In this document: piece by piece, positions 1 through 64,000 of the stretch
Layout: every line of letters begins with the position of its first letter
Position numbering within the stretch: position 1 is the first letter of the stretch
Origin: Amia ocellicauda
Taxonomy: Eukaryota; Chordata; Actinopteri; Amiiformes; Amiidae
Length of the DNA: 64,000 bases
Direction: 5' to 3'
Assembly: GCF_036373705.1 (NCBI RefSeq)
Contig: NC_089851.1
Span: 38,555,470-38,619,469, forward strand
The notes under the pieces: model-generated
The model's input: only the letters and a program-made list of their open reading frames with translations
Told to the model about the DNA's origin: nothing
The model's database searches: none
Position numbers and translations under genes: made by a program

Positions 1-125
1 ATAAGCGGCTTCGAAAATGGATGGATTTTTATTTTATTAAGGACTTTTGCATTGTCTCTCTAACTTATCTTAATTCTACATGCGTTTTATACTGAATGTA
101 CTTTTCTGCTTTAAAACCATGTCCT
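1..125. other. Unassigned sequence at left edge
   Basis: I see no gene or recognisable repeat here. By comparison with copies 2 and 3, the next CARNS exon of copy 1 should lie near this point, but the sequence does not match it. The exon is either further left, beyond the Tc1 fragment, or lost. Confidence 0.5.
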
Positions 126-375
126 GTCCCTGTAACTGAGCAGATTGTGAAATACTCAGACCGGCCCGTCTGGCACCAACAACCATGCCACGCTCAAAAT
201 TGCTTAAATCACCTTTCTTTCCCATTCAGACATTCAGTTTGGAGTTCAGGAGATTGTCTTGACCAGGACCACACCCCTAAATGCATTGAAGCAACTGCCA
301 TGTGATTGGTTGGTTAGATAATTGCATTAATGAGAAATTGAACAGGTGTTCCTAATAATCCTTTAGGTGAGTGTA
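126..375 (-). mobile_element. 5' fragment of a Tc1/mariner (DD36E-type) element
   Basis: This is the reverse complement of the first part of the intact element at 16656-17876. It has the same terminal repeat (reading CACTCACCTAAAGG on the minus strand) ending at 373, followed by TA. It carries the 5' untranslated leader and the first roughly 35 codons of the transposase, then breaks off near 126. It sits where unit 2 has plain sequence next to the CARNS exon at 28560-28788, so it inserted in unit 1 only. Confidence 0.85.
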
Positions 376-654
376 TATATACACAAACAATCTATTTATT
401 TAGTAAGGTACAGTAAAACAGCCTTACACAATCATCAATGAATGAAGAAGGAAGCCATTCAAGTAAGTCATTGTGAGCTCATGAAGGATGTTTTCACCCA
501 CAGGCAGATGTGGTTTCTATTGAACAGCAACTTCAATCACACCTGTTCATTTTTATGAGATTTTAATTTTGTCCATGGAGCACAATTCTGTGTCTGTAAT
601 GACTGGATATAATGAACATTGTATAAGCTATTTTGGTCAAATTACAGCAAGAGG

Positions 655-1700
655 TCAATAAAGGAGGAAGTGAAACAGCTAAATCCTAAAAATTGAAGTA
701 TCTTAGAAAATGAACAAGATGTGGTAAATGTTCTAACTGTGCCAACTGACTGGAAGACAGCAAATGTCATACCAATCCACAAGAAAGGGGACATAACTGA
801 GCCAGGAAATTACAGACCAATCAGTCTGGCCTGTATTACCTGTACAATTTTGGAGAAAAAAATATTAGTCAGAAAATCGAGCAGCATCTTAATGAAAACC
901 ATATTCTTGGTGGTGTTATTTTTACCATGGGTTTAGATGTGGTAGATCATTTCTTACTAATTTATTAGAGTTTTTTAATATGAAACTGCTGCTGTAGTTG
1001 ACATGAAAGCATAAGATATAATATACTTAGATTTTCAAAATGGTTTTGATAAGTTTCCACACCAAAGACTGATCCTAAAATTGGAAGCTGCAGGTATTCA
1101 GGGTAATGTAAGTAGATGGATTATGAACTGGTTGATGTCTAGGAAACAGAGGGTGTCAATTAGAGGAGTTGCTTCTAACTGGAGTGAGGTTGTTAGTGGA
1201 GTTCCACAGGGATCAGTACTAGGGCCTTTGCTTTTTCTAATCTACATTAATGATCTGGACTCTGGGATAGTTAGCAAACTTGTCACATTTGCAGATGATA
1301 CAAAAATTGGTGTCTCAGCAGATACAATCTCACCAGCACAGGCAGCAGGGACTTAGATAATATTCAGTTGTGGGCTGACACCTGGCACATGAAATTCAAT
1401 GTGGACAAGTACAAGGTAATACATTCAGGTAACAAAAATGTCCACTATAATTACACTATGGGAGGTACGGAACTAGATGAAGTAACGCATGAGAACAGGA
1501 GACACTTCTTCACACAGAGAGTTGTTACAATTTTGAATAAACTCCCCAGCGATGTGGTTGAAGCTGAAAATGTGGGAACATTCAAAAATAGACTGGATAG
1601 GATCCTCAGATCACTTAGTTATTAATGGACACCAAACGAGAACGATGTGTCAAATGGCCTCCTCTCCTTTGTAAACTTTATTATGTTCTTATGTTCTAAA
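655..1700 (+). mobile_element. CR1/L2-group LINE fragment, unit 1 copy
   Basis: This is a broken non-LTR retrotransposon. Translated pieces show RT motifs in order: DWKTANVIPIHKKGD and NYRPISL (about 745-830), then VPQGSVLGPLLFLIYINDL (1199-1255) and the catalytic FADDTKIG (about 1288-1311). The usual C-terminal tail ending FKNRLDRILRS follows. The frame is interrupted by stops between 936 and 1081 and around 1356. The 3' end is the repeat TGTTCTTATGTTCT at about 1684-1697. The same insertion is found in unit 2 at 29.1-30.4 kb, so it predates the tandem duplication. The clade assignment is from memory of motif style. Confidence 0.85.
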
Positions 1701-3599
1701 TGTTTAGCAGCCTTTTTCCACTCTTCACAGAAGAACTGTTCACTTTTCAACAATAATTGTTTTGTAATATCTTGACATTTTATTCAAATTAACAAAGGAG
1801 TATAAATAAATCTACCAGGTGTCTCCATGGAGCAGTACTATACTATAAACTGTTGCCAAAGACCTAGTAATGTAGCATTTGAAAATATATATTAAAATAT
1901 CATTATGAAAACAAAAACTATTAGTTCACTCAATATCAGGGGGTTAAGAGTGCTGAATTTAAAACAAGGTACCAAGACACTATGTTGTAAAAACCAAAAA
2001 GAAAACTTTAAAATTGCTAGAATTGATAATACATAACTGTACTTATTACAGTAACAGTAAAGTTTACAATGAAATATGTTTACTGTAAAATCTGGGAAGT
2101 TACTGGAGTATTCTTTATTTTTCCTTAAGCATTTGTTATATTCAGTACTGATTGTTTTAATTTACTCTGGGTTGTTATTTACACTTATATTGTCACTGCT
2201 TTATCCCACACATCCCGCAATTCACAAGCTCACCACCTGATGTCATCATCACCTGAATGCTAAGCCCTCACATTCCCCAGCAATCAGTCACTTTCCATTC
2301 CTCAGCAACATGTGCACTTGCTCTGTTATCCTCAAACTCCCATTGGACCAGCACTCTCCTTCACTGCCCTCTGCTACACATATAAACCCCTCTGTGACTC
2401 CCATTCAATGCTGTTGTCAAGTTATATTTCTTAGTATTCTCCATTGTATTCCCTGATTCTCCTGACTAGCTTGTTTGCCTTATTGACCTGGATTTCTGGA
2501 TATTTCGGGGGGGCTGGAACTACTGTTCAGGTACTACTACTGGAGCTGCAGTAACAGGATGATAGCAGATGGGAGAGACCCGGAGTGCACTTGAGGACTG
2601 AGATACTAATTAGCAGTAGTTCCCTTTTTTCCCATTTAAAGCAGACTACTTGCCCTGCTTTCCTTGTGACACTTTCTAAACAAAGTGTAACACCGGGGAC
2701 ATTGAGTGCTGCAGGATGAGAATGAGGGGAGCAGCGTTGTGGGAGAGAGCAGGCAGGTTTACATCTAAAGTGTTTATTTTTGTTCGTTAAAATCAATCAA
2801 ATAATTCAAATTCAAAACCAGTGAGCAGTGCAGGCCAGAGGCAGTCAGGATTGAAATCAAATATTTCCCAATTCTTTCCATTTGACTCCCTACTGCCTCG
2901 GCACTGTGAGGCCAGGGGCTTTAAATCTAACTTTCAATTATCCATTAAAGTTATTTTCAATGCGTGGGGACTGCAGAGGCAGAAAACAAATGAAGACGTG
3001 CACAGTGAAAAACTTGAATATAATGAAAGTAAACAAATTGGAGAACCATGTAGTGGGCTGAGATTGTTACAAAAGGATACATTAACTGATAATTGTTGCT
3101 GTCCTGGCAGTAGGGAAGATATTAACCTTTATTTTACTGTGAGCTACATTCATGATTTTATTAACATCCAAATCCTATGGTAAAATGCACCATGTTACAA
3201 ACGATGGCTTTATCCCTAAATTAAAAAAAAAAAAAAACTAGTTGGCAAGACCATTATTTTTTTTGGTACACTATTTAGCTGACTTTTGACTGACTGCCCT
3301 CCAGCTACCTGGAAAAGAGGTTTATTTCTGTAATTAAAGACCATTAACACCAAACAATGGGTTTCTTAGAAATCTAGTCCAGTGGTTCTGAACCCTAGTC
3401 CAGGATGACCCCCTGCCCTGCTATTGTTTCAACCGAGTTGTCAATTGCCCATGTCAGGGATGGGCACTGGAAACTGGTCGCTTCTTACATCATCACACAC
3501 AATGACCTGCTTTCCATCTTCATGTTCTATCACTCATATGGAGTCCATCTCCCTGTGCCTCGACACCTCAGTGCAATATTGTTCTAAATCATACTGAAC
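1701..3599. other. Intron sequence of CARNS copy 1, no gene seen
   Basis: This is noncoding intron sequence. Stretches at about 2030-2160 and 2520-3600 match unit 2 (about 30430-30600 and 30720-31850). A segment at roughly 2190-2515 has no counterpart in unit 2 and looks like a separate insertion whose family I cannot name. Short A and T runs occur at 3224-3267. Open frames here are short and show no conserved protein. Confidence 0.55.
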
Positions 3600-3682
3600 C
3601 TGTGATAGCTGAGGCTGATCATCTGCAGCACGGCATACGGTGGCTCTGATGCGGAGAGCAAGTTTTCTTAATACCTCAGGAG
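3600..3682 (-). CDS. CARNS1: CARNS copy 1, coding exon 5
   Basis: This 83-nt exon enters in phase 1 and exits in phase 0. The acceptor is TTCATATAG and the donor follows ATCACAG. It encodes PEVLRKLALRIRATVCRAAD and seven more residues, with no amino-acid difference from copy 2 (31848-31930). In this copy it lies downstream of the frameshift. Confidence 0.8.
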
Positions 3683-3808
3683 CTATATGAACAAAAACAA
3701 ATACGAAAGTTGCCATATCAGCTTTTTACTTGTATTGTATTAAACCTATATTTTACAGGGTTGTATGTATAGGAAAATATTTTAAGAACTTCAGGCAACA
3801 GTGTTCTA

Positions 3809-4575
3809 TACTGAACAAAAATAAATGCAACATGTAAAGTGTTGGTCCCATGTTTCGTGAGCTGAAATGAAATTTCCTAGAAATGTTCCATATTTACTAA
3901 AAGCTTTTGTCTGCAAATGTCTTTACATCCCTGTTAGAGCCCATTTCTCATTTGCTAAGATAACCTGACAGGTGTGGCATAACAAGAAGCTGATTAAACA
4001 GCAGGATCATTACAGGCACACCTTGTGCTGGGGACAATAAAAGGCCACTCTAAAATGGGCAGTTTTGTCACAACACGATACCACAGATGTCTTAAGTCTT
4101 GAGGGAGTGTTCAATTAGCATGCTGACTGTAGGAATGTCCACCAGAGCTGTTGCCAGAGAATTTAATGTTAATTTCTCTAACATAAGCTGCCTCTAGTGT
4201 TGTTTTAGATAATTTGTCAATGCATCCAACTGGCCTCACAACTGCATACCACATGTAACCACATGAGCCCAGGACCTCCAAACCAGCTTGTTCACCTGAG
4301 GGATTGTCTGAGACCAGCCACCAGGACAGCTGATGAAACTGGGTTGGCACAACCAAATAATTTCTGCACAAACCATCTGACACTGTCTCGGGGAAGCTCA
4401 TCTGCAGCTCATCGTCCTCATCAGGGTCTTGACCTGACTGCAGCTCTGGTGGACATTCCTGCCGTCAGCATGCTCCCTCAAAGAGACGTGAAATCCATAG
4501 ATTTGGGCCTAATTAATAAATTCAAATTGATTGATTTCCTTATATGAACTCTGTAAAATCTTTGAAATTGTGATG
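3809..4575 (+). mobile_element. Tc1/mariner relic, unit 1 copy
   Basis: The left end reads TATACTGAACAAAAATAAAT, the terminal repeat of a common fish Tc1-like family. The body carries a decayed transposase N-terminus: residues resembling a helix-turn-helix (TRAVAREFNVN, about 4142-4175) and RLRPATRTADET (about 4304-4340). It has stops, internal loss and an eroded right repeat. It lies in the CARNS intron between exons 5 and 4 and is present at the same place in unit 2 (32057-32711). Confidence 0.8.
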
Positions 4576-4868
4576 GTACCTTCAATGGCACAGTCTCCTT
4601 CGTCTGTATCCTTGGGGCATGTGACCACTACTACTGCACCAAAATCACCTGATGTTCCTTTGTCTGCCCTCAAAACACTAACATTGCCTTTGTTAGCTTG
4701 AAATATTTTTATATTGTGTTTCTCTTTACAAAACTGTATCCTTCAGTCATTTTCCTAATTCTTATTTTGAAAAGTGAATGCAAGGTGTTGTGTGCTTTTG
4801 TCTTTCTGTCAGTGCTGTACATACTGATCTGAAAGTGGAAATTAGATTTATGAAAGGCTTTGATTTAC

Positions 4869-5073
4869 CTTGATAAGTTACGCTCTGTACCAGCTTCAGT
4901 GGTTTCTGAGGCTGGACCGATTCATAAGATGCTGAGATGAGAATGGACTCTCCTTCCTGGATCCTGGGCAGGAGAGCTAGTGTGGCACTGAGGACTCCTT
5001 CCCTGTCGCTCTTCACAAGGGTCGTCTCGTTATCACAGGAATACCAGCCCCCACCAGAAGGCTGAACGATAAC
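4869..5073 (-). CDS. CARNS1: CARNS copy 1, coding exon 4
   Basis: This 205-nt exon enters in phase 0 and exits in phase 1. The acceptor is CTCTGTAG|GTTATC and the donor is TCAAG|GTAAAT. It is open in the frame matching copy 2 (33005-33209), encoding IVQPSGGGWYSCDNETTLVK and then REGVLSATLALLPRIQEGES. The differences from copy 2 are few: KSD for KRD, and LVQSVTYQ for LEQSVAFK. Confidence 0.8.
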
Positions 5074-5688
5074 CTACAGAGTTAAAGTCAGGAGTGCTGG
5101 ACAGTTAGGCCTCAGAAGGCTTGTGCACCATTTCCACATTCAAAACAACACCCCACATGTTTTGAGTTCATTGTTCAGTTCCAGACCGCTAAAGAACCTG
5201 AACATGCCTACATATACCTACATTACTTTCTACTCTTAGAGGCAAAACATACCGATATGTTCCCACACATAGACAATTACTGTAAAATCTGCAGTTTGCA
5301 ATGTCAGCTCTAGAAGTTTGAGAACAGCTCTGTGCCAGTGCCTTATTAACCCCTTAATTTTCAGCATTATTGATTTTGATAGTGGTTACATATCAATTTA
5401 TTTTAGAGTAGCTAATTTTTCAGACATATGGATCTTGTCACTTTGCCCTTGATGTTTATATTGTCAGTAAGAAGCTGAAGTTTAAGTACAGTGTGAGGGA
5501 ATGTTTCGTATTCATTCAGCATTTTAAACATCTTTTACTAAAAACTATGTTTGGGTCAAAATAAAATGCAGCATTTCTCTTAATTATTGTCTATTAGCCT
5601 CTATTGATACTGTCAGCTTTTCTTTGATTGAAACACCTTCTGGATTAGGTTTATTCTGCATCTTGTATCACACAGGAAACACACTTAC

Positions 5689-6165
5689 TTCATGGCAGCT
5701 CTGTAATTCTGGATGTTGAAGAAATGTGTTGATGGCTCCAGGCATAAGCTCTTGCAGTTGTTCTTTCAACTGGACTGAAACTACTGTTATGCTGGGGTGT
5801 GGGGGCCAGCATGTTTTCAGTGATCCTGCTGAGCTGTGGAGAGCCACAGGCTGGACAGTCCAAATCTGCCTCCAGTTTGCTGTCCAGGCATGGTCCCTCT
5901 TTATCCTGGGCTTGGGTGCTGTAGCTGCCCAATGAGCTCAGGAAGTAGCTGACACGACAGGGAGGTTGGAAGGAATCAAGGTAAGTGTGGCCCCCTGCTT
6001 CAAAAGTGATCGCTTTATGGACACGGAGAGAGAAGAGCCCAGGGTGCTCAGGGGAAGGGATCTTGGAGAGCCACGTGGAGGACAAGCAAAGCAGCATGTG
6101 GCCTGTGAAGACGGTGATACAAGAGATCAGGCACCATTTTGGGGAGGGCATGAAAGGTGTGGTCT
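5689..6165 (-). pseudogene. CARNS1: CARNS copy 1, coding exon 3 with 83-bp deletion
   Basis: This exon is 477 nt against 560 nt in copy 2 (33868-34427). The sequences match on both sides of a single 83-bp gap, at about 5808-5810, where copy 2 has an extra block (about 33990-34072). As 83 is not a multiple of three, the frame shifts after ITENML and ends at TGA 5690-5692. The upstream part is nearly unchanged, including the CLISCITVFTGHMLLC segment and the CPACGSPQLSRI segment. The donor GTAAGT after the exon is intact. Confidence 0.85.
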
Positions 6166-7245
6166 CTCAAATGGTACTTCATGTGCTTTTGTTCTCCTCT
6201 ATGTAATACCCCAAGCCTTTGATGAAATGTTTAGATGTTATTAATTGTGTTGTTGGTTCCAGTTTTTATCTGAATTTAACATCTTTGTTCTTTATTGTTC
6301 TCAATTAATTCAACTAAAAGATACCAGTTTTCAACACATTATATTTTTTTAGATTGTTCATCTCAGGGTGTTTAGGTTGAAGGATACATTCAGAAATTAA
6401 AATGTAACTGTTCTCCTGCCCCAACTAATATATAATCTTTATTAGTGTTTCCCCATTGAGTGAACATTAATATCCAAAATAATAAGTACGGGAAACAGTC
6501 AATTGAACTAATTGGGTGGTTGGGACATTCAATTCTTGTGTGAATTTTGAAAATCTTGACTTTCGTAGATGGTCATATCCTTTTACCGTAATATATACAA
6601 AGTCATAAACAAGTATGAATGCATCATAATACATTGTTAATTTAAGCTACATAGATTAATTGGTAACCATTATTTCACAAAAATAACCTTTACTGTGTAT
6701 CAAACACTACCTGACTTTCCCATTTATACAGCTGGGTATTTTACTGGAGCAATCTAAGTGAAGTACCTTGCTTGAGGGTACAACAGCACTACCCCACCCA
6801 GGATTTTAACCCACAACCTTCCAGTTAGGAGTCTAGAGCCCTAACCACTACTCCACAGTGCTGCCTTATTAAAGAAGGGATAAGCACAGGGAGAATACTT
6901 AAAGTCAACAATGCCATCAAATGCATCGAGTCGTACCGTACAGTTTGGAATATCACAGTGTGGTGTAGAGTTTTGCCATTGGTTTCTGTGAATCAGATTG
7001 AATCTTTGTGTATTCGACACTTCGTGACTGCACTTTATTATAACTCTGAATAATGATAATCCTAGATGTAGTGTCACACAACAAAAAATAAAATAAAGCA
7101 AATGGAATAAGTCGTGCATTAGCAGTTGCCAATTTTTGCACAGTTGCAAATGGATTGTTGTTAAGGTGAATTGAAAATGCAGGAAGCTGATGGTTGAAGG
7201 TTTGTGAGAAAGAAAATGATTCATAAGTTAAATAACTAAACCTAC
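6166..7245 (-). other. CARNS copy 1 intron between exons 2 and 3
   Basis: This is noncoding. It matches unit 2 at both ends (6166-6530 with 34428-34785; 6860-7245 with 34845-36146, minus the piggyBac insertion there). A more diverged inverted relative of 6.49-7.03 kb lies at 60.09-60.76 kb. A SINE occupies 6718-6865. Confidence 0.6.
6718..6865 (-). mobile_element. tRNA-derived SINE, unit 1 only
   Basis: Read on the minus strand, it begins GGCAGCACTGTGGAGTAGTG and has a tRNA-like B-box region (GGTTGTGGGTTAAAATCC). It continues with TACCCTCAAGCAAGGTACTT and TATAAATGGG, as in a SINE widespread in fish genomes. Unit 2 lacks it at the matching place. The characteristic SINE/L2-type tail (GTAAGTCGCCCTGGATAAGG) is missing here, so the copy is 3'-truncated. 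Confidence 0.75.
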
Positions 7246-7335
7246 CAGAACAGAGCCTGCCACCTTCCAAGAGAACAGGGAGGTACTTATCAGGTGAGGA
7301 CAGAACACAGATCGCCAGTTCAGATGTTGTCAGAG
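7246..7335 (-). CDS. CARNS1: CARNS copy 1, coding exon 2
   Basis: This 90-nt exon is in phase 1 at both ends. It encodes LTTSELAICVLSSPDKYLPV and then LLEGGRLCS. The donor is TTCTG|GTAGGT. One residue differs from copy 2 (TTS for TTT). The last 45 nt of this exon plus its donor recur in opposite orientation at 55420-55476. Confidence 0.8.
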
Positions 7336-8045
7336 CTGCAAATAATAATAACTGTGTTATTGATATGCCACATACAATATCATCAGCAGCACTAAACACA
7401 CATTACAATTTTAATCACTTGACTGGTCTGGGCATCTTATCTATTGTGATAGGCCTGCACCCCTTCCTGTTTTATCAGGTTTTTCTTGTACTTTTACTGC
7501 CCTGTTTTAATAAAGGCAGTTTGTACTTTTTTCCCCTAGGATTTTAACCTTTTAGATTTTTGTCAGTGATAAGCATCTTTTAGTGCACACTTCTTGCCCT
7601 GCACTTGTATACAAACCTGTGCTGTTTTTCTATTTATTGATAAATGAAATATTATTGATTGTTTGGTCTTGTGTGTCCTGGGGATCAAAGAGCTTGCCAC
7701 AGGGAGTGGGGTGCGAGAGTTCCTCTCCTCTCGTGTAATAAAAAGGAGGTGGCGCAGTCGGAGAATTAATATTGCGGTAGAGTAGCAGCTCTTGCACACA
7801 GGGGTGCTACTGTAACATATGCAATCCTGGTTTGAAAAGGAGTATAACTCAGAAAGGCAAAATGGGAATTGAGCAGGGGCCTATCTTCAGTTTTCAAATA
7901 CATTTTCACCATGCCCATTACGTTGGAGATGAATCAACTCCCTTTGGGAGTTATTCTATTTTTCACATAATATGGGTTGCATGCACAACATATTGTTCCC
8001 CTCTATTCTGGCTCCATAGACATGACATTTCTGAGAGCCAGTTAC

Positions 8046-8274
8046 CTCGTGGTGTTGTGCGGTCTCTAGTCTCTGGCAGCCCCAGCTCCAGTAGTATCTG
8101 CTGTAGAGAGTGGTACAGCTGTAGCGCTGACGTGTCGTCCTCCTGCTGAAGATGAGAGCCATCTCCCCCATCGTGGCTCAGATGCTCAGCCACATTGTAA
8201 TGAGAACCCTGAACTGTTGCTTCATGGTCTTTCTTTGTGTCTGCAGTCTGTTGCATCCTGGTATTGGAGAGAGC
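8046..8274 (-). CDS. CARNS1: CARNS copy 1, first coding exon
   Basis: This 229-nt exon has acceptor GGTTTTCAG and donor CACGAG|GTAACT. The likely start ATG is at 8254-8256 (context CCAGGATGC), giving MQQTADTKKDHEATVQGSHY and on to LGLPETRDRTTPRG. Compared with copy 2 (36938-37166), eight base substitutions cause seven residue changes and none is silent. The last third, LYHSLQQILLELGLPETRDR, is unchanged. Confidence 0.8.
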
Positions 8275-9659
8275 CTGAAAACCTTCAATATAGCAAAATA
8301 TATACCAGTTTTGTTTCTATTAAAACAACAACAAATCATACTGATCCTTGATAGGTCAAGACCAACATCCTTATAAGTCTGATGTTAATGTGTGCCTGCA
8401 TTAATCCAATATACTTTTATTTGAAAGGCTTTCTTGCAAAAACCATAACAAATGCAAATAATCATGAGTGTTCACCTTTATGGACCTTCATATTAGATAA
8501 TACAACTGTTACATTTGTAAAAGCTTATAGGCCTAAACTGTAGATTTCAAAAATCAATCAATACATTTTCAAGTTTCATTATAATCAAATTATTTGTATG
8601 TCAAGTATTTCAACATTGTAAATTGTTGTGATTATTATTATTAGTAGAATTGTTGTTTTTGTTGTTGTTGTTCTTCTGTGAAATGCAGGGTTTGGGCACA
8701 GGAAGTCATCTAGCCATCACCTAGAAAAGGCAAGCAGGAGTGCATGCAACTCCCCCACCCGCTTAACCGACACAATAGCAAAGGGATCAAAGCCAGAGCT
8801 GCAGTTGTGAGAGAGTTGTAACTCATTTTATTTATGTATGCACTCTTAGAACTAATGTATCAAATTGAACACAACTTTGTGTTAAAATGAAATGTTTTTG
8901 TGCTTTGATGAATTTTAACATTGTGTTGTCCATGTCCATGAACAAATGTGTTAAATTGAACACATTAGTTGTAGGAGTGTGATGCATTGGAGAGGTTAGC
9001 GATTCATAATTTAACAATGTTTGAAATCCACAGCAACAGGATAACATAAATCAATCATCAATTTATTTAAATATATTATAGCACATGGAAGCATCTCAGC
9101 ACAATTTCTCTATTCCGTCAATTAATGCTTCTCTGTTGGAGTACCCAATGTCATATTGTTAGCATATAGATGAGCTGTTTCTACATATTATATCTTCATT
9201 AAAGTGAATTTAAGAAAATGTGTGTGTGTGTGTGTGTGTGTGTGTGGGGGGGGGGTTGTGTGACAGTGTTTAAATGTTTAAAAATTTACTAAATTTAAAT
9301 AAATGTAACATCCTTACAACCTAATTGTATCAGTAAGATGATGGCAGATAGTGTTTTAATTCATGTTCATGTCAGCCATATCTGTAATTTCAAGCCCTAT
9401 TCCTCAATGTTTGTTGAGTAGAAACTACACCATATATATTTCATATTCATAATATTTGTATGATGTACACCTGAGCAATTTATAACTATTTTTACAAGAA
9501 ACGTGACATTTTAATATGTCTTTAGTATGCAGCATTTTGGCAGACATCTACATTTTTAAACTACATTCAACAAGTTAATGTTGGGCGGTTGAGTATTGGC
9601 GGGCTGGTTGTGGAGGGCCAGACTGGGATGTTTTTTTAGTCTCAGTCCATCCCTGACCA

Positions 9660-9661
<2 letters not shown>
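8275..9661. other. Upstream flank of CARNS copy 1, duplicated noncoding DNA
   Basis: No gene is seen. This stretch aligns along its length with unit 2 at about 37167-39225, which has an extra 0.65-kb retroposon (37328-37978). A GT microsatellite and G run lie at 9219-9255. Confidence 0.6.
9219..9255. repeat. (GT)n microsatellite with poly-G
   Basis: About 14 TG units run directly into a ten-base G run. The matching place in unit 2 (about 38780) has only a short GT run. Confidence 0.9.

Positions 9662-9706
<45 letters not shown>
9662..9706. repeat. (AT)n microsatellite
   Basis: About 22 AT units. Unit 2 has a longer array at the same place (39226-39284). Confidence 0.95.
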
Positions 9707-9715
<9 letters not shown>

Positions 9716-9719
<4 letters not shown>

Positions 9720-10139
9720 GTGAGGGAAAAAAGTATTTGATCCCCTGCTGATTTTGTACGTTTGCCCACTGACAAAGAAATTATCAGTCTATAGTTTTAA
9801 TAGTAGGTGTATATAACAGTGAGAGACAGAATAACAACCAAAATATCCTGAAAAACGGCTTTAAGAGAGTGCTCCTAATCTCAGCTCGTTATCTGTATAA
9901 AAGACACCTGGGAGCCAGAAATCTTGCTGATTGATAGGGGATCAAATACTTATTTCCCTCATTAACATGCAAATCAATTTTAACTTTTTTGAAATGCGTT
10001 TCTCTGAATTTTTTTGTTGTTATTCTGTCTCTCACTGTTAAAATACACCTACTATTACAATTATAGACTGATAATTTCTTTGTCAGTGGGCAAACGTACA
10101 AAATCAGCAGGGGATCAAATACTTTTTTCCCTCACTGTA
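9716..10139. mobile_element. Non-autonomous Tc1/mariner-type MITE with long inverted ends
   Basis: It starts CAGTGAGGGAAAAAAGTATT and ends with the inverse, flanked by TA on both sides. The inverted arms exceed 60 bp and include GATCCCCTGCTGATTTTGTA. There is no coding capacity. A related element lies at 59259-59635. It stands exactly where unit 2 has the 2-kb block carrying the candidate promoter. Confidence 0.85.
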
Positions 10140-12690
10140 TATCTTATTATTTTAATTTTTTTTATTAAAAAGTGATTGTAAGATATGAATGTAAAAGTAT
10201 ATTATCCAAGTTTAAATATACATTTTTTTTGTATACAATCTCAAGTTGTTTTAAAGTGACCATTATGCAAGATGAGGAAAAACTAAAAACTTTTTTTTTT
10301 ATAAATCACTTGCATTTAATTTAATTTATAAAAATGTAACCGATTTATCGAAGTAGTAATCGACACATTAATCGATTATCAATATAGTCATTTGTTGCAG
10401 CCATAATAGGCATGTGTTTCTATTCCAGGACAAGCATTAGAGAATTACACTTCATGGTTGTAAATTAACACATTCACATTCACTTATGTATTCTGTAGCT
10501 GCCTGCTCCCGGCTCCCTGCTGAATTGGTGAAAGACATTGTTAACTACAAGGACTGGCAAAGGGCCCTTGCTCATCCTGTAAAAGAGTACTATATTTCAG
10601 AAGGGGTTTTGATTTGTTTGTGGCTTTGGTGACTTATGGTCAGCTTGGCCCAGAGGAGGGACTGGAAAAAACAAACAACTGAATTATTAGTATAAATATC
10701 ATTAGGTAATAGTGTGTGCTCTGTGTCTGTTCTGTCTTTTCCATGCTACTAATTAATAATATTATCTGCTTTTCCTCCCTTTGATTCTCTCCCTATCTCA
10801 CTCTCTGAGTCTGTTTTTGTACACAGAGTACTAGCTGAGATTCTGCTGATTTGTGTCCTTCAGGACTTTCCAGTCTGTTACGTTATTTATTTATGTGCTA
10901 ATTTCGTAAGATAACTAACTGTACCAGGTAGATTGAAAACCATATTAGCATTTAACTTCCTGACTATTGCATTACAATAGAAACTTAGTACTACGCTTTC
11001 ACTGTCTTATGTGAATGCTGTAATCAGTTAAGTTCTTGAAATAATTGCCCTATTGACCTCTGTTAGGAGAGACTGTTTGAGGAATTTCCCAATATCGCTC
11101 TCCTGGGCATGTTTGTGTAGCCGGTGCGGTCATAGCCTCCTGCTCGGGATTTGATCCACGCCTAAGACCTCTTGATTATGGTAATATATGACATGTTGGA
11201 GATTTGTATTGGAACTCCTCCCATCTTTATCTCCCATGACATATTAATCTCTGGCTTTCCTAGCTAATATTCTCACCCAATTGATTGTCTCTGTCCCTTT
11301 ACTCTACACTGATAACTATTTCTCATTTACCCTGTAGTTATACATTTTCAAACCTTTCCTTTGCTTTCAAGAGTCAATCCACAGGAGTAGTACACAATGG
11401 CTCTGTGTATCGCTTGAAAACTACTGGATACATGTCAGCCCCAAAGGCATTATTACAACATCAACCGACTATTGCACTGAAACTGTGTCTCATTGCCCAT
11501 ATACAGCTTCAGTCCATTAACAAGCCCTGCAATACCAACAATATGCCTTCAGGTGAATGATACACTGGTCTTAGGTGACCTCAACATCTCAGGGTGCATC
11601 CTGAAGGACCTGGTGGCATGGCCAATTAACAATGGACAATCCACCTGTTGCCCTGGCACATTGACTGTTTGCTGCCATGGTGGCAACTCTGCACGACTAC
11701 CTGTCCTAAGCAGGACTGAGATAGATAGTGGAAAATGTGAGGTCCACCTGGATTCTGAATGGATTACTTCACTGGTTGTCAGGAACTCTGTATTGACCAG
11801 TCGGTGGATTATTGCTCAGATTACTGCCACTAGTCTATCTTTTGAATCTTGTTATTCTTGTCCTTCCACCATAAAAATGCTTGTACATCTTCTTGTACGA
11901 AATGTGATATATAAGCACCACAGTGAATCAAAAATATGTTTTTTGTAAAATGGAAATAAAATAATATGGAGCAGGGGTGGCCAACCTGTACCAGACCAAG
12001 AGGCAAATAGTACCCATGAGTTCTGCAAAGAGCCAAGTGTGTATATATACTGTAATATTATATGATACAACTTTAATGAAACAAAATTAAACAAAACAAA
12101 AATGAAATGTACCCCACTCTTGTGATAAAGTCCTGTTTTCATCATCATCATATCTTCACTCATGTTTACATTTTCCTTCCATCTTTAGCACTAGCCTACT
12201 TAATGCAGACTGCTGGACATTACAGAGAACAGCGCAAAATGCAATTATGTAGTTAGGCCTATTAGGGATGTGCTACTGTTTTGCAATTGGTTGGACAAGG
12301 GACAGTGTTCGGCAGTTAGATATCATGACTTTTGACCCATATGTGCATGTTTACAACAGCAGGGGCGACAGTTTTCAGTATTGACAAGTTTTTGGCACAG
12401 GCATGGCACAGGAGACATTTGTTATTATATGCTACTGTGATAAGGGCGACGTTCTCATACACAGATTTGCGTAATTCTGTATAGAATATGAACGAGTACT
12501 GTAAATGAATTGGCTAAATGACCAAATTCTGCATAGAACTGTATCTACAGTACCAGAACATGACCCAATATGTTCTGTTTTGCCTCTTTGAGAGAGCCAC
12601 TTGCGGTGGATTAACAAGGGTTCTGAGCACCGAGCAAGAATAGGTGTGGTTATTTATACTGTAGTTTGAGACCTCAAAAGTGAACAATTT
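10140..12690. other. Duplicated 5' flanking region, unit 1
   Basis: This is noncoding sequence shared with unit 2. The segment 10140-10240 matches 41340-41430, 10240-11845 matches 42665-44256, 11850-12072 matches 44608-44841, and 12090-12690 matches 52520-53105. The breaks mark where unit 2 has extra DNA or unit 1 has lost it. I see no convincing gene. The stretch 11965-12600 begins GCAGGGGTGGCCAACC and contains GAGAGAGCCACTTGCGG, which looks like an old non-autonomous DNA transposon. Confidence 0.55.
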
Positions 12691-13127
12691 ATACATTAGA
12701 TTTCATGGTTGTACTTATAGGGAGGGCACACAGTATGCTTGATGGAACCTGGGAGTGTCTGATCAATCACAACCAATCACGATATTAATCTCTTTTTGAA
12801 GCAAACACTTTCTTTATCAAAGCAGGAGATCAAATACCTTTTGTTTCAGGGGTCCTATTTTTTATGCAAGCAAGAACTGCAAGAACTGTTTATGCCTTGT
12901 TTGTTAAACTATTTGTATAGAAGAGCTGCACCTACATGCCCATAGACAGGGGGGGGTCGGGTAGTTCGAACAACCCCCCCCCCCCCACTGCCAAAGGTCC
13001 AGAATTTAAGTCCATTTTTTGTATTCATTAATATCATCCTTTACAGGAGTATTACATGCGCAGCAACTGACGTTATACACTCATAGCAAAATCTGTGAGG
13101 CCAAGGACATCCAGCTGGATAGTGAGT

Positions 13128-13226
13128 ATGGGGCGAAAAGAGCAGGAGAGACAGAAGAGAAAGCAGGCAGCAGCGTCATTGTCGCAGAATATTGAACATA
13201 TGTTCAAAAAGACTGCCAAACAGGGT
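13128..13226 (+). other. Possible first exon of a DNA-transposon protein
   Basis: A short open frame starts MGRKEQERQKRKQAAALSQN and continues IEHMFKKTAKQ up to a plausible donor (CAGG|GTAAGG). Basic, lysine-rich N-termini of this kind occur in hAT-like transposon proteins. No downstream exon is visible, so this is a weak call. Confidence 0.25.
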
Positions 13227-13532
13227 AAGGTTGTTATATTTACTACCTAACCTAAGAGTTGAGATAGATAACGCTAGCTACTTACTAGCTAACAGTCGTT
13301 AACCCCAAAGGATCAGAAGGCAGCTAATGTATTCACTTGTGTGTGTCTGTGTCTGTTAGGATTACGTAAAACTACAAGACTGATTTTCACAAAACTCAGT
13401 GGAGGGGTGTAGCATCGGTCAAGGAAGAACACAGTAAATTCTGACCATTATCTGTCCAGTGGAACTAGCTAGCTACTGTGACCGATTCAGATATGTGTGA
13501 TGTGTGTTCCTCTGTGTCGGCGTTCCATTCAC

Positions 13533-13596
13533 ATGTGTGTGTGTGTGTGTGTGTCTGTGTCTGTGTCTGTGTGCCTGTGTCTGTGTCTGTGTCTGT
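13533..13596. repeat. GT/TCTGTG microsatellite
   Basis: About 10 GT units are followed by repeated TCTGTG. Confidence 0.9.
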
Positions 13597-14651
13597 ATTT
13601 TCGGTGCATCCATAAGTGTGCTCGTTAAGATACCAGCAGACAAGCTAATCCAGCACAAATTAGTGCATAAAAAGTCACCAAAATGAAGTATTTGAACCTA
13701 ATTAAATACAAAATGAGGGGAAAAACTGTAAAAACTTCCACTAGGCTGGCTACGGGCCTGACCCAGCACCCAGGGTATATAAAATCAGACTCAGGAATCG
13801 AGTAGTCAACGCAGGGAGCTCTGACCGCACCGGATTTGATCCATACCATACCGATGCTCCACCCAGCATCGCCCAGTAGAGTGTTAAGCCCGCCACGCCA
13901 AAAGACCAGGTCTCCCAACGTGGGAGGATTAAAACTATTCTGATTTACAGCAGTGACTTAAATCATCTTGGTTTCAAGATACAAATTATATTGGAACAGC
14001 AACACTCACAATATGTGCCGTAAATCCCCACCCCCCATGCAAGGATCCATTGTCATAAGATGTTTAATAAAATAATAGCAATTATGTGCACAGTATGATC
14101 TATCCCACTAGTCAGTGTTGGCTAGAAGTGTAGACCTTGTGATAAGAGTATCTCAAACAAAGAACAACTTGTACTACAAAATTAAAAAGAGCAACTTGCT
14201 TTTATGCAAAGTTTTACACAGGATATTTCATATTGTCTTTTTTCCATTCACCCTCATCAATTCCTGTTGTTAGCAATACATAATCCCACATAATCTCCCC
14301 CCTCTCTATGCTCCAAATTGCCAGCTGATACAGGTGTACGATAATACAATAGTACAATTATTACCAGCCCCATTTCTGGTTACTTATATGCATATTTTTA
14401 AAAAGACGAAAATTCATATGCGCCAATTTAATTTCCCAGCAGCAATTGCGTATTGAACTCGAATCTCTGGGAATATATTGGAATAGTATGAGGAAATTAT
14501 GATTATGTTTTAAAGGAGTAGAATATATTATTATTTCCCAGTGACAAAGTGGATGCTGATTCAAATATATAAAATAATAATATAGGAATATGAGTACACT
14601 GTTTTGTGTAGCCTAATTATGTATTTAATGGGTTTCTTATTCATTTTAAAA

Positions 14652-15203
14652 TTAAACATTATACATGAGGTAAGCCTTGTGAATGAGGAACTGTGCCTGC
14701 TGAGTTGGCGTCAGGCGGCTCTTCTCTCGATTGACCCGAACGCCCAATGCGGAGAGGCTGCCTAATATCAGGTTTGTGTGTTCCTGAACCTGCTCCCTCG
14801 AGTGAGAACAGACCAGCCAGTCATCTAGATAGTTCTGGACGCTGACCCCCTGACAACGCAAGGGGGCTAATACGACATCCATGCACTTACGTGTGGCTAG
14901 TGACAGGCCGAAGGGGAGAACAGCAAACTCGAACGCTCGGCCCTCGAAGGCGAAGCAGAGAAACTTCCTGTCCACCCGCGCAATGGGGATGTGAAAGTAA
15001 GTATTTTTCAGATCCACCGTGGTGAACCAGTTGCCGAGCTTGATGGCCTGGGACATGGTGCGCAGGTTGAGCATCTTGAAGCGCAACACCTTGAGGTGGC
15101 GATTCAGGCATCTCAGATCCAAAATGGGGTGGAAACCGTCATCTTTCTTGGGCACAAGAAAGTATGGGGAATAAAATCTCTCGTGCTGCCCCGGTGGGGG
15201 CAC
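14652..15203 (-). CDS. DIRS reverse transcriptase, truncated
   Basis: This 183-codon open frame covers RT motifs 1 to about 6. The sequence shows the fingers motif (YSPYFLVPKKDDGFHPILDL), the first catalytic Asp in TTVDLKNTYFHIPI and the YLDD box. The reading frame is intact over this length, unlike the gypsy RT nearby. The 3' side runs into unrelated AT-rich DNA. Confidence 0.8.
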   Translation of the reverse strand: MPPPGQHERFYSPYFLVPKKDDGFHPILDLRCLNRHLKVLRFKMLNLRTMSQAIKLGNWFTTVDLKNTYFHIPIARVDRKFLCFAFEGRAFEFAVLPFGLSLATRKCMDVVLAPLRCQGVSVQNYLDDWLVCSHSREQVQEHTNLILGSLSALGVRVNREKSRLTPTQQAQFLIHKAYLMYNV

Positions 15204-16326
15204 TTTGCGTATTGCTCACTTCTGCAGGAGAGGCAGGAGGGGCGCGGCTGCCGCAGGGGATGCAGCGAGAGCAGGAGGAGACACAAGCGCCGGGGGCGCG
15301 GCTGCTGTCTCCGTCATTGCAGCCCTGGAGGAGGAGACGGAGGGGCTCGGGGAGAGACGGAGATCCAGCACCCCCGAGGCCCCCACGTCACTTGCCGGAG
15401 TAGGGTATCTTCCGCCGTAGCGGACCTGGAAGTCGTGGCCAAATTGCACCTGCTGTCGGTGTCCAGACAGATAGGGCATAAGACCTCCCCACTCCAGGCG
15501 GGCAAGGTGCGCTGGCCACAAGTGGCACAGTGGCGGGGGTAAGAGGAGCTCATCGCCAAGCCGAGCACACACGCGCGTGCACAGGGAAACGTGCAGCAGA
15601 GGCGCCAATCAGTGTTTGCACTGGGGCAGACAACAACTGGAACGCCTCTGCAACAAGTGGAGCGCCTAGCGGGCCAGCCGCTGCAAGTGCGTCTCCACCC
15701 GGCAACGTTTATATACACGGGGGCGCTGCGACACAAACCACATGCAACCTTGCTGTTGCCGGACTGAACACTGTGTATACCAAGCACCAGGTGTTGGATA
15801 CAAGTGTAGGCTCCTGCTGTGGAGGAAAAAGCCCTGTGGACAAAAAACCAACACAGCAAGCAGTCAGAATATATAAGGCACTATATAAACACACCTATTA
15901 TTTTTAAAGTGTGTCCGAAACTGAAACCGAAGCGCACCAGAGCCCCAGAGCGCGGTCGGAACAGAGTTGGGTTAGCTATCAAATAATAACTAAACAGTAC
16001 AAATAAAAAATAGACACAGAAATAAACGGTGGTGACAGCACAGCCGTGAAGCCAACCAACGGCAAGCAATAGTAATTATTGTAAACAACAATAACAAAGT
16101 CTAATGTACGGACAAGACACAGAGAGCTCATGTTCTTGGGTTCAGGCGAAGTGGCAAAAGAGGACGAACCTGCGCTGACATCACCTTTTATGGAACAGGA
16201 AGTGGGAAGGGACCTGTTCTGAGTGACGAGCGCAGGGGCCAATGGCAGCTTTGATAGAGTGACGTTTCAATCAGGTTCCTACGGCAGTGCACAGAAACCC
16301 CTCCCCCTTGGGCAGTGCTTCCAACT
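14660..16326 (-). mobile_element. DIRS-type retrotransposon fragment
   Basis: This minus-strand fragment of a tyrosine-recombinase retrotransposon keeps its 5' region, part of the first ORF and the start of the RT. The 5' end near 16326 abuts the gypsy LTR remnant. The first ORF (about 15859-15216) shows a zinc-binding pattern, RHCATCGQRTLPAWSGEVLC followed by PIC (C-x2-C ... C-x2-C). The RT (15203-14652) is open, with YSPYFLVPKKDDG, ILDLRCLN, FTTVDLKNTYFHIPI and the catalytic QNYLDDWLV. It is cut off after the SRLTPTQQAQFL region, so RNase H, methylase and recombinase are missing. Confidence 0.8.
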
Positions 16327-16331
16327 TGAAA

Positions 16332-16388
16332 GATAACTGCATTAGCAGGAACTATTCTTTTTACTGAAGTCCACTGTCAATGATGTCA
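16332..16388 (-). repeat. 3' LTR remnant of the gypsy element
   Basis: About 50 bp match the 5' LTR at 21875-21927 (AGATAACTGCATTAGCAGGA here, AGATAATTGCATCAGCAGGA there). The part corresponding to the U5 side of the LTR is replaced by the end of the DIRS fragment. Confidence 0.75.
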
Positions 16389-16655
16389 TACAAGCACGGG
16401 TAGCACAAACATACAAAATACATGACATCCACTTTCTTAAATTTGATACTATCCAGATTGTTGCTAAAATTACTTAACTACTGTATATGAACATCAATCT
16501 ATAAGGCAGCTTTATTGAAATTCAGTCTCAAAATGGCTTTGTAAACAATTTAAGTTTAAACTCTTATCAACATAATATTTTAACTAAACAGGTATACAAG
16601 CTAAATAATACTTGTTTGCTAATGAGCAATCTTGTGAACAATGAGCTCATATATA

Positions 16656-17876
16656 CACTCACCTAAAGGATTATTAGGAACACCTGTTCAATTTCTCATT
16701 AATGCAATTATCTAACCAACCAATCACATGGCAGTTGCTTCAATGCATTTAGGGGTGTGGTCCTGGTCAAGACAATCTCCTGAACTCCAAACTGAATGTC
16801 TGAATGGGAAAGAAAGGTGATTTAAGCAATTTTGAGCGTGGCATGGTTGTTGGTGCCAGACGGGCCGGTCTGAGTATTTCACAATCTGCTCAGTTACTGG
16901 GATTTTCACGCACAACCATTTCTAGGGTTTACAAAGAATGGTGTGAAAAGGGAAAAACATCCAGTATGCGGCAGTCCTGTGGGCGAAAATGCCTTGTTGA
17001 TGCTAGAGGTCAGAGGAGAATGGGCCGACTGATTCAAGCTGATAGAAGAGCAACTTTGACTGAAATAACCACTCGTTACAACCGAGGTATGCAGCAAAGC
17101 ATTTGTGAAGCCACAGCACGTACAACCTTGAGGCGGATGGGCTACAACAGCAGAAGACCCCACCGGGTACCACTCATCTCCACTACAAATAGGAAAAAGA
17201 GGCTACAATTTGCACAAGCTCACCAAAATTGGACAGTTGAAGACTGGAAAAATGTTGCCTGGTCTGATGAGTCTCGATTTCTGTTGAGACATTCAGATGG
17301 TAGAGTCAGAATTTGGCGTAAACAGAATGAGAACATGGATCCATCATGCCTTGTTACCACTGTGCAGGCTGGTGGTGGTGGTGTAATGGTGTGGGGGATG
17401 TTTTCTTGGCACACTTTAGGCCCCTTAGTGCCAATTGGGCATCGTTTAAATGCCACGGCCTACCTGAGCATTGTTTCTGACCATGTCCATCCCTTTATGA
17501 CCACCATGTACCCATCCTCTGATGGCTACTTCCAGCAGGATAATGCACCATGTCACAAAGGTCGAATCATTTCAAATTGGTTTCTTGAACATGACAATGA
17601 GTTCACTGTACTAAACTGGCCCCCACAGTCACCAGATCTCAACCCAATAGAGCATCTTTGGGATGTGGTGGAACGGGAGCTTCGTGCCCTGGATGTGCAT
17701 CCCACAAATCTCCATCAACTACAAGATGCTATCCTATCAATATGGACCAACATTTCTAAAGAATGCTTTCAGCACTTTGTTGAATCAATGCCACGTAGAA
17801 TTAAGGCAGTTCTGAAGGCGAAAGCGGGTCAAACAGAGTATTAGTATGGTGTTCCTAATAATCCTTTAGGTGAGTG
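16656..17876 (+). mobile_element. Complete Tc1/mariner element (DD36E, Incomer-like)
   Basis: The element is 1221 bp, flanked by TA on both sides. The terminal inverted repeats are 29 bp and identical to each other (starting CACTCACCTAAAGGATTATT). One uninterrupted transposase gene fills it. The catalytic Asp of QDN and Glu of PIEHLW are 36 residues apart, the spacing that defines the DD36E (Incomer) family. The ends and frame show no decay, so this is a young insertion, lying inside the old gypsy element. A truncated relative is at 126-375. Confidence 0.93.
16804..17844 (+). CDS. Tc1/mariner transposase, DD36E type, intact
   Basis: This 346-residue transposase cuts and pastes its own element by binding the terminal repeats. 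In order it has an N-terminal paired-like helix-turn-helix region (about residues 5-50, with RRAGLSISQSAQLLGFSRTT) and a second DNA-binding helical region (about 60-115, with RTTLRRMGYNSRRPHRVPLI). The catalytic domain carries AWSDESRF (first Asp), a glycine stretch AGGGGVMVWGMFSWH, YFQQDNAPCH (second Asp) and SPDLNPIEHLWDVVERE (Glu). The length is as expected for the family. The start is the first ATG after the leader. It has no stop or frameshift and may still be functional. Confidence 0.95.
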   Translation: MGKKGDLSNFERGMVVGARRAGLSISQSAQLLGFSRTTISRVYKEWCEKGKTSSMRQSCGRKCLVDARGQRRMGRLIQADRRATLTEITTRYNRGMQQSICEATARTTLRRMGYNSRRPHRVPLISTTNRKKRLQFAQAHQNWTVEDWKNVAWSDESRFLLRHSDGRVRIWRKQNENMDPSCLVTTVQAGGGGVMVWGMFSWHTLGPLVPIGHRLNATAYLSIVSDHVHPFMTTMYPSSDGYFQQDNAPCHKGRIISNWFLEHDNEFTVLNWPPQSPDLNPIEHLWDVVERELRALDVHPTNLHQLQDAILSIWTNISKECFQHFVESMPRRIKAVLKAKAGQTEY

Positions 17877-18532
17877 TATATTTTAACTTTGTTTTGCTAG
17901 CACCTGACCTGGTAATATATCCATGTGGCTGAGACTCAGGTAATTCAGTGTTTTGCGTGTCCTTGTCAGTTGTAGGTGAGTGAGTGTCAGTAACTTGTGA
18001 GTCTATCTCGCAGTTAGTGTTACTGACTGCGTTGTCTGTTGCTGTTGTGAAACTTTCCTCTCCAGTCTTGAGAAGATGCTTTCTGTTCCTCCTGTATGTT
18101 CTTCCATCCAGATCTTGGTTGCTCATATCTTTTGATGATCACTGCAGGTTGCCAAACACCTCCTTGTTGCACTCTCACTCTTTCTGCTATGTGAATGTCT
18201 GGAAGCTCTCTCTTTTGTCTGTCAAAGTAAGCTTTTTGTTTGTCTTGTCTTTGTTTCAGGTTGTTATGGATCTGTATGTTGCTCTCGAGTGACAATAAGA
18301 TGACTGAGGTGGGTATCTTGGATTTCAACCTACGTCCCATTAGTAACTGTACTGGTGAGTACCCAATGCCATCCAATGGTGTGTTTCTGTATTCCAACAA
18401 GGCAATGTAGGGGTCACTTTTGCCACTCTGAGCTCTCTTAAACAAGTTTTTGATGGTTTGAACTGCTCGTTCAGCTTGTCCATTCAACTGTGCATGTCCT
18501 GGGCTTGATGTTACATGCTTGAATTCCCACAC
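17866..18532 (-). pseudogene. Gypsy integrase C-terminal part
   Basis: The reading frame covers the end of the integrase core and the C-terminal tail. It begins FKHVTSSPGHAQLNGQAERA, with the usual QLNGQAER motif, then YRNTPLDGIGYSPVQLLMGR. A basic C-terminal tail holds HGYITRSG near 17905. A frame change occurs near 18120. The Tc1 insertion at 17877 cuts the element just after the tail. The upstream catalytic core (18540-18780) is badly degraded. Confidence 0.8.
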
Positions 18533-18829
18533 TTTTGCAAAGTTACTGAACTCTGTGCTGGCATACTGTGGACCATTGTCCGAGATTATAGTATCTGGTA
18601 TACCATGCCTTAGATTTCATGGCTACAATTACACTTTGAGCAGTTGTGTCAGACAGTTTACTGATTTCTGGAAATTTAGAGTAATAATCAAAAGACAGTA
18701 AGTAACCATTGAAATGGAACAGATCTGTCCCAATTTTTGACCAAGTAAATCTTCTGTATGCTCATTCACTTAGTGCATAAGCGATGTGCATCTCTTTGCC
18801 TGGTTTGTATGTTACCTTTAGGCTGTATC

Positions 18830-19135
18830 TTTGAAATCTGAGAAGCATGCGCTGTAATCTGGGTGGAGCTTTGTACAGTGATTTCATGAAAATGTTTTCC
18901 AGTGGTTTATGATCACTTTTAACTTCCACTTCTTTGCCGTAGACATATTGATTACATTTTTCACATCCATAAACTATGGCAAGTAGCTCTTTTTCAATTT
19001 TTTTTGAGTATCCGTGAGGGCATGTGATCCATATGCAACTGTTTTTTTATCTTGCAGAATGACTGCTCCAATGCCTTCTGAGCTGGCATCAACTGAAAGT
19101 GTCACCAGTTTGTGCACGTCAAAGAATTTCAGTGT
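18830..19135 (-). pseudogene. Gypsy RNase H remnant
   Basis: Translation on the minus strand gives VTLSVDASSEGIGAVILQDK, the start of a retroelement RNase H, followed by YGSHALTDTQK. It is then broken by stops and frame changes. It lies between RT and integrase, as expected for Ty3/gypsy. Confidence 0.65.
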
Positions 19136-19149
19136 TGGTGCATTTGTTA

Positions 19150-19620
19150 GCAGATGAAGAACTAAATTTAATATTTCTAGATTGAAGAACTAAATTTAAT
19201 ATTTCTAGATACATTTCACATTCCTAGAGTTTTAAAAGCTGACTCTGTTTCTCTGTTACCTTTTTGGACCTGGCAAAGGCAGACACAGCCTCTCTCAACA
19301 GTATAGATTCTTTCTATAATTTCAAATATAGCTCTTATCTCTAAGGCTCTGCATTCTGTTTTGTGCTGCATCTTGTTGTTTAACAAAACTTGCTGTGTTA
19401 GCAATTGACCAAGAGGTTATTCATTCATAAAGTCTATGTAGTAAGTAATTTAAATCTCTTGTTAATTAGTTACAATTTGCTTAGTAAGTTTGTTTGCACC
19501 AATCAAAAAGGAAAGAACTGTCTTCTCTGTCTTGTACACAACTCATAAAATACCAAATGCAAGAATTGTTGAGACTGTCTGAGGAAACTTCTCCTGTCAG
19601 GCTCCCATGTAGTTGCCGGA
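19150..19620. repeat. 28-bp tandem duplication and unidentified insertion
   Basis: A 28-bp unit beginning GAAGAACTAAATTTAATATT is present twice in a row at 19155-19210. The following roughly 430 bp, to about 19620, do not belong to gypsy pol and split RT from RNase H. The insert has AATAAAG near its high-coordinate end (19619-19625) and could be a solo LTR, but I could not fix its ends. Confidence 0.5.
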
Positions 19621-19822
19621 ATAAAGAATCAACCTTCTACCACACACGAGTCTCTTGCTATTTTCCACAACTCTTCAGCAGATTTTTCATTCTTGCGATT
19701 TTTTTGTTGCTTTTCCTCCCAGTGCCACTGAACATCATCTTCTAGCAGCTTTTGGAGAGGAGCACTGATGTTGGATAAATTCGGAATGAATTTGGATAGA
19801 TATTGCACCATACCCATGAATC

Positions 19823-20683
19823 TCATGAATGCTTGTTTGTTTTCAGGCAGTGGCATTGCACAATTTTTCTCACCTTTTCATCATCTGGCTTAAGACCTTC
19901 TTCTGAGAAGATGTGTCCAAGATATCTTATTTTTGATGTTCTTATCTGGCACTTGCTCTTGTTTAGATTCCATTCTCTTGCTCTTTCAAGCAGCTTGAGT
20001 CTCCGGTCATGTTCTTCTGTTGACTCTCCCCGTACTAGGATGCCATCTATGACGTTGACCACACCTTTAAGACCTTCTAACATCTGAGCGATTGCATGCT
20101 GGAAGACTTCACTGGCTGAAGACACACCAAATGGTAAGTGAAGAAATCTATACCTTCCTATTGGCTTGTTGAATGTGCAGAGTTTTCTACTCTCATCATC
20201 TAGTTTTATTTGCCAGAATCCTTGGTTGGAATCCAGGACTGATAATACCTTTGCATTTGGCATACTGGATACCACTTCCACTGTGAGTAGAGGGTAATGT
20301 TCATGCTTTATTGCATTGTTAAGGTCTTGCGGATCCATGCATATACATATCTTCTTTGGTTTCACTACTGTTACCATGCTGTTCACCCATTCTGTCGGTT
20401 CTGTTTGCTTTGTTATTACACCCATGCTTTCCATCTTGTGTAACTCTTCAATTATCTTGTTTTTAAGCACTATAGGAACCTTCCTTGGTGCATGTATCAC
20501 TAGTGATACATTGGGGTTTGTTTTAATGTAATGCTCAATTGGCAAGCAACCAAGACCAGAGAACAGGTCGTCAAAGTCTTTCAAGAGATCATCTTCAGTC
20601 TTCATTTTGTATATTCTTCTCACCATCCTTAATTTTTCACAGGTTGCATGTCCAAGTGTTGATGGTACGTTGCCATCGACCAC
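19823..20683 (-). pseudogene. Gypsy reverse transcriptase, catalytic box mutated
   Basis: This open stretch of 286 codons holds RT motifs WVNSMVTVVKPKKICICMDP, LNNAIKHEHYPLLTVEVVSS, VLSVLDSNQGFWQIKLDDES, RFLHLPFGVSSASEVFQHAI and IRYLGHIFSEEGLKPDDEKV. The catalytic motif, normally with two aspartates (x-D-D), reads VIDGIL, so the second Asp is Gly and the enzyme should be dead. The frame continues in another phase at 19629-19856 with the connection domain (FMGMVQYLSKFIPNLSNISA). Confidence 0.85.
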
Positions 20684-20876
20684 TTGAAATTGAACATTGT
20701 GTTTTTTGGTTTCTGTATGTGAAGGTATGTTGAACTTGTCCCACAGGTGACATCTTGTGTCCAGAATAGATAATTAAGTGACAAGTGGATTTTTTGAGTT
20801 TTCTTTGAGTTTCCTGTGATTTGAACACATTGTTGGATGTTACATTACAGGCTGCCTCGGTGTCTAATTTGAACAC
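20637..20876 (-). pseudogene. Gypsy protease region remnant
   Basis: This short frame upstream of RT reads FKLDTEAACNVTSNNVFKSQ. The position and the D-T-E-A pattern resemble a retroelement aspartic protease active site (D-T/S-G) with the Gly replaced by Glu. It overlaps the RT frame start. Confidence 0.55.
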
Positions 20877-20898
20877 CCTTGTTGTTCATTTTTAGTCT

Positions 20899-21639
20899 TT
20901 AAGTCCATTTGTCTTTTTCACTTTGTGTTTTAGTAGTGACCGTGTGCACATTTTTGATTGTTTGTGTTTTTTGCACTTCAATGGTTCCAACAAAGAAATT
21001 ATTTTGTTCATCACTTTGTTCACCTTGTTCTACTGCCTGTATTTTCTTGGTGGAGACTTGCGTTTTGCACATTTTCGCAAAGTAATTTCTTTTGTTACAT
21101 GCTTTGCATGTTTGTCCATAAGTTGGGCACTTTTTATATTCATGTTGGTAACCACATCTTGAACATTTCATTTGTGCTTTGTGTTGACTTTCCATTGCAT
21201 GCAGTCTACTTTTCTGTTCACTTTGCACTGTTTTGCCTCCTCTTTTCTTTGTGTTTTTGACACTGCCTATTTTGTGCACGTATATTTCGTCAACTAGCAC
21301 TTTCATCTGGTTTGACGTTATCGACAGGTGTTAATTGCTTTTTCCAACGTGAGGTCTGCTTCACGCAACAATCTTGCATGAACATTGTCGTCTCTTATTC
21401 CGCATATGATTCTGTCCCTGATAAGTGAATCAGTCAAATCACCAAATTCAGTCTTTCTCCTGGTGTTTAAGATCTGTGATATATGAATCAATCATTTCTT
21501 CTGGGCCTTGTGCTCTCATGAAAAACATGTGGCGAGTATACAGCAGATTCTTTCTGGGTACACGGTATTCTTTGAATTTCTTATTGAGTTCCTCAATTTT
21601 ATTTACTTCTCGCTCTGGGAACTGGAATGTGTTGTACAC
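20899..21639 (-). pseudogene. Gypsy gag remnant with zinc knuckles
   Basis: The nucleocapsid part (21306-20899) has CSRCGYQHEYKKCPTYGQTC followed by KACNKRNYFAKMC, which fits two adjacent cysteine-rich knuckles. The capsid-like part is in another frame at 21639-21448 (ELNKKFKEYRVPRKNLLYTR). The two parts are separated by at least one frame change. Confidence 0.75.
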
Positions 21640-21810
21640 TTTAATAGCTTCTCTGATTTCTCTGCCACGCTGCTAGCAATGAGGTATAATTCAAATTTCT
21701 GAAGCCATACCTTCCAGTTTTCCTCCAAGTTGCCTTGAAGACACAAAGCTGATGGTGGTTACAGTATCAAACATTTTTTTTTAGTTGTGCTTTTAATTTC
21801 TTCTTTCTGT

Positions 21811-21930
21811 CTTCTGACACCATGTTATGTTTTTATATATATTTTGTAGGTGCAGAACGAGATAACACGGACACGAGATAATTGCATCAGCAGGAACTAT
21901 TCTTTTTACTGAAGTCCTCTATCAATGACA
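21811..21930 (-). repeat. Gypsy 5' LTR and primer-binding-like site
   Basis: On the minus strand the LTR starts TGTCATTGATAG and ends ATAACA, about 108 bp. It is followed at once by TGGTGTCAGAAG (21822-21811), a TGG-starting sequence as expected for a tRNA primer-binding site. The LTR is short for this group. Confidence 0.65.
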
Positions 21931-23814
21931 AAACATTACAGCAGAATTGGATTTGAGCTACTGAATTAACTAGTTTTATTTTAATTTGTATTAAAAAAAT
22001 ATAAAACTGAAGAAAATGTTACATTGCAGTTTACTGTTCTGAAATTTTTGCTATTTCCAATTTGAGTTTAGTTTTTTCTATCTTTTCTATCTCTATGTAC
22101 CGCTTCCTCTTCTCAATAATTAGATTGTGTTGTTGTTCCATGATCATAGCAATGGTGATGCTTGTCTATCTCTCTGAGTTGCACTCTGCTGCTCCAGTAC
22201 AGCTTGCAAGAGTGGGACCTCATTTGCTTGCTTGCTCAACTGAAATATGTGGATTAAAAAAAAAGTGTTACTTTATTTATGTCAACATGTATGTTAATAT
22301 AGTAGCATTAATATAATTCCCTTTAAAGTTTCAGTAACACATTTGAAAAAAATAGCAAACAAATCATAATGATCATAACAAATTTCATGTTGTTACAAAT
22401 GGTCTGATTTCATGTTATTTTTCATATGATCATGTTGTTGTTAACCTATCAACATACCTTTGCCATTTAACAAAGTTTTCATTTCAACACTGCTTGTCTG
22501 AGACACAATGTTGTCAATGGCTGGCTCAGACAGACTCCACTTTCCTGTTCACCGGCAATCCTCCAAAACATCGGAGAATCATCCCCAAAGATTTCAATCA
22601 CTAGTTTTTTTTTTTTGGGGGGGTGGGGGGGTGTTGCAGTACGCGGTTATTTCTGCTTAAATACTTATTTTTCTCCTCCTGTACCATATTCTTTCACCCT
22701 TTTTATACGTCTTTTACACAACACACTGTGGATTGACACCATTAACTATTTTGGTTATATTCTCTCATGCCTTGTGTTTTAGTTCATCAGTACAAGTTTC
22801 AGAAAATGTTCCCAAAAGTATATGTTTATCGTAATTGTATACCTCTGATAAGTACATCTTTTCTGTTACTGTAAACTGGGATCATTTGTTGTTGTTTTTT
22901 TCATTCCAGTGTCTTAAAATGTGGATGGATGAAATAAGTGTTCAAACAGAGATGTAGAGGCAAACAAAAGATGCAGTATTTATTTTTCAAAATGACAACA
23001 TGCAAACATCTATACACAGGAAAAAAATAAAATAAAAAACAAACAATGAGGCAGACAACCAGGAACAAAAAAACTATACATAAAAAATATATTAAGGTTT
23101 CCCTCAGTTAAACCCAAAGAGGGAAACACCACCAACATGGAAATAAAAATAAAAATAATTAAATAATTCTCCTTTGAGTTTCACATTTACAAAGAAATTC
23201 CACAAACTGGGAGCAAGAAACAGAAGCACATTTTAATTCTCCCTATTCTGTCTCCCAGACTGACTAAAACCCAGCATTTTATACACAGAAACTAAAGTCC
23301 CAGGAAACACCAACTAGTAAGTATGAAATAATACAAAATGAATACATCTTTGCAAGAAAGCATAAAATAAACAGACAAAATTGCATTATATAAAAGAAAG
23401 AAGATGTCTAAAAAAGATGCTACTTCAAACCAGCCAGCACAGTATATGTTGTTTTAACTAGTTTATTTTATATTCTGCATATGTGTTCTTTAAGCACAGT
23501 ATCTACTCTTAGTAATTAACTTACACTGCTACAAGCAATTATCACTTTTTTCTGTACCTTTTTCTGAAGTGGCTTGATTACCTGCATCTCATTTGATGCA
23601 TTTATTTACGCATTTAGGCAGTAGTAATAAGCTTGTAGTTTGTGACTCACGGGAGCTGTGTACCACCCTCTGTTATCAGAAACTGTTTAATTATATTCAC
23701 ATTTTAGTTTTTAGCTCCTGTACAGTATAATTGTGCATTTGGTTGCTTTGCCATCAAAAAAGGCTGTTAATTGTGTTAGCATTCCTGACATTCCAGGGCA
23801 CTTAACTTTAGTTT
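21931..23814. other. AT-rich intergenic DNA, no host gene seen
   Basis: No supported gene. The minus strand at 22140-22030 could encode a short coiled-coil end (IIEKRKRYIEIEKIEKTKLK then LEIAKISEQ) like those of transposon accessory proteins. Homopolymer T and G runs lie at 22603-22631. The stretch 22990-23400 is A-rich. Confidence 0.45.
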
Positions 23815-24060
23815 GCAATCAGACAATTGGTTCAGCCAGAAGTCTCTGTCCTGGGCCTTTTCCTGTTCTCTCTCTACACCGATTCTCTTGGCCCCTCATT
23901 GCATCCCATGGATTATTCTACCATTTCTATGCAGATGATGCCCAGATCTTCTTGTCTGTTCCTTCTTCTGACCCTCTCATCCCCTCTCGCATCTCTTCCT
24001 GTCTGTTATTTCCTCCAAGATGCCCTCGCACAACCTCAAGCTCAACCTCATGGATATAAT
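23815..24060 (+). mobile_element. L2-type LINE reverse transcriptase fragment
   Basis: Frames here resemble the RT of the element at 49.5-50.5 kb: SLCPGPFPVLSLHR, then YHFYADDAQIFLSVPSSDPL around the catalytic A-D-D. The frame breaks near 23900 and the similarity ends near 24050. Confidence 0.75.
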
Positions 24061-24440
24061 CCAAATAATAAGAAATTAATGAAAAAGGGGGTGCAGGAGC
24101 CAACAGGGACATGCACACCATCCAATAGGAGGAGGAACAAAAGGTCACGCTAGACTGGAAGTCAACCCATAGCTGGAGCTTGACCTTCATCAACTGCCTG
24201 AGAAACAGCAGTGAGGGGGGAAGTGGTTTGTAGGGTACTACCAGGATGCTTAGACACAAGCTAACAGCTAGAACAGAAAGCGAAAGCTGAGAATGCAGCT
24301 CATTCTCTAACAAAACAGCGCAAGGTGATAGTAATATCATACAGGTTACCAAGGCTCAAATGAAGCCAACACCGGGTTCCCAATATATTCAGTTTTTACA
24401 TTATTATTTCAATTTGTAAAACTGGTAAATCTTCAGATAC
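24061..24440. other. Unassigned DNA downstream of CARNS copy 2
   Basis: No gene or known repeat is recognised. Unit homology with copy 3 starts at about 24445, shared GGATGGGCATTTTTAT. Confidence 0.4.
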
Positions 24441-24577
24441 ACTTTTGCAGGATGGGCATTTTTATCAATGTATTTATTGTTTAAAGCAGACCTTTAGAAA
24501 GCACTACATGATCTTAATACTAATAAGGAAACAGCTTTCTTGTAAATATGTTTTCAAGAATGAATGTTCAGTTGAGC

Positions 24578-24583
24578 TTTATT
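24578..24583 (-). promoter_or_regulatory. Polyadenylation signal of CARNS copy 2
   Basis: AATAAA on the minus strand, about 40 bp after the TAA stop at 24621-24623. The same signal at the same distance is present in copy 3 (60872-60877). Confidence 0.65.
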
Positions 24584-24620
24584 TAGACATAAAGCTGGAT
24601 AGACGTCTGCTAGAGTGTTT

Positions 24621-25829
24621 TTACATTAGGGGGTCCAGGAAATATTTGACTGGATGCTCTTTAGAATCCAATCCAAGGATTTTTGAGACAATCAGGAGTC
24701 TCTTGAAGACTTCCTCCTTGCTGGGGCTAAAGCTGGAAATGTTAAGAGCGGCAACTTCAAAGCCAGATTTGCTGGACTCATCTCTTATCATAGAACTATG
24801 GATAATTCCATTTATCTCCAAATTATTTAAATTTGCAGTGAATGAATGGTTTTCTAATGCCTGCAGATACTGAGTCATGGAGGTTGAGATCCCAGCAACG
24901 TGGCCCCTGGGCTCTGGGGTCCAAGCATGTGGTCGGATATCAAAGGCAATTAGAAAGCTAGCCAGAATAAGGTCAAACCCGTAGACAGCCTTAATCCAGG
25001 CAGGCAAGTAGTTCCCACCCATTCTTGGATTGATCTCTATGAGTTTTGGACCTGTTTCAGTCATTTTTAAGTCAACATTGAAGACACCGTTCTTCAGGCC
25101 ACAGTAGATACAGCTCTGGTAAGCTGCAGTGACCAGCTGGGTCACCTTCTCAGGACAGAGCTTAGAGGGCATGCTGTGTGATGAGTTCAGAAAGTAAGGG
25201 AGTTGAGAAGGCCCACAGTCGGAGACAAAGGCAGCCAGTAACTTCCCACTGAAGATGATCAGGTCAACATCATGCTTCATCCCCCCCACATACTCCATTA
25301 GCAATGGTTTTTGTCCAATTCCCAGAGTGAAAAGTTCTTCATGTTGTATGCTATCAAAGAATTCCTGACATTGCTGGAGATTCTCTACCATTTTGACACC
25401 CAATGCATCTGCGCTGTATTGTAGTTTCATTACCACAGGGAACTCGACTTTCTCTGTCACCTCTTGAAGCTCTGCTGGACTGTTGACTTGCAAGCAGGGC
25501 ACTGTGTAGAGTGAGACATCAGGGAAGTGCTGCAGACTGTGAGCAACTCTTCCCAAGTGCTGCTGGGTGTGACTTTTCTTTTTGGCAATGTTGATCACTT
25601 CAACACCATTACTAGGGAGACGTAGCTCTTGGCACACAAGAGATGTCAGAACAGAACAGTTACAAACAAATGTTAAGCAGCCATTGATATTCAGATTTGA
25701 CTCACATATCATTCTGGCTATATTGCAGGCATGAGCTTCATCTTGTGAGTGATCAGTAAAATTGTAATGCAGAAATTTCCACACCAGGTGGGTTGCAGGG
25801 TGATCTGATTCGGGATTTACCAAGATTAC
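24621..25829 (-). CDS. CARNS1: CARNS copy 2, coding exon 8 (ATP-grasp domain)
   Basis: This 1209-nt terminal exon starts in phase 0 (TTTTTTAG|GTAATC) and encodes 402 residues plus TAA. It begins VILVNPESDHPATHLVWKFL. Key sites are VVMKLQYSADALGVKMV (altered Gly loop), LLMEYVGGMKHDVDLIIF, FNVDLKMTETGPKLIEINPR and MGGNYLPAW. It is about 82% identical in residues to copy 3's exon. The DNA contains 141 identical bases at 25457-25597 next to strongly diverged blocks. Confidence 0.92.
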   Translation of the reverse strand, partial: VILVNPESDHPATHLVWKFLHYNFTDHSQDEAHACNIARMICESNLNINGCLTFVCNCSVLTSLVCQELRLPSNGVEVINIAKKKSHTQQHLGRVAHSLQHFPDVSLYTVPCLQVNSPAELQEVTEKVEFPVVMKLQYSADALGVKMVENLQQCQEFFDSIQHEELFTLGIGQKPLLMEYVGGMKHDVDLIIFSGKLLAAFVSDCGPSQLPYFLNSSHSMPSKLCPEKVTQLVTAAYQSCIYCGLKNGVFNVDLKMTETGPKLIEINPRMGGNYLPAWIKAVYGFDLILASFLIAFDIRPHAWTPEPRGHVAGISTSMTQYLQALENHSFTANLNNLEINGIIHSSMIRDESSKSGFEVAALNISSFSPSKEEVFKRLLIVSKILGLDSKEHPVKYFLDPLM

Positions 25830-28800
25830 CTAAAAAATAAAAAGAGAAATAAACAAATGACAATTAGGCAGTTTATATGTACTAACCAAGTGGCTCTAAC
25901 CAGAAGAACGATAGAATCAAACAATAATTTGTTAATGTTTTAGTGTGGCTGTTATTTCTTTCACACATTAAGAAAAGTATTACTAGGAAGAGTCTGAATA
26001 ATTTTAGTATACAAAAATAATGATAGGTTATTATCATAACCTTGGTTACCTGAAAAAGAAAGACAGCCATTACTGAATGGGAAGAGCCTTCTGACCTGCC
26101 AATCAGTGAAAACATGTACCAAAACTTCCCAATAGGGGCCCTGCTGGCAGGAGGAAGACCCGCCCCCAGCGTCTGTGAAAAGTCTCCTCCTGACTGCAGC
26201 TGCCTGCCATTTCTTCATCAGGAAGGTCGTCTGGCCGAGCGACCCCTGAAGGGTAATGGCTGTCTTTCTTTTTCAGGGAACTTGGGTTATGATAATAACC
26301 TATTGTTCCCTTTCAAATCGAAAGACAGCCATTACCGAATGGGAAGACTATACCAGAGCTGTCATGAGTCCTGACACCTGATTTAAGCCCCAATCCCATC
26401 ATGGCAAGCATAGGCCTCACAGGGCCAGAGGGCCAGCTGTTTGAAGTACCTGGGTTCCCAAGTTTGGGTGCAACCGGTTCACCACATTGAGGTGGTAGAA
26501 CCTTGTGACAGTTTGTTGCAGCATTACACAAGTCTTCAAGTGTGGCGCCATGAAAGTGAGCCCACGACGTGTCCTGTCCCCTTGTTGAGTGCGCTGAGAT
26601 GTGTTCAGGCATGGGAACTTTAGCAGTCTCATAGGTGTGCCGGATCGCGCCCGCCCTCCAGTGCGCTAGTCGTTGTTTTGAAACTGACCTCCTTCTGGTG
26701 GTAGAACCTTAGCAGACAAAGAGCTGGTCGGATTGTGCACTGTCCTCTGCATATAACACTTCAAAGCCAGGGCAGAGTGTGTGTAGTCTGCAATCCTCAT
26801 CCGATGTATGTGGAGGGGGATGGAAAGACTCCAGGTCAATCAGTTGATTAATGTGGAATGCCGACACGACCTTAGGTAGGAAGGCCAAGTTTGTCCTCTG
26901 AGTGACTCTGTCGTTGCTTCCTGAGAAGATCAGACAGGCTTTATCCACAGACGAGGCGTGAATTTCACTAATTCTCCTTGCATAAGGAAGGCTGCCTTGA
27001 CTGAGAGAAAGCGGAGCTCCATTGTGGAAATGGGCTCAAAGGGAGCACCGCTAAGCCCTTGCAGAACTAATTCCATGTCCCAGACTGGAATTGTGTCCTT
27101 TACTGGTGGTCTCAAACGTCTAGCACCCTTCAGAAAATGGGTTGCCAGGAAATGGGCTCCTGTGGAGACATTGTCAATCTTATCATGGCATGCTAAGATG
27201 ACAGCCAGATGTACCTTCAATGTGGATGCTGATTTCCCGTCTTCTAGCAGCTGTTGCAGGAAGCACATGACAATGACAATTAGCTGTTGTAGGTTCTTCA
27301 CTTTGCTCCAGTTTGCTCATACAAATGTAAGATAAGAGTGTCTGCTAAATGACAAATAATATATAACATTGTGCTGATCATCTGTGCCAGCATTGCAAAC
27401 CACAACTGGCAGTGGGGAGTGGGGGAAGGCATACAGCAGTTCCTCTGGCCATGGGTGAGCAAAAATGTCTGCCTCCTGTTTCCAGGGAGACAGTGGGTCA
27501 TTGCCCATCCTTTCTCATATCTGTTCCACCACCTGATATTTCAGACTCCTGTATTGGACACCTTACATAAACTGTAGAATGTACAGGCATCCAAGGGGGG
27601 AGCTGATCTCTCAACCAGTGGTGGTCTCACTGGGTTTCTCATTCCTTCTTCCTTTACTTGAAGCTGCAGCAGATTTCAATGGAGGAACCGAAGAGCGAGC
27701 GAGACTCCTGCTGTACACTTCCCCCTGAAGAGAAGCAAAGCTCCAAGAGTAGTAGACGATAAAACTCTGAAGAGTGCAAGTGGATAGCCATCCAGTTAAT
27801 CCAACTCTGAAGCACACTTCTCCAACTTTTAGTACACATGCAAGCAAAATGAAACTAAAAGCAGTATCTCAGTATGCATGTGTACATGCAAGCTGCACTC
27901 AGGACTTTTCAAAGACACTGGGGGCGAGTCTTCCTCCTGCGAGCAGAGCCATTATTGGGCAGCTTTGGTGCATGTTTTCACTGATTGGTAAGGCAGGAAT
28001 TGTAGTCTTTGTCTTCCTTAGATTTGCTCATAGGCTGTATACAATACAGTTTAATTTAGTCTCCTAAAGACAGATCTCAGGCTTCAGATGTCTATACAAT
28101 TTACCCTGATGTTTTGCTTCTTGGCTGTGTGCCACACGGACATCTTCTTGGACTCGCCTCCTCCGATTACAAGTATTGTCTTCCCGGCTATGAAGAAGGA
28201 GTGGGCTCTTTGGCACATGGTCTGTAGGAGGGGTTCCACAGTATGGGCCAGCCTTGGGAGCATCAGGAGACTGAAGGCTGTGCTGTAAACCCCTCTGTGG
28301 TGGGCAGTCAACCTCAGGAGAAGAGGGCGCAGTTTTCCATCATGCTGCATCAGTGCAAAATCCACCCCTGGAGAGCAACAGCACCAGCATAGTTATGTAT
28401 CAAAGTTGTAGCATCTAATAATGAGTGTGTGTAATTTTGTAATTGTGCTTTCTTTTTGAAAAAGTAAAACTGCTCTGTAAATGAATCAGGTTAAATTTAA
28501 GATATAATTAACTATGCTTTACATTTTTTATTGAAAACTAGATGCCATAACAGCAGTACCTATCAGATCAGTCTGAGCTCCAGCTCCACCCTTGTCCTGG
28601 TCTGAGAGCTGTGACTGATAGTCCATGACAGCCTGCATAGCTGCCTCAGCCCACTGTTTAATGATCTGCTGAATGGCAGTGAGGTCGTCTTGTGTGAAGC
28701 CCCACTCCTGCAGAGTGACCTCCAGAGTCTGCAGCACAGTGGACCTTGCACTGGCTGGAGCCTCCACCTTATCCACCCAGCACACCACCTGAACACAACA

Positions 28801-31800
28801 ACAGAGCACTGTAAGTAGTAATATTATGTTAGTAGTACTATTTACTCCTGGTCCTGGAGGACTACAATGTTACACTTTTAACTTACAATCATCAATTAGA
28901 AGGGAACAGTTCAAGTAAGTCATTGTGAGCTCATGAAGGATGTTTTCACCCACAGGCAGATGTGGTTTCTATTGAACAGCAACTTCAATCACACCTGTTC
29001 ATTTTTATGAGATTTTACTTTTGTCCATGGAGCACAATTCTGTGTCTGTACTGACTGGACATAATGAACATTGTATAAGCTATTTTGGTCAAATTACAGC
29101 AACAGGTCAATAAAGGAGGAAGTGAAACAGCTAAATGATAAAAATGGAAGTATCTTAGAAAATGAACAAGATGTGGTAAATGTTCTAAATCAGTATTTCA
29201 CAGAGGTTTTTACAAAATAAAAAACTGATAACATGCCACAGGTTAACAATCAGTCCTTTCAAACTCAAAGAGATCAGGATAAATGAGGAGGAGTGAAGAG
29301 CCATTATTAATATTTAAGATATGCTGTATAATATTTTATATTATAAATAATGACGTGTGCAGATTTGGCAAATTGGATTTATTAGTGAAAGGCCAACGAA
29401 GCAGTTGTTAAGGATACACCTTTCTTAATTCCTCTTACCGGATCTGTTTTTCTATGATAAGAGAAACGGCCCACCAATGTATTGCCCATGGGTTTGTTCA
29501 TTTGTGGATTTCCTGTTTCTCCTCTCAAAGCTAAAGATGTTACTTCATTGTTAAGAAAACCACAAGATCGTACAGTTTGTATGCTGTAACAGGACCAGAC
29601 ATATGCTGCCATGATGACCTTCTCCCTCGGGAAGGGCAGCCTACAGGCTTTGCGGAGCTTGCATCTTTTGAAGCTTTTTGATTGGATGAACGGCCACAAC
29701 ATTCTACGTCATTTTTACATCAAAAGCTACACTTGTGTTTGTAAAAGTTAAGTCTCACTGAGGGAACGGGCCTGATGTGACACTTCCAAGCTAGCTTGAT
29801 TAAAGTTCTATTTGTGTTATATCAATGACTTTTCCAGTTATTTCCAAGAAGGGTTCAACAAGGAGGTAATAAAAGGACTAACAGAATTAAAAACAAACAA
29901 ATCACCTTTGCCAGATGGTATATTTCCAACAGTGCTTAAAGAAATTAGGGAAATTATTTATTGGCCTTCGCTGTATTTTTGCACTTATGTTGTAAGTCGC
30001 CCTGGATAAGGGCGTCTGCCAAGAAAAAAAAAAAATAATAATAATAAAATAAAAAAAATTGGCCGCAAACTAAAATATTCCAAATTATATTAGAAATTAG
30101 AACAGTGGATGTGTCATCTGATTGGAAAACTGCAAATATCATACCAAACCACAAGAAAGGGGACAAAACTGAGCCAGGAAATTACAGACTAATCAGTCTC
30201 ACCTGCATCACTTGTACAATTTTTGAAAAACATATTAGATTTCTTGAACATGCAACTGCACCTGTAGATCATGTAAAAGCATATATGATATACTTAGATT
30301 TTCAGAAAGCTTTTGATAAAGCTCCACACCAAAGACTGATCCTAAAATTGGAAGCTGCAGGTATTCAGGGTAATGTAAGGAGATAATGAACTGGTTTATG
30401 TATAGGAATTATATATAGAATTTGCCAGTAAGTTACTGTACTTATTACAATAACACAAGAGTACTTGTAAAGTGTCATACTATAAAGTTTACAGTGAAAT
30501 ATGTTTACTGTAAACTCTGTGAAGTTACTGGACTATTATGTATTTTTCCTTAAGCATTTGTTATATTCAGTACTGATTGTTTTAATTTACTCTGGGTTGT
30601 TATTTACACTTATATTGTCATTGTTTCATCCCACACAATGAGAGGGAGGCGGCAGTGCGATGAGATAATGAGCCGAGTGAGCAGGACAAGCCAAGTAAAC
30701 AAAGGGACAGTTTGAGCTTTCAGGGGGCTGGAATAGATGCAAACATTCAGGTACAACTACTAGAGCTGCAGTAACAGGATGATAGCAGTTGGAAGAGACC
30801 CGGAGTGCACTTGAGGACTGAGACGCTAGTAGCAGTAGTTCCCTTTTTTTTCTACTACTTTTATATCAGACTACTTTCCCTGCTTTCCTTGTGACACTTT
30901 CTAAACAAAGTAACACCCGGGGCCTTGATGGGTGCTATGGGATGTGAATGAGGGAAGCAGCGTTGTGGGAGAGAGCCGGAAGGTTTACATCTAAAGCCTT
31001 TATTTTTGTTAGTTAAAATCAAATAATTCAAATTCAAAACCAGTGAGCAGTGCAGTCAGGCAGTCAGGATTGAAATCAAATATTTCCCAATTCTTTCCAT
31101 TTCACTCCCTACTGCCTCGGCACTGTGCAGCCTCTCAACTGTGAGGCCAGTGGCACACCCCATCACAGGGGCTTTAAATCTAATTTTCAATTATCCAATT
31201 AAACGTATTTTCAATGCACGGGGACTGGAGAGGGAGAAAACAAATTTAGACGTGCGCAGTGAAAAACTTGAATATAATTAAATAAACAAAGTGGAGAATC
31301 GTGCAATTGGCTGAGACCATTACAAAATTATAAATTAACTGATAATTGCTGCTGTCCTGGCAGTAGGGAAGATATTAACCTTTATTTTACTGTGAGCTAC
31401 ATTCATGATTTTATTAACATCCAAATCCTATGGTAAAATGCACCATGTTACAAACTATGGCTTTATCCCTAATTTACAAAAAAAAAAATAGTTGGCAAGA
31501 CAATTTTTTCTTGGTACCATATTTTGCTGACTTTTGACTGACTGCCCTCCAGCTACCTGGAAAAGAGCTTTCTTTCTGTAATCAAAGACCATTAACCCCA
31601 AACAATGGGTTTCTTAGAAATCTAGTCCAGTGGTTCTGAACCCTGGCCCAGGATGACCCCATGCCCTGCTATTGTTTCAACCGAGTTGTCAATTGCCCAT
31701 GTCAGGGATGGACACTGGAAACTGGTCGCTTCTTACATCATCACACAAAATGACCTGCTTTCCATCTTCATGTTCTATCACTCATATGGAGTCCATCTCC

Positions 31801-34800
31801 CTGTGCCTCGGCACCTCAGTGCAATATTGATCTAAATCATACTGAACCTGTGATAGCTGAGGCTGATCATCTGCAGCACGGCATACGGTGGCTCTGATGC
31901 GGAGAGCAAGTTTTCTTAATACCTCAGGAGCTATATGAACAAAAACAAATACGAAAGTTGCCATATCAGCTTTTTACTTGTATTGTATTAAACCTATATT
32001 TTACAGGGTTGTATGTATAGGAAAATATTTTAAGAACTTCAGGCAACAGTGTTCTATACTGAACAAAAATAAATGCAACATGTAAAGTGTTGGTCCCATG
32101 TTTCGTGAGCTGAAATGAAATTTCCTAGAAATGTTCCATATTTACTAAAAGCTTTTGTCTGCAAATGTCTTTACATCCCTGTTAGAGCCCATTTCTCATT
32201 TGCTAAGATAACCTGACAGGTGTGGCATAACAAGAAGCTGATTAAACAGCATGATCATTACAGGCACACCTTGTGCTGGGGACAATAAAAGGCCACTCTA
32301 AAATGGGCAGTTTTGTCACAACACGATACCACAGATGTCTTAAGTCTTGAGGGAGTGTTCAATTAGCATGCTGACTGTAGGAATGTCCACCAGAGCTGTT
32401 GCCAGAGAATTTAATGTTAATTTCTCTAACATAAGCTGCCTCCAATGTTGTTTAAGAGAATTTGGCAGTATGTCCAACCAGCCTCACAACTGCTGGCCAT
32501 GTGTAACCATGTTTCCACATCTGGCTGATGTGCTACCCGAACAGCTGATGAAACTATGGGTTGGCACAATCAAAGAATTCCAGCAATCAGCAGCCAATTG
32601 CGTGTTCTTAATCTGACACTTGAAATCCATAGATTAGGTCCTTATGAATGTATTTCAACTGACTGATTTCCTATATGAACTGTAACTCCGTAAAATCTTT
32701 GAAATTGTGATAGCACCTTCAATGGCACAGTCTCCTTTGTCTCTATCCTGGGGCATGTGCCCACTACTACTGCACCAAAACCACCTGATGTTCCTTTGTC
32801 TGCCTTCATAACACTAACATCACCTTTCTTAGCTTGAGATATTTTTATATTGTATTTCTCTTTAACTTCAATACAAGACTGTTCCCTTTCTTATTTTTTA
32901 GTTTGAAAAGTGAATGCAAGGGGTTGTGTGCTTTTGTCTTTCTGTCAGTGCTGTACATCCTGATCTGAAAGTGGCAAATGAGGTCTTAAAAGTCTTTGAT
33001 TTACCTTTAAAAGCTACGCTCTGTTCCAGCTTCAGTGGTTTCTGAGGCTGGACCGATTCATAAGATGCTGAGATGAGAATGGACTCTCCTTCCTGGATCC
33101 TGGGCAGGAGAGCTAGTGTGGCACTGAGGACTCCTTCCCTGTCCCTCTTCACAAGGGTCGTCTCGTTATCACAGGAATACCAGCCCCCACCAGAAGGCTG
33201 AACGATAACCTACAGAGTTAAAGTCAGAAGTGCTGGACAGTTAGGCCTCAGAAGGCTTGTGCACCATTTCCACATTCAAAACAACACCCCACATGTTTTG
33301 AGTTCATTGTTCAGTTCCAGACCGCTAAAGAACCTGAACATGCCTACATATAGCTACATTACTTTCTACTGTTAGAGGCAAAACATATCAATATGTTCCC
33401 ACACATAGACATTCAAAATTCCAGTGCAGGAATTGTGCAGGTCATATAACAGTCAAGTTTGTACTTTTACTGTAAAATCTGTCAGCTCTAGAAGTTAGAG
33501 AACAGCTCTGTGCCAGTGCCTTATTAACCCCTTCATTTTCAGCATTATTGATTTTGATAGTGGTTACGTATGAATTTATTTTAGAGTAGCTAATACTTTG
33601 GACATATGGATCTCATCAATTTGCCATTGATGCTTATATTGTCAATAATAAGCTGAAGATTGTAAAATATAGTGAGAGAATGTTTCATTATCATTCAACA
33701 TTTTAAAAATCTTTTACTGAAAACTATGTTTGGGACAAGATAAAACACAGCATTTCTCTTAATTATATTCTATTAGCCTATATTGATACTGTCAACTTTT
33801 TATTGATTGAAACACTTTCTGGATTAGGTTTATTCTGCATCTTGTATCACACAGGAAACACACTTACTTCATGGCAGCTCTGTAATTCTGGATGTTGAAG
33901 AAATGTGTCGATGGCTCCAGGCATAAGCTCTTGCAGTTGTTCTTTCAACTGGACTGAAACTACTGTTATGCTGGGGTGTGGGGGCCAGGATGTGGGGAGA
34001 GGGTGGAAGGAGAAGGCCAGGGTTTGGGGTATGCCCACCCCTTTCTGGGACAGCAGCTGGCGAGTCAGTAGCATGTTTTCAGTGATCCTGCTGAGCTGTG
34101 GAGAGCCACAGGCTGGACAGTCCAAATCTGCCTCCAGTTTGCTGTCCAGGCATGGTCCCTCTTTATCCTGGGCTTGGGTGCTGTAGCTGCCCAATGAGCT
34201 CAGGAAGTAGCTGACACGACAGGGAGGTTGGAAGGAATCAAGGTAAGTGTGGCCCCCTTCTTCAAAAGTGATCGCTTTATGGACACGGAGAGAGAAGAGC
34301 CCAGGGTGCTCAGGGGAAGGGATCTTGGAGAGCCACGTGGAGGACAAGCAAAGCAGCATGTGGCCTGTGAAGACGGTGATACAAGAGATCAGGCACCATT
34401 TTGGGGAGGGCATGAAAGGTGTGGTCTCTCAAATGGTACTTCATGTGCTTTTGTTCCCTTCTATCTAATCCCCCAGCCTTTGATGAAATGTTGAGATATT
34501 ATTAATTGTGTTGTTGGTTCCAGTTTTTATCTGAATCATGAACATCTTTGTTCTTCATTGTTCTCAATTAATTCTAATAAAATATACCAGTTTTCAACAC
34601 ATTGTATTTTTTTAGATTGTTCATCTCAGGGTGTTTAGGTTGAAGTATGCATTTAGAAATTAAAATTAAACTGTTCTCCTGCCCCAAATAATATATAATC
34701 TTTATTAGTGTTTCCCCACTGAATGAACATTAATATCCAAAATAATAAGTACGGGAAACAGTCGATTGAACTAATTGGGTGGTAACTTTTTCCTTCTGTA

Positions 34801-37148
34801 TTTTGTTGTGGAATCCCTGGTGCTTCTCTTTTGCCAGTTATTATAGAAGGGATAAGCACAAAGAGAAGAATTAAAGTCAGCAAAATTATTCACCCTTGCA
34901 GTCCTATGTCAGACATAGTCCAACATCTCTTTAAATGCATATTTTGCATAGAAAAAGCAGTTTCTAAGCCCCCCCCCGCGAGAGTCTTGAGTCAGGAAGT
35001 GATAGAGAGAGATGTGGCTCTCACTGCAGGCTCAACATCGCCTCATCAGCATCACAGAGTCAGAAAACAGCACGCACATCTGCACAGCTGTTCCGAATGT
35101 TAGAATATGCAGACAGTGAAGTAAATAGTTATTTAGATGGAGGCAGAAATGAGACTATATACTTATGCAAAACCTGCAGCAGAAAGCCTGTCTTACACCC
35201 AGATGAATGCTTCAAGATGTATCATACACAGCAAAAACACAGATAGACCATTGAGCATTGCAACACAATTGCACATTATATATAGTTTTTAGGTGATTGT
35301 TTGATATTGCATATTTTTGTGCATTTTACATATTTATCTTTCTTTGTTTTCAAACCTTGCCACATGTAAATATTGATGTAAAACATTTTTTTATGTTTTT
35401 TTTTTTTTTGCTGGTTACCTTTGTTAGACGTATGTGAAGTGCTATAAAAAGTTTAAAGTTCTAAAGTTAATTTATTGCAAGAAAACCTTTTTTTAAACCA
35501 TGTTGCTTTTTTTATTCATTTGCGCCTGGAATAATAATAGAAAAATGACTAATAGGCTTTTTTTTTTAAATGTTTGCACTATTTTCAAATTTGAGGGTGT
35601 CCTTTGGAATAATACTGCTTTGTGCATCGTTTTTTGCAAGAAAAGTGAGGTTATTTCAACTTGAACAACACATGGTCTGAATTGTTGTTTTCTTCACAAA
35701 ATTAAATTTGACCTGAGCAGCCTGACAGTTGCAAAATAATTGGACTGCAAAGGGTTAAAGATGCCATCGAATGCATCGCACACTATGAAGATCTGAACAA
35801 AACTGAAAGGACTGGTAGCACTAAAGGGAAGTGTGAGTTATCCAATGTTAAGCTGTGTTTCCGGCTGCTTTACAGCTGGCTGAGTCATACCATACAGTTT
35901 GGAATATCACATATTCGAAACTTCGTGACTGCACCTTAGTATAACTCTGAATAATGATAATCCTAGATGTAGTGTCACACAACAAAAAATAAAATAAAAC
36001 AAATGGAATAAGTAATGCATTAGCAGTTACCAATATTTGCAAAGTTGAAAATGTATTGTTGTTAAGGTGAATTGAAAATGCAGGAAGCTAATTATTGAAG
36101 GTTTGTGAGAAAGGCAATTATTCATAAGTTATATAATTAAACCTACCAGAACAGAGCCTGCCACCTTCCAAGAGAACAGGGAGGTATTTATCAGGTGAGG
36201 ACAGAACACAGATCGCCAGTTCAGTTGTTGTCAAAGCTGCATAAAATAATAACTTTGTTATTGATATGCCACATACAATATCATCAGCAGCACTAAACAC
36301 ACATTACAATTTTAATCACTTACTTGACTGTTCTGGGCATCTTATCTATTGTGATGCTTGCACCCCTTCATGTTTTATCAGGACTTTGGTTGGGTTTTTA
36401 CTTGTACTTTTACTGACCTGTTTTAATAAAGGCAGTTTTTAAGTTTTTCCCCTAGGATTTTAACCTTTTAGATTTTTGTCAGTGATAAGCCTCTTTAGTG
36501 CACACTTCTTGCCCTGCACTTGTATACAAACCTGTGTTGTTGGACATTGTGTTTTTCTATTTAGTGATACATTAAATATTATTGATTGCACCGGGGAGTG
36601 GGGTGCGAGAGTTCCTCTCCTCTTGTGTAATAAAAAGGAGGTGGCGCAGTCGGAGAATTAATATTGCGGTAGAGTAGCAGCTCTTGCACACAGGGGTGCT
36701 ACTGTAACATATGCAATCCTGGTTTGAAAAGGAGTATAACTCAGAAAGGCAAAATGGGAATTGAGCAGGGGCCTATCTTCAGTTTTCAAATACATTTTCA
36801 CCATGCCCATTACGTTGGAGATGAATCAACTCCCTTTGGGAGTTATTCTATTTTTCACATAATATGGGTTGCATGCACAACATATTGTTCCCCTCTATTC
36901 TGGCTCCATAGACATGACATTTCTGAGAGCCAGTTACCTCGTGGTGTTGTGCGGTCTCTAGTCTCTGGCAGCCCCAGCTCCAGTAGTATCTGCTGTAGAG
37001 AGTGGTACAGCTGTAGCACTGACTTGTCAGCCTCCTGATGAAGATGAGAGCCATCTCCCCCATCGCGGCTCAGATGCTCAGCCACATTGTAATGAGAACC
37101 GTGAACTGTTGCTTCATGGTCTTTCTTTGTGTCTACAGTCTGTTGCAT
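24621..37148 (-). CDS. CARNS1: Carnosine synthase-like copy 2, complete eight-exon coding region
   Basis: CARNS1 joins beta-alanine and L-histidine, using ATP, to make carnosine in the cytosol. Eight exons (36938-37166, 36147-36236, 33868-34427, 33005-33209, 31848-31930, 28560-28788, 28105-28367, 24621-25829) join with matching phases 1,1,0,1,0,1,0. They give 949 residues from the ATG at 37148, close to the long vertebrate CARNS1 form as I recall it (about 950). The C-terminal 400 residues form the ATP-grasp ligase domain: Lys of VVMKLQY, MEYVGGMKHDVDL, NVDLKM and IEINPRMGG with the metal-binding Glu and Asn. The glycine-rich loop that normally follows VMKLE is altered (QYSADALGV), so catalytic strength is uncertain. 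Copies 1 and 3 flank it in tandem. Family assignment rests on motif order and recalled similarity to human CARNS1. Confidence 0.88.
26026..27999 (-). mobile_element. DIRS-type element with inverted ends and recombinase remnant, in CARNS intron 7
   Basis: This roughly 2-kb insertion in the copy 2 intron between exons 7 and 8 is absent from the copy 3 intron. The ends are inverted copies: 27905-27997 reads like the reverse complement of 26096-26182 (GTCTTCCTCCTGC, CATGTTTTCACTGATTGG). A second inverted pair, 26026-26072 and 26253-26301, could fold into a long hairpin. The minus strand encodes pieces of a tyrosine recombinase in three frames (27301-26313), including LKVHLAVILACHD, FLKGARRLRPP and the HSTRG box with a catalytic-type Arg (AHSTRGQDTSWAHF, about 26600-26550). 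RT and other genes are deleted. Confidence 0.8.
26313..27301 (-). pseudogene. DIRS tyrosine recombinase remnant
   Basis: The three frame pieces together cover most of a DIRS recombinase: LLEDGKSASTLKVHLAVILA (27250-27190), VVSAFHINQLIDLESFHPPP (26870-26810) and ISAHSTRGQDTSWAHFHGAT followed by LEDLCNAATN (26600-26510). The same protein is represented, better preserved, at 55669-56513. Frame changes make this copy inactive. Confidence 0.75.
28105..28367 (-). CDS. CARNS1: CARNS copy 2, coding exon 7
   Basis: This 263-nt exon enters in phase 1 and exits in phase 0. The acceptor is CTCTCCAG|GGGTGG and the donor is ATCAGG|GTAAAT. It encodes VDFALMQHDGKLRPLLLRLT, then TILVIGGGESKKMSVWHTAK. The IGGGxS segment is the start of the Rossmann-like fold that precedes an ATP-grasp domain. 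Copy 3 reads IGAGGSLK at that place. Confidence 0.9.
28560..28788 (-). CDS. CARNS1: CARNS copy 2, coding exon 6
   Basis: This 229-nt exon enters in phase 0 and exits in phase 1. The acceptor is TTGTGTTCAG|GTGGTG and the donor is CTGATAG|GTACTG. It encodes VVCWVDKVEAPASARSTVLQ and then TLEVTLQEWGFTQDDLTAIQ. Only two of 76 residues differ from copy 3 (63391-63619), in contrast to exon 8. Confidence 0.9.
28789..29100. other. CARNS intron 5 start, triplicated noncoding DNA
   Basis: The stretch 28885-29060 (AAGTCATTGTGAGCTCATGA) matches 455-610 in unit 1 and 63740-63910 in unit 3, marking the three tandem copies. Confidence 0.7.
29101..30390 (+). mobile_element. CR1/L2-group LINE fragment, unit 2 copy
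   Basis: This is the counterpart of 655-1700. It shows the linker before RT (VKQLNDKNGSILENEQDVVN, 29115-29180), then TELKTNKSPLPDGIFPTVLK (29880-29940), DWKTANIIPNHKKGDKTEPG (30118-30178), YLDFQKAFDKAPHQ (30288-30330) and LEAAGIQGNV. A roughly 0.6-kb block (about 29290-29860) interrupts it and a SINE/L2-type tail sits at 29985-30052. It ends sooner than unit 1's copy. Stops make it inactive. Confidence 0.8.
29955..30052 (+). mobile_element. SINE/L2-type 3' tail inside the LINE
   Basis: The sequence TTGTAAGTCGCCCTGGATAA, followed by GGGCGTCTGCCAAGAA, an A run and (AAT)n, is the 3' tail shared by fish SINEs and L2 LINEs. The L2 at 45.2 kb ends in the same motif. It is a short 5'-truncated insertion. 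Confidence 0.7.
30391..31847. other. CARNS copy 2 intron 5 DNA, no gene seen
   Basis: This noncoding stretch aligns with unit 1 at about 2030-3600, without the 2190-2515 segment found there. A runs lie near 31480. Short open frames are shared with unit 1 but carry no recognisable protein. Confidence 0.55.
31848..31930 (-). CDS. CARNS1: CARNS copy 2, coding exon 5
   Basis: This 83-nt exon enters in phase 1 and exits in phase 0. It encodes PEVLRKLALRIRATVCRAAD followed by DQPQLSQ. Joining to exon 6 gives LSQVVCWVDK. The acceptor is TTCATATAG and the donor is CACAG|GTTCAG. Confidence 0.85.
32057..32711 (+). mobile_element. Tc1/mariner relic, unit 2 copy
   Basis: It has the same left end (TATACTGAACAAAAATAAAT) and the same location in intron 4 as 3809-4575, so it was present before the duplication. 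It has its own internal losses. The best stretch encodes MLTVGMSTRAVAREFNVNFS (32368-32427), part of a transposase helix-turn-helix. Confidence 0.8.
33005..33209 (-). CDS. CARNS1: CARNS copy 2, coding exon 4
   Basis: This 205-nt exon enters in phase 0 and exits in phase 1. The acceptor is CTCTGTAG|GTTATC and the donor is TTAAAG|GTAAAT. It encodes VIVQPSGGGWYSCDNETTLV, then LSATLALLPRIQEGESILIS and LKLEQSVAFK. It is open throughout and matches copy 1 closely. Confidence 0.9.
33868..34427 (-). CDS. CARNS1: CARNS copy 2, coding exon 3
   Basis: This 560-nt exon enters in phase 1 and exits in phase 0. The donor CATGAA|GTAAGT is strong. The acceptor is weaker; I chose TTTGAG|AGACCA because it is the only one I found that keeps phase with exon 2, avoids the in-frame TGA just upstream and retains CLISCITVFTGHMLLCLSST. 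Further motifs are HTYLDSFQPPCRVSYFLSSL, CPACGSPQLSRITENMLLTR and LLSQKGVGIPQTLAF, the last resembling the pre-ATP-grasp part of the N-terminal half. Confidence 0.85.
34893..35754 (+). mobile_element. piggyBac-type element remnant, in CARNS copy 2 intron
   Basis: The left end reads CCCTTGCAGTCC and the right end GGACTGCAAAGGG, inverted repeats typical of piggyBac. The right end is followed by TTAA (35755-35758), the family's target duplication; the left TTAA has mutated. The plus strand near 35160-35245 encodes LCKTCSRKPVLHPDECFKMY and HTQ, like the cysteine-rich C-terminus of piggyBac transposases. Unit 1 lacks it. About 0.86 kb remains, with most of the transposase deleted. Confidence 0.8.
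36147..36236 (-). CDS. CARNS1: CARNS copy 2, coding exon 2
   Basis: This 90-nt exon is in phase 1 at both ends. It encodes LTTTELAICVLSSPDKYLPV and LLEGGRLCS. The wording ICVLSSPxxYLPxLLEGG fits the N-terminal half of vertebrate CARNS1 as I recall it. Confidence 0.88.
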
Positions 37149-37166
37149 CCTGGTATTGGAGAGAGC
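36938..37166 (-). CDS. CARNS1: CARNS copy 2, first coding exon
   Basis: This 229-nt exon has acceptor GGTTTTCAG|GCTCTC and donor CACGAG|GTAACT (phase 1). The first ATG is at 37148-37146 in good context (CCAGGATGC), after 18 nt of leader. It encodes MQQTVDTKKDHEATVHGSHY, then LYHSLQQILLELGLPETRDR. The frame is open to the acceptor, so an upstream coding exon is possible, but the ATG here gives the expected family length. Confidence 0.85.
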
Positions 37167-37327
37167 CTGAAAACCTTCAATATAGCAACATATATTAAGT
37201 ACACCAGTTTTGAATGTTTGTTTGTACTAAAACAACAACAAATCATATTGATCCTTGATGGGTCAAGACCAACATCCTTATAAGTCTGATGTTAATGTGT
37301 GCCTGCATATACTTTTATTTGAAAGGC

Positions 37328-37978
37328 TGTCTGAAATGTCCTGCACTGCATGACCAGTATCTGAGCACGACTGCCCTCTTGTCTTCCAGCAACAGCCCCC
37401 TCTGAGGGTCCAACGAGGCACCTCGTCCCCCACCATGGAAGTCTGATTAGGCACAACCCATCCCAGAAGCACCTAAACCACGGAGGGTCAACGGGGCATC
37501 CACACCCAAGGTTTGACGAGCCATCGCAACCCAAAGCCTGTTGATGGTCCAAACCCCCACCCCCGATGGCCAGCGTGAGGCCTCCTCCAGAGGGAAGAGC
37601 ACATCCAGCAGCACCGATAAATAACTTTCTGATCTCCTTGATCCTGTAATAACTATACTGCCTGGAGGGGAGGCAACCATTAGGCCTAGGCCCTAAGCCG
37701 TGGACCCCCAGAGATTCATTTTCTCCAACATGCCATCCATAGGAGTTTTTTTGTTTTTGTCTCCTCCGTGCCTAAATGGTTTATTTACTTAAATGTTCAC
37801 TCACTTTATTCTAGATCATGTTAAATGTTTACAGGTCTATATTTTATTTTATTGTATTTATGTTTTTTATTTTGCTGTACATTTGTTGTATGTTTACCAG
37901 TCTGTAAAGCGCTCTGTGGCTACCCTGCGAAGGGCGCTATACAAATAAAAATGGATTGATTGATTGATTGATTGATTG
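37328..37978 (+). mobile_element. Retroposon with (ATTG)n tail, unit 2 only
   Basis: This insertion is absent from unit 1 (between 8430 and 8440). The 3' end reads AAAGCGCTCTGTGGCTACCC, then GCGCTATACAAATAAAAATG and five to six ATTG units, the usual tail of several fish LINE and SINE families. The 5' part (37340-37690) has no recognisable protein. Confidence 0.75.
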
Positions 37979-39222
37979 TCTTGCAAACCATAATAAATGC
38001 AAATAATCATGAGTGTTCACCTTCATGGACCTTCATATTAGATATAGTGATAATACATTTGTAAAAGCTTATAGGCCTAAATTGTAGATTTCAAAATCAA
38101 TCAATACATTTTCAAGTTTCATTATAATCAAATGATTTGTATGCCAAGTCTTTTAATGTTGTAAATTATTGTGATTATTATTAGTAGTAGTAGAATTGTT
38201 TTTTTTTTGTTGTTCTTCTGCGAAATGCAGGGTTTGGTCACAGGAAGCCATCTAGCCATCACCTAGAAACGGCAAGCAGGAGTGCATGCAACTCCCCCAC
38301 CCGCTTAACCGACACAATAGCAAAGGGATCAAAGCCAGAGCTGCAGTTATGAGAGTGTTGTAACTCATTTTATTTATGTATGCACTCTTAGAACTAATGT
38401 GTCAAATTGAACACAACTTTGTATTAAAATTAAAAAATGTTGATGTGCTTTGATGAATTTTAACACAACATTGTGTTGTCCGTGTGAAATTTAACACATT
38501 AGTTCTAGGAGTGTGATGCATTGGAGAGGTTAGCGATTCATAATTTAACAATGTTTGAAATCCACAGCAACAGGATAACATAAATCAGTCTTCAATCTAT
38601 TTAAATATATTATAGCACATGGAAGCATCTCAGGGCACTGCACAATTTCTCCATTCCATCAATTAACGTTAAGTACCCAATATCATATTGTTAGGATATT
38701 GATTAGCTGTTTCTACATGTTATATCTTCATTAAAGTGTATTAAAGAAAATGACAAGGACACTTTTCAGGGATCGCTCCCCCTGCGTGTGTGTGTTGGGA
38801 GGGGGGTTCAGAGTATAAATGTTTCAACTCTTTTATTTTTAATGTTTAAACATTTACTAAATTAAAATAAATTTAACATCCTTACAGGCTAACTAATTGT
38901 ACAAGTAAGATGATGGGAGATAGTGTTTTGATTAATGTACATGTCAGCCATATCTGTCATTCCAAGCCCTATTCCTCAATGTTTGCTGAGTAGGAACTAC
39001 ACCATATATATTTAATATTCATAATATTTTTATGATGCAGCATAATACTTATTGTTTAAGGCCCTCTCATAAATAATAATTACTTTTGAATATGTCTATT
39101 TAGGCGGACATCTACATTTTTAAATTACATTCAAGAAGGTAATGTTGGGTGGTTGAGTATTTGTGGGCCGGTTTTGGAGGGCCAGACTGGGACGTTTTTT
39201 AGTCCCAGTCCATCCCTGACTA

Positions 39223-39225
<3 letters not shown>
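37979..39225. other. Upstream flank of CARNS copy 2, duplicated noncoding DNA
   Basis: This aligns with unit 1 at 8436-9661. No gene is seen. Confidence 0.6.

Positions 39226-39284
<59 letters not shown>
39226..39284. repeat. (TA)n microsatellite
   Basis: About 29 TA units, longer than the matching array in unit 1 (9662-9706). Confidence 0.95.
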
Positions 39285-39285
<1 letters not shown>

Positions 39286-41022
39286 TGCTTACTGCTATAA
39301 TTGTAATTGTGGAAATCCAATACATACAAGCTACCTATTCACTTGTTGAAAAGCAAAAGAGGGCATATATCCTCTGTGCAGTGAGCTTGGGCTGTGACAG
39401 GGGTGGGTAAAGCGGGTCACAGCACACTGGAACTTTGCTATAAGGCTTTTGAGTGCTGTTCTGCCTGGTGGAGAGGTAATGTCCCTTAATCCCTTTAGGA
39501 ACTCTTTTCAAATAGAAAGATACACAAATACAGAGGGTGCAATTGTCAGATCTGTCCACAAAGGGTCACCATATTACTTTTTATGTTTTTTAAATAATTG
39601 AAGAAATTGGCATCAAGTATTTGCTTCATTGTGCTATACCAGAAATACTAGACACGTTTTGTGATTTTTCGTGTTCTGGATTGAAGTTTCTAAGTGAAAT
39701 GTTCTTAAAGTGAAAGAATATTTAATAATATCAGGAATATCTTCTCAATTGAACTGTAATGCAACCTGTCTCTGAACATATGAGGTGTCAAACAGACTGG
39801 GAGACTGAATGTGAGGGGATACAGGAAAGAAAAGAGATTGGATTCAAGTCAGTGGTGTGAAGTAGGTGCAAACAATCAAGCCAGTCCTTCATATACAGAT
39901 GTCAAACGGCTTTATATTGATGACCAAAGTGATGTACAGGGTTATCTTTTTAATTGTGAATACTACCCAAAGGGGATGTGACATCACTCGATACCATGGG
40001 GAATGCACAATTGCATTGTCTAACAAAGCTGCTTATAGACTGCCGTGCACTGTCACTCAGACAGACCCCTCCTCTGCCTTTTTCTCTGTTTTAATACGAT
40101 TAATTCAGCAAAGCATTGTATTGTTATATAGATTGCTAATGAAGCTCTGGGATCATTATTGTTATATTAATATTAGTTGCTCCATGACACAGGGCTCTAG
40201 TAACTATTTTCAGACTATATACAACATTTAGCAGATGAAGTATGAGATACGCTGCTCACAGTATTTGGTAGTGTTAAATATATACACTTGGTTTTACTCC
40301 AAACGTCACTATAATTATTGATCAATCGGTTTTATTATGTATCATAATACATGTTATATATGTTAGGTGAATCTGCCATAACTGATTTGAAACCTTTTAA
40401 AATGGCCTATGTATACTTCTCACATAATGAGGCAAGAATGTTCTTCAATTAATCTCTAAGAATATCTTTCTATTTCATGTAATTATTTGCTGCTGACATT
40501 TATTTTAATCAGTGTTATACTGGCTTTAGATCACAAATTACTCACCACTGGAACACAAAGTCACAAACAAAACTGAGCTCCTTCTATGAAAATCACATTG
40601 TCCACATTTATTACATTCTACCCTGATTATTAAACTTTAAAGATTATGTATGTGTGTATTGTTTTTTTCTTACAATTAATTTTATTCCACTCGCAATAAG
40701 TCTAACATTTGCTTGTTTGTATAATCCCAAATACAACTGAAATATATATATAATATTGCATATAATTCAGTCTATAATTACATTTTCTGGAAAAAAACTC
40801 TTATAACATCATTGATTGCATTAAAAGCCCATATTAGTACAGCCCCGATGGAAATAGGAACTTTCCCAGAGAATAAGGATATAAATATAATGTTCTAATT
40901 TTCTATTACTAACTGTAAATCCTTATTGACACCTTAACACTTAAAATTTAAAATAAAATATTAAATGCATAGTGTATAATTCAAAGAGTTTGTTAGAAAC
41001 AATCACCATACCCAGTGGCCTT
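39285..41022. other. Unit 2-specific CARNS intron 1 DNA
   Basis: This has no counterpart in unit 1, where the (AT)n array is followed by a MITE and then by sequence matching 41340. It would be the intron between the non-coding first exon and the first coding exon. No gene or repeat is recognised in the roughly 1.7 kb. Confidence 0.5.
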
Positions 41023-41024
41023 AC

Positions 41025-41062
41025 CTGTAGATGCTGGTTTGGAAGTAGAGGAAGTTGAAATG
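41025..41062 (-). other. Candidate 5' UTR exon of CARNS copy 2
   Basis: On the minus strand, CCAAACCAGCATCTACAG ends in a strong donor (GTAAGG, 41024-41019). It lies about 25-30 bp downstream of a TATA box. It would splice to GCTCTC at 37166, leaving ATG 37148 as the first start codon. The start of transcription is inferred from TATA spacing only. Confidence 0.55.
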
Positions 41063-41085
41063 AATAAGTAGCATGTGTCAACCAC

Positions 41086-41094
41086 ATTTATATA
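41086..41094 (-). promoter_or_regulatory. Candidate TATA box of CARNS copy 2
   Basis: TATATAAAT on the minus strand, placed a normal promoter distance upstream of the candidate first exon. Unit 1 lacks this whole block. Confidence 0.5.
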
Positions 41095-41099
41095 CCATC

Positions 41100-44000
41100 T
41101 GAAAGCCACAGAATCAGTTAACCCTGAAAGTTGACAGTTCCTTGATTACGTAGGTGATTCCCACAGTAGAGCACTCATATAACCTTGAAGAGCTTCATGT
41201 GTCCATTGTCCATTGTGAAAAAGGTCACTGGCTTACTATGCTACTGTACTGTGCCATAGTTGATACCCAGAAGAACAGTGTATGATAAGAACCAGTTTTA
41301 CCAGCAGTTGTGGACTAATACACAAACCCCCCTATCTTTTTTTTTTTTTTTTGTAAATCGAAAATAAGTGACAAGATATTAATGTAGAAGTATATTATCC
41401 AAGTTTAAATATACAATTTTTCTTTAATCTGAGTCCCTGCCCCCAATACAATTAGTCTCTGTACTTACGTGTGTAAGTATGTTTGAACCTCTCTTGCTCT
41501 GTATGATGGGGATTCAAATCAGGATAACATAGAGATATACAATACTGCGGTTTCTGAACAATTGGCAATGTTCCTATTGAAACTCATGGTGTTGATGAAA
41601 CCTCTGAACCTCAATCCATGACCATTTCAAAACAAAGCTACCATTACATAACACAGCTCAAGAATCATCCACAGCTCAAAACAACGCATGCAAACAGCAA
41701 CAAGTATTCCAGTATTAATTCTGTCTCTTCCAACAGGATGGTGGCCACAAAAGCATATGTTCAAATAGACTATCCCAAGAATGAATGAACTAACTATAGA
41801 ATAGTATTCTTTCTTTTAAAGTTCATGGGCCCATGACAAGGGAACAGGAAAGAGACTACACTCAATTATTATGTGTACAAAGGGGACAAGTCATTTCCGG
41901 ACTCCATTTGTCTGTTTTGTGATATGTGTTGTCTGTTATCTGTCTTAGGAACCCCCTAATGTAGAGATTTCACAATCAACTTTAAAAATAGGACACCCCA
42001 GGTTACCGTCTGCACAGTCAAGGGAAGTGTGAAGTTTTTTCTTTTCTTCCCATACCTCTGAACTCCAGATGTTTGGCAATGGACTCTCTGACGTCATCTG
42101 CAGTGTTGTAATCTCTTTCATGGAATCTGCCTCAGCTGTGGTTGATGTTGAACTGAACAAAATCATCAATTTTATTCTTTATGTTACTGCTGTTTAATTT
42201 TTTGTTAATACATTTCCAAAATATTGCACCAGAGATTCCTGGTGAGCTCGTTTCCCACTACTCATTATTTGCATGATTTTATTGTACCGTAATTATCAAC
42301 TCACATAAACTGTGTATTTTTATTTGAAACTACCAAGAAGCATAGTATTCTGCAACATACACAATAGCTAACACCTCCTATTAATACATGAGAAATGTTG
42401 ACCCACATTTCAGAAAAAAAAAAAAAAATTCTACCTCCATAGTCCAGTACTGGACTGTCATTGAAGCTATTTGATGTAGAAAAGCCTGTTAACAGTTAAT
42501 TTAATGTGTTTTCTTGTCCAACTATTTATCAAACCAATTTAGCACCTTTCAAACTGAAGAGTTAAACAGCTTTGTGTTTTGAGAACAATGTAAAAACGCC
42601 TGTTGCTATATACACTTTATAAAACCCTTTATTTTTTGCACGTTTTCTATTGGTTTCATAACTGCCATCTCAAGTTGTTTTAAAGAGAGCATTATGCAAG
42701 ATGAGGAAAAACTCTCCCAAATTTAATTTAAAAAAATGTAACCGATTTATCGAAGTAGTAATCGACACATTCATTGATTATCAAAATAGTCATTTGTTGC
42801 AGCCATAATAGGCATTTGTTTCTATTCCAGGACAAGCATTAGAGAATTACACTTCATGGTTGTAAATTAACACATTCACATTCACTTATGTATTCTGTAG
42901 CTGCCTGCTCCCGGCTCCCTGCTGAATTGGTGAAAGAGATTGTTAACTACAAGGACTGGCAAAGGGCCCTTGCTCATCCTGTAAAAGAGTACTATATTTC
43001 AGAAGGGGTTTTGATTTGTTTGTGGCTTTGGTGACTTATGGTCAGCTTGGCCCAGAGGAGGGACTGGAAAAAACAAACAACTGAATTATTATTATAAATA
43101 TCATTAGGTAATAGTGTGTGCTCTGTGTCTGTTCTGTCTTTTCCATGCTACTAATTAATAATATTATCTGCTTTTCCTCCCTTTGATTCTCTCCCTATCT
43201 CACTCTCTGAGTCTGTTTTTGTACACAGAGTACTAGCTGAGATTCTGCTGATTTGTGTCCTTTATTTATTTATGTGCTCATTTCTTTCTGATAACTAACT
43301 GTACCAGGTAGAATGAAAACCATATTAGCATTTAACTTCCTGACTATTGCATTACAATAGATACTTAGTACTATGCTTTCAATGTTTACATTTTGCAACT
43401 TTGAGATGTTATGTGAATGCTGTAATCAGTTAAGTTCTTGAAATAATTGCCCTATTGACCTCTGTTAGGAGAGACTGTTTGAGGAATTTCCCAATATCGC
43501 TCTCCTGGGCATGCTCGTGTAGCCGGTGTGGTCATAGCTCCCTGCTCGGGATTTGATCCACGCCTAAGACCTCTTGATTATGGTAATATATGACATGTTG
43601 GAGATTTGTATTGGAACTCCTCCCATCTTTATCACCCATGACATATTAATCTCTGGCTTTCCTACCTAATATTCCCACCCAATTGATTTTCTCTGTCCCT
43701 TTACTCTATACTGATAACCATTTCTCATTTACCCTGTAGTTATACATTTTCAAACCTTTCCATTGCTTTCAAGAGTCAATCCACAGGAGTAGTACACAAT
43801 GGCTCTGTGTATCGCTTGAAAACTACTGGATACATGTCAGACCCATAACCATTATTACAACATCAACCGACTATTGCACTAAAACTGTGTCTCATTGCCC
43901 ATATACAGCTTCAGCCCACTAACAAGCCCTGCAATACCAACAATATGCCTTCAGGTGAATGATACACTGGTCTTAGGTGACCTCAACATCTCAGGGTGCA

Positions 44001-44840
44001 TCCTGAAGGACCTGGTGGCATGGACAATTAACAATGGACAATCCACCTGTTGCCCTGGCACATCGACTGTTTGCTGCCATGGTGGCAACTCTGCACTACC
44101 TGTCCTAAGCAGGACTGAGATAGATAGTGGAAAATGTGAGGTCCACCTGGATTCTGAATGGATTACTTCACTTGAGACATCTGGTTGGGCAGGAACTCTG
44201 TATTGACCAGTCGGTGGATTATTGCTCAGATTACTGCCACTAGTCTATTTTTTGTGATGCTTGATTTTGTAACTGTCTTTATTTCCAGTTGTTTAATTTT
44301 TCACTCATATCTTTGCTGTACTGACAGGAAGGACTTAAGAACTGCATGTTTTCCATGTGTTTCTGTGAACGAGGTCACTGCCTTACTGTGCCACTGTACT
44401 GTGCCATAGTTCAACCTTGATACCTAGAAAAACAGGGTTTGATAAGAACCAGTTTTTACCAGAATGTTTTTGATAATACTATATGATAACTGGTTCTTAT
44501 CAAACTTATCATCACATCTTGAATGTGCTCATACTTTACCATATATGGGTACTTTGCCAGAGTTGTCAGGCAGAGAGGAGCAGACTTACACTGGGCAGCA
44601 AGTAAATCTTGTTATTCTTGTCCTGCCACCATAAAAATGCTTGTACATCTTACTTCTTGTATGAAATGTGATATATAAGCACCACAGTGAATCAAAAGTA
44701 TGTTTTTTGTAAAATGGTAATGAAATAATATGGAGCAGGGGTGGCCAACCTGTACCAGACCAAGAGCCAAAAAGTACCCATGAGTTCTGCAAAGAGCCAA
44801 GTGTGTATATATACTGTAATATTATATGATACAACTTTAA
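41100..44840. other. Upstream region of CARNS copy 2
   Basis: No gene is seen. The parts 41340-41430 and 42665-44256 align with unit 1, while 41440-42660 and 44257-44607 are specific to unit 2. A roughly 115-bp motif block at 41200-41310 recurs diverged at 44340-44460 (shared CTGTACTGTGCCATAGTT and GATAAGAACCAGTTTT). Confidence 0.5.
44437..44505. repeat. Perfect 18-bp inverted repeat (hairpin)
   Basis: GTTTGATAAGAACCAGTT at 44437-44454 is repeated as its exact reverse complement at 44488-44505, with a 33-bp spacer. The half-site also occurs near 41290. Confidence 0.8.
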
Positions 44841-46010
44841 TGGTGCGTATTTTATAATATCAGATTATTATAACTGTAATGGCTATGATAGTTAAAAGTT
44901 TACAATAGTAATACTATTTTTTATTGTTATTAATTATTTAGACTTATAATTTTCACAAAATATACATATTACAGCAGCCAAAATGCTTCACAATAATTAG
45001 TATGCAGTATGCTTTTCTAGCACAAGCTATGTTCCAAATGACTTGATAGGAGGCATGTGTTACTGTTTGATAGCACTTGTTCAATGTACTGAATGCTTGA
45101 ATCTGTTTTTTTATTTGGTTTGTGTGTGCGAAGTTCAATAACTTTTGGAGTGGTGTGTGTTGAAATGGCACTGGAGATTATTATTATATTTTTTTTTATT
45201 TATTTCTTGGCAGACACCCTTATCCAGGGCGACTTACCACATAAGTGCAAACAAAGTGCAAAAATACAACATAGCAATTCAAAATAATACATTTTACAAA
45301 TTCCAATTTGCAATTTACACAGGCAAGTACAGTAAGTGAGGTCCTACATCCTGGACGGTGAAAGCTAAGTGCTGTCAATATGTAGGGTCACAGTCAAGGG
45401 CTACGGGAAAGGGAGCAAGGATGAAAACAATCAAGAATGCAAGAAGCATAATAAAACTGTGAAGTGCTTTCTAGCAGGGATAAAAGGACTAATATTACAA
45501 GTACTGTCAGAAAAGATGCATCTTGAATAAGCGCCGGAAGGAGGTCAAGGACTCTGCTGTTTTGACTTTGGTGGGAATGTCGTTCCACCATTCAGGGGCC
45601 AGGGATGAGAAGGAGCGGCTCTGGAGGAAGGAGAGTGGAGAGGAGGCAGAGTTAGTCTTCTGGTGCTGGAGGAGCGCAGTGGTCTGGAGGCAGAGGTGTA
45701 TAAAGTACTCAAAATTGTTACTCAAGTGGAAGTACAAGTACTGATGGAAAATTTTACTCAATTAAAAGTAAAAGTATCTGGCCAGATTCATACTTGAGTA
45801 AAAGTAAAAAAGTACCACATTAAAATTGTATTTGAGTATTAAAGAAGTAAAAGTAACAGCAAGAATGAAAACTAGAGATTCTTGTTTAAGCTTTTAATCT
45901 CTTAAAACATGAAGTGAATGAACCACATACAAGGTTTTATCCTGCTTTAGAACTGTTTGTATTTAGTTATCAAACTATTAGACTACCATCTAATGCCAGT
46001 ATGCAACATG

Positions 46011-48793
46011 CTACTCAAAGTTGTAAAACCTCACATTTAACTTAAGCAGAAGCTGATTTTCAAAATTGTGAGTGTGAAGCCTAGCTCTTTTGGGGCTGAA
46101 AAGCAATCTGGCAGTGCTGAAAAGCCTCTCACAGGCATCCGATGCAGGAAGAGGTGTATTAGTCTTGATAGAGAGCCTGCAAATAGCAGGGAACGTGAGC
46201 AGAGACTCCCTGGTGTCTGAAACACAGGCCAGATATCCATCCAACTCTTTGCTGGCTTCATGTGTTGTCAGTTTCAAAGAAGTGAAAAAATCTTCATCTT
46301 CAGTTGAACTGTTGGCCAATTCCTTATTGGTCCAAAGGCTCGAGATGCAGTCTGATGTAGTCCATGCCTACAAGCAGAGTGAGCAGACACAGAGAAAGGT
46401 TTGGTTGAGGGGCTTCTGGGAACACATTTTATGGGTTTTGTCATTAACTACATTTACATGCAGTTATCTACATCTAAATGTCTAAAATCATGCAAATCCC
46501 TTATTTTAGCATAAATTCTAACAGCATTTCCAAGCCACATATGATATGAGACTTTTCTTTCAAGAAACACTGAGGGATAACTAGAACCTGCTGCATGAAT
46601 ACTATATATCAATATTCATATTGAGATTACAGCCAAAGATCGGCTCATAAAAAGTGCAAAAAAAGAAATATTGGTATGGCTCAAATGTTGCCCAGATTAG
46701 AATTCGTCAAGTGTATGTTGCTTGCATTCATTTACCTCATTTTATGATGGTTTCATCCTTTGTCCAAGAGGTCCGAAATTTAGGGAGAAGGATGGCAGCT
46801 GCGATGATCTCAGGATCTTCAAACATATGCTTGAATCGTGTTTGGATTCATTGTTGTAGGGCATCCACAAGGTGGCCACAGTACCTGAGAGAATGGTGGA
46901 TTCGCTGAAGTTTCAAGCTTAACTGATCGAAACTAGGCAGCAGCCACCCCAGCTGTGTATTCGTTTCCGCTTGCAAGATGTCGAGTACTTTTGCAACTGG
47001 ACGCATTGTGTTGGCCCGCTCTGTCAAGAACAGCATTTCTGCTGTATTAAACCTACAGGAGAAATCGGCATAATCAAAGAGTATACAACAGCAACAACCT
47101 AAATTTGTTTACATCAATAGAGGGGAAAAACACTTACATTGGAACCTCAAGAGAGGTGCATATATTCCTAAGTGCACCTTCTCCTGCCTCTTTGTAAATT
47201 TGAAGAATTCTGTCAACAGCCATGAAAGTTGAATTCCACCGCGTTTGGTTTGGAATTAACAGCTGAAACCTGCTTTCTGCTTCAACAGCTTCAGCTGCTA
47301 GAGTCGATCGGCTGCTTTTATTCCATAAAGCTTGACACTTGCCAAAGACAGATCTGTAGAGTTTCTTGTAGTGTTCATTTGAGAGAGCTTTTTGGGTATC
47401 AACACTTGAGACTAGGTTTAGTATATGGCAGGCACACTTTTGATGTTTTGGTAGCTGGAATTCGAAGCCATCGTCATGGTCCAGGACTCTAGAGGCGTCT
47501 TGGAATTCCACACCATCACTTCCCTCACCACAGCCTTCAGAATCAGTGTCATCACTTTCACACCTTCTTGCCTCAGTCTCAATATCATTGTTTTCCACAC
47601 CAAAAACTCTGAAAGCCTTCAGGAAGTTGGAACCACTGTCTGTGGTTGTGCAAACAACCTCGTCACGTATTTCATACTCTGAGTGGATATCATTCATAGC
47701 GCTGGCCAGTACCTCAAAAGTATGAGAGCCCTTTAATCTTTTGCAGGCAAGTGTAGTGGAATGTCTTTCATGACTTTCAGGGTTGATCCAGTGAGCAGTT
47801 ACACCAATGAATTACTTTCTATGTGCAGTCCAACAATCCACTGTGGTTGCAATCCATTCAACTTCACTCATGGCAGCAGTCACTTTCTGTTTCATGATCA
47901 GAGCAGCTTCAGCTATCTTGGAGCGTAAAGTAGGCCTTGTAATAACAGAACTGCCAGGCTGCAGTGTACTAATCAGCTCTTTAAATGATGGCAGATCAAC
48001 AGTGCTGAAAGGATGAAGTCCTTGAATGATGTACCTTAATATAGCTTTGTTCACAGTGACTGGAAACACATGTTTGACTGGGAAAACTGGAGTCAACTTT
48101 CAGTTGCTTGCTGCTGGAAGCATGGGTGGAGGTCCCAATCTTTCTCTTCTGTGCTGTCAATTTAGAGTAGTTTTTGAGGTAATTTGGGTGCATTCTCTGT
48201 AAAAACAACAAATAAATATTTAAAAAGAAGTATTTTTATATTGTATACAATATAAATGTAACAATTACACTTATGCACTCTCTGATTACAGCATTAATAA
48301 AACTGCCATTTGCAGCCAACTGCACACTTTATAATGTTAAATACTTGTTGATTTTAGAAATACAGTAGCATTTAGTGACTATCAAACATGAATTATTGGA
48401 TTGTAAACACAGGACTGTAAGGCTGACGTGACAGGGTGAATTTATTTCATTACATTAGTTTTGACAATACAACATGATTTTTAGTAATCAGGTCTTGTAG
48501 CAGAAACACATTTTCTCACTTGGTTGATCAGTTCACGGATATCTTTTCTTGAGTTGTGCATGAATTCAAACACAATGAGAGCGCGGAACGATAATGATGA
48601 TTCAAAGCAATACGGCTATAGGCTCCAAATTTCCCGTGGAGCTACTAAAGTTACCATAGCAAATAATTTACAGACAATTACAAATGCATTCCTAACATTT
48701 TATTACGTGAGCCTTATATTGTCAATCACATGCATTGGTGAAAATAGGCCTACTACACATATAAAAGGCACGCTGCCGTCAAGGTCAAAACAT

Positions 48794-48829
<36 letters not shown>

Positions 48830-49062
48830 ATCAGTAAAACAAAATACTTACTTACCTCAATATGCTTCCTTAGGTTTGATGGCGAACTTTTGAAGGCTGA
48901 TATTTCCTTATTAAGCGGGAGACAAAGGACACATTTCATCTTGTATGAATCCTTATTAATACCACTAAAAGAAAAGAATTCGCTTAGGTACGGCCACGGG
49001 TGCTCTTGATCCTGTGGCTGATATTGGACTGTGCTCGCAGCTGAATCATGTTCTTCCTCCAT
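46011..49062 (-). pseudogene. hAT transposase, multi-exon, broken
   Basis: Pieces in order on the minus strand are an N-terminal BED-type zinc finger (49062-48850, KDSYKMKCVLCLPLNKEISA and PSNLRKHIE), a domain with ILRYIIQGLHPFSTVDLPSF and EWIATTVDCWTAHRK (48040-47812), and the catalytic RNase H-like part (47750-47134, CTTTDSGSNFLKAFRVFG, KCACHILNLV, NQTRWNSTF). A further exon lies at 47050-46848, and the hATC dimerisation domain is at 46319-46011 (PLPASDACERLFSTARLLFS). Defects are a frameshift near 48096 and an in-frame TAA right after WTAHRK (about 47809-47811). It is not functional as it stands. Confidence 0.85.
48797..48828 (+). repeat. Poly-A run inside hAT intron
   Basis: About 32 A residues, next to the BED-finger exon. 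Confidence 0.95.
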
Positions 49063-49472
49063 TTTCTTCCACTAATTAACTGTTATAATTTCTCTAATTT
49101 CCAGGTCAAGCTGTGCATTGTGGTAATAGATGCGACATGACGTCACTTCCAAAGGACCAATGAACATGTCTGACCAATTTCATGGAATGTGAAAACTAAT
49201 CTCATTGGCAGAATAAATAACATTTAAATTAAACTGGGCATCAGCGCAATTCAATTGGTTTGGTAATAGCAAGGGAAAATAGAATGAAGTGATCTCCAAA
49301 AAACTTTTGACTACTTTTTGACTGTAAATTAAATTGTAAGGAGTAAAAAGTACTTTAAAAAAATGTAATTAAGTAAAAGTAAAAGTATTGATTTTTAATT
49401 GTACTCAAGTAAAGTAAAAATTCTCCAAAATAATACTTAAGTACAGTAATCAAGAAAAATTACTCAAGTACT

Positions 49473-51856
49473 TTACACCTCTGTCTGGAGGGGATGTATG
49501 GAGAGACGAGTGTCTGAAGGTAGCTTGGTGCAGTGTGGTCGAGACAGCGGTAGGTGAGGGTCAGTGTCAGTAGATGCAGGCAGGCCGGCCAGGAGGGAGT
49601 TGCAGTAGTCCAGGCGGGAGAGGACCAGTGACTGAACGAGCAGCTGAGTCGAGTAGTCGGTGAGGAAGGGACGGATCCCGCGTATGTTGCTCAGGAAGAA
49701 TCTACAGGTGCGTGTCAGCGTGGTGATGTGCTGGGTGTAGGAGAGCGCAGGATTGAGGGTGACTCCTAGATTTTTAGTGGAAGAAGAAGGAGAGAGTGTT
49801 GTGGATTCCAAGGGGATCGAGATGGGGAGGTCAGCAGAAGGTGAGGAAGAGTGGGGGAAAAACAGGAGATCCGATTTGGAGAGGTTGAGCTTGAGGTTGT
49901 GCAAGTGCATCCAGGCGGAAATAACTGACAAGCAGGAAGAGATGTGAGAGGGGATGAGATGGTCAGAAGAGGGAAAAGACAGGAAGATCTGGGCATCATC
50001 AGTGTAGAAGTGGTAGGAGAAACCATGGGATGCGATGAGGGGGCCCAGGGAGCGAACGTAGAGAGAGAACAGGAGGGGGCCCAGGACGGAGCCTTGGGGA
50101 ACGCCTGTGAGGAGAGGTTGAAGGGTGGATGAGGAGCCTCGCCATGTCACTTGGTAGGACCGGTCACTGACTGGCCGCCCGAGCACAGCTGAGGGAGTCA
50201 GTGACTGCCAGGAGAGCCGTCTCAGTGGAGTGAGCTGTGCGGAAGCCGGATTGAAGAGGATGAAGGAGTGAGTGTTGGGACAGAAAGTCCGAGAGCTGAC
50301 GGTGGACCGCCCGCTCGAGAGTCTTTGAGAGGAAAGGGAGTAGGGAGACAGGGCGGTAGTTCTGAGGAGAGGTGGCATCAAGGGTTGGTTTCTTGAGCAG
50401 CGGGATGACAGCAGCTTGTTTAAATGCAGAGGGGAAACAGAGAGGAGGGAGGAGATGAAGGGGAGAAGATCAGGAGCGGTTGCTTGGAAGAGACGAGAAG
50501 GGAGAGGGTCCAGGGCACACATTGTAGGTTTGTGATGTAGGAAGAGAGCAGAAACTTCAGCATCTGAGAGAGGCGAGAATGAACAAAAGGAAGCTTGATC
50601 AGTTGGAGGTTTGGGTGTGATGGGAGATGAGGGTGGAGTATTGAAGAGCCTGTGGATGTCTGCAATCTTGGTGGAGAAAAGGAGGCAAAATCATCAGCAG
50701 TGAGAGATGAGGGAGAAGGAGGGGGAGGGGGGGCAAGGAGGGAGGAGAAGGTGGAGAAGAGTTTGCGAGGGTTGTTGACAGTGGATTCGAAGAGAGATTG
50801 AAAGTAAGACTTCTTGGCTGAGGTGAGAGAGGACGAGAATGTGGACAGTAGAGAGAGGTAGACTTTGAGGGCAGCTGGGAGTTTGGTTCTTTTCCACTTC
50901 TGTTCGGTGGCACGCAGACTAGTTCGGGTTGCGCGGAGAACAGCAGAGAGCCAAGGCTGAGGAGGTAGCACAGTTGGCAGATAGATGGGAAAAACAGTCA
51001 ATGGAAGGTAAGAGGGTGAGGGCAGTGGAGGCAAGGGTGGAGGGGGAGACAGAGCGGAGATTACGGTGGAAGGTGACAGAGGGAGTGGGTGGAGAGGGGA
51101 GGGAGGGGAGGGAAAGGGAGAAGGAGATGAAGTGGTGGTCCGAGATGTCCATGGGTGTCACGGAGAGTGTTGAAGGGGAGCAGCCTCTAGAGAAGATGAG
51201 GTCTAGCTGGCAGCCTGCCCTGTGAGTGGGGGGAGACGGGGAGAGAGAGAAGTTAAAGGAGTGAAGGAGAGGAAGAAATCTGGCAGAGTGAGAAGGGTTG
51301 GAGAGGTGGATGTTGAAGTCACCCAGGAGGATGGTAGGTGAGGACAGCGAGAGGAGGGAGGAGAGAAGAAAGTCCAGGAAGGAGGTGGACCAGGTGGACG
51401 GTAGAGAACTAGAAGGAAGAGGTGAGAGAGAGAGGTGATTTCCACTGCATGGAATTCAAAGCTGTGGGTCGAGATAGAGGAGAGAGGTGGGGGACAGAGA
51501 AGAGGAGAGAAGGGGAGAGCAGGAGTCCTGTTCCTCCTCCCCGCCCGGTAAGATGAGGGGAGTGGGACAGGACGAACAAAGAGGATAATGCAGCAGGGGT
51601 GGTAGAGTTTTCTGGGGAGATCTGTCTTGGTGAGAGCGAGGAAATCCAAAGACTGGTGGGAGGCGAAGGCGGAGATGAAGTCGGCCTTGTTGGAAGCTGA
51701 GTTGCAGTTCCACAGGTCCCCATAGAGTGGAATAGAAGGGAGGGAGGAGGAGGGGAGAGGCAGAGAGATGAGGTTGGAGGGATTAGGGAAACAATGGCGC
51801 GCAGGTGCACGCCGAAAAGATGGAGAGAGCAGGACAGGAATCGGAGAGATCGTCAT
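49473..51856 (-). pseudogene. L2 LINE endonuclease and reverse transcriptase, decayed
   Basis: The endonuclease part (51856-51203) shows YGDLWNCNSASNKADFISAF, LALTKTDLP and the spacing of APE-type LINE endonucleases, with substitutions. RT is at 50522-49500: GVPQGSVLGPLLFSLYVRSL, the catalytic HFYTDDAQIF (Asp-Asp kept), ISAWMHLHNLKLNLSKSDLL, TKNLGVTLNPALSYTQHITT and LVLSRLDYCNSLLAGLP. The frames shift near 50420-50520 and 51200. The last segment is displaced beyond the hAT insertion to 45690. Confidence 0.85.
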
Positions 51857-51870
51857 GGTTGCCTGTTGTT

Positions 51871-53105
51871 GCTGTGCAGCGTCTCCTCACAGTCTTCTCC
51901 TCGCTGGAGTCCCACAGCTAGAGTCCCTGCCCTTTGTAAGTGTGGCCCTTTGGAAGGGGGGCACTAAAGGCTGCTGGCACTGACTGCTGGCACAGAGTTG
52001 TGGGGGGCGGTTAAATACGACACCTGTAACTAATTAGGACAGTGCACACCTGTGATGCGTTGAATGACACAAGGCTGGTCAGGATGGCCCTCCCTCCCAC
52101 GCAGGACTGCTAATAGCACAATTAATGGCCGCTTAATACCTGAATACAGACAAAGACAGTGCCAGACATATGCAGTTACACTGAACAATAGCTCATAGTA
52201 ATGTTAAACAAATGCTAAATAATCACAGCCTACACAGTGTAACGCTTCTGATTGCAGACAGGGCGTGTCGAGTGTGCTTAGTAACTGGTTAAATTCACTA
52301 ACAAACAGTCGCTGCTCTTACTACAAAACAGGTGCAAGATATACAATTCGTAGCTGAACAACAAACCACGTACACAAATCATTGTAACTTAACTGAACTA
52401 GGAAACGCAAGAGAAAAAGCGATACTTAGCTGCAGCGACTGGAGCGACTTCTCAGCTGGCTTGCCTGAGTGTCCAGACCAGACTTGAACTGGGCCAATGA
52501 AGTCATAGTGTTTTCCCAATTATCTCAATACAAAAATGAAATGTACCCCACTCTGGTGAGAAAGTCCTGTTTTCATCATCATATCTTCGCTCATGTTTAC
52601 ATTTTCCTTCCATCTTTAGCACTAGCCTACTTAATACAGACTGCTGGACATTACCGAGAACAGCGCAAAATGCAATTTGGTTTTTAGGCCTATTAGGGAT
52701 GTGCTACTGTTTTGCAATTGGTTGGACAAGGGACAAGTTTTCGGCAGTTAGATGTCACGACTTTTGATCCATATGTGCATGTTTACAACAACGGGGCGAC
52801 AGTTTTCAGTATTGACAAGTTTTCGGCTCAGGCACAGCACAGGAGACATTCATTATTATATGCTACTGTGATAAGGGCGACGTTCTTGTACACAGATTTG
52901 CGTCATTCTGTATAGAATATGAACAAATACTGTAAATGAATTGGCTAAATGACCAAATTCTGCATAGACGTGTATCTACAGTACCAGAACATGACCCAGT
53001 ATGTTCTGTTTTGCCTCTTTGAGAGAGCCACTTGCGGTGGATTAAAGAGCCGAGCAAAATTAGGTGCAGTTATTTATACTGTAGCTTGAGACCTCTAAAG
53101 TGAAC
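51871..53105. other. 5' side of L2 insertion and resumed unit 2 homology
   Basis: The part 51871-52525 is specific to unit 2 and probably L2 leader or an adjoining insertion; no gene is seen. From about 52530 the sequence again matches unit 1 (12095-12690), ending near 53105, where unit homology stops. Confidence 0.5.
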
Positions 53106-53519
53106 AAGGAAAAGTATATATATGGGAATAATTAGGAAGAATCAATGAATATGCAATAAATACTGATTAATATGCAAGGTTAACAGATTATATTGGCTAC
53201 TCAATAATCAACAATATAGCTCATGAGTAGATATGTCTAACCCTTTGGTACATTTCCACTGCATCTTGTGGACAACTCCCAGAAACAACAGGAAGGTTCG
53301 TTATCAATATAGCCATGTTCACCTCATCCCCTGAAAGTGCCATGGCAAGGGCAATCAGATGTTTTGACAGACATCCCAACTCTCCCGGAAGTTCCGGGAG
53401 TCTCCCACATTTTAATAGCGGCTCCCTGACGCCTGCAAATGATATACAATATCCTGGAAATCGTTTGTTTTTAGAGCAAGCGAGAGAGAGTTCAATGGTC
53501 ATTTCTAATAGTAGACAGG

Positions 53520-54261
53520 GGCTCCATCCCAAATCGCACACTTGTTCCCTCGTTCACTTCCCTTGTGGGGTGGACGTACTACGGGGGCCATCTTAAGGGG
53601 TGTCCCAAACCCTTAGGGAACAAGTGAAGGGAGCCTAATCGAGCCGTTTGTGCACTTCAATGCTCCCTTCGACGAAGTGTACAAAAGAGCACACTTTTGC
53701 GGAAGTGTTTTAGCGCTGAAGTCCCAGAACTCTTTGTGTTAAAGGCGGAGAAGAGTCAACTGGGAAAAAATACCAGCGGTGGGTGTATTTAAATGTTATG
53801 TTAGTTAGACAGTTGTAGAAATTGTTAAATTATGTATCAAGGAAATAATACATAGATAGATAAAATAAAATGGTTATATAATCATGATTTAAATATACAA
53901 TTAGAAAGTTAAACCAAAAAATGTTTTGAAAACTATAATTTAATTAATTACTGAAGTAGTATCCTATAAAACTAGGAGGTGATATTAATGAACAGTGTAT
54001 TTCAAAATTATTATTATTATTATTATTACTACTATTTTAATTAAATACAAATACAAGAAAAGACTGCGTAGGTACTTTTTCAGACAAAGGCAAAGGCGCT
54101 GAATGCTGACGCTGAAGTGTGTCCCATTGAGCGCTTTTAGTTTCACCTGCACCCAACACCCTCGCTTACTCAAGTGCACACTGTGACGTCAGCACAACAT
54201 CACGCAAAGTGTACACTTGTCGAAGGGTGTAGGGAGCAAGAGTGTGATTTGGGACGCAGCC
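53520..54261. mobile_element. MITE-like element with inverted ends
   Basis: The left end GGCTCCATCCCAAATCGCAC and right end GTGTGATTTGGGACGCAGCC are inverted copies with a few mismatches. Subterminal parts also pair (GTTCCCTCGTTCACTTCCCT with GGGTGTAGGGAGCAAG). There is no long frame. I could not fix a target duplication. Confidence 0.75.
54009..54030. repeat. (ATT)n microsatellite
   Basis: Seven ATT units inside the MITE. Confidence 0.85.
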
Positions 54262-55419
54262 AGGCTTTGGAGAAACCGAGAGAGTGAGTGACAGACGTGG
54301 TGAGAGAGTGACACAGTGCGCGTCCTGCTTGGTCTCTCTTTGTGTTAACTAACCTATCAGTTTTCTCTGTAGGTGGGCTTTACAGTCAGCCTCTCTCTCT
54401 ACAGTTCATCCATCAGTTCGGTTCAGTTTAGTGTCTGCAGCGCCATGGCAGAGTGTCCAAGTAAAAAAAATAAGTACAAAATGCACTTCACCCCAGACTA
54501 CACTAAAGTGTACCCATGCATAATAGGGGTAAAAAACAATGACAGTGTAGCTCACTTCACTGTTTGCAGCAGTGATTTCTCAATTGCTCATGGTGGGTTA
54601 AATGACTGTAAAAGACATGTTGAGGTGAGTTTAATAGGTGTCATTCGTCCATTAGCATAGCTAACGTTATTTTAACTAGCTGTTATAAGGAGCTACTGTA
54701 TTGATGTCTAGGTGATGAGGCCAAACTCCCCGTAGACATGTGTAAATTAGTTATTGAATAAAAAAAATGACTCTATGAGTTGAATAATACAGTAATATAA
54801 TATAATACGAAACAGTGTAAGTACATATTTTAATGTCACATTTTCTGCATATACCAGACTTAGATTAGGTGAAATCACAAAAGCAAAGTATGTATGCAGC
54901 CTATTACATAAGACAATATAATAAGGATACACCTTATGCTTTTATTTATTTTAGGGACCACTACATATTAGGGAGGCTAAGCGCAGGGAAGGCTGCTCAA
55001 GTATTTCACAGTTCCTTTCAACATAAAACCAAAGTCTGACAGAGAAGGTCACTAGAGCTGAGGTGTACTTTACATCTTTCATTGTTGAGCATAACCTGCC
55101 ATTCCAGGTGTGTAAGCACACAGGCAAGCTATTCAGGAAATTGTTTCTAGATTCAGATATAGCAAAAAACTATGCCTGCTCATCAACCAAGACATCAGCT
55201 ATTGTGAACATGAACCTGAATGTTCAGAGGATCTGTACAAGTTCATCTGGACAGAAAAAAGGTCATACAGTATTTTGGTTGATGAAAGCAACGATACCAT
55301 GTGTGAGAAGGAATGTGCCATTTTAGCCAGGTACTATAATGAAACATAGGATAAGATAACAGCTGGATTTGTAAACAAAGGTGTGCTGTGGTATCTGGCA
55401 CCAAGACGTTAGCAGCAGC

Positions 55420-55476
55420 ATAAGTACCTCCCTGTTCTCTTGGAAGGTGGCAGGCTCTGTTCTGGTAGGTTTAATT
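55420..55476 (+). pseudogene. CARNS1: Orphan fragment of CARNS coding exon 2, inverted
   Basis: These 57 bp match the last 45 nt of CARNS exon 2 plus 12 bp of its intron, including the donor GTAGGT, but on the plus strand. There is one mismatch to copy 2, and it agrees with copy 1 at that position (ATAAGTACC). Homology stops abruptly on both sides: the rest of the exon and the intron are absent. The piece sits between a hAT relic and a DIRS fragment. Confidence 0.85.
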
Positions 55477-55668
55477 TCTGGTAGTTTAATCCGGGCCTCC
55501 TCCAGCTCTGGGCCTGGCCCAGATTGATTGTCAGACACGGAAGTAGCCACTATTCAGTCGGCAAGAGCTCCCTCTATGAGGCCGCAGTATTCCTACCGCT
55601 GACGGACGTTTAGCACCTGGTGCCAAGACGGCGGTCAAGACCCAATTAATTGCCCCATCTGGGTCATA

Positions 55669-56516
55669 TTGCAATTTCTACAGGAGCTGTTGGACCAGGG
55701 CAAGTCCCCGTCCATGGTCAAAGTGTATCTGGCGGCCATCTCCGCATCTCATGTCTGGATTGATGGCGAGCCCCCTGGGTCTCATTTTCTGGCTGTGCAG
55801 TTTCTAAAGGGAGCTCGACAGCTGCGGCCTCCTCGCACCCCTTCACTGCCCGATGTACTGCTGGACGCACTTTCCCAAGCCTCATTTGAGCCACTGAACT
55901 CAGCTGAGCCGAAGCTGGTGTCACTTGTCACCTCTGCAACATGTGTGAGCGAGTTACACGCCCTGTCCATTCACCCTTGGCGTGTCTGTTTTGCGGGAGA
56001 TGGCTCCAGGGTCATGCTACGTTGCTGCGTTCCTCCCAAAAGTGCTGTCTCCAATCCATATCAACAGACCTATTGAGTTGATGGCTTTTCATCCTCCTCC
56101 CTTCGCTTCAGAGCAAGAGAGTCGGCTTCACCTGCTGTGCCCTGTGTGGGCCCTCTGGTGCTATTTGGAATGCACTAAGGACATTCGGCGCTCAGACCGA
56201 CCTGTTTGTGTCTTATGGAGCGCGGACACAGGGCCAGGCACTTTCAAAGCAGCGCCTCTCGCATTGGATTGTGGACACCATTACCACGGCCTACGAGTCC
56301 ACCAGGATCTCGGTGCCGGAACACCTGGTGGCCCACTCGACTCGAGGCGTTGCCACATCGTGGGCCCTTTTTCAAGGCTCCCCCTTGGCAGACTTTTGTG
56401 CGGCTGCAGCTTGGGCCTCGCCGCTTACATTTGCCCGGTTCTACAGGTTGGACGTGACAGGACCGGTACCTTCCATTGGGAACCTGGTGTTGGCTGCAGT
56501 CGAGCCCCAGTAAAAT
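55669..56516 (+). pseudogene. DIRS tyrosine recombinase, frameshifted
   Basis: The first part (55669-55975) encodes FLQELLDQGKSPSMVKVYLA then HFLAVQFLKGARQLRPPRTP. The second (56036-56215) encodes PKVLSPIHINRPIELMAFHP. The third (56208-56513), in another frame, encodes HWIVDTITTAYESTRISVPE and the HSTRGVATSWALFQGSPLAD box with the HxxR-type catalytic residues, ending FARFYRLDV. At least two frame changes separate them. It is the better-preserved relative of 26313-27301. No DIRS RT is seen next to it. Confidence 0.8.
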
Positions 56517-56985
56517 ACTGTTTTATTGTTTGTAGTATTTTTCATTTTAAAAATAAAAACTTTCAAAATTTTAATTCTTGTGATTAAAATTTTTTAAAAT
56601 CAATTACTAAAATCACTTAAAAAAATTTAAAATCTCAAAGTGATTAAATTCAAAATAACTGAACATGTGCATAAAAGAAAAACAAATGTGCTAAAAGCAA
56701 ACCTGCTAACCAACAAAAAAATGTCAAATACATTGAAAATAACTGAAAATGAATCGGACAAATAAAAAAAATTAAAAAAAACAAGAAAAATAAAAAACAA
56801 ACCAAAACAGTCCAATTCATTTAAAATTAAAACCAAACGGCCAATGCATTTGACAAAGAAATATAACAAAAACAACCAAAAAAAACAATCAAACTAGTGT
56901 TTTTAAAAACAACTAAATCTTTAAAAACAATTTAAAATTCATTTTTAAAATTCATTTTAAAATATAATCATTCATAAAATAGTTA
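56517..56985. other. A-rich low-complexity DNA
   Basis: Very A-rich on the plus strand with simple AAAT and AAAC repeats. No gene is seen. It may be tail material between the DIRS and Tx1-like pieces. Confidence 0.6.
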
Positions 56986-57530
56986 AAAGATCTTGGCTCG
57001 GGCTCCAGCAGGGGGAGGATGACCATCCCCGGAGGTGGGTCCCATCAAGGGATCCTAAGCTCCCCCAGATCTTGTATATGCCAGTTCTTATAGGCTTACT
57101 CCTTGCCCCTCTGATGGACCTCCAGATTGACATACTCACGAATGAGTACCATGCCCCTCCGCGCGGTGACAATCGGGTCCAGCTCCTGCTTATTAAAAAG
57201 GCAGATGTTCCGTCCCTCCCACAGGGCCTGCTTCACTGTGCAGACGACACGCCACCAGCACCTCAGGGAGGGAGATGTTATTCCCTTGGCAGGGCCATAA
57301 AGGATCCACTGAGGAACGGGAAAAACAGGAGCCAGACCCTGCAGGCAGAGGGGCAATCCCTAAAGATATGAGCCTCCGTCTCCTTCCCCAGGCAACCCTT
57401 ATAGGGGCAGGTGTCATAAGGAGCTATGCCCCTTCTGTGCATGAACACTCGGGTGGGGAGACACCGACTCACAGCCATCCAGGAGACATCTTTCTGTGTA
57501 TTCGTGAGGCAAACGTGCGTAGAGGTCACC
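56986..57530 (-). mobile_element. 3' fragment of a Tx1-like (L1 group) LINE
   Basis: The minus strand encodes the end of a LINE RT protein: WMAVSRCLPTRVFMHRRGIA, then a zinc-finger-like CPYKGCLGKETEAHIFRDCP (C-x4-C ... H-x4-C), and in another frame VKQALWEGRNICLFNKQELD. This layout fits the C-terminus of Tx1-like LINEs. Frames are broken near 57340. Confidence 0.7.
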
Positions 57531-59258
57531 CTGTATATATTAATATTAATATATATTTTTTGGCCAACCTCCTAAAGCTGAGACTGAGTAAGAAAAGTTT
57601 GCGTAAGATGTGGGGCACCTGTATTGCAGGAAATTAACCGAGGTGTGTAGGGTATTTAATCAGTATTAAATCAGTAAATTAATCATATACAGGAATTTAA
57701 TGTAGTATAATTACTTTTATTAGTATAAGTGGTATAAGTATTAGTATATACATATAGATTTGATTTCCGTATATAATACTGTATTTGTCCCAGAACAACA
57801 TGGCAATGCGGAGAGAAAAATGACTCTGGGAACCTTGACCACTGATTGGTTATGCAAATTACAGCTCGATGCTGATTGGCTACTGACCTACAGCTTGAAA
57901 TTTCAGCGAGAATGCGTTCCACCATTGAAGTCAATGGGAAATTTTGTTTTTTTGATTTATCATAAATCAATAACTATCGATCCTAGCCCTAAATAAAGCA
58001 CACACATAAAACATGGTATCATAATGAACCACTGTATGAAGTTTGGGAAGGTAAGAACTGTAGGAAGAGTTAGTGTTAGGATAAACGGCAGAATAATAAT
58101 AATACGATTTTATAAGAGAACAATACTCTGCTTGTTTTCACATGCAGTCTAACTACTTTATTAGAAAACAAAATACTTATTATTAAAATAATGGTAGGAA
58201 AAAGGCTTAAGCATTTTGACCTATGGTCTTCTTCAGAACATATAGTCAATGAAAACAAAGTTCAAATGCTTTGATATTATTATATATATTATTTGATATT
58301 ATATTGGGCGTTTTTAGCAAATCGTAGCTAATCAGGGGTGGGATCATGGAAATGCAGATTTGATTGGATAGTAGCTGGGAGTTTGCTTGTCTGATTTGTG
58401 AGATTTGTTTTTGAGTGAACACAATATGATTAGCCCAATCTGAAGGCCGTTGCACACTGGATCTGATGCCACATTTGGTTATCCGAAAAGTTTTCCGTCA
58501 AGGACATGCTGCAGATTGGATCCATTTAAACCGCACCAAGTACACAGCCCTTCCTGTTTCTTACACTAGTTTGTGTTTCACAAGCTACACCTCTTTCTTT
58601 ACCTCCTCAATTACAATAATAATAGTAATAATAATACATTTTATTTATAATGCACTCTTCTCATACCCAGAGTGCTACAAGTCAAGCAAGAGTCAAAACA
58701 GACACAGCAAAAAGATAAAACAGGCAATACAGCAGTAGCAACTCAAACATGCAGACCACAAGGAGAAAAGCAACAAACAATAATCACAATAGCAGCAATT
58801 TTAACATACAGACAATACAAAGTAAGCAAGACAACATCAGGTTAGCCAATAAAGGGGAATAGGCAATAATAAAACACTAAGAGGATTTAAAAATGTGCAA
58901 TTAACAGAGATCCTTAAAAGCTTTTTTTTTTTTTTTTTTAAAGGTGACTTAAGACATTTCTAAAAATGATCAAGTGCTATCCATAACCATGGCACATTGC
59001 TACTGAAGGCTCTGTCACCTATTGATTAGATTTTGCAATGGGTCTGCTGAAGAAATAATGAGCTTTTTCATCATTAAAAAAAAAAAAAAAAAAAAAACTC
59101 ACACAAATGACATCTCACCATAAAGACACAAAAACAGAATGCATGGTTCAACATTCAAGTGTTTATTTGAAACTGCAAATCTTTTTAATTAATGTAATAA
59201 TATTTTTGTTGTTTATTTGTGCTTACCCACTTTCTAGGAGAATTCTAGTTACATCAGG
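57531..59258. other. Intergenic DNA with retroposon tails and homopolymers
   Basis: No gene is seen. The segment 58610-58700 reads AATAATAATACATTTTATTT ATAATG, like the reversed tail of a LINE or SINE. T and A runs lie at 58922-58940 and 59077-59097. Confidence 0.5.
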
Positions 59259-59635
59259 TACAGTGAGGGGAAAAAAGTATTTGACCCCTTCGACTTAGTA
59301 CTTGGTGGCAAAACCCTTGTTGGCAATCACAGAGGTCAGACATTTCTTGTAGTTGGCCACCAGGTTTGCACACATCTCAGGAGGGATTTAGTCCCACTCC
59401 TCTTTGTTGCACTCCTCTTGCTGATTGATAGGGGATCAAATACTTATTTCCCTCATTAACATGCAAATCAATTTATAACTTTTTTGAAATGCGTTTTTCT
59501 GGATTTTGTTGCTGTTATTCTGTCTCTCACTGTTAAAATACACCTACCATTAAAATTATAGACTGATCATTTCTTTGTCAGTGGGCAAACGTACAAAATC
59601 AGCAGGGGATCAAATACTTTTTTCCCCTCACTTTA
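59259..59635. mobile_element. Tc1/mariner-type MITE, recombinant relative of 9716-10139
   Basis: The left end CAGTGAGGGGAAAAAAGTAT follows TA. The right half (59415-59635) matches 9922-10137, but the left half (59285-59415) is different internal Tc1-like sequence (GACTTAGTACTTGGTGGCAA). It looks like two related elements joined. Confidence 0.8.
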
Positions 59636-59935
59636 GCATTCATGTTCAGCTCCTCCGCAATAGCTTGCCATATATTGTCGATATTTATTTGTTTTGTATA
59701 CTTCTTCGAGACAAGCAGATGATTAGCTTTTCCATCAATCCACATCTTCCTATTGTTTTTCATTGGTAAATGTTAATGCTTCATCCATGTAAAAATTAGA
59801 TGTATCTTTGGATCAAGTGTGCAAAGCGCTAAATGCATTCATGTACTTCCAAAATAGTTTTGTTGAGCCACTCATAGGTGGCCTGCGAGCTACTGGTAGC
59901 TCGTGATCGACCTTTTAGAGACCCCTGGTTTATAG
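59636..59935 (-). mobile_element. hAT-like end fragment
   Basis: On the minus strand the piece begins CAGGGGTCTCTAAAAGGTCG (59932) and continues with GAGCTACCAGTAGCTCGCAG, a self-complementary stretch typical of one hAT group. Farther in (59775-59640) a short frame resembles a SANT/Myb-like domain (KYTKQINIDNIWQAIAEELN). The body is missing. Confidence 0.5.
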
Positions 59936-60089
59936 TATCCAATATAGCTCCCCCTGAACCTGTACAAGCATTCTAATTCTAGTTCAAAGTACAATACATT
60001 ACAGCTGTAGTCTTTTGAGCCAGGTAGCAGAAGATATACTAATATGGCCATACTCTCCAAAGGGTTAAAGGTTGACTGAAGAGTATTTC

Positions 60090-60760
60090 TTAACATAAAA
60101 AATGATTAACAGAATACAGTATAGTCATGAAGTTTTGGATATACGCAATGTTTTGAAATGCTGCAGTTTCCAACTGCCTCATAGAAACCAATAGCAAATC
60201 TGTAGTATGCACTATGATATTCCTAACACTACGATAAGACACCGCCAGCTGTAGGATCACTTCAAAAGCAGCCTGACATGGTATGACTCACACTTCGCTT
60301 CAGTGCCACCAGCTGTTTCAGTTCTGTACAGCCCTTTACTGTGTGCTGTGTGTTGCATTTGATCACTAGGGAATCAATAATCATTTTGATGATTTTGATT
60401 CTCCTCGCAGTGCTTATCCCTTCTATAGTAACTTTGGCAAAGGGGAAGCACAAAGGATGCAACTTTGGATCTAAAGTCTGAAGGAAACTGTTTGGTAGAG
60501 TTTACTACACAGTACATCTTAAGTTTTCCTTAATTTGCAATGGTTATTTATATCAAAATGATGGTTACCAATTCATTTATATAGCTTAAACTGGGTATTA
60601 TGCTTAATTTGTTGTTTAGGGGGTATTTTAAAAGTGTTTTATGACTGTCTGTACATAGTATGGTGACCAGATGTGACTGGGTGAGTTCTCATGCATTTTG
60701 AATGGGCTGACCATCCTATAATTTCAATTGATTGTGACTGCATTGTACACTCTATTTTTT
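60090..60760 (+). other. Old inverted fragment of CARNS intron 2
   Basis: The plus strand here resembles the reverse complement of 6.49-7.03 kb, that is, the intron after CARNS exon 2 read in gene direction. Shared points in order are CATAGAAACCAATAGCAAA, CTTATCCCTTCTATAGTAA, GAATTGGTAACCAT (reverse strand) and CAATTGAA. Similarity is patchy and clearly lower than between units 1 and 2. It ends where unit 3 begins (about 60.78 kb). Confidence 0.65.
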
Positions 60761-60871
60761 CAGGCAGTAAAACAGGTAAGTCTACAGTGAAGCTTCTGTA
60801 GGATGGGCATTTTTATTAATTTATTTATTCATCAAAGTAGACTTTTTAAAATAATTATTGTTCAGTTGAGC

Positions 60872-60877
60872 TTTATT
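60872..60877 (-). promoter_or_regulatory. Polyadenylation signal of CARNS copy 3
   Basis: AATAAA on the minus strand, about 32-37 bp after the stop at 60909-60911. Confidence 0.65.
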
Positions 60878-60908
60878 TTAACATCAAGTTGAAAAGACTT
60901 CTATGTTT

Positions 60909-62120
60909 TTACATTAGGGGGTCTAGGAAATATTTGAATGGATACTCTTTAGAATCCAGTCCAAGGATTTCGGAGACAATAAGGAGTCTCTTGAAGACTT
61001 CCTCCTTGCTGTGGCTAAAGCTGGAAAGGTTAAGGGAGACAACTTCAAAGCCAAATTTGCTGGACCCATCTCTTAATATAATACTATGGATGATTCGGTT
61101 TGCCTCCAAGTGTTTTAAAGTTGCAGTGAATGAAGGGTTTTCTAAAGCCTGCAGATACTGAGTCATGGGGGTTGATAGCCCAGCAATATGGCCCCTGGGC
61201 TCTGGGGTCCAAGCATGTGGTCGGATATCACAGGCAATTAGAAAGCTAACCAGAATTAGGTCAAACCCATAGACAGCCTTAACCCAGGCAGGCATGTAGA
61301 TCCCACCTGTTCTTGGGTTGATCTCTAAGAGTTTTGGGCCTGTTTCAGTCATTTTTAAGTCAACATTGAAGACACCGTTCTTCAGGCCACAGTAGATACA
61401 GCTCTGGTAAGCTGCAGTGACTAGCTGGTTCACCTTCTCAGGACAGAGCTTAGAGGGCATTATGTGTGATAAGTTCAGAAAATATTGGGATCCAGAGGGC
61501 CCATAGTCAGAGACAAATGCAGCCAGTAACTTTCCACAGAAGATGATCAGATCAACAACATGCTTCTCCCCACCCACATACTCCATTAGCATTACTTCTG
61601 GTGTTATTCCCAGACTGAAAAGATCTTTCTGCTGTTTTATGCTGTCATAGAATTCCTCACATTGCTGGGGATTCTCTACCATTTTGACACCCAATCCGCC
61701 TTCACCATATTCAAGTTTCATCACTGCTGGAAAATCCACTTTCTCTATCACCTCTTGAAGCTCTGCTGGACTGTTGACTTGCAAGCAGGGCACTGTGTAG
61801 AGTGAGACATCAGGGAAGTGCTGCAGACTGTGAGCAACTCTTCCCAAGTGCTGCTGGGTGTGACTTTTCTTTTTGGCAATGTTGATCATTTCAACACCAT
61901 TACTAGGGAGACCTAGCTCTTTGCACAGAATAGATGTCAGAACAGAACAGTTACAAACAAATGTTAAGCAGCCGTTGATATTCAGGTTTGACTCACGTAT
62001 CATACTGGCTATATTTCGGGAATGAGCTTCATCTTCTGAGTGATCAGTAAAATTGTAATGCAGAAATTTCCACACCAGGTGGATTGCAGGGTGATCTGAT
62101 TCGGGATTTACCAAGATTAT
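60909..62120 (-). CDS. CARNS1: CARNS copy 3, coding exon 8 (ATP-grasp domain)
   Basis: This 1212-nt terminal exon encodes 403 residues plus TAA, one residue longer than copy 2 through an insertion in KQQKDLFSLGI. It begins IILVNPESDHPAIHLVWKFL. About 70 of 400 residues differ from copy 2, clustered around the glycine loop, the MEYV segment and the C-terminal 70 residues. Confidence 0.92.
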   Translation of the reverse strand: MILVNPESDHPAIHLVWKFLHYNFTDHSEDEAHSRNIASMIRESNLNINGCLTFVCNCSVLTSILCKELGLPSNGVEMINIAKKKSHTQQHLGRVAHSLQHFPDVSLYTVPCLQVNSPAELQEVIEKVDFPAVMKLEYGEGGLGVKMVENPQQCEEFYDSIKQQKDLFSLGITPEVMLMEYVGGEKHVVDLIIFCGKLLAAFVSDYGPSGSQYFLNLSHIMPSKLCPEKVNQLVTAAYQSCIYCGLKNGVFNVDLKMTETGPKLLEINPRTGGIYMPAWVKAVYGFDLILVSFLIACDIRPHAWTPEPRGHIAGLSTPMTQYLQALENPSFTATLKHLEANRIIHSIILRDGSSKFGFEVVSLNLSSFSHSKEEVFKRLLIVSEILGLDSKEYPFKYFLDPLM

Positions 62121-63619
62121 CTAAAAAGGAAAATAAACAAAACACAATTAGGCAGTTTATATGTGGCTCTAACCAGAAGAATGATAATGATAAACAATGT
62201 TTTCTTCTTTTGAAGTAGTTGTAATTGATCTCATATTTCCAGAAAGATTAATTTGCGTAAACAAAAAATATCCCATTTTACTACATGGCCTACTAATATT
62301 ATTTCTATTATATACAGCTCTGGAAAAAATAAGAGACCACTTAACATTGATTTCTGAACTTGGAGTGGTCTCTTAAATTTGTTCCAGAGCTGTAATTGTT
62401 ATGCTTCATTTACAAATGCTATAGTCATGGGGGCTAGCAGTCAACCCTGATATCTCACATCCCAGCCATGCACACTACCTCTCTCCAAAAAAGGTTGCTT
62501 CCTTATATTTGCTCCAAGGCTGTATGCATTACAATTTAATTTAGTCTTCTAAAGACAGATATCAGGCTTCAGATGTCTATACAATTTACCCTGATGTTTT
62601 GCTTCTTGGCAGTGTGCCACACGGACATCTTCAGGGACCCTCCTGCTCCGATTACGAGTATTGTCTTCCCGGCTATGAAGAAGGAGTGGGCTCTTTGGCA
62701 CATGGTCTGTAGGAGGGGTTCCACAGTATGGGCCAACCTTGGGAGCATCAGGAGACTGAAGGCTGTGCTGTAAACCCCTCTGTGGTGGGCAGTCAACCTC
62801 AGGAGAAGAGGGCGCAGTTTTCCATCCTGCTGAATCAGTGCAAACTCCACCCCTGGAGAGCAACAGCACCAACAAGCATGACAGTATTGCATCATACAAT
62901 GCATGCAACTTTAAAGAACCAGAATCTGAACTTAAAATCTAACTCTTCACATACGATACTATAATTACAGATGGATGAACAATAAATTAGCAAACTGAAC
63001 TTTCATCAGCAGTTTGTACCCGTTTCATGTATAAACTGTAAAAACAACTCTAAGATCTAATTGACTACCCTTAAAAAAAAAAAAAACAGTTTGGGAACCT
63101 CCGAGTTAGCTGAAACACTGCGTCAACAACACAAGGATGTGACGCGTCATATGCCGGAATTTGTTTTCCTGCTCCATTCACACAGACCCGTTCCCAGAAT
63201 TTAGCTGGCATTTAGACTAGGTCCCAAGGTGGAAAACTGCTGGTGTCGAAATGCTGGCATAAACACATTCACACAGACCTTGCCGGCAACAAAATACCAC
63301 CAAAAACCCAGCATTTGTTTCAGTGTGAATGGGGCTTAATTAACTACCCTTTAAAAAAAGATTGAAGACTAGATGCCATAACAGCAGTACCTATCAGATC
63401 AGTCTGAGCTCCAGCTCCACCCTTGTCCTGGTCTGAGAGCTGTGACTGGTAGTCCATGACAGCCTGCATAGCTGCCTCAGCCCACTGTTTAATGATCTGC
63501 TGAATGGCAGTGAGGTCGTCTTGTGTGAAGCCCCACTCCTGCAGAGTGACCTCCAGAGTCTGCAGCACAGTGGGCCTTGCACTGGCTGGAGCCTCCGCCT
63601 TATCCACCCAGCACACCAC
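60909..63619 (-). CDS. CARNS1: Carnosine synthase-like copy 3, 3' half
   Basis: The last three coding exons (63391-63619, 62590-62852, 60909-62120) are intact with the same phases as copy 2; the upstream exons lie beyond the right edge. The ATP-grasp domain has a normal glycine-rich loop (VMKLEYGEGGLGVKMV). However, MEYVGGEKHVVDL has Val where copy 2 and, as I recall it, human CARNS1 have Asp, and the metal-binding motif reads LEINPRTGGIYMP, with Thr and Ile in place of Met and Asn. The metal-binding Glu and Asn of EINPR are kept. No stop or frameshift is visible, so this is a potentially active but altered ligase. Whether the rest of the gene is intact cannot be seen. Confidence 0.88.
62313..62394. 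mobile_element. Small palindromic MITE in CARNS copy 3 intron 7
   Basis: About 82 bp with inverted ends CAGCTCTGGAAAAAAT and its complement CCAGAGCTG, flanked by TA on each side. The inner arms AGAGACCACT / AGTGGTCTCT also pair. It is a Tc1/mariner-type miniature element and is absent from copy 2. Confidence 0.85.
62590..62852 (-). CDS. CARNS1: CARNS copy 3, coding exon 7
   Basis: This 263-nt exon enters in phase 1 and exits in phase 0 at ATCAGG|GTAAAT. It encodes VEFALIQQDGKLRPLLLRLT and TILVIGAGGSLKMSVWHTAK. The glycine pattern IGAGG is closer to a standard nucleotide-fold loop than copy 2's IGGGES. Confidence 0.9.
62853..63390. other. CARNS copy 3 intron 6
   Basis: At 538 bp it is longer than in copy 2 (192 bp). 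The middle part (63080-63335) contains the near-palindromic pair CATTCACACAGAC at 63176 and 63266 and looks like an old small insertion. No gene. Confidence 0.5.
63391..63619 (-). CDS. CARNS1: CARNS copy 3, coding exon 6
   Basis: This 229-nt exon enters in phase 0 and exits in phase 1. It encodes VVCWVDKAEAPASARPTVLQ and then TLEVTLQEWGFTQDDLTAIQ. Two residues differ from copy 2. Confidence 0.9.
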
Positions 63620-64000
63620 CTGAACACAACAACAGAGCACTGTAAGTAGTAATATTATGTTAATAGTACTATTTATTCCTGGTCCAGGAGGACTACAATG
63701 TTAGACATTTAATATGAAAATCCTCAATGGATGAAGAACAGGAAACAGTTCAAGTCATTATGAGCTCATGAAGGATGTTTTCATACACAAGCAGATGTGG
63801 TTTCTATTGAAGAGTATATTCAATCAAACCTGATTTTCATTTACTGCATTGAGCACAATTCTTGTTTATTTAGCTGTGTCTATACTGACTGGATATAATT
63901 AACATTTTATAACCTATTTTGGATAAACTAACAGTTTTTGAGATGTAAATAATGTGAATATAGAGTGATAAAAAAAAGTTATTTTTAATTATTATTCTTG
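63620..64000. other. CARNS copy 3 intron 5, third copy of the marker sequence
   Basis: The stretch 63740-63910 matches 28900-29070 and 455-610, showing that a third tandem unit continues to the right. No gene is seen. Confidence 0.6.

Follow-up and report, generated by a model that had tools for sequence, protein, structure and literature searches.

Carnosine synthase (CARNS1) is usually treated as one vertebrate enzyme. The locus studied here carries a row of CARNS1-like exons, which raises the question whether it holds additional copies of that enzyme or a different member of the family. In the window, the whole stretch of 64,000 nucleotides that was analysed, these exons lie on the minus strand with conserved AG/GT sites and phases, and a preliminary description had taken them for a tandem expansion of carnosine synthase genes. 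Among the open-access titles and abstract openings listed, no duplicated or tandem carnosine synthase genes were reported.

With the flanks fetched, the array spans about 107 kb and comprises three intact genes (A, C and D) and a fragment, B (Table 1). Gene A is left of the window (C2:38,523,163-38,540,450, or -15020 to -32307 on the window scale, its start being ~15 kb from the window), C (37166-24621) lies wholly inside and D half inside, with the remainder to the right. The predicted proteins have 928 (A, C) and 930 (D) residues from eight coding exons each; every frame has a single stop, at its end, and the coding lengths differ by two single codons, both in D. The first ATG of copy C is 18 nt past an acceptor site, and for this reason a further exon upstream of exon 1 probably exists. 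The exon sizes and end coordinates of the preliminary description are exact, and its limits, 3600 and 63619, are exon ends; the 229 nt noted as a shared size is correct in both places but belongs to two different exons (1 and 6). Its complete second copy is C, its 3′ half of a third copy is D, and extending the assembly both ways, as it had advised, gave intact A to the left and, on the other side, the missing exons of D. The count of at least three copies still holds owing to A, the third intact gene, outside the window. The first copy, described as the 5′ half of a complete gene, is in fact the fragment B. A genome-wide search with exon 8 returned the three array copies at 82-100% identity, with E-values of 1.7e-223 to 2.0e-277 (the best being the query itself) that exclude chance, and three further loci at 32-45% per segment. 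Exon 3 gave four places in the array and the same three other loci (C18 once, C22 twice).

Table 1 Coding exons of the array and a neighbouring repeat, in window coordinates
Feature	Position	Strand	Remark
Repeat piece at truncated edge of B	127..380	.	99.6% identical to 16649-16902
Copy B exon 5, 83 nt	3600..3682	-	flanked by AG/GT; same sequence as exon 5 of C and D
Copy B exon 4, 205 nt	4869..5073	-	
Copy B exon 3, 414 nt (against 497 nt)	5689..6102	-	83-nt deletion, break near 5808-5814
Copy B exon 2, 90 nt	7246..7335	-	
Copy B exon 1 (first coding), 229 nt	8046..8274	-	
Copy C exon 8, 1209 nt, ATP-grasp domain and stop	24621..25829	-	intact copy
Copy C exon 7, 263 nt	28105..28367	-	
Copy C exon 6, 229 nt	28560..28788	-	
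Copy C exon 5, 83 nt	31848..31930	-	
Copy C exon 4, 205 nt	33005..33209	-	
Copy C exon 3, 497 nt	33868..34364	-	
Copy C exon 2, 90 nt	36147..36236	-	
Copy C exon 1, 229 nt	36938..37166	-	
Copy D exon 8, 1212 nt, ATP-grasp domain and stop	60909..62120	-	intact copy
Copy D exon 7, 263 nt	62590..62852	-	
Copy D exon 6, 229 nt	63391..63619	-	
Copy D exons 5 to 1	65278 to 74212		right of window

Copy B (8274-3600) consists of exons 1-5 only; exons 6-8 are gone. Due to the deletion in exon 3 the frame is shifted and runs into stops, and the protein search returned this exon as two separate matches. Homology of B to C stops at position 428, short of exon 6. Between the start of A and this point the protein search (E up to 1) gave no match, and the DNA search found one non-coding match of 159 nt and some short ones. 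The second occurrence of the repeat at the edge of B, at 16649-16902, overlaps the start of a Tc1-type transposase ORF at 16804, in which transposase domains were found. An event near this Tc1-type repeat may have cost B its 3′ half.

Which gene of this genome is CARNS1? The loci outside the array are C18 and two at C22 (C22 and C22b, 149 kb apart and 99.9% identical), with predicted lengths of 1292 residues for C18 and 1099 for C22 and C22b. Their models share all seven of the array's intron positions, with the same phases, and have one more intron within exon 8. Array members are 90-93% identical to each other and 34-36% to C18/C22. PF18130 (ATPgrasp_N), which we take to be tied to CARNS1 and BL00235, passed its cut-off at three loci genome-wide, C18 and the two at C22, and nowhere else; it had no match at E <= 1 in exon 8 of A, C or D, or when the end of exon 7 was added to C. 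Six published CARNS1 primers were compared. The mouse Carns1 peptide FWDDCLV was informative: it reads FWDDCIV/FWDSCTV in C18/C22 (44 of 46 BLOSUM points for C18, 35 for C22), and the aligned array segment is FVCNCSV; the other five decide nothing. Based on this Pfam model and one of six primers, C18/C22 rather than the array would represent the CARNS1 side, a thin link of one peptide and one model, and a gene of the C18/C22 type probably makes the muscle buffer carnosine. Coronin, presumably the neighbour of human CARNS1, was found on neither C18 nor C22, its six matches being on C4, C19, C20, C23 (two) and C28, which counts slightly against C18/C22 being CARNS1 at its original location. A profile search placed carnosine N-methyltransferase (PF07942) only on C8 and not in the array. 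The host, a ray-finned fish, probably did not undergo the teleost genome duplication; at least four Hox9 genes were found, such counts being lower bounds, which makes a gar-like fish most likely and speaks against an eel.

In a tree of 38 rows the array was supported with 100/100, C18 plus C22 with 100/99 and the array together with C18 and C22 with 100/100, the program flagging the array, C18 and C22 rows for long branches and unusual composition. The tree contains 33 of 42 prokaryotic loci (L066, L074-L080 and L082 were omitted), and C22b, being nearly identical to C22, was not included. The array shares with the CARNS1 superfamily its exon-intron structure and a branch apart from the prokaryotic ligases. 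Since it is 34-36% identical to C18/C22, which would themselves be on the CARNS1 side, it is a probable CARNS1 paralogue and, judged from sequence, most likely a tandemly duplicated and anciently diverged one. That the ~107-kb locus is a tandem array of such an ancient paralogue, with three intact genes and one fragment, we hold with good confidence. The local CARNS1-like expansion claimed earlier is real, but at this distance from C18/C22 its genes are probably not canonical CARNS1 copies. The possibility, named earlier as a refutation, that the exons are closer to another ATP-grasp family turned out half right: the nearest relatives found are CARNS1-side genes, but distant paralogues.

The ligase part of the array proteins is encoded by exon 8. 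PF13535 scored 36-39 bits in A, C and D (cut-off 27), and a PDB profile search gave BacD (1.1e-12) and BL00235 (1.2e-7). With an AlphaFold model of exon 8 of D (pLDDT 72, pTM 0.75), L-amino-acid ligases (YwfE/BacD, BL00235, RizA) took six of the top seven Foldseek rows; the seventh was 4dim. In the alignment of D and C with 33 prokaryotic relatives K135, G184 and E266 are invariant and N268 and R270 nearly so; none of the five varies across D, C, A and C22. E180, nearly invariant in the former alignment, is replaced by Asp in C22 and by Gly in C18, and the presumed nucleotide loop reads SADA in C versus GEGG in A and D. We assume that the Lys belongs to the nucleotide site, that the acidic residues are metal ligands and that Asn and Arg are active-site residues. 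The fold together with K135, E266, N268 and R270 are features of ATP-grasp L-amino-acid dipeptide ligases, and by sequence and model the array proteins match the bacterial dipeptide ligases in sequence, fold and active-site residues. They would use ATP to activate a small carboxylic acid, beta-alanine or a related compound, as its acyl phosphate and couple it to the amino group of histidine or of a comparable amine, the type of reaction catalysed by CARNS1 and the bacterial L-amino-acid ligases. They may use a different pair of substrates from CARNS1.

An alternative is that haplotypes or repeats were falsely set in tandem by the assembly, and the near-identical C22 loci indicate that the assembly may hold such cases. 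However, all array copies lie within a gap-free 264 kb (zero N) of one 63.6-Mb contig, and whole-CDS dS between them is 0.056-0.094, with 5-10% divergence in exon 8 DNA; these copies, introns included, can be aligned only in pieces with uneven spacing (self-matches of the window of >500 nt and >75% identity; second listing >60 nt). From the gap-free stretch and the dS values, collapse or false duplication is unlikely; with divergence and spacing against it, haplotype duplication is very unlikely, and an artefact of any such kind is in our view extremely improbable. Genuine copies could also be decaying, functionless duplicates, with only C18/C22 at work. B is indeed broken, and dN/dS over the whole CDS is 0.53-0.64, which is high for an enzyme; its bootstrap range stays below 1 in two of three pairs. 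For A and D it is 0.64 (0.43-1.03), and 0.97 (0.55-2.03) in exon 8, compatible with relaxed constraint. Against decay, all three complete copies have retained 928-930 codons and the key residues, and none has acquired a stop where a neutral simulation expects 4.0-5.8 (chance of none 0.0025-0.021). We consider decay improbable.

The array could, alternatively, consist of extra canonical CARNS1 genes that each make carnosine. Intron positions and the kind of domain are common to both, the closest homology found is to CARNS1-side genes, single-frame scores of three primers (AASARS, GVSKK, LAFDLSP) are higher with the array than with C18/C22, and C22, unlike the array, fails to reach the cut-offs for PF13535 and PF15632; what ties C18/C22 to the vertebrate enzyme is the one mouse peptide and the one Pfam model. 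The low identity to C18/C22, the FWDDCLV segment and the confinement of PF18130 speak against canonical copies, and they have little probability in our judgement. A new activity, with dipeptides other than carnosine as products, is somewhat doubtful. Roughly two thirds of the residues are not shared with the CARNS1-side genes, exon 8 has diverged 1.7 to 3.6 times as much as exons 1-7, and 81 of 403 residues encoded by the ATP-grasp exon are variable between copies, versus 38 of 527 in exons 1-7. Yet relaxed constraint accounts equally well for the excess in exon 8, and mammalian ATPGD1 already accepts GABA besides beta-alanine, according to the part of the source cited here (PMC6271292). Conversion or unequal crossing-over may have kept exons 1-7 alike as exon 8 diverged.

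If the array is a separate, intact and tandemly amplified paralogue, as we prefer, early ray-finned fishes would have possessed two or more ligases of this kind, and the array would offer a direct route to new dipeptides in muscle or brain. A broader and rather unlikely picture is that vertebrates have a second family of histidine-type dipeptide ligases, long split from CARNS1, kept in this fish lineage and amplified in tandem, with three working copies that diverge in the ATP-grasp exon while conversion keeps the N-terminal exons alike; each fish would make several different small dipeptides, compared with mainly carnosine in other vertebrates. A gar-like fish is also a useful outgroup to the teleosts for tracing at what point the second family was retained, lost or given another name.

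Among known systems, several animals have genes annotated as 'carnosine synthase 1-like', such as LOC136954605 in ayu, which are in the same name class as the array; the part of an ayu muscle transcriptome study cited here gives LOC136954605 a value of -12.8 in one table row (PMC11764881). BacD/YwfE, BL00235 and RizA are the first matches of solved structure, BacD and BL00235 by profile and all three by fold. They are bacterial, 14-17% identical to the array in the fold alignment, and have no counterpart of the animal N-terminal half (exons 1-7). The array and the 33 prokaryotic relatives share the positions of Lys, Glu, Asn and Arg. The acid preceding the second Glu, for which we assume a metal role, is Asp in the array, whereas it is Glu in BacD and C18/C22. 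CARNS1 (ATPGD1, EC 6.3.2.11), for which the fish's own C18 and C22 stand as proxy, resembles the array in its C-terminal ATP-grasp ligase part and the seven common intron positions and phases. It differs in sequence by the distance given above, in having a PF18130 match and, inside the last exon, an intron, and in location: the array lies on another contig, in tandem.

The window corresponds to C2:38,555,470-38,619,469, and the exons of the CARNS1-like gene in it lie on the minus strand. Models built on AG/GT sites and on phases conserved between the copies predict eight coding exons of 229, 90, 497, 205, 83, 229, 263 and 1209 nt, and the exon sizes of the preliminary description, which had proposed a tandem array of carnosine synthase genes, were all correct against them. 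Copies A, C and D each have one stop, which is terminal.

Predicted CARNS1-like copies of the array, in window coordinates; negative values and values above 64000 lie in flanking DNA
Copy	Position	Strand	Predicted product or content
A	-15020 to -32307	minus	928 aa
B	8274 to 3600	minus	exons 1-5 only
C	37166 to 24621	minus	928 aa
D	74212 to 60909	minus	930 aa

Judged from its sequence, the array is very probably a real duplication and not an artefact of assembly. There is no N in 264 kb, and introns and flanks of the array can be aligned in pieces at about 73-97%. Whole-CDS dS is 0.077 for A-C, 0.056 for A-D and 0.094 for C-D, values that exceed ordinary heterozygosity.

Copy B is broken: 83 nt are missing from its exon 3, stops follow downstream of the gap, and homology with C stops at window position 428, just short of exon 6. 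A piece inside 127-380 shares 99.6% identity with 16649-16902, where a Tc1-type element starts, and four more copies are spread across the 264 kb; we infer that the transposon marks the breakpoint of B. A protein search of the interval between position 428 and the start of A came back empty at E up to 1; at the DNA level there were short matches and one of 159 nt, 76% identical to intron 7. Transposase ORFs of Tc1 type, each 346 aa long and without interruption, are present at 16804-17844, -39244 to -38207 and 85827-86864, and shorter ORFs closely related to them occur in other parts of the region; together these suggest recent activity.

Neighbours of the array include, to its right, an NFX1-type gene (of two ORFs scanned, one exceeds the PF01422 cut-off) and, to its left, one ORF with a Link domain and another of EF-hand type that resembles myosin light chains. 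A strong GC skew (0.375) was seen in window 48001-52000, where a reverse-transcriptase ORF lies on the minus strand. A cluster of long plus-strand ORFs in the right flank (C2:38,705,363-38,709,721) resembles SAMD9-type genes by eye; the one ORF scanned there had no Pfam match. Set against the Hox9 numbers generally known for teleosts, the Hox9 loci of this genome, at least four, argue against a teleost genome duplication in the host.

Whole-CDS dN/dS is 0.53 (0.38-0.77) for A-C, 0.64 (0.43-1.03) for A-D and 0.55 (0.39-0.80) for C-D. When neutral change was simulated in a simple way, using the substitution numbers observed, the mean was 4.0-5.8 stops and the chance of none 0.25-2.1%. The coding sequence is under weak purifying selection, or selection ended recently. 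Divergence is uneven along the gene. In DNA, each of exons 1-7 differs by 0-4.2% between intact copies, the exceptions being comparisons with D in exon 1 (7-8%) and with A in exon 5 (6%); summed over 1596 nt, these exons differ by 2.2% (A-C), 3.1% (A-D) and 2.8% (C-D). Exon 8 differs by 5.1-9.8% (A-C 8.0%, A-D 5.1%, C-D 9.8%), and 81 of its 403 residues are variable, compared with 38 of 527 in exons 1-7 (Fisher 9e-9). Exon 8 of C is an outlier at silent sites too (dS 0.15-0.17 versus 0.03-0.05 in its exons 1-7), a pattern that fits a 5' part subject to conversion or crossing-over. For A-D, dN/dS is 0.41 over exons 1-7, with N/S 28/21, and 0.97 in exon 8, with N/S 48/14 (Fisher 0.026, not corrected for the several pairs compared); this excess may reflect either relaxed constraint or diversification, which look alike here.

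The genome searched comprises 988,188,214 bases in 385 contigs; copy counts are lower bounds, and scoring covers the best candidates only. With the last exon as query, the three array copies were found together with loci at C18:18.93 Mb, C22:26.15 Mb and C22:26.30 Mb; two extra matches (E 5.7 and 8.9) were taken as chance. Exon 3 found four places in the array, B being split in two, and the same three loci. These loci have nine predicted coding exons, with the array's seven intron positions and phases plus one intron within the last exon, and encode 1292 aa (C18) and 1099 aa (each C22 locus). The C18 gene (C18:18,922,205-18,937,968) has an ATP-grasp region with a long insert rich in Ser, Pro, Asn and Thr, and Gln/Glu-rich repeats near its end; C22 has shorter versions of both. 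The C22 pair (C22:26,144,957-26,155,762 and C22:26,294,268-26,305,073) is 149 kb apart and 99.9% identical over about 10.8 kb of DNA; this may be a very young duplication, or one that the assembly created falsely.

Array copies are 90-93% identical to each other, C18 and C22 82%, and the array is 34-36% identical to C18 or C22. In a tree of the ATP-grasp part (38 rows: 33 prokaryotic sequences, A, C, D, C18 and C22), the array forms one branch (100/100), in which A pairs with D (100/98), C18 and C22 form another (100/99), and both are joined at 100/100; the program flags long branches and unusual composition for these rows. Genome-wide, PF18130 exceeded its cut-off at C18 and at the two C22 loci, the only places where it was found; it had no match at E <= 1 in exon 8 of C, D and A or in a 444-residue stretch of C that includes the end of exon 7. 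PF13535 and PF15632 are above their cut-offs in the array; C22 is below both.

To see which clade corresponds to the known enzyme, six published mouse and chicken CARNS1 qPCR primers were translated. One of the six was informative, the mouse Carns1 reverse primer (NM_134148), as listed in PMC6032234: it translates to FWDDCLV, and C18 reads FWDDCIV, C22 FWDSCTV and the aligned array FVCNCSV. The other five, for which any reading frame was possible, favour neither clade: they matched best mostly at unrelated places, and the single-frame translations AASARS, GVSKK and LAFDLSP score higher with the array than with C18/C22. Because of the FWDDCLV primer and PF18130, C18/C22 is probably the CARNS1 side, on thin evidence. 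The array arose by ordinary tandem duplication; the gene it amplified is unusual and is probably a CARNS1 paralogue of ancient origin, with three copies kept intact.

Exon 8 alone matches ATP-grasp families in Pfam. Searched against solved structures, a profile that combines D, C, A and C22 has BacD (1.1e-12) and BL00235 (1.2e-7) on top, and YwfE/BacD, BL00235 and RizA fill six of the seven top fold matches of exon 8 of D as modelled by AlphaFold (pLDDT 72, pTM 0.75; residues 317-403 poor). Of 42 prokaryotic relatives found, 33 were aligned with D and C. Six columns of this alignment are invariant, including K135, G184, G261, P262 and E266, and E180, N268 and R270 are nearly so, with positions counted along exon 8 of D; in place of E180, C22 has Asp and C18 has Gly. 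ATP-grasp dipeptide ligases use ATP to convert a carboxylate to an acyl phosphate, which an amine then attacks with release of ADP and phosphate. By analogy, the array proteins would activate a carboxylate with ATP to an acyl phosphate, and an amine would then attack it, releasing ADP and phosphate. The array would be more noteworthy if its copies prove to make different dipeptides; the mammalian enzyme ATPGD1, as described in PMC6271292, takes beta-alanine, and GABA 15- to 25-fold less well.
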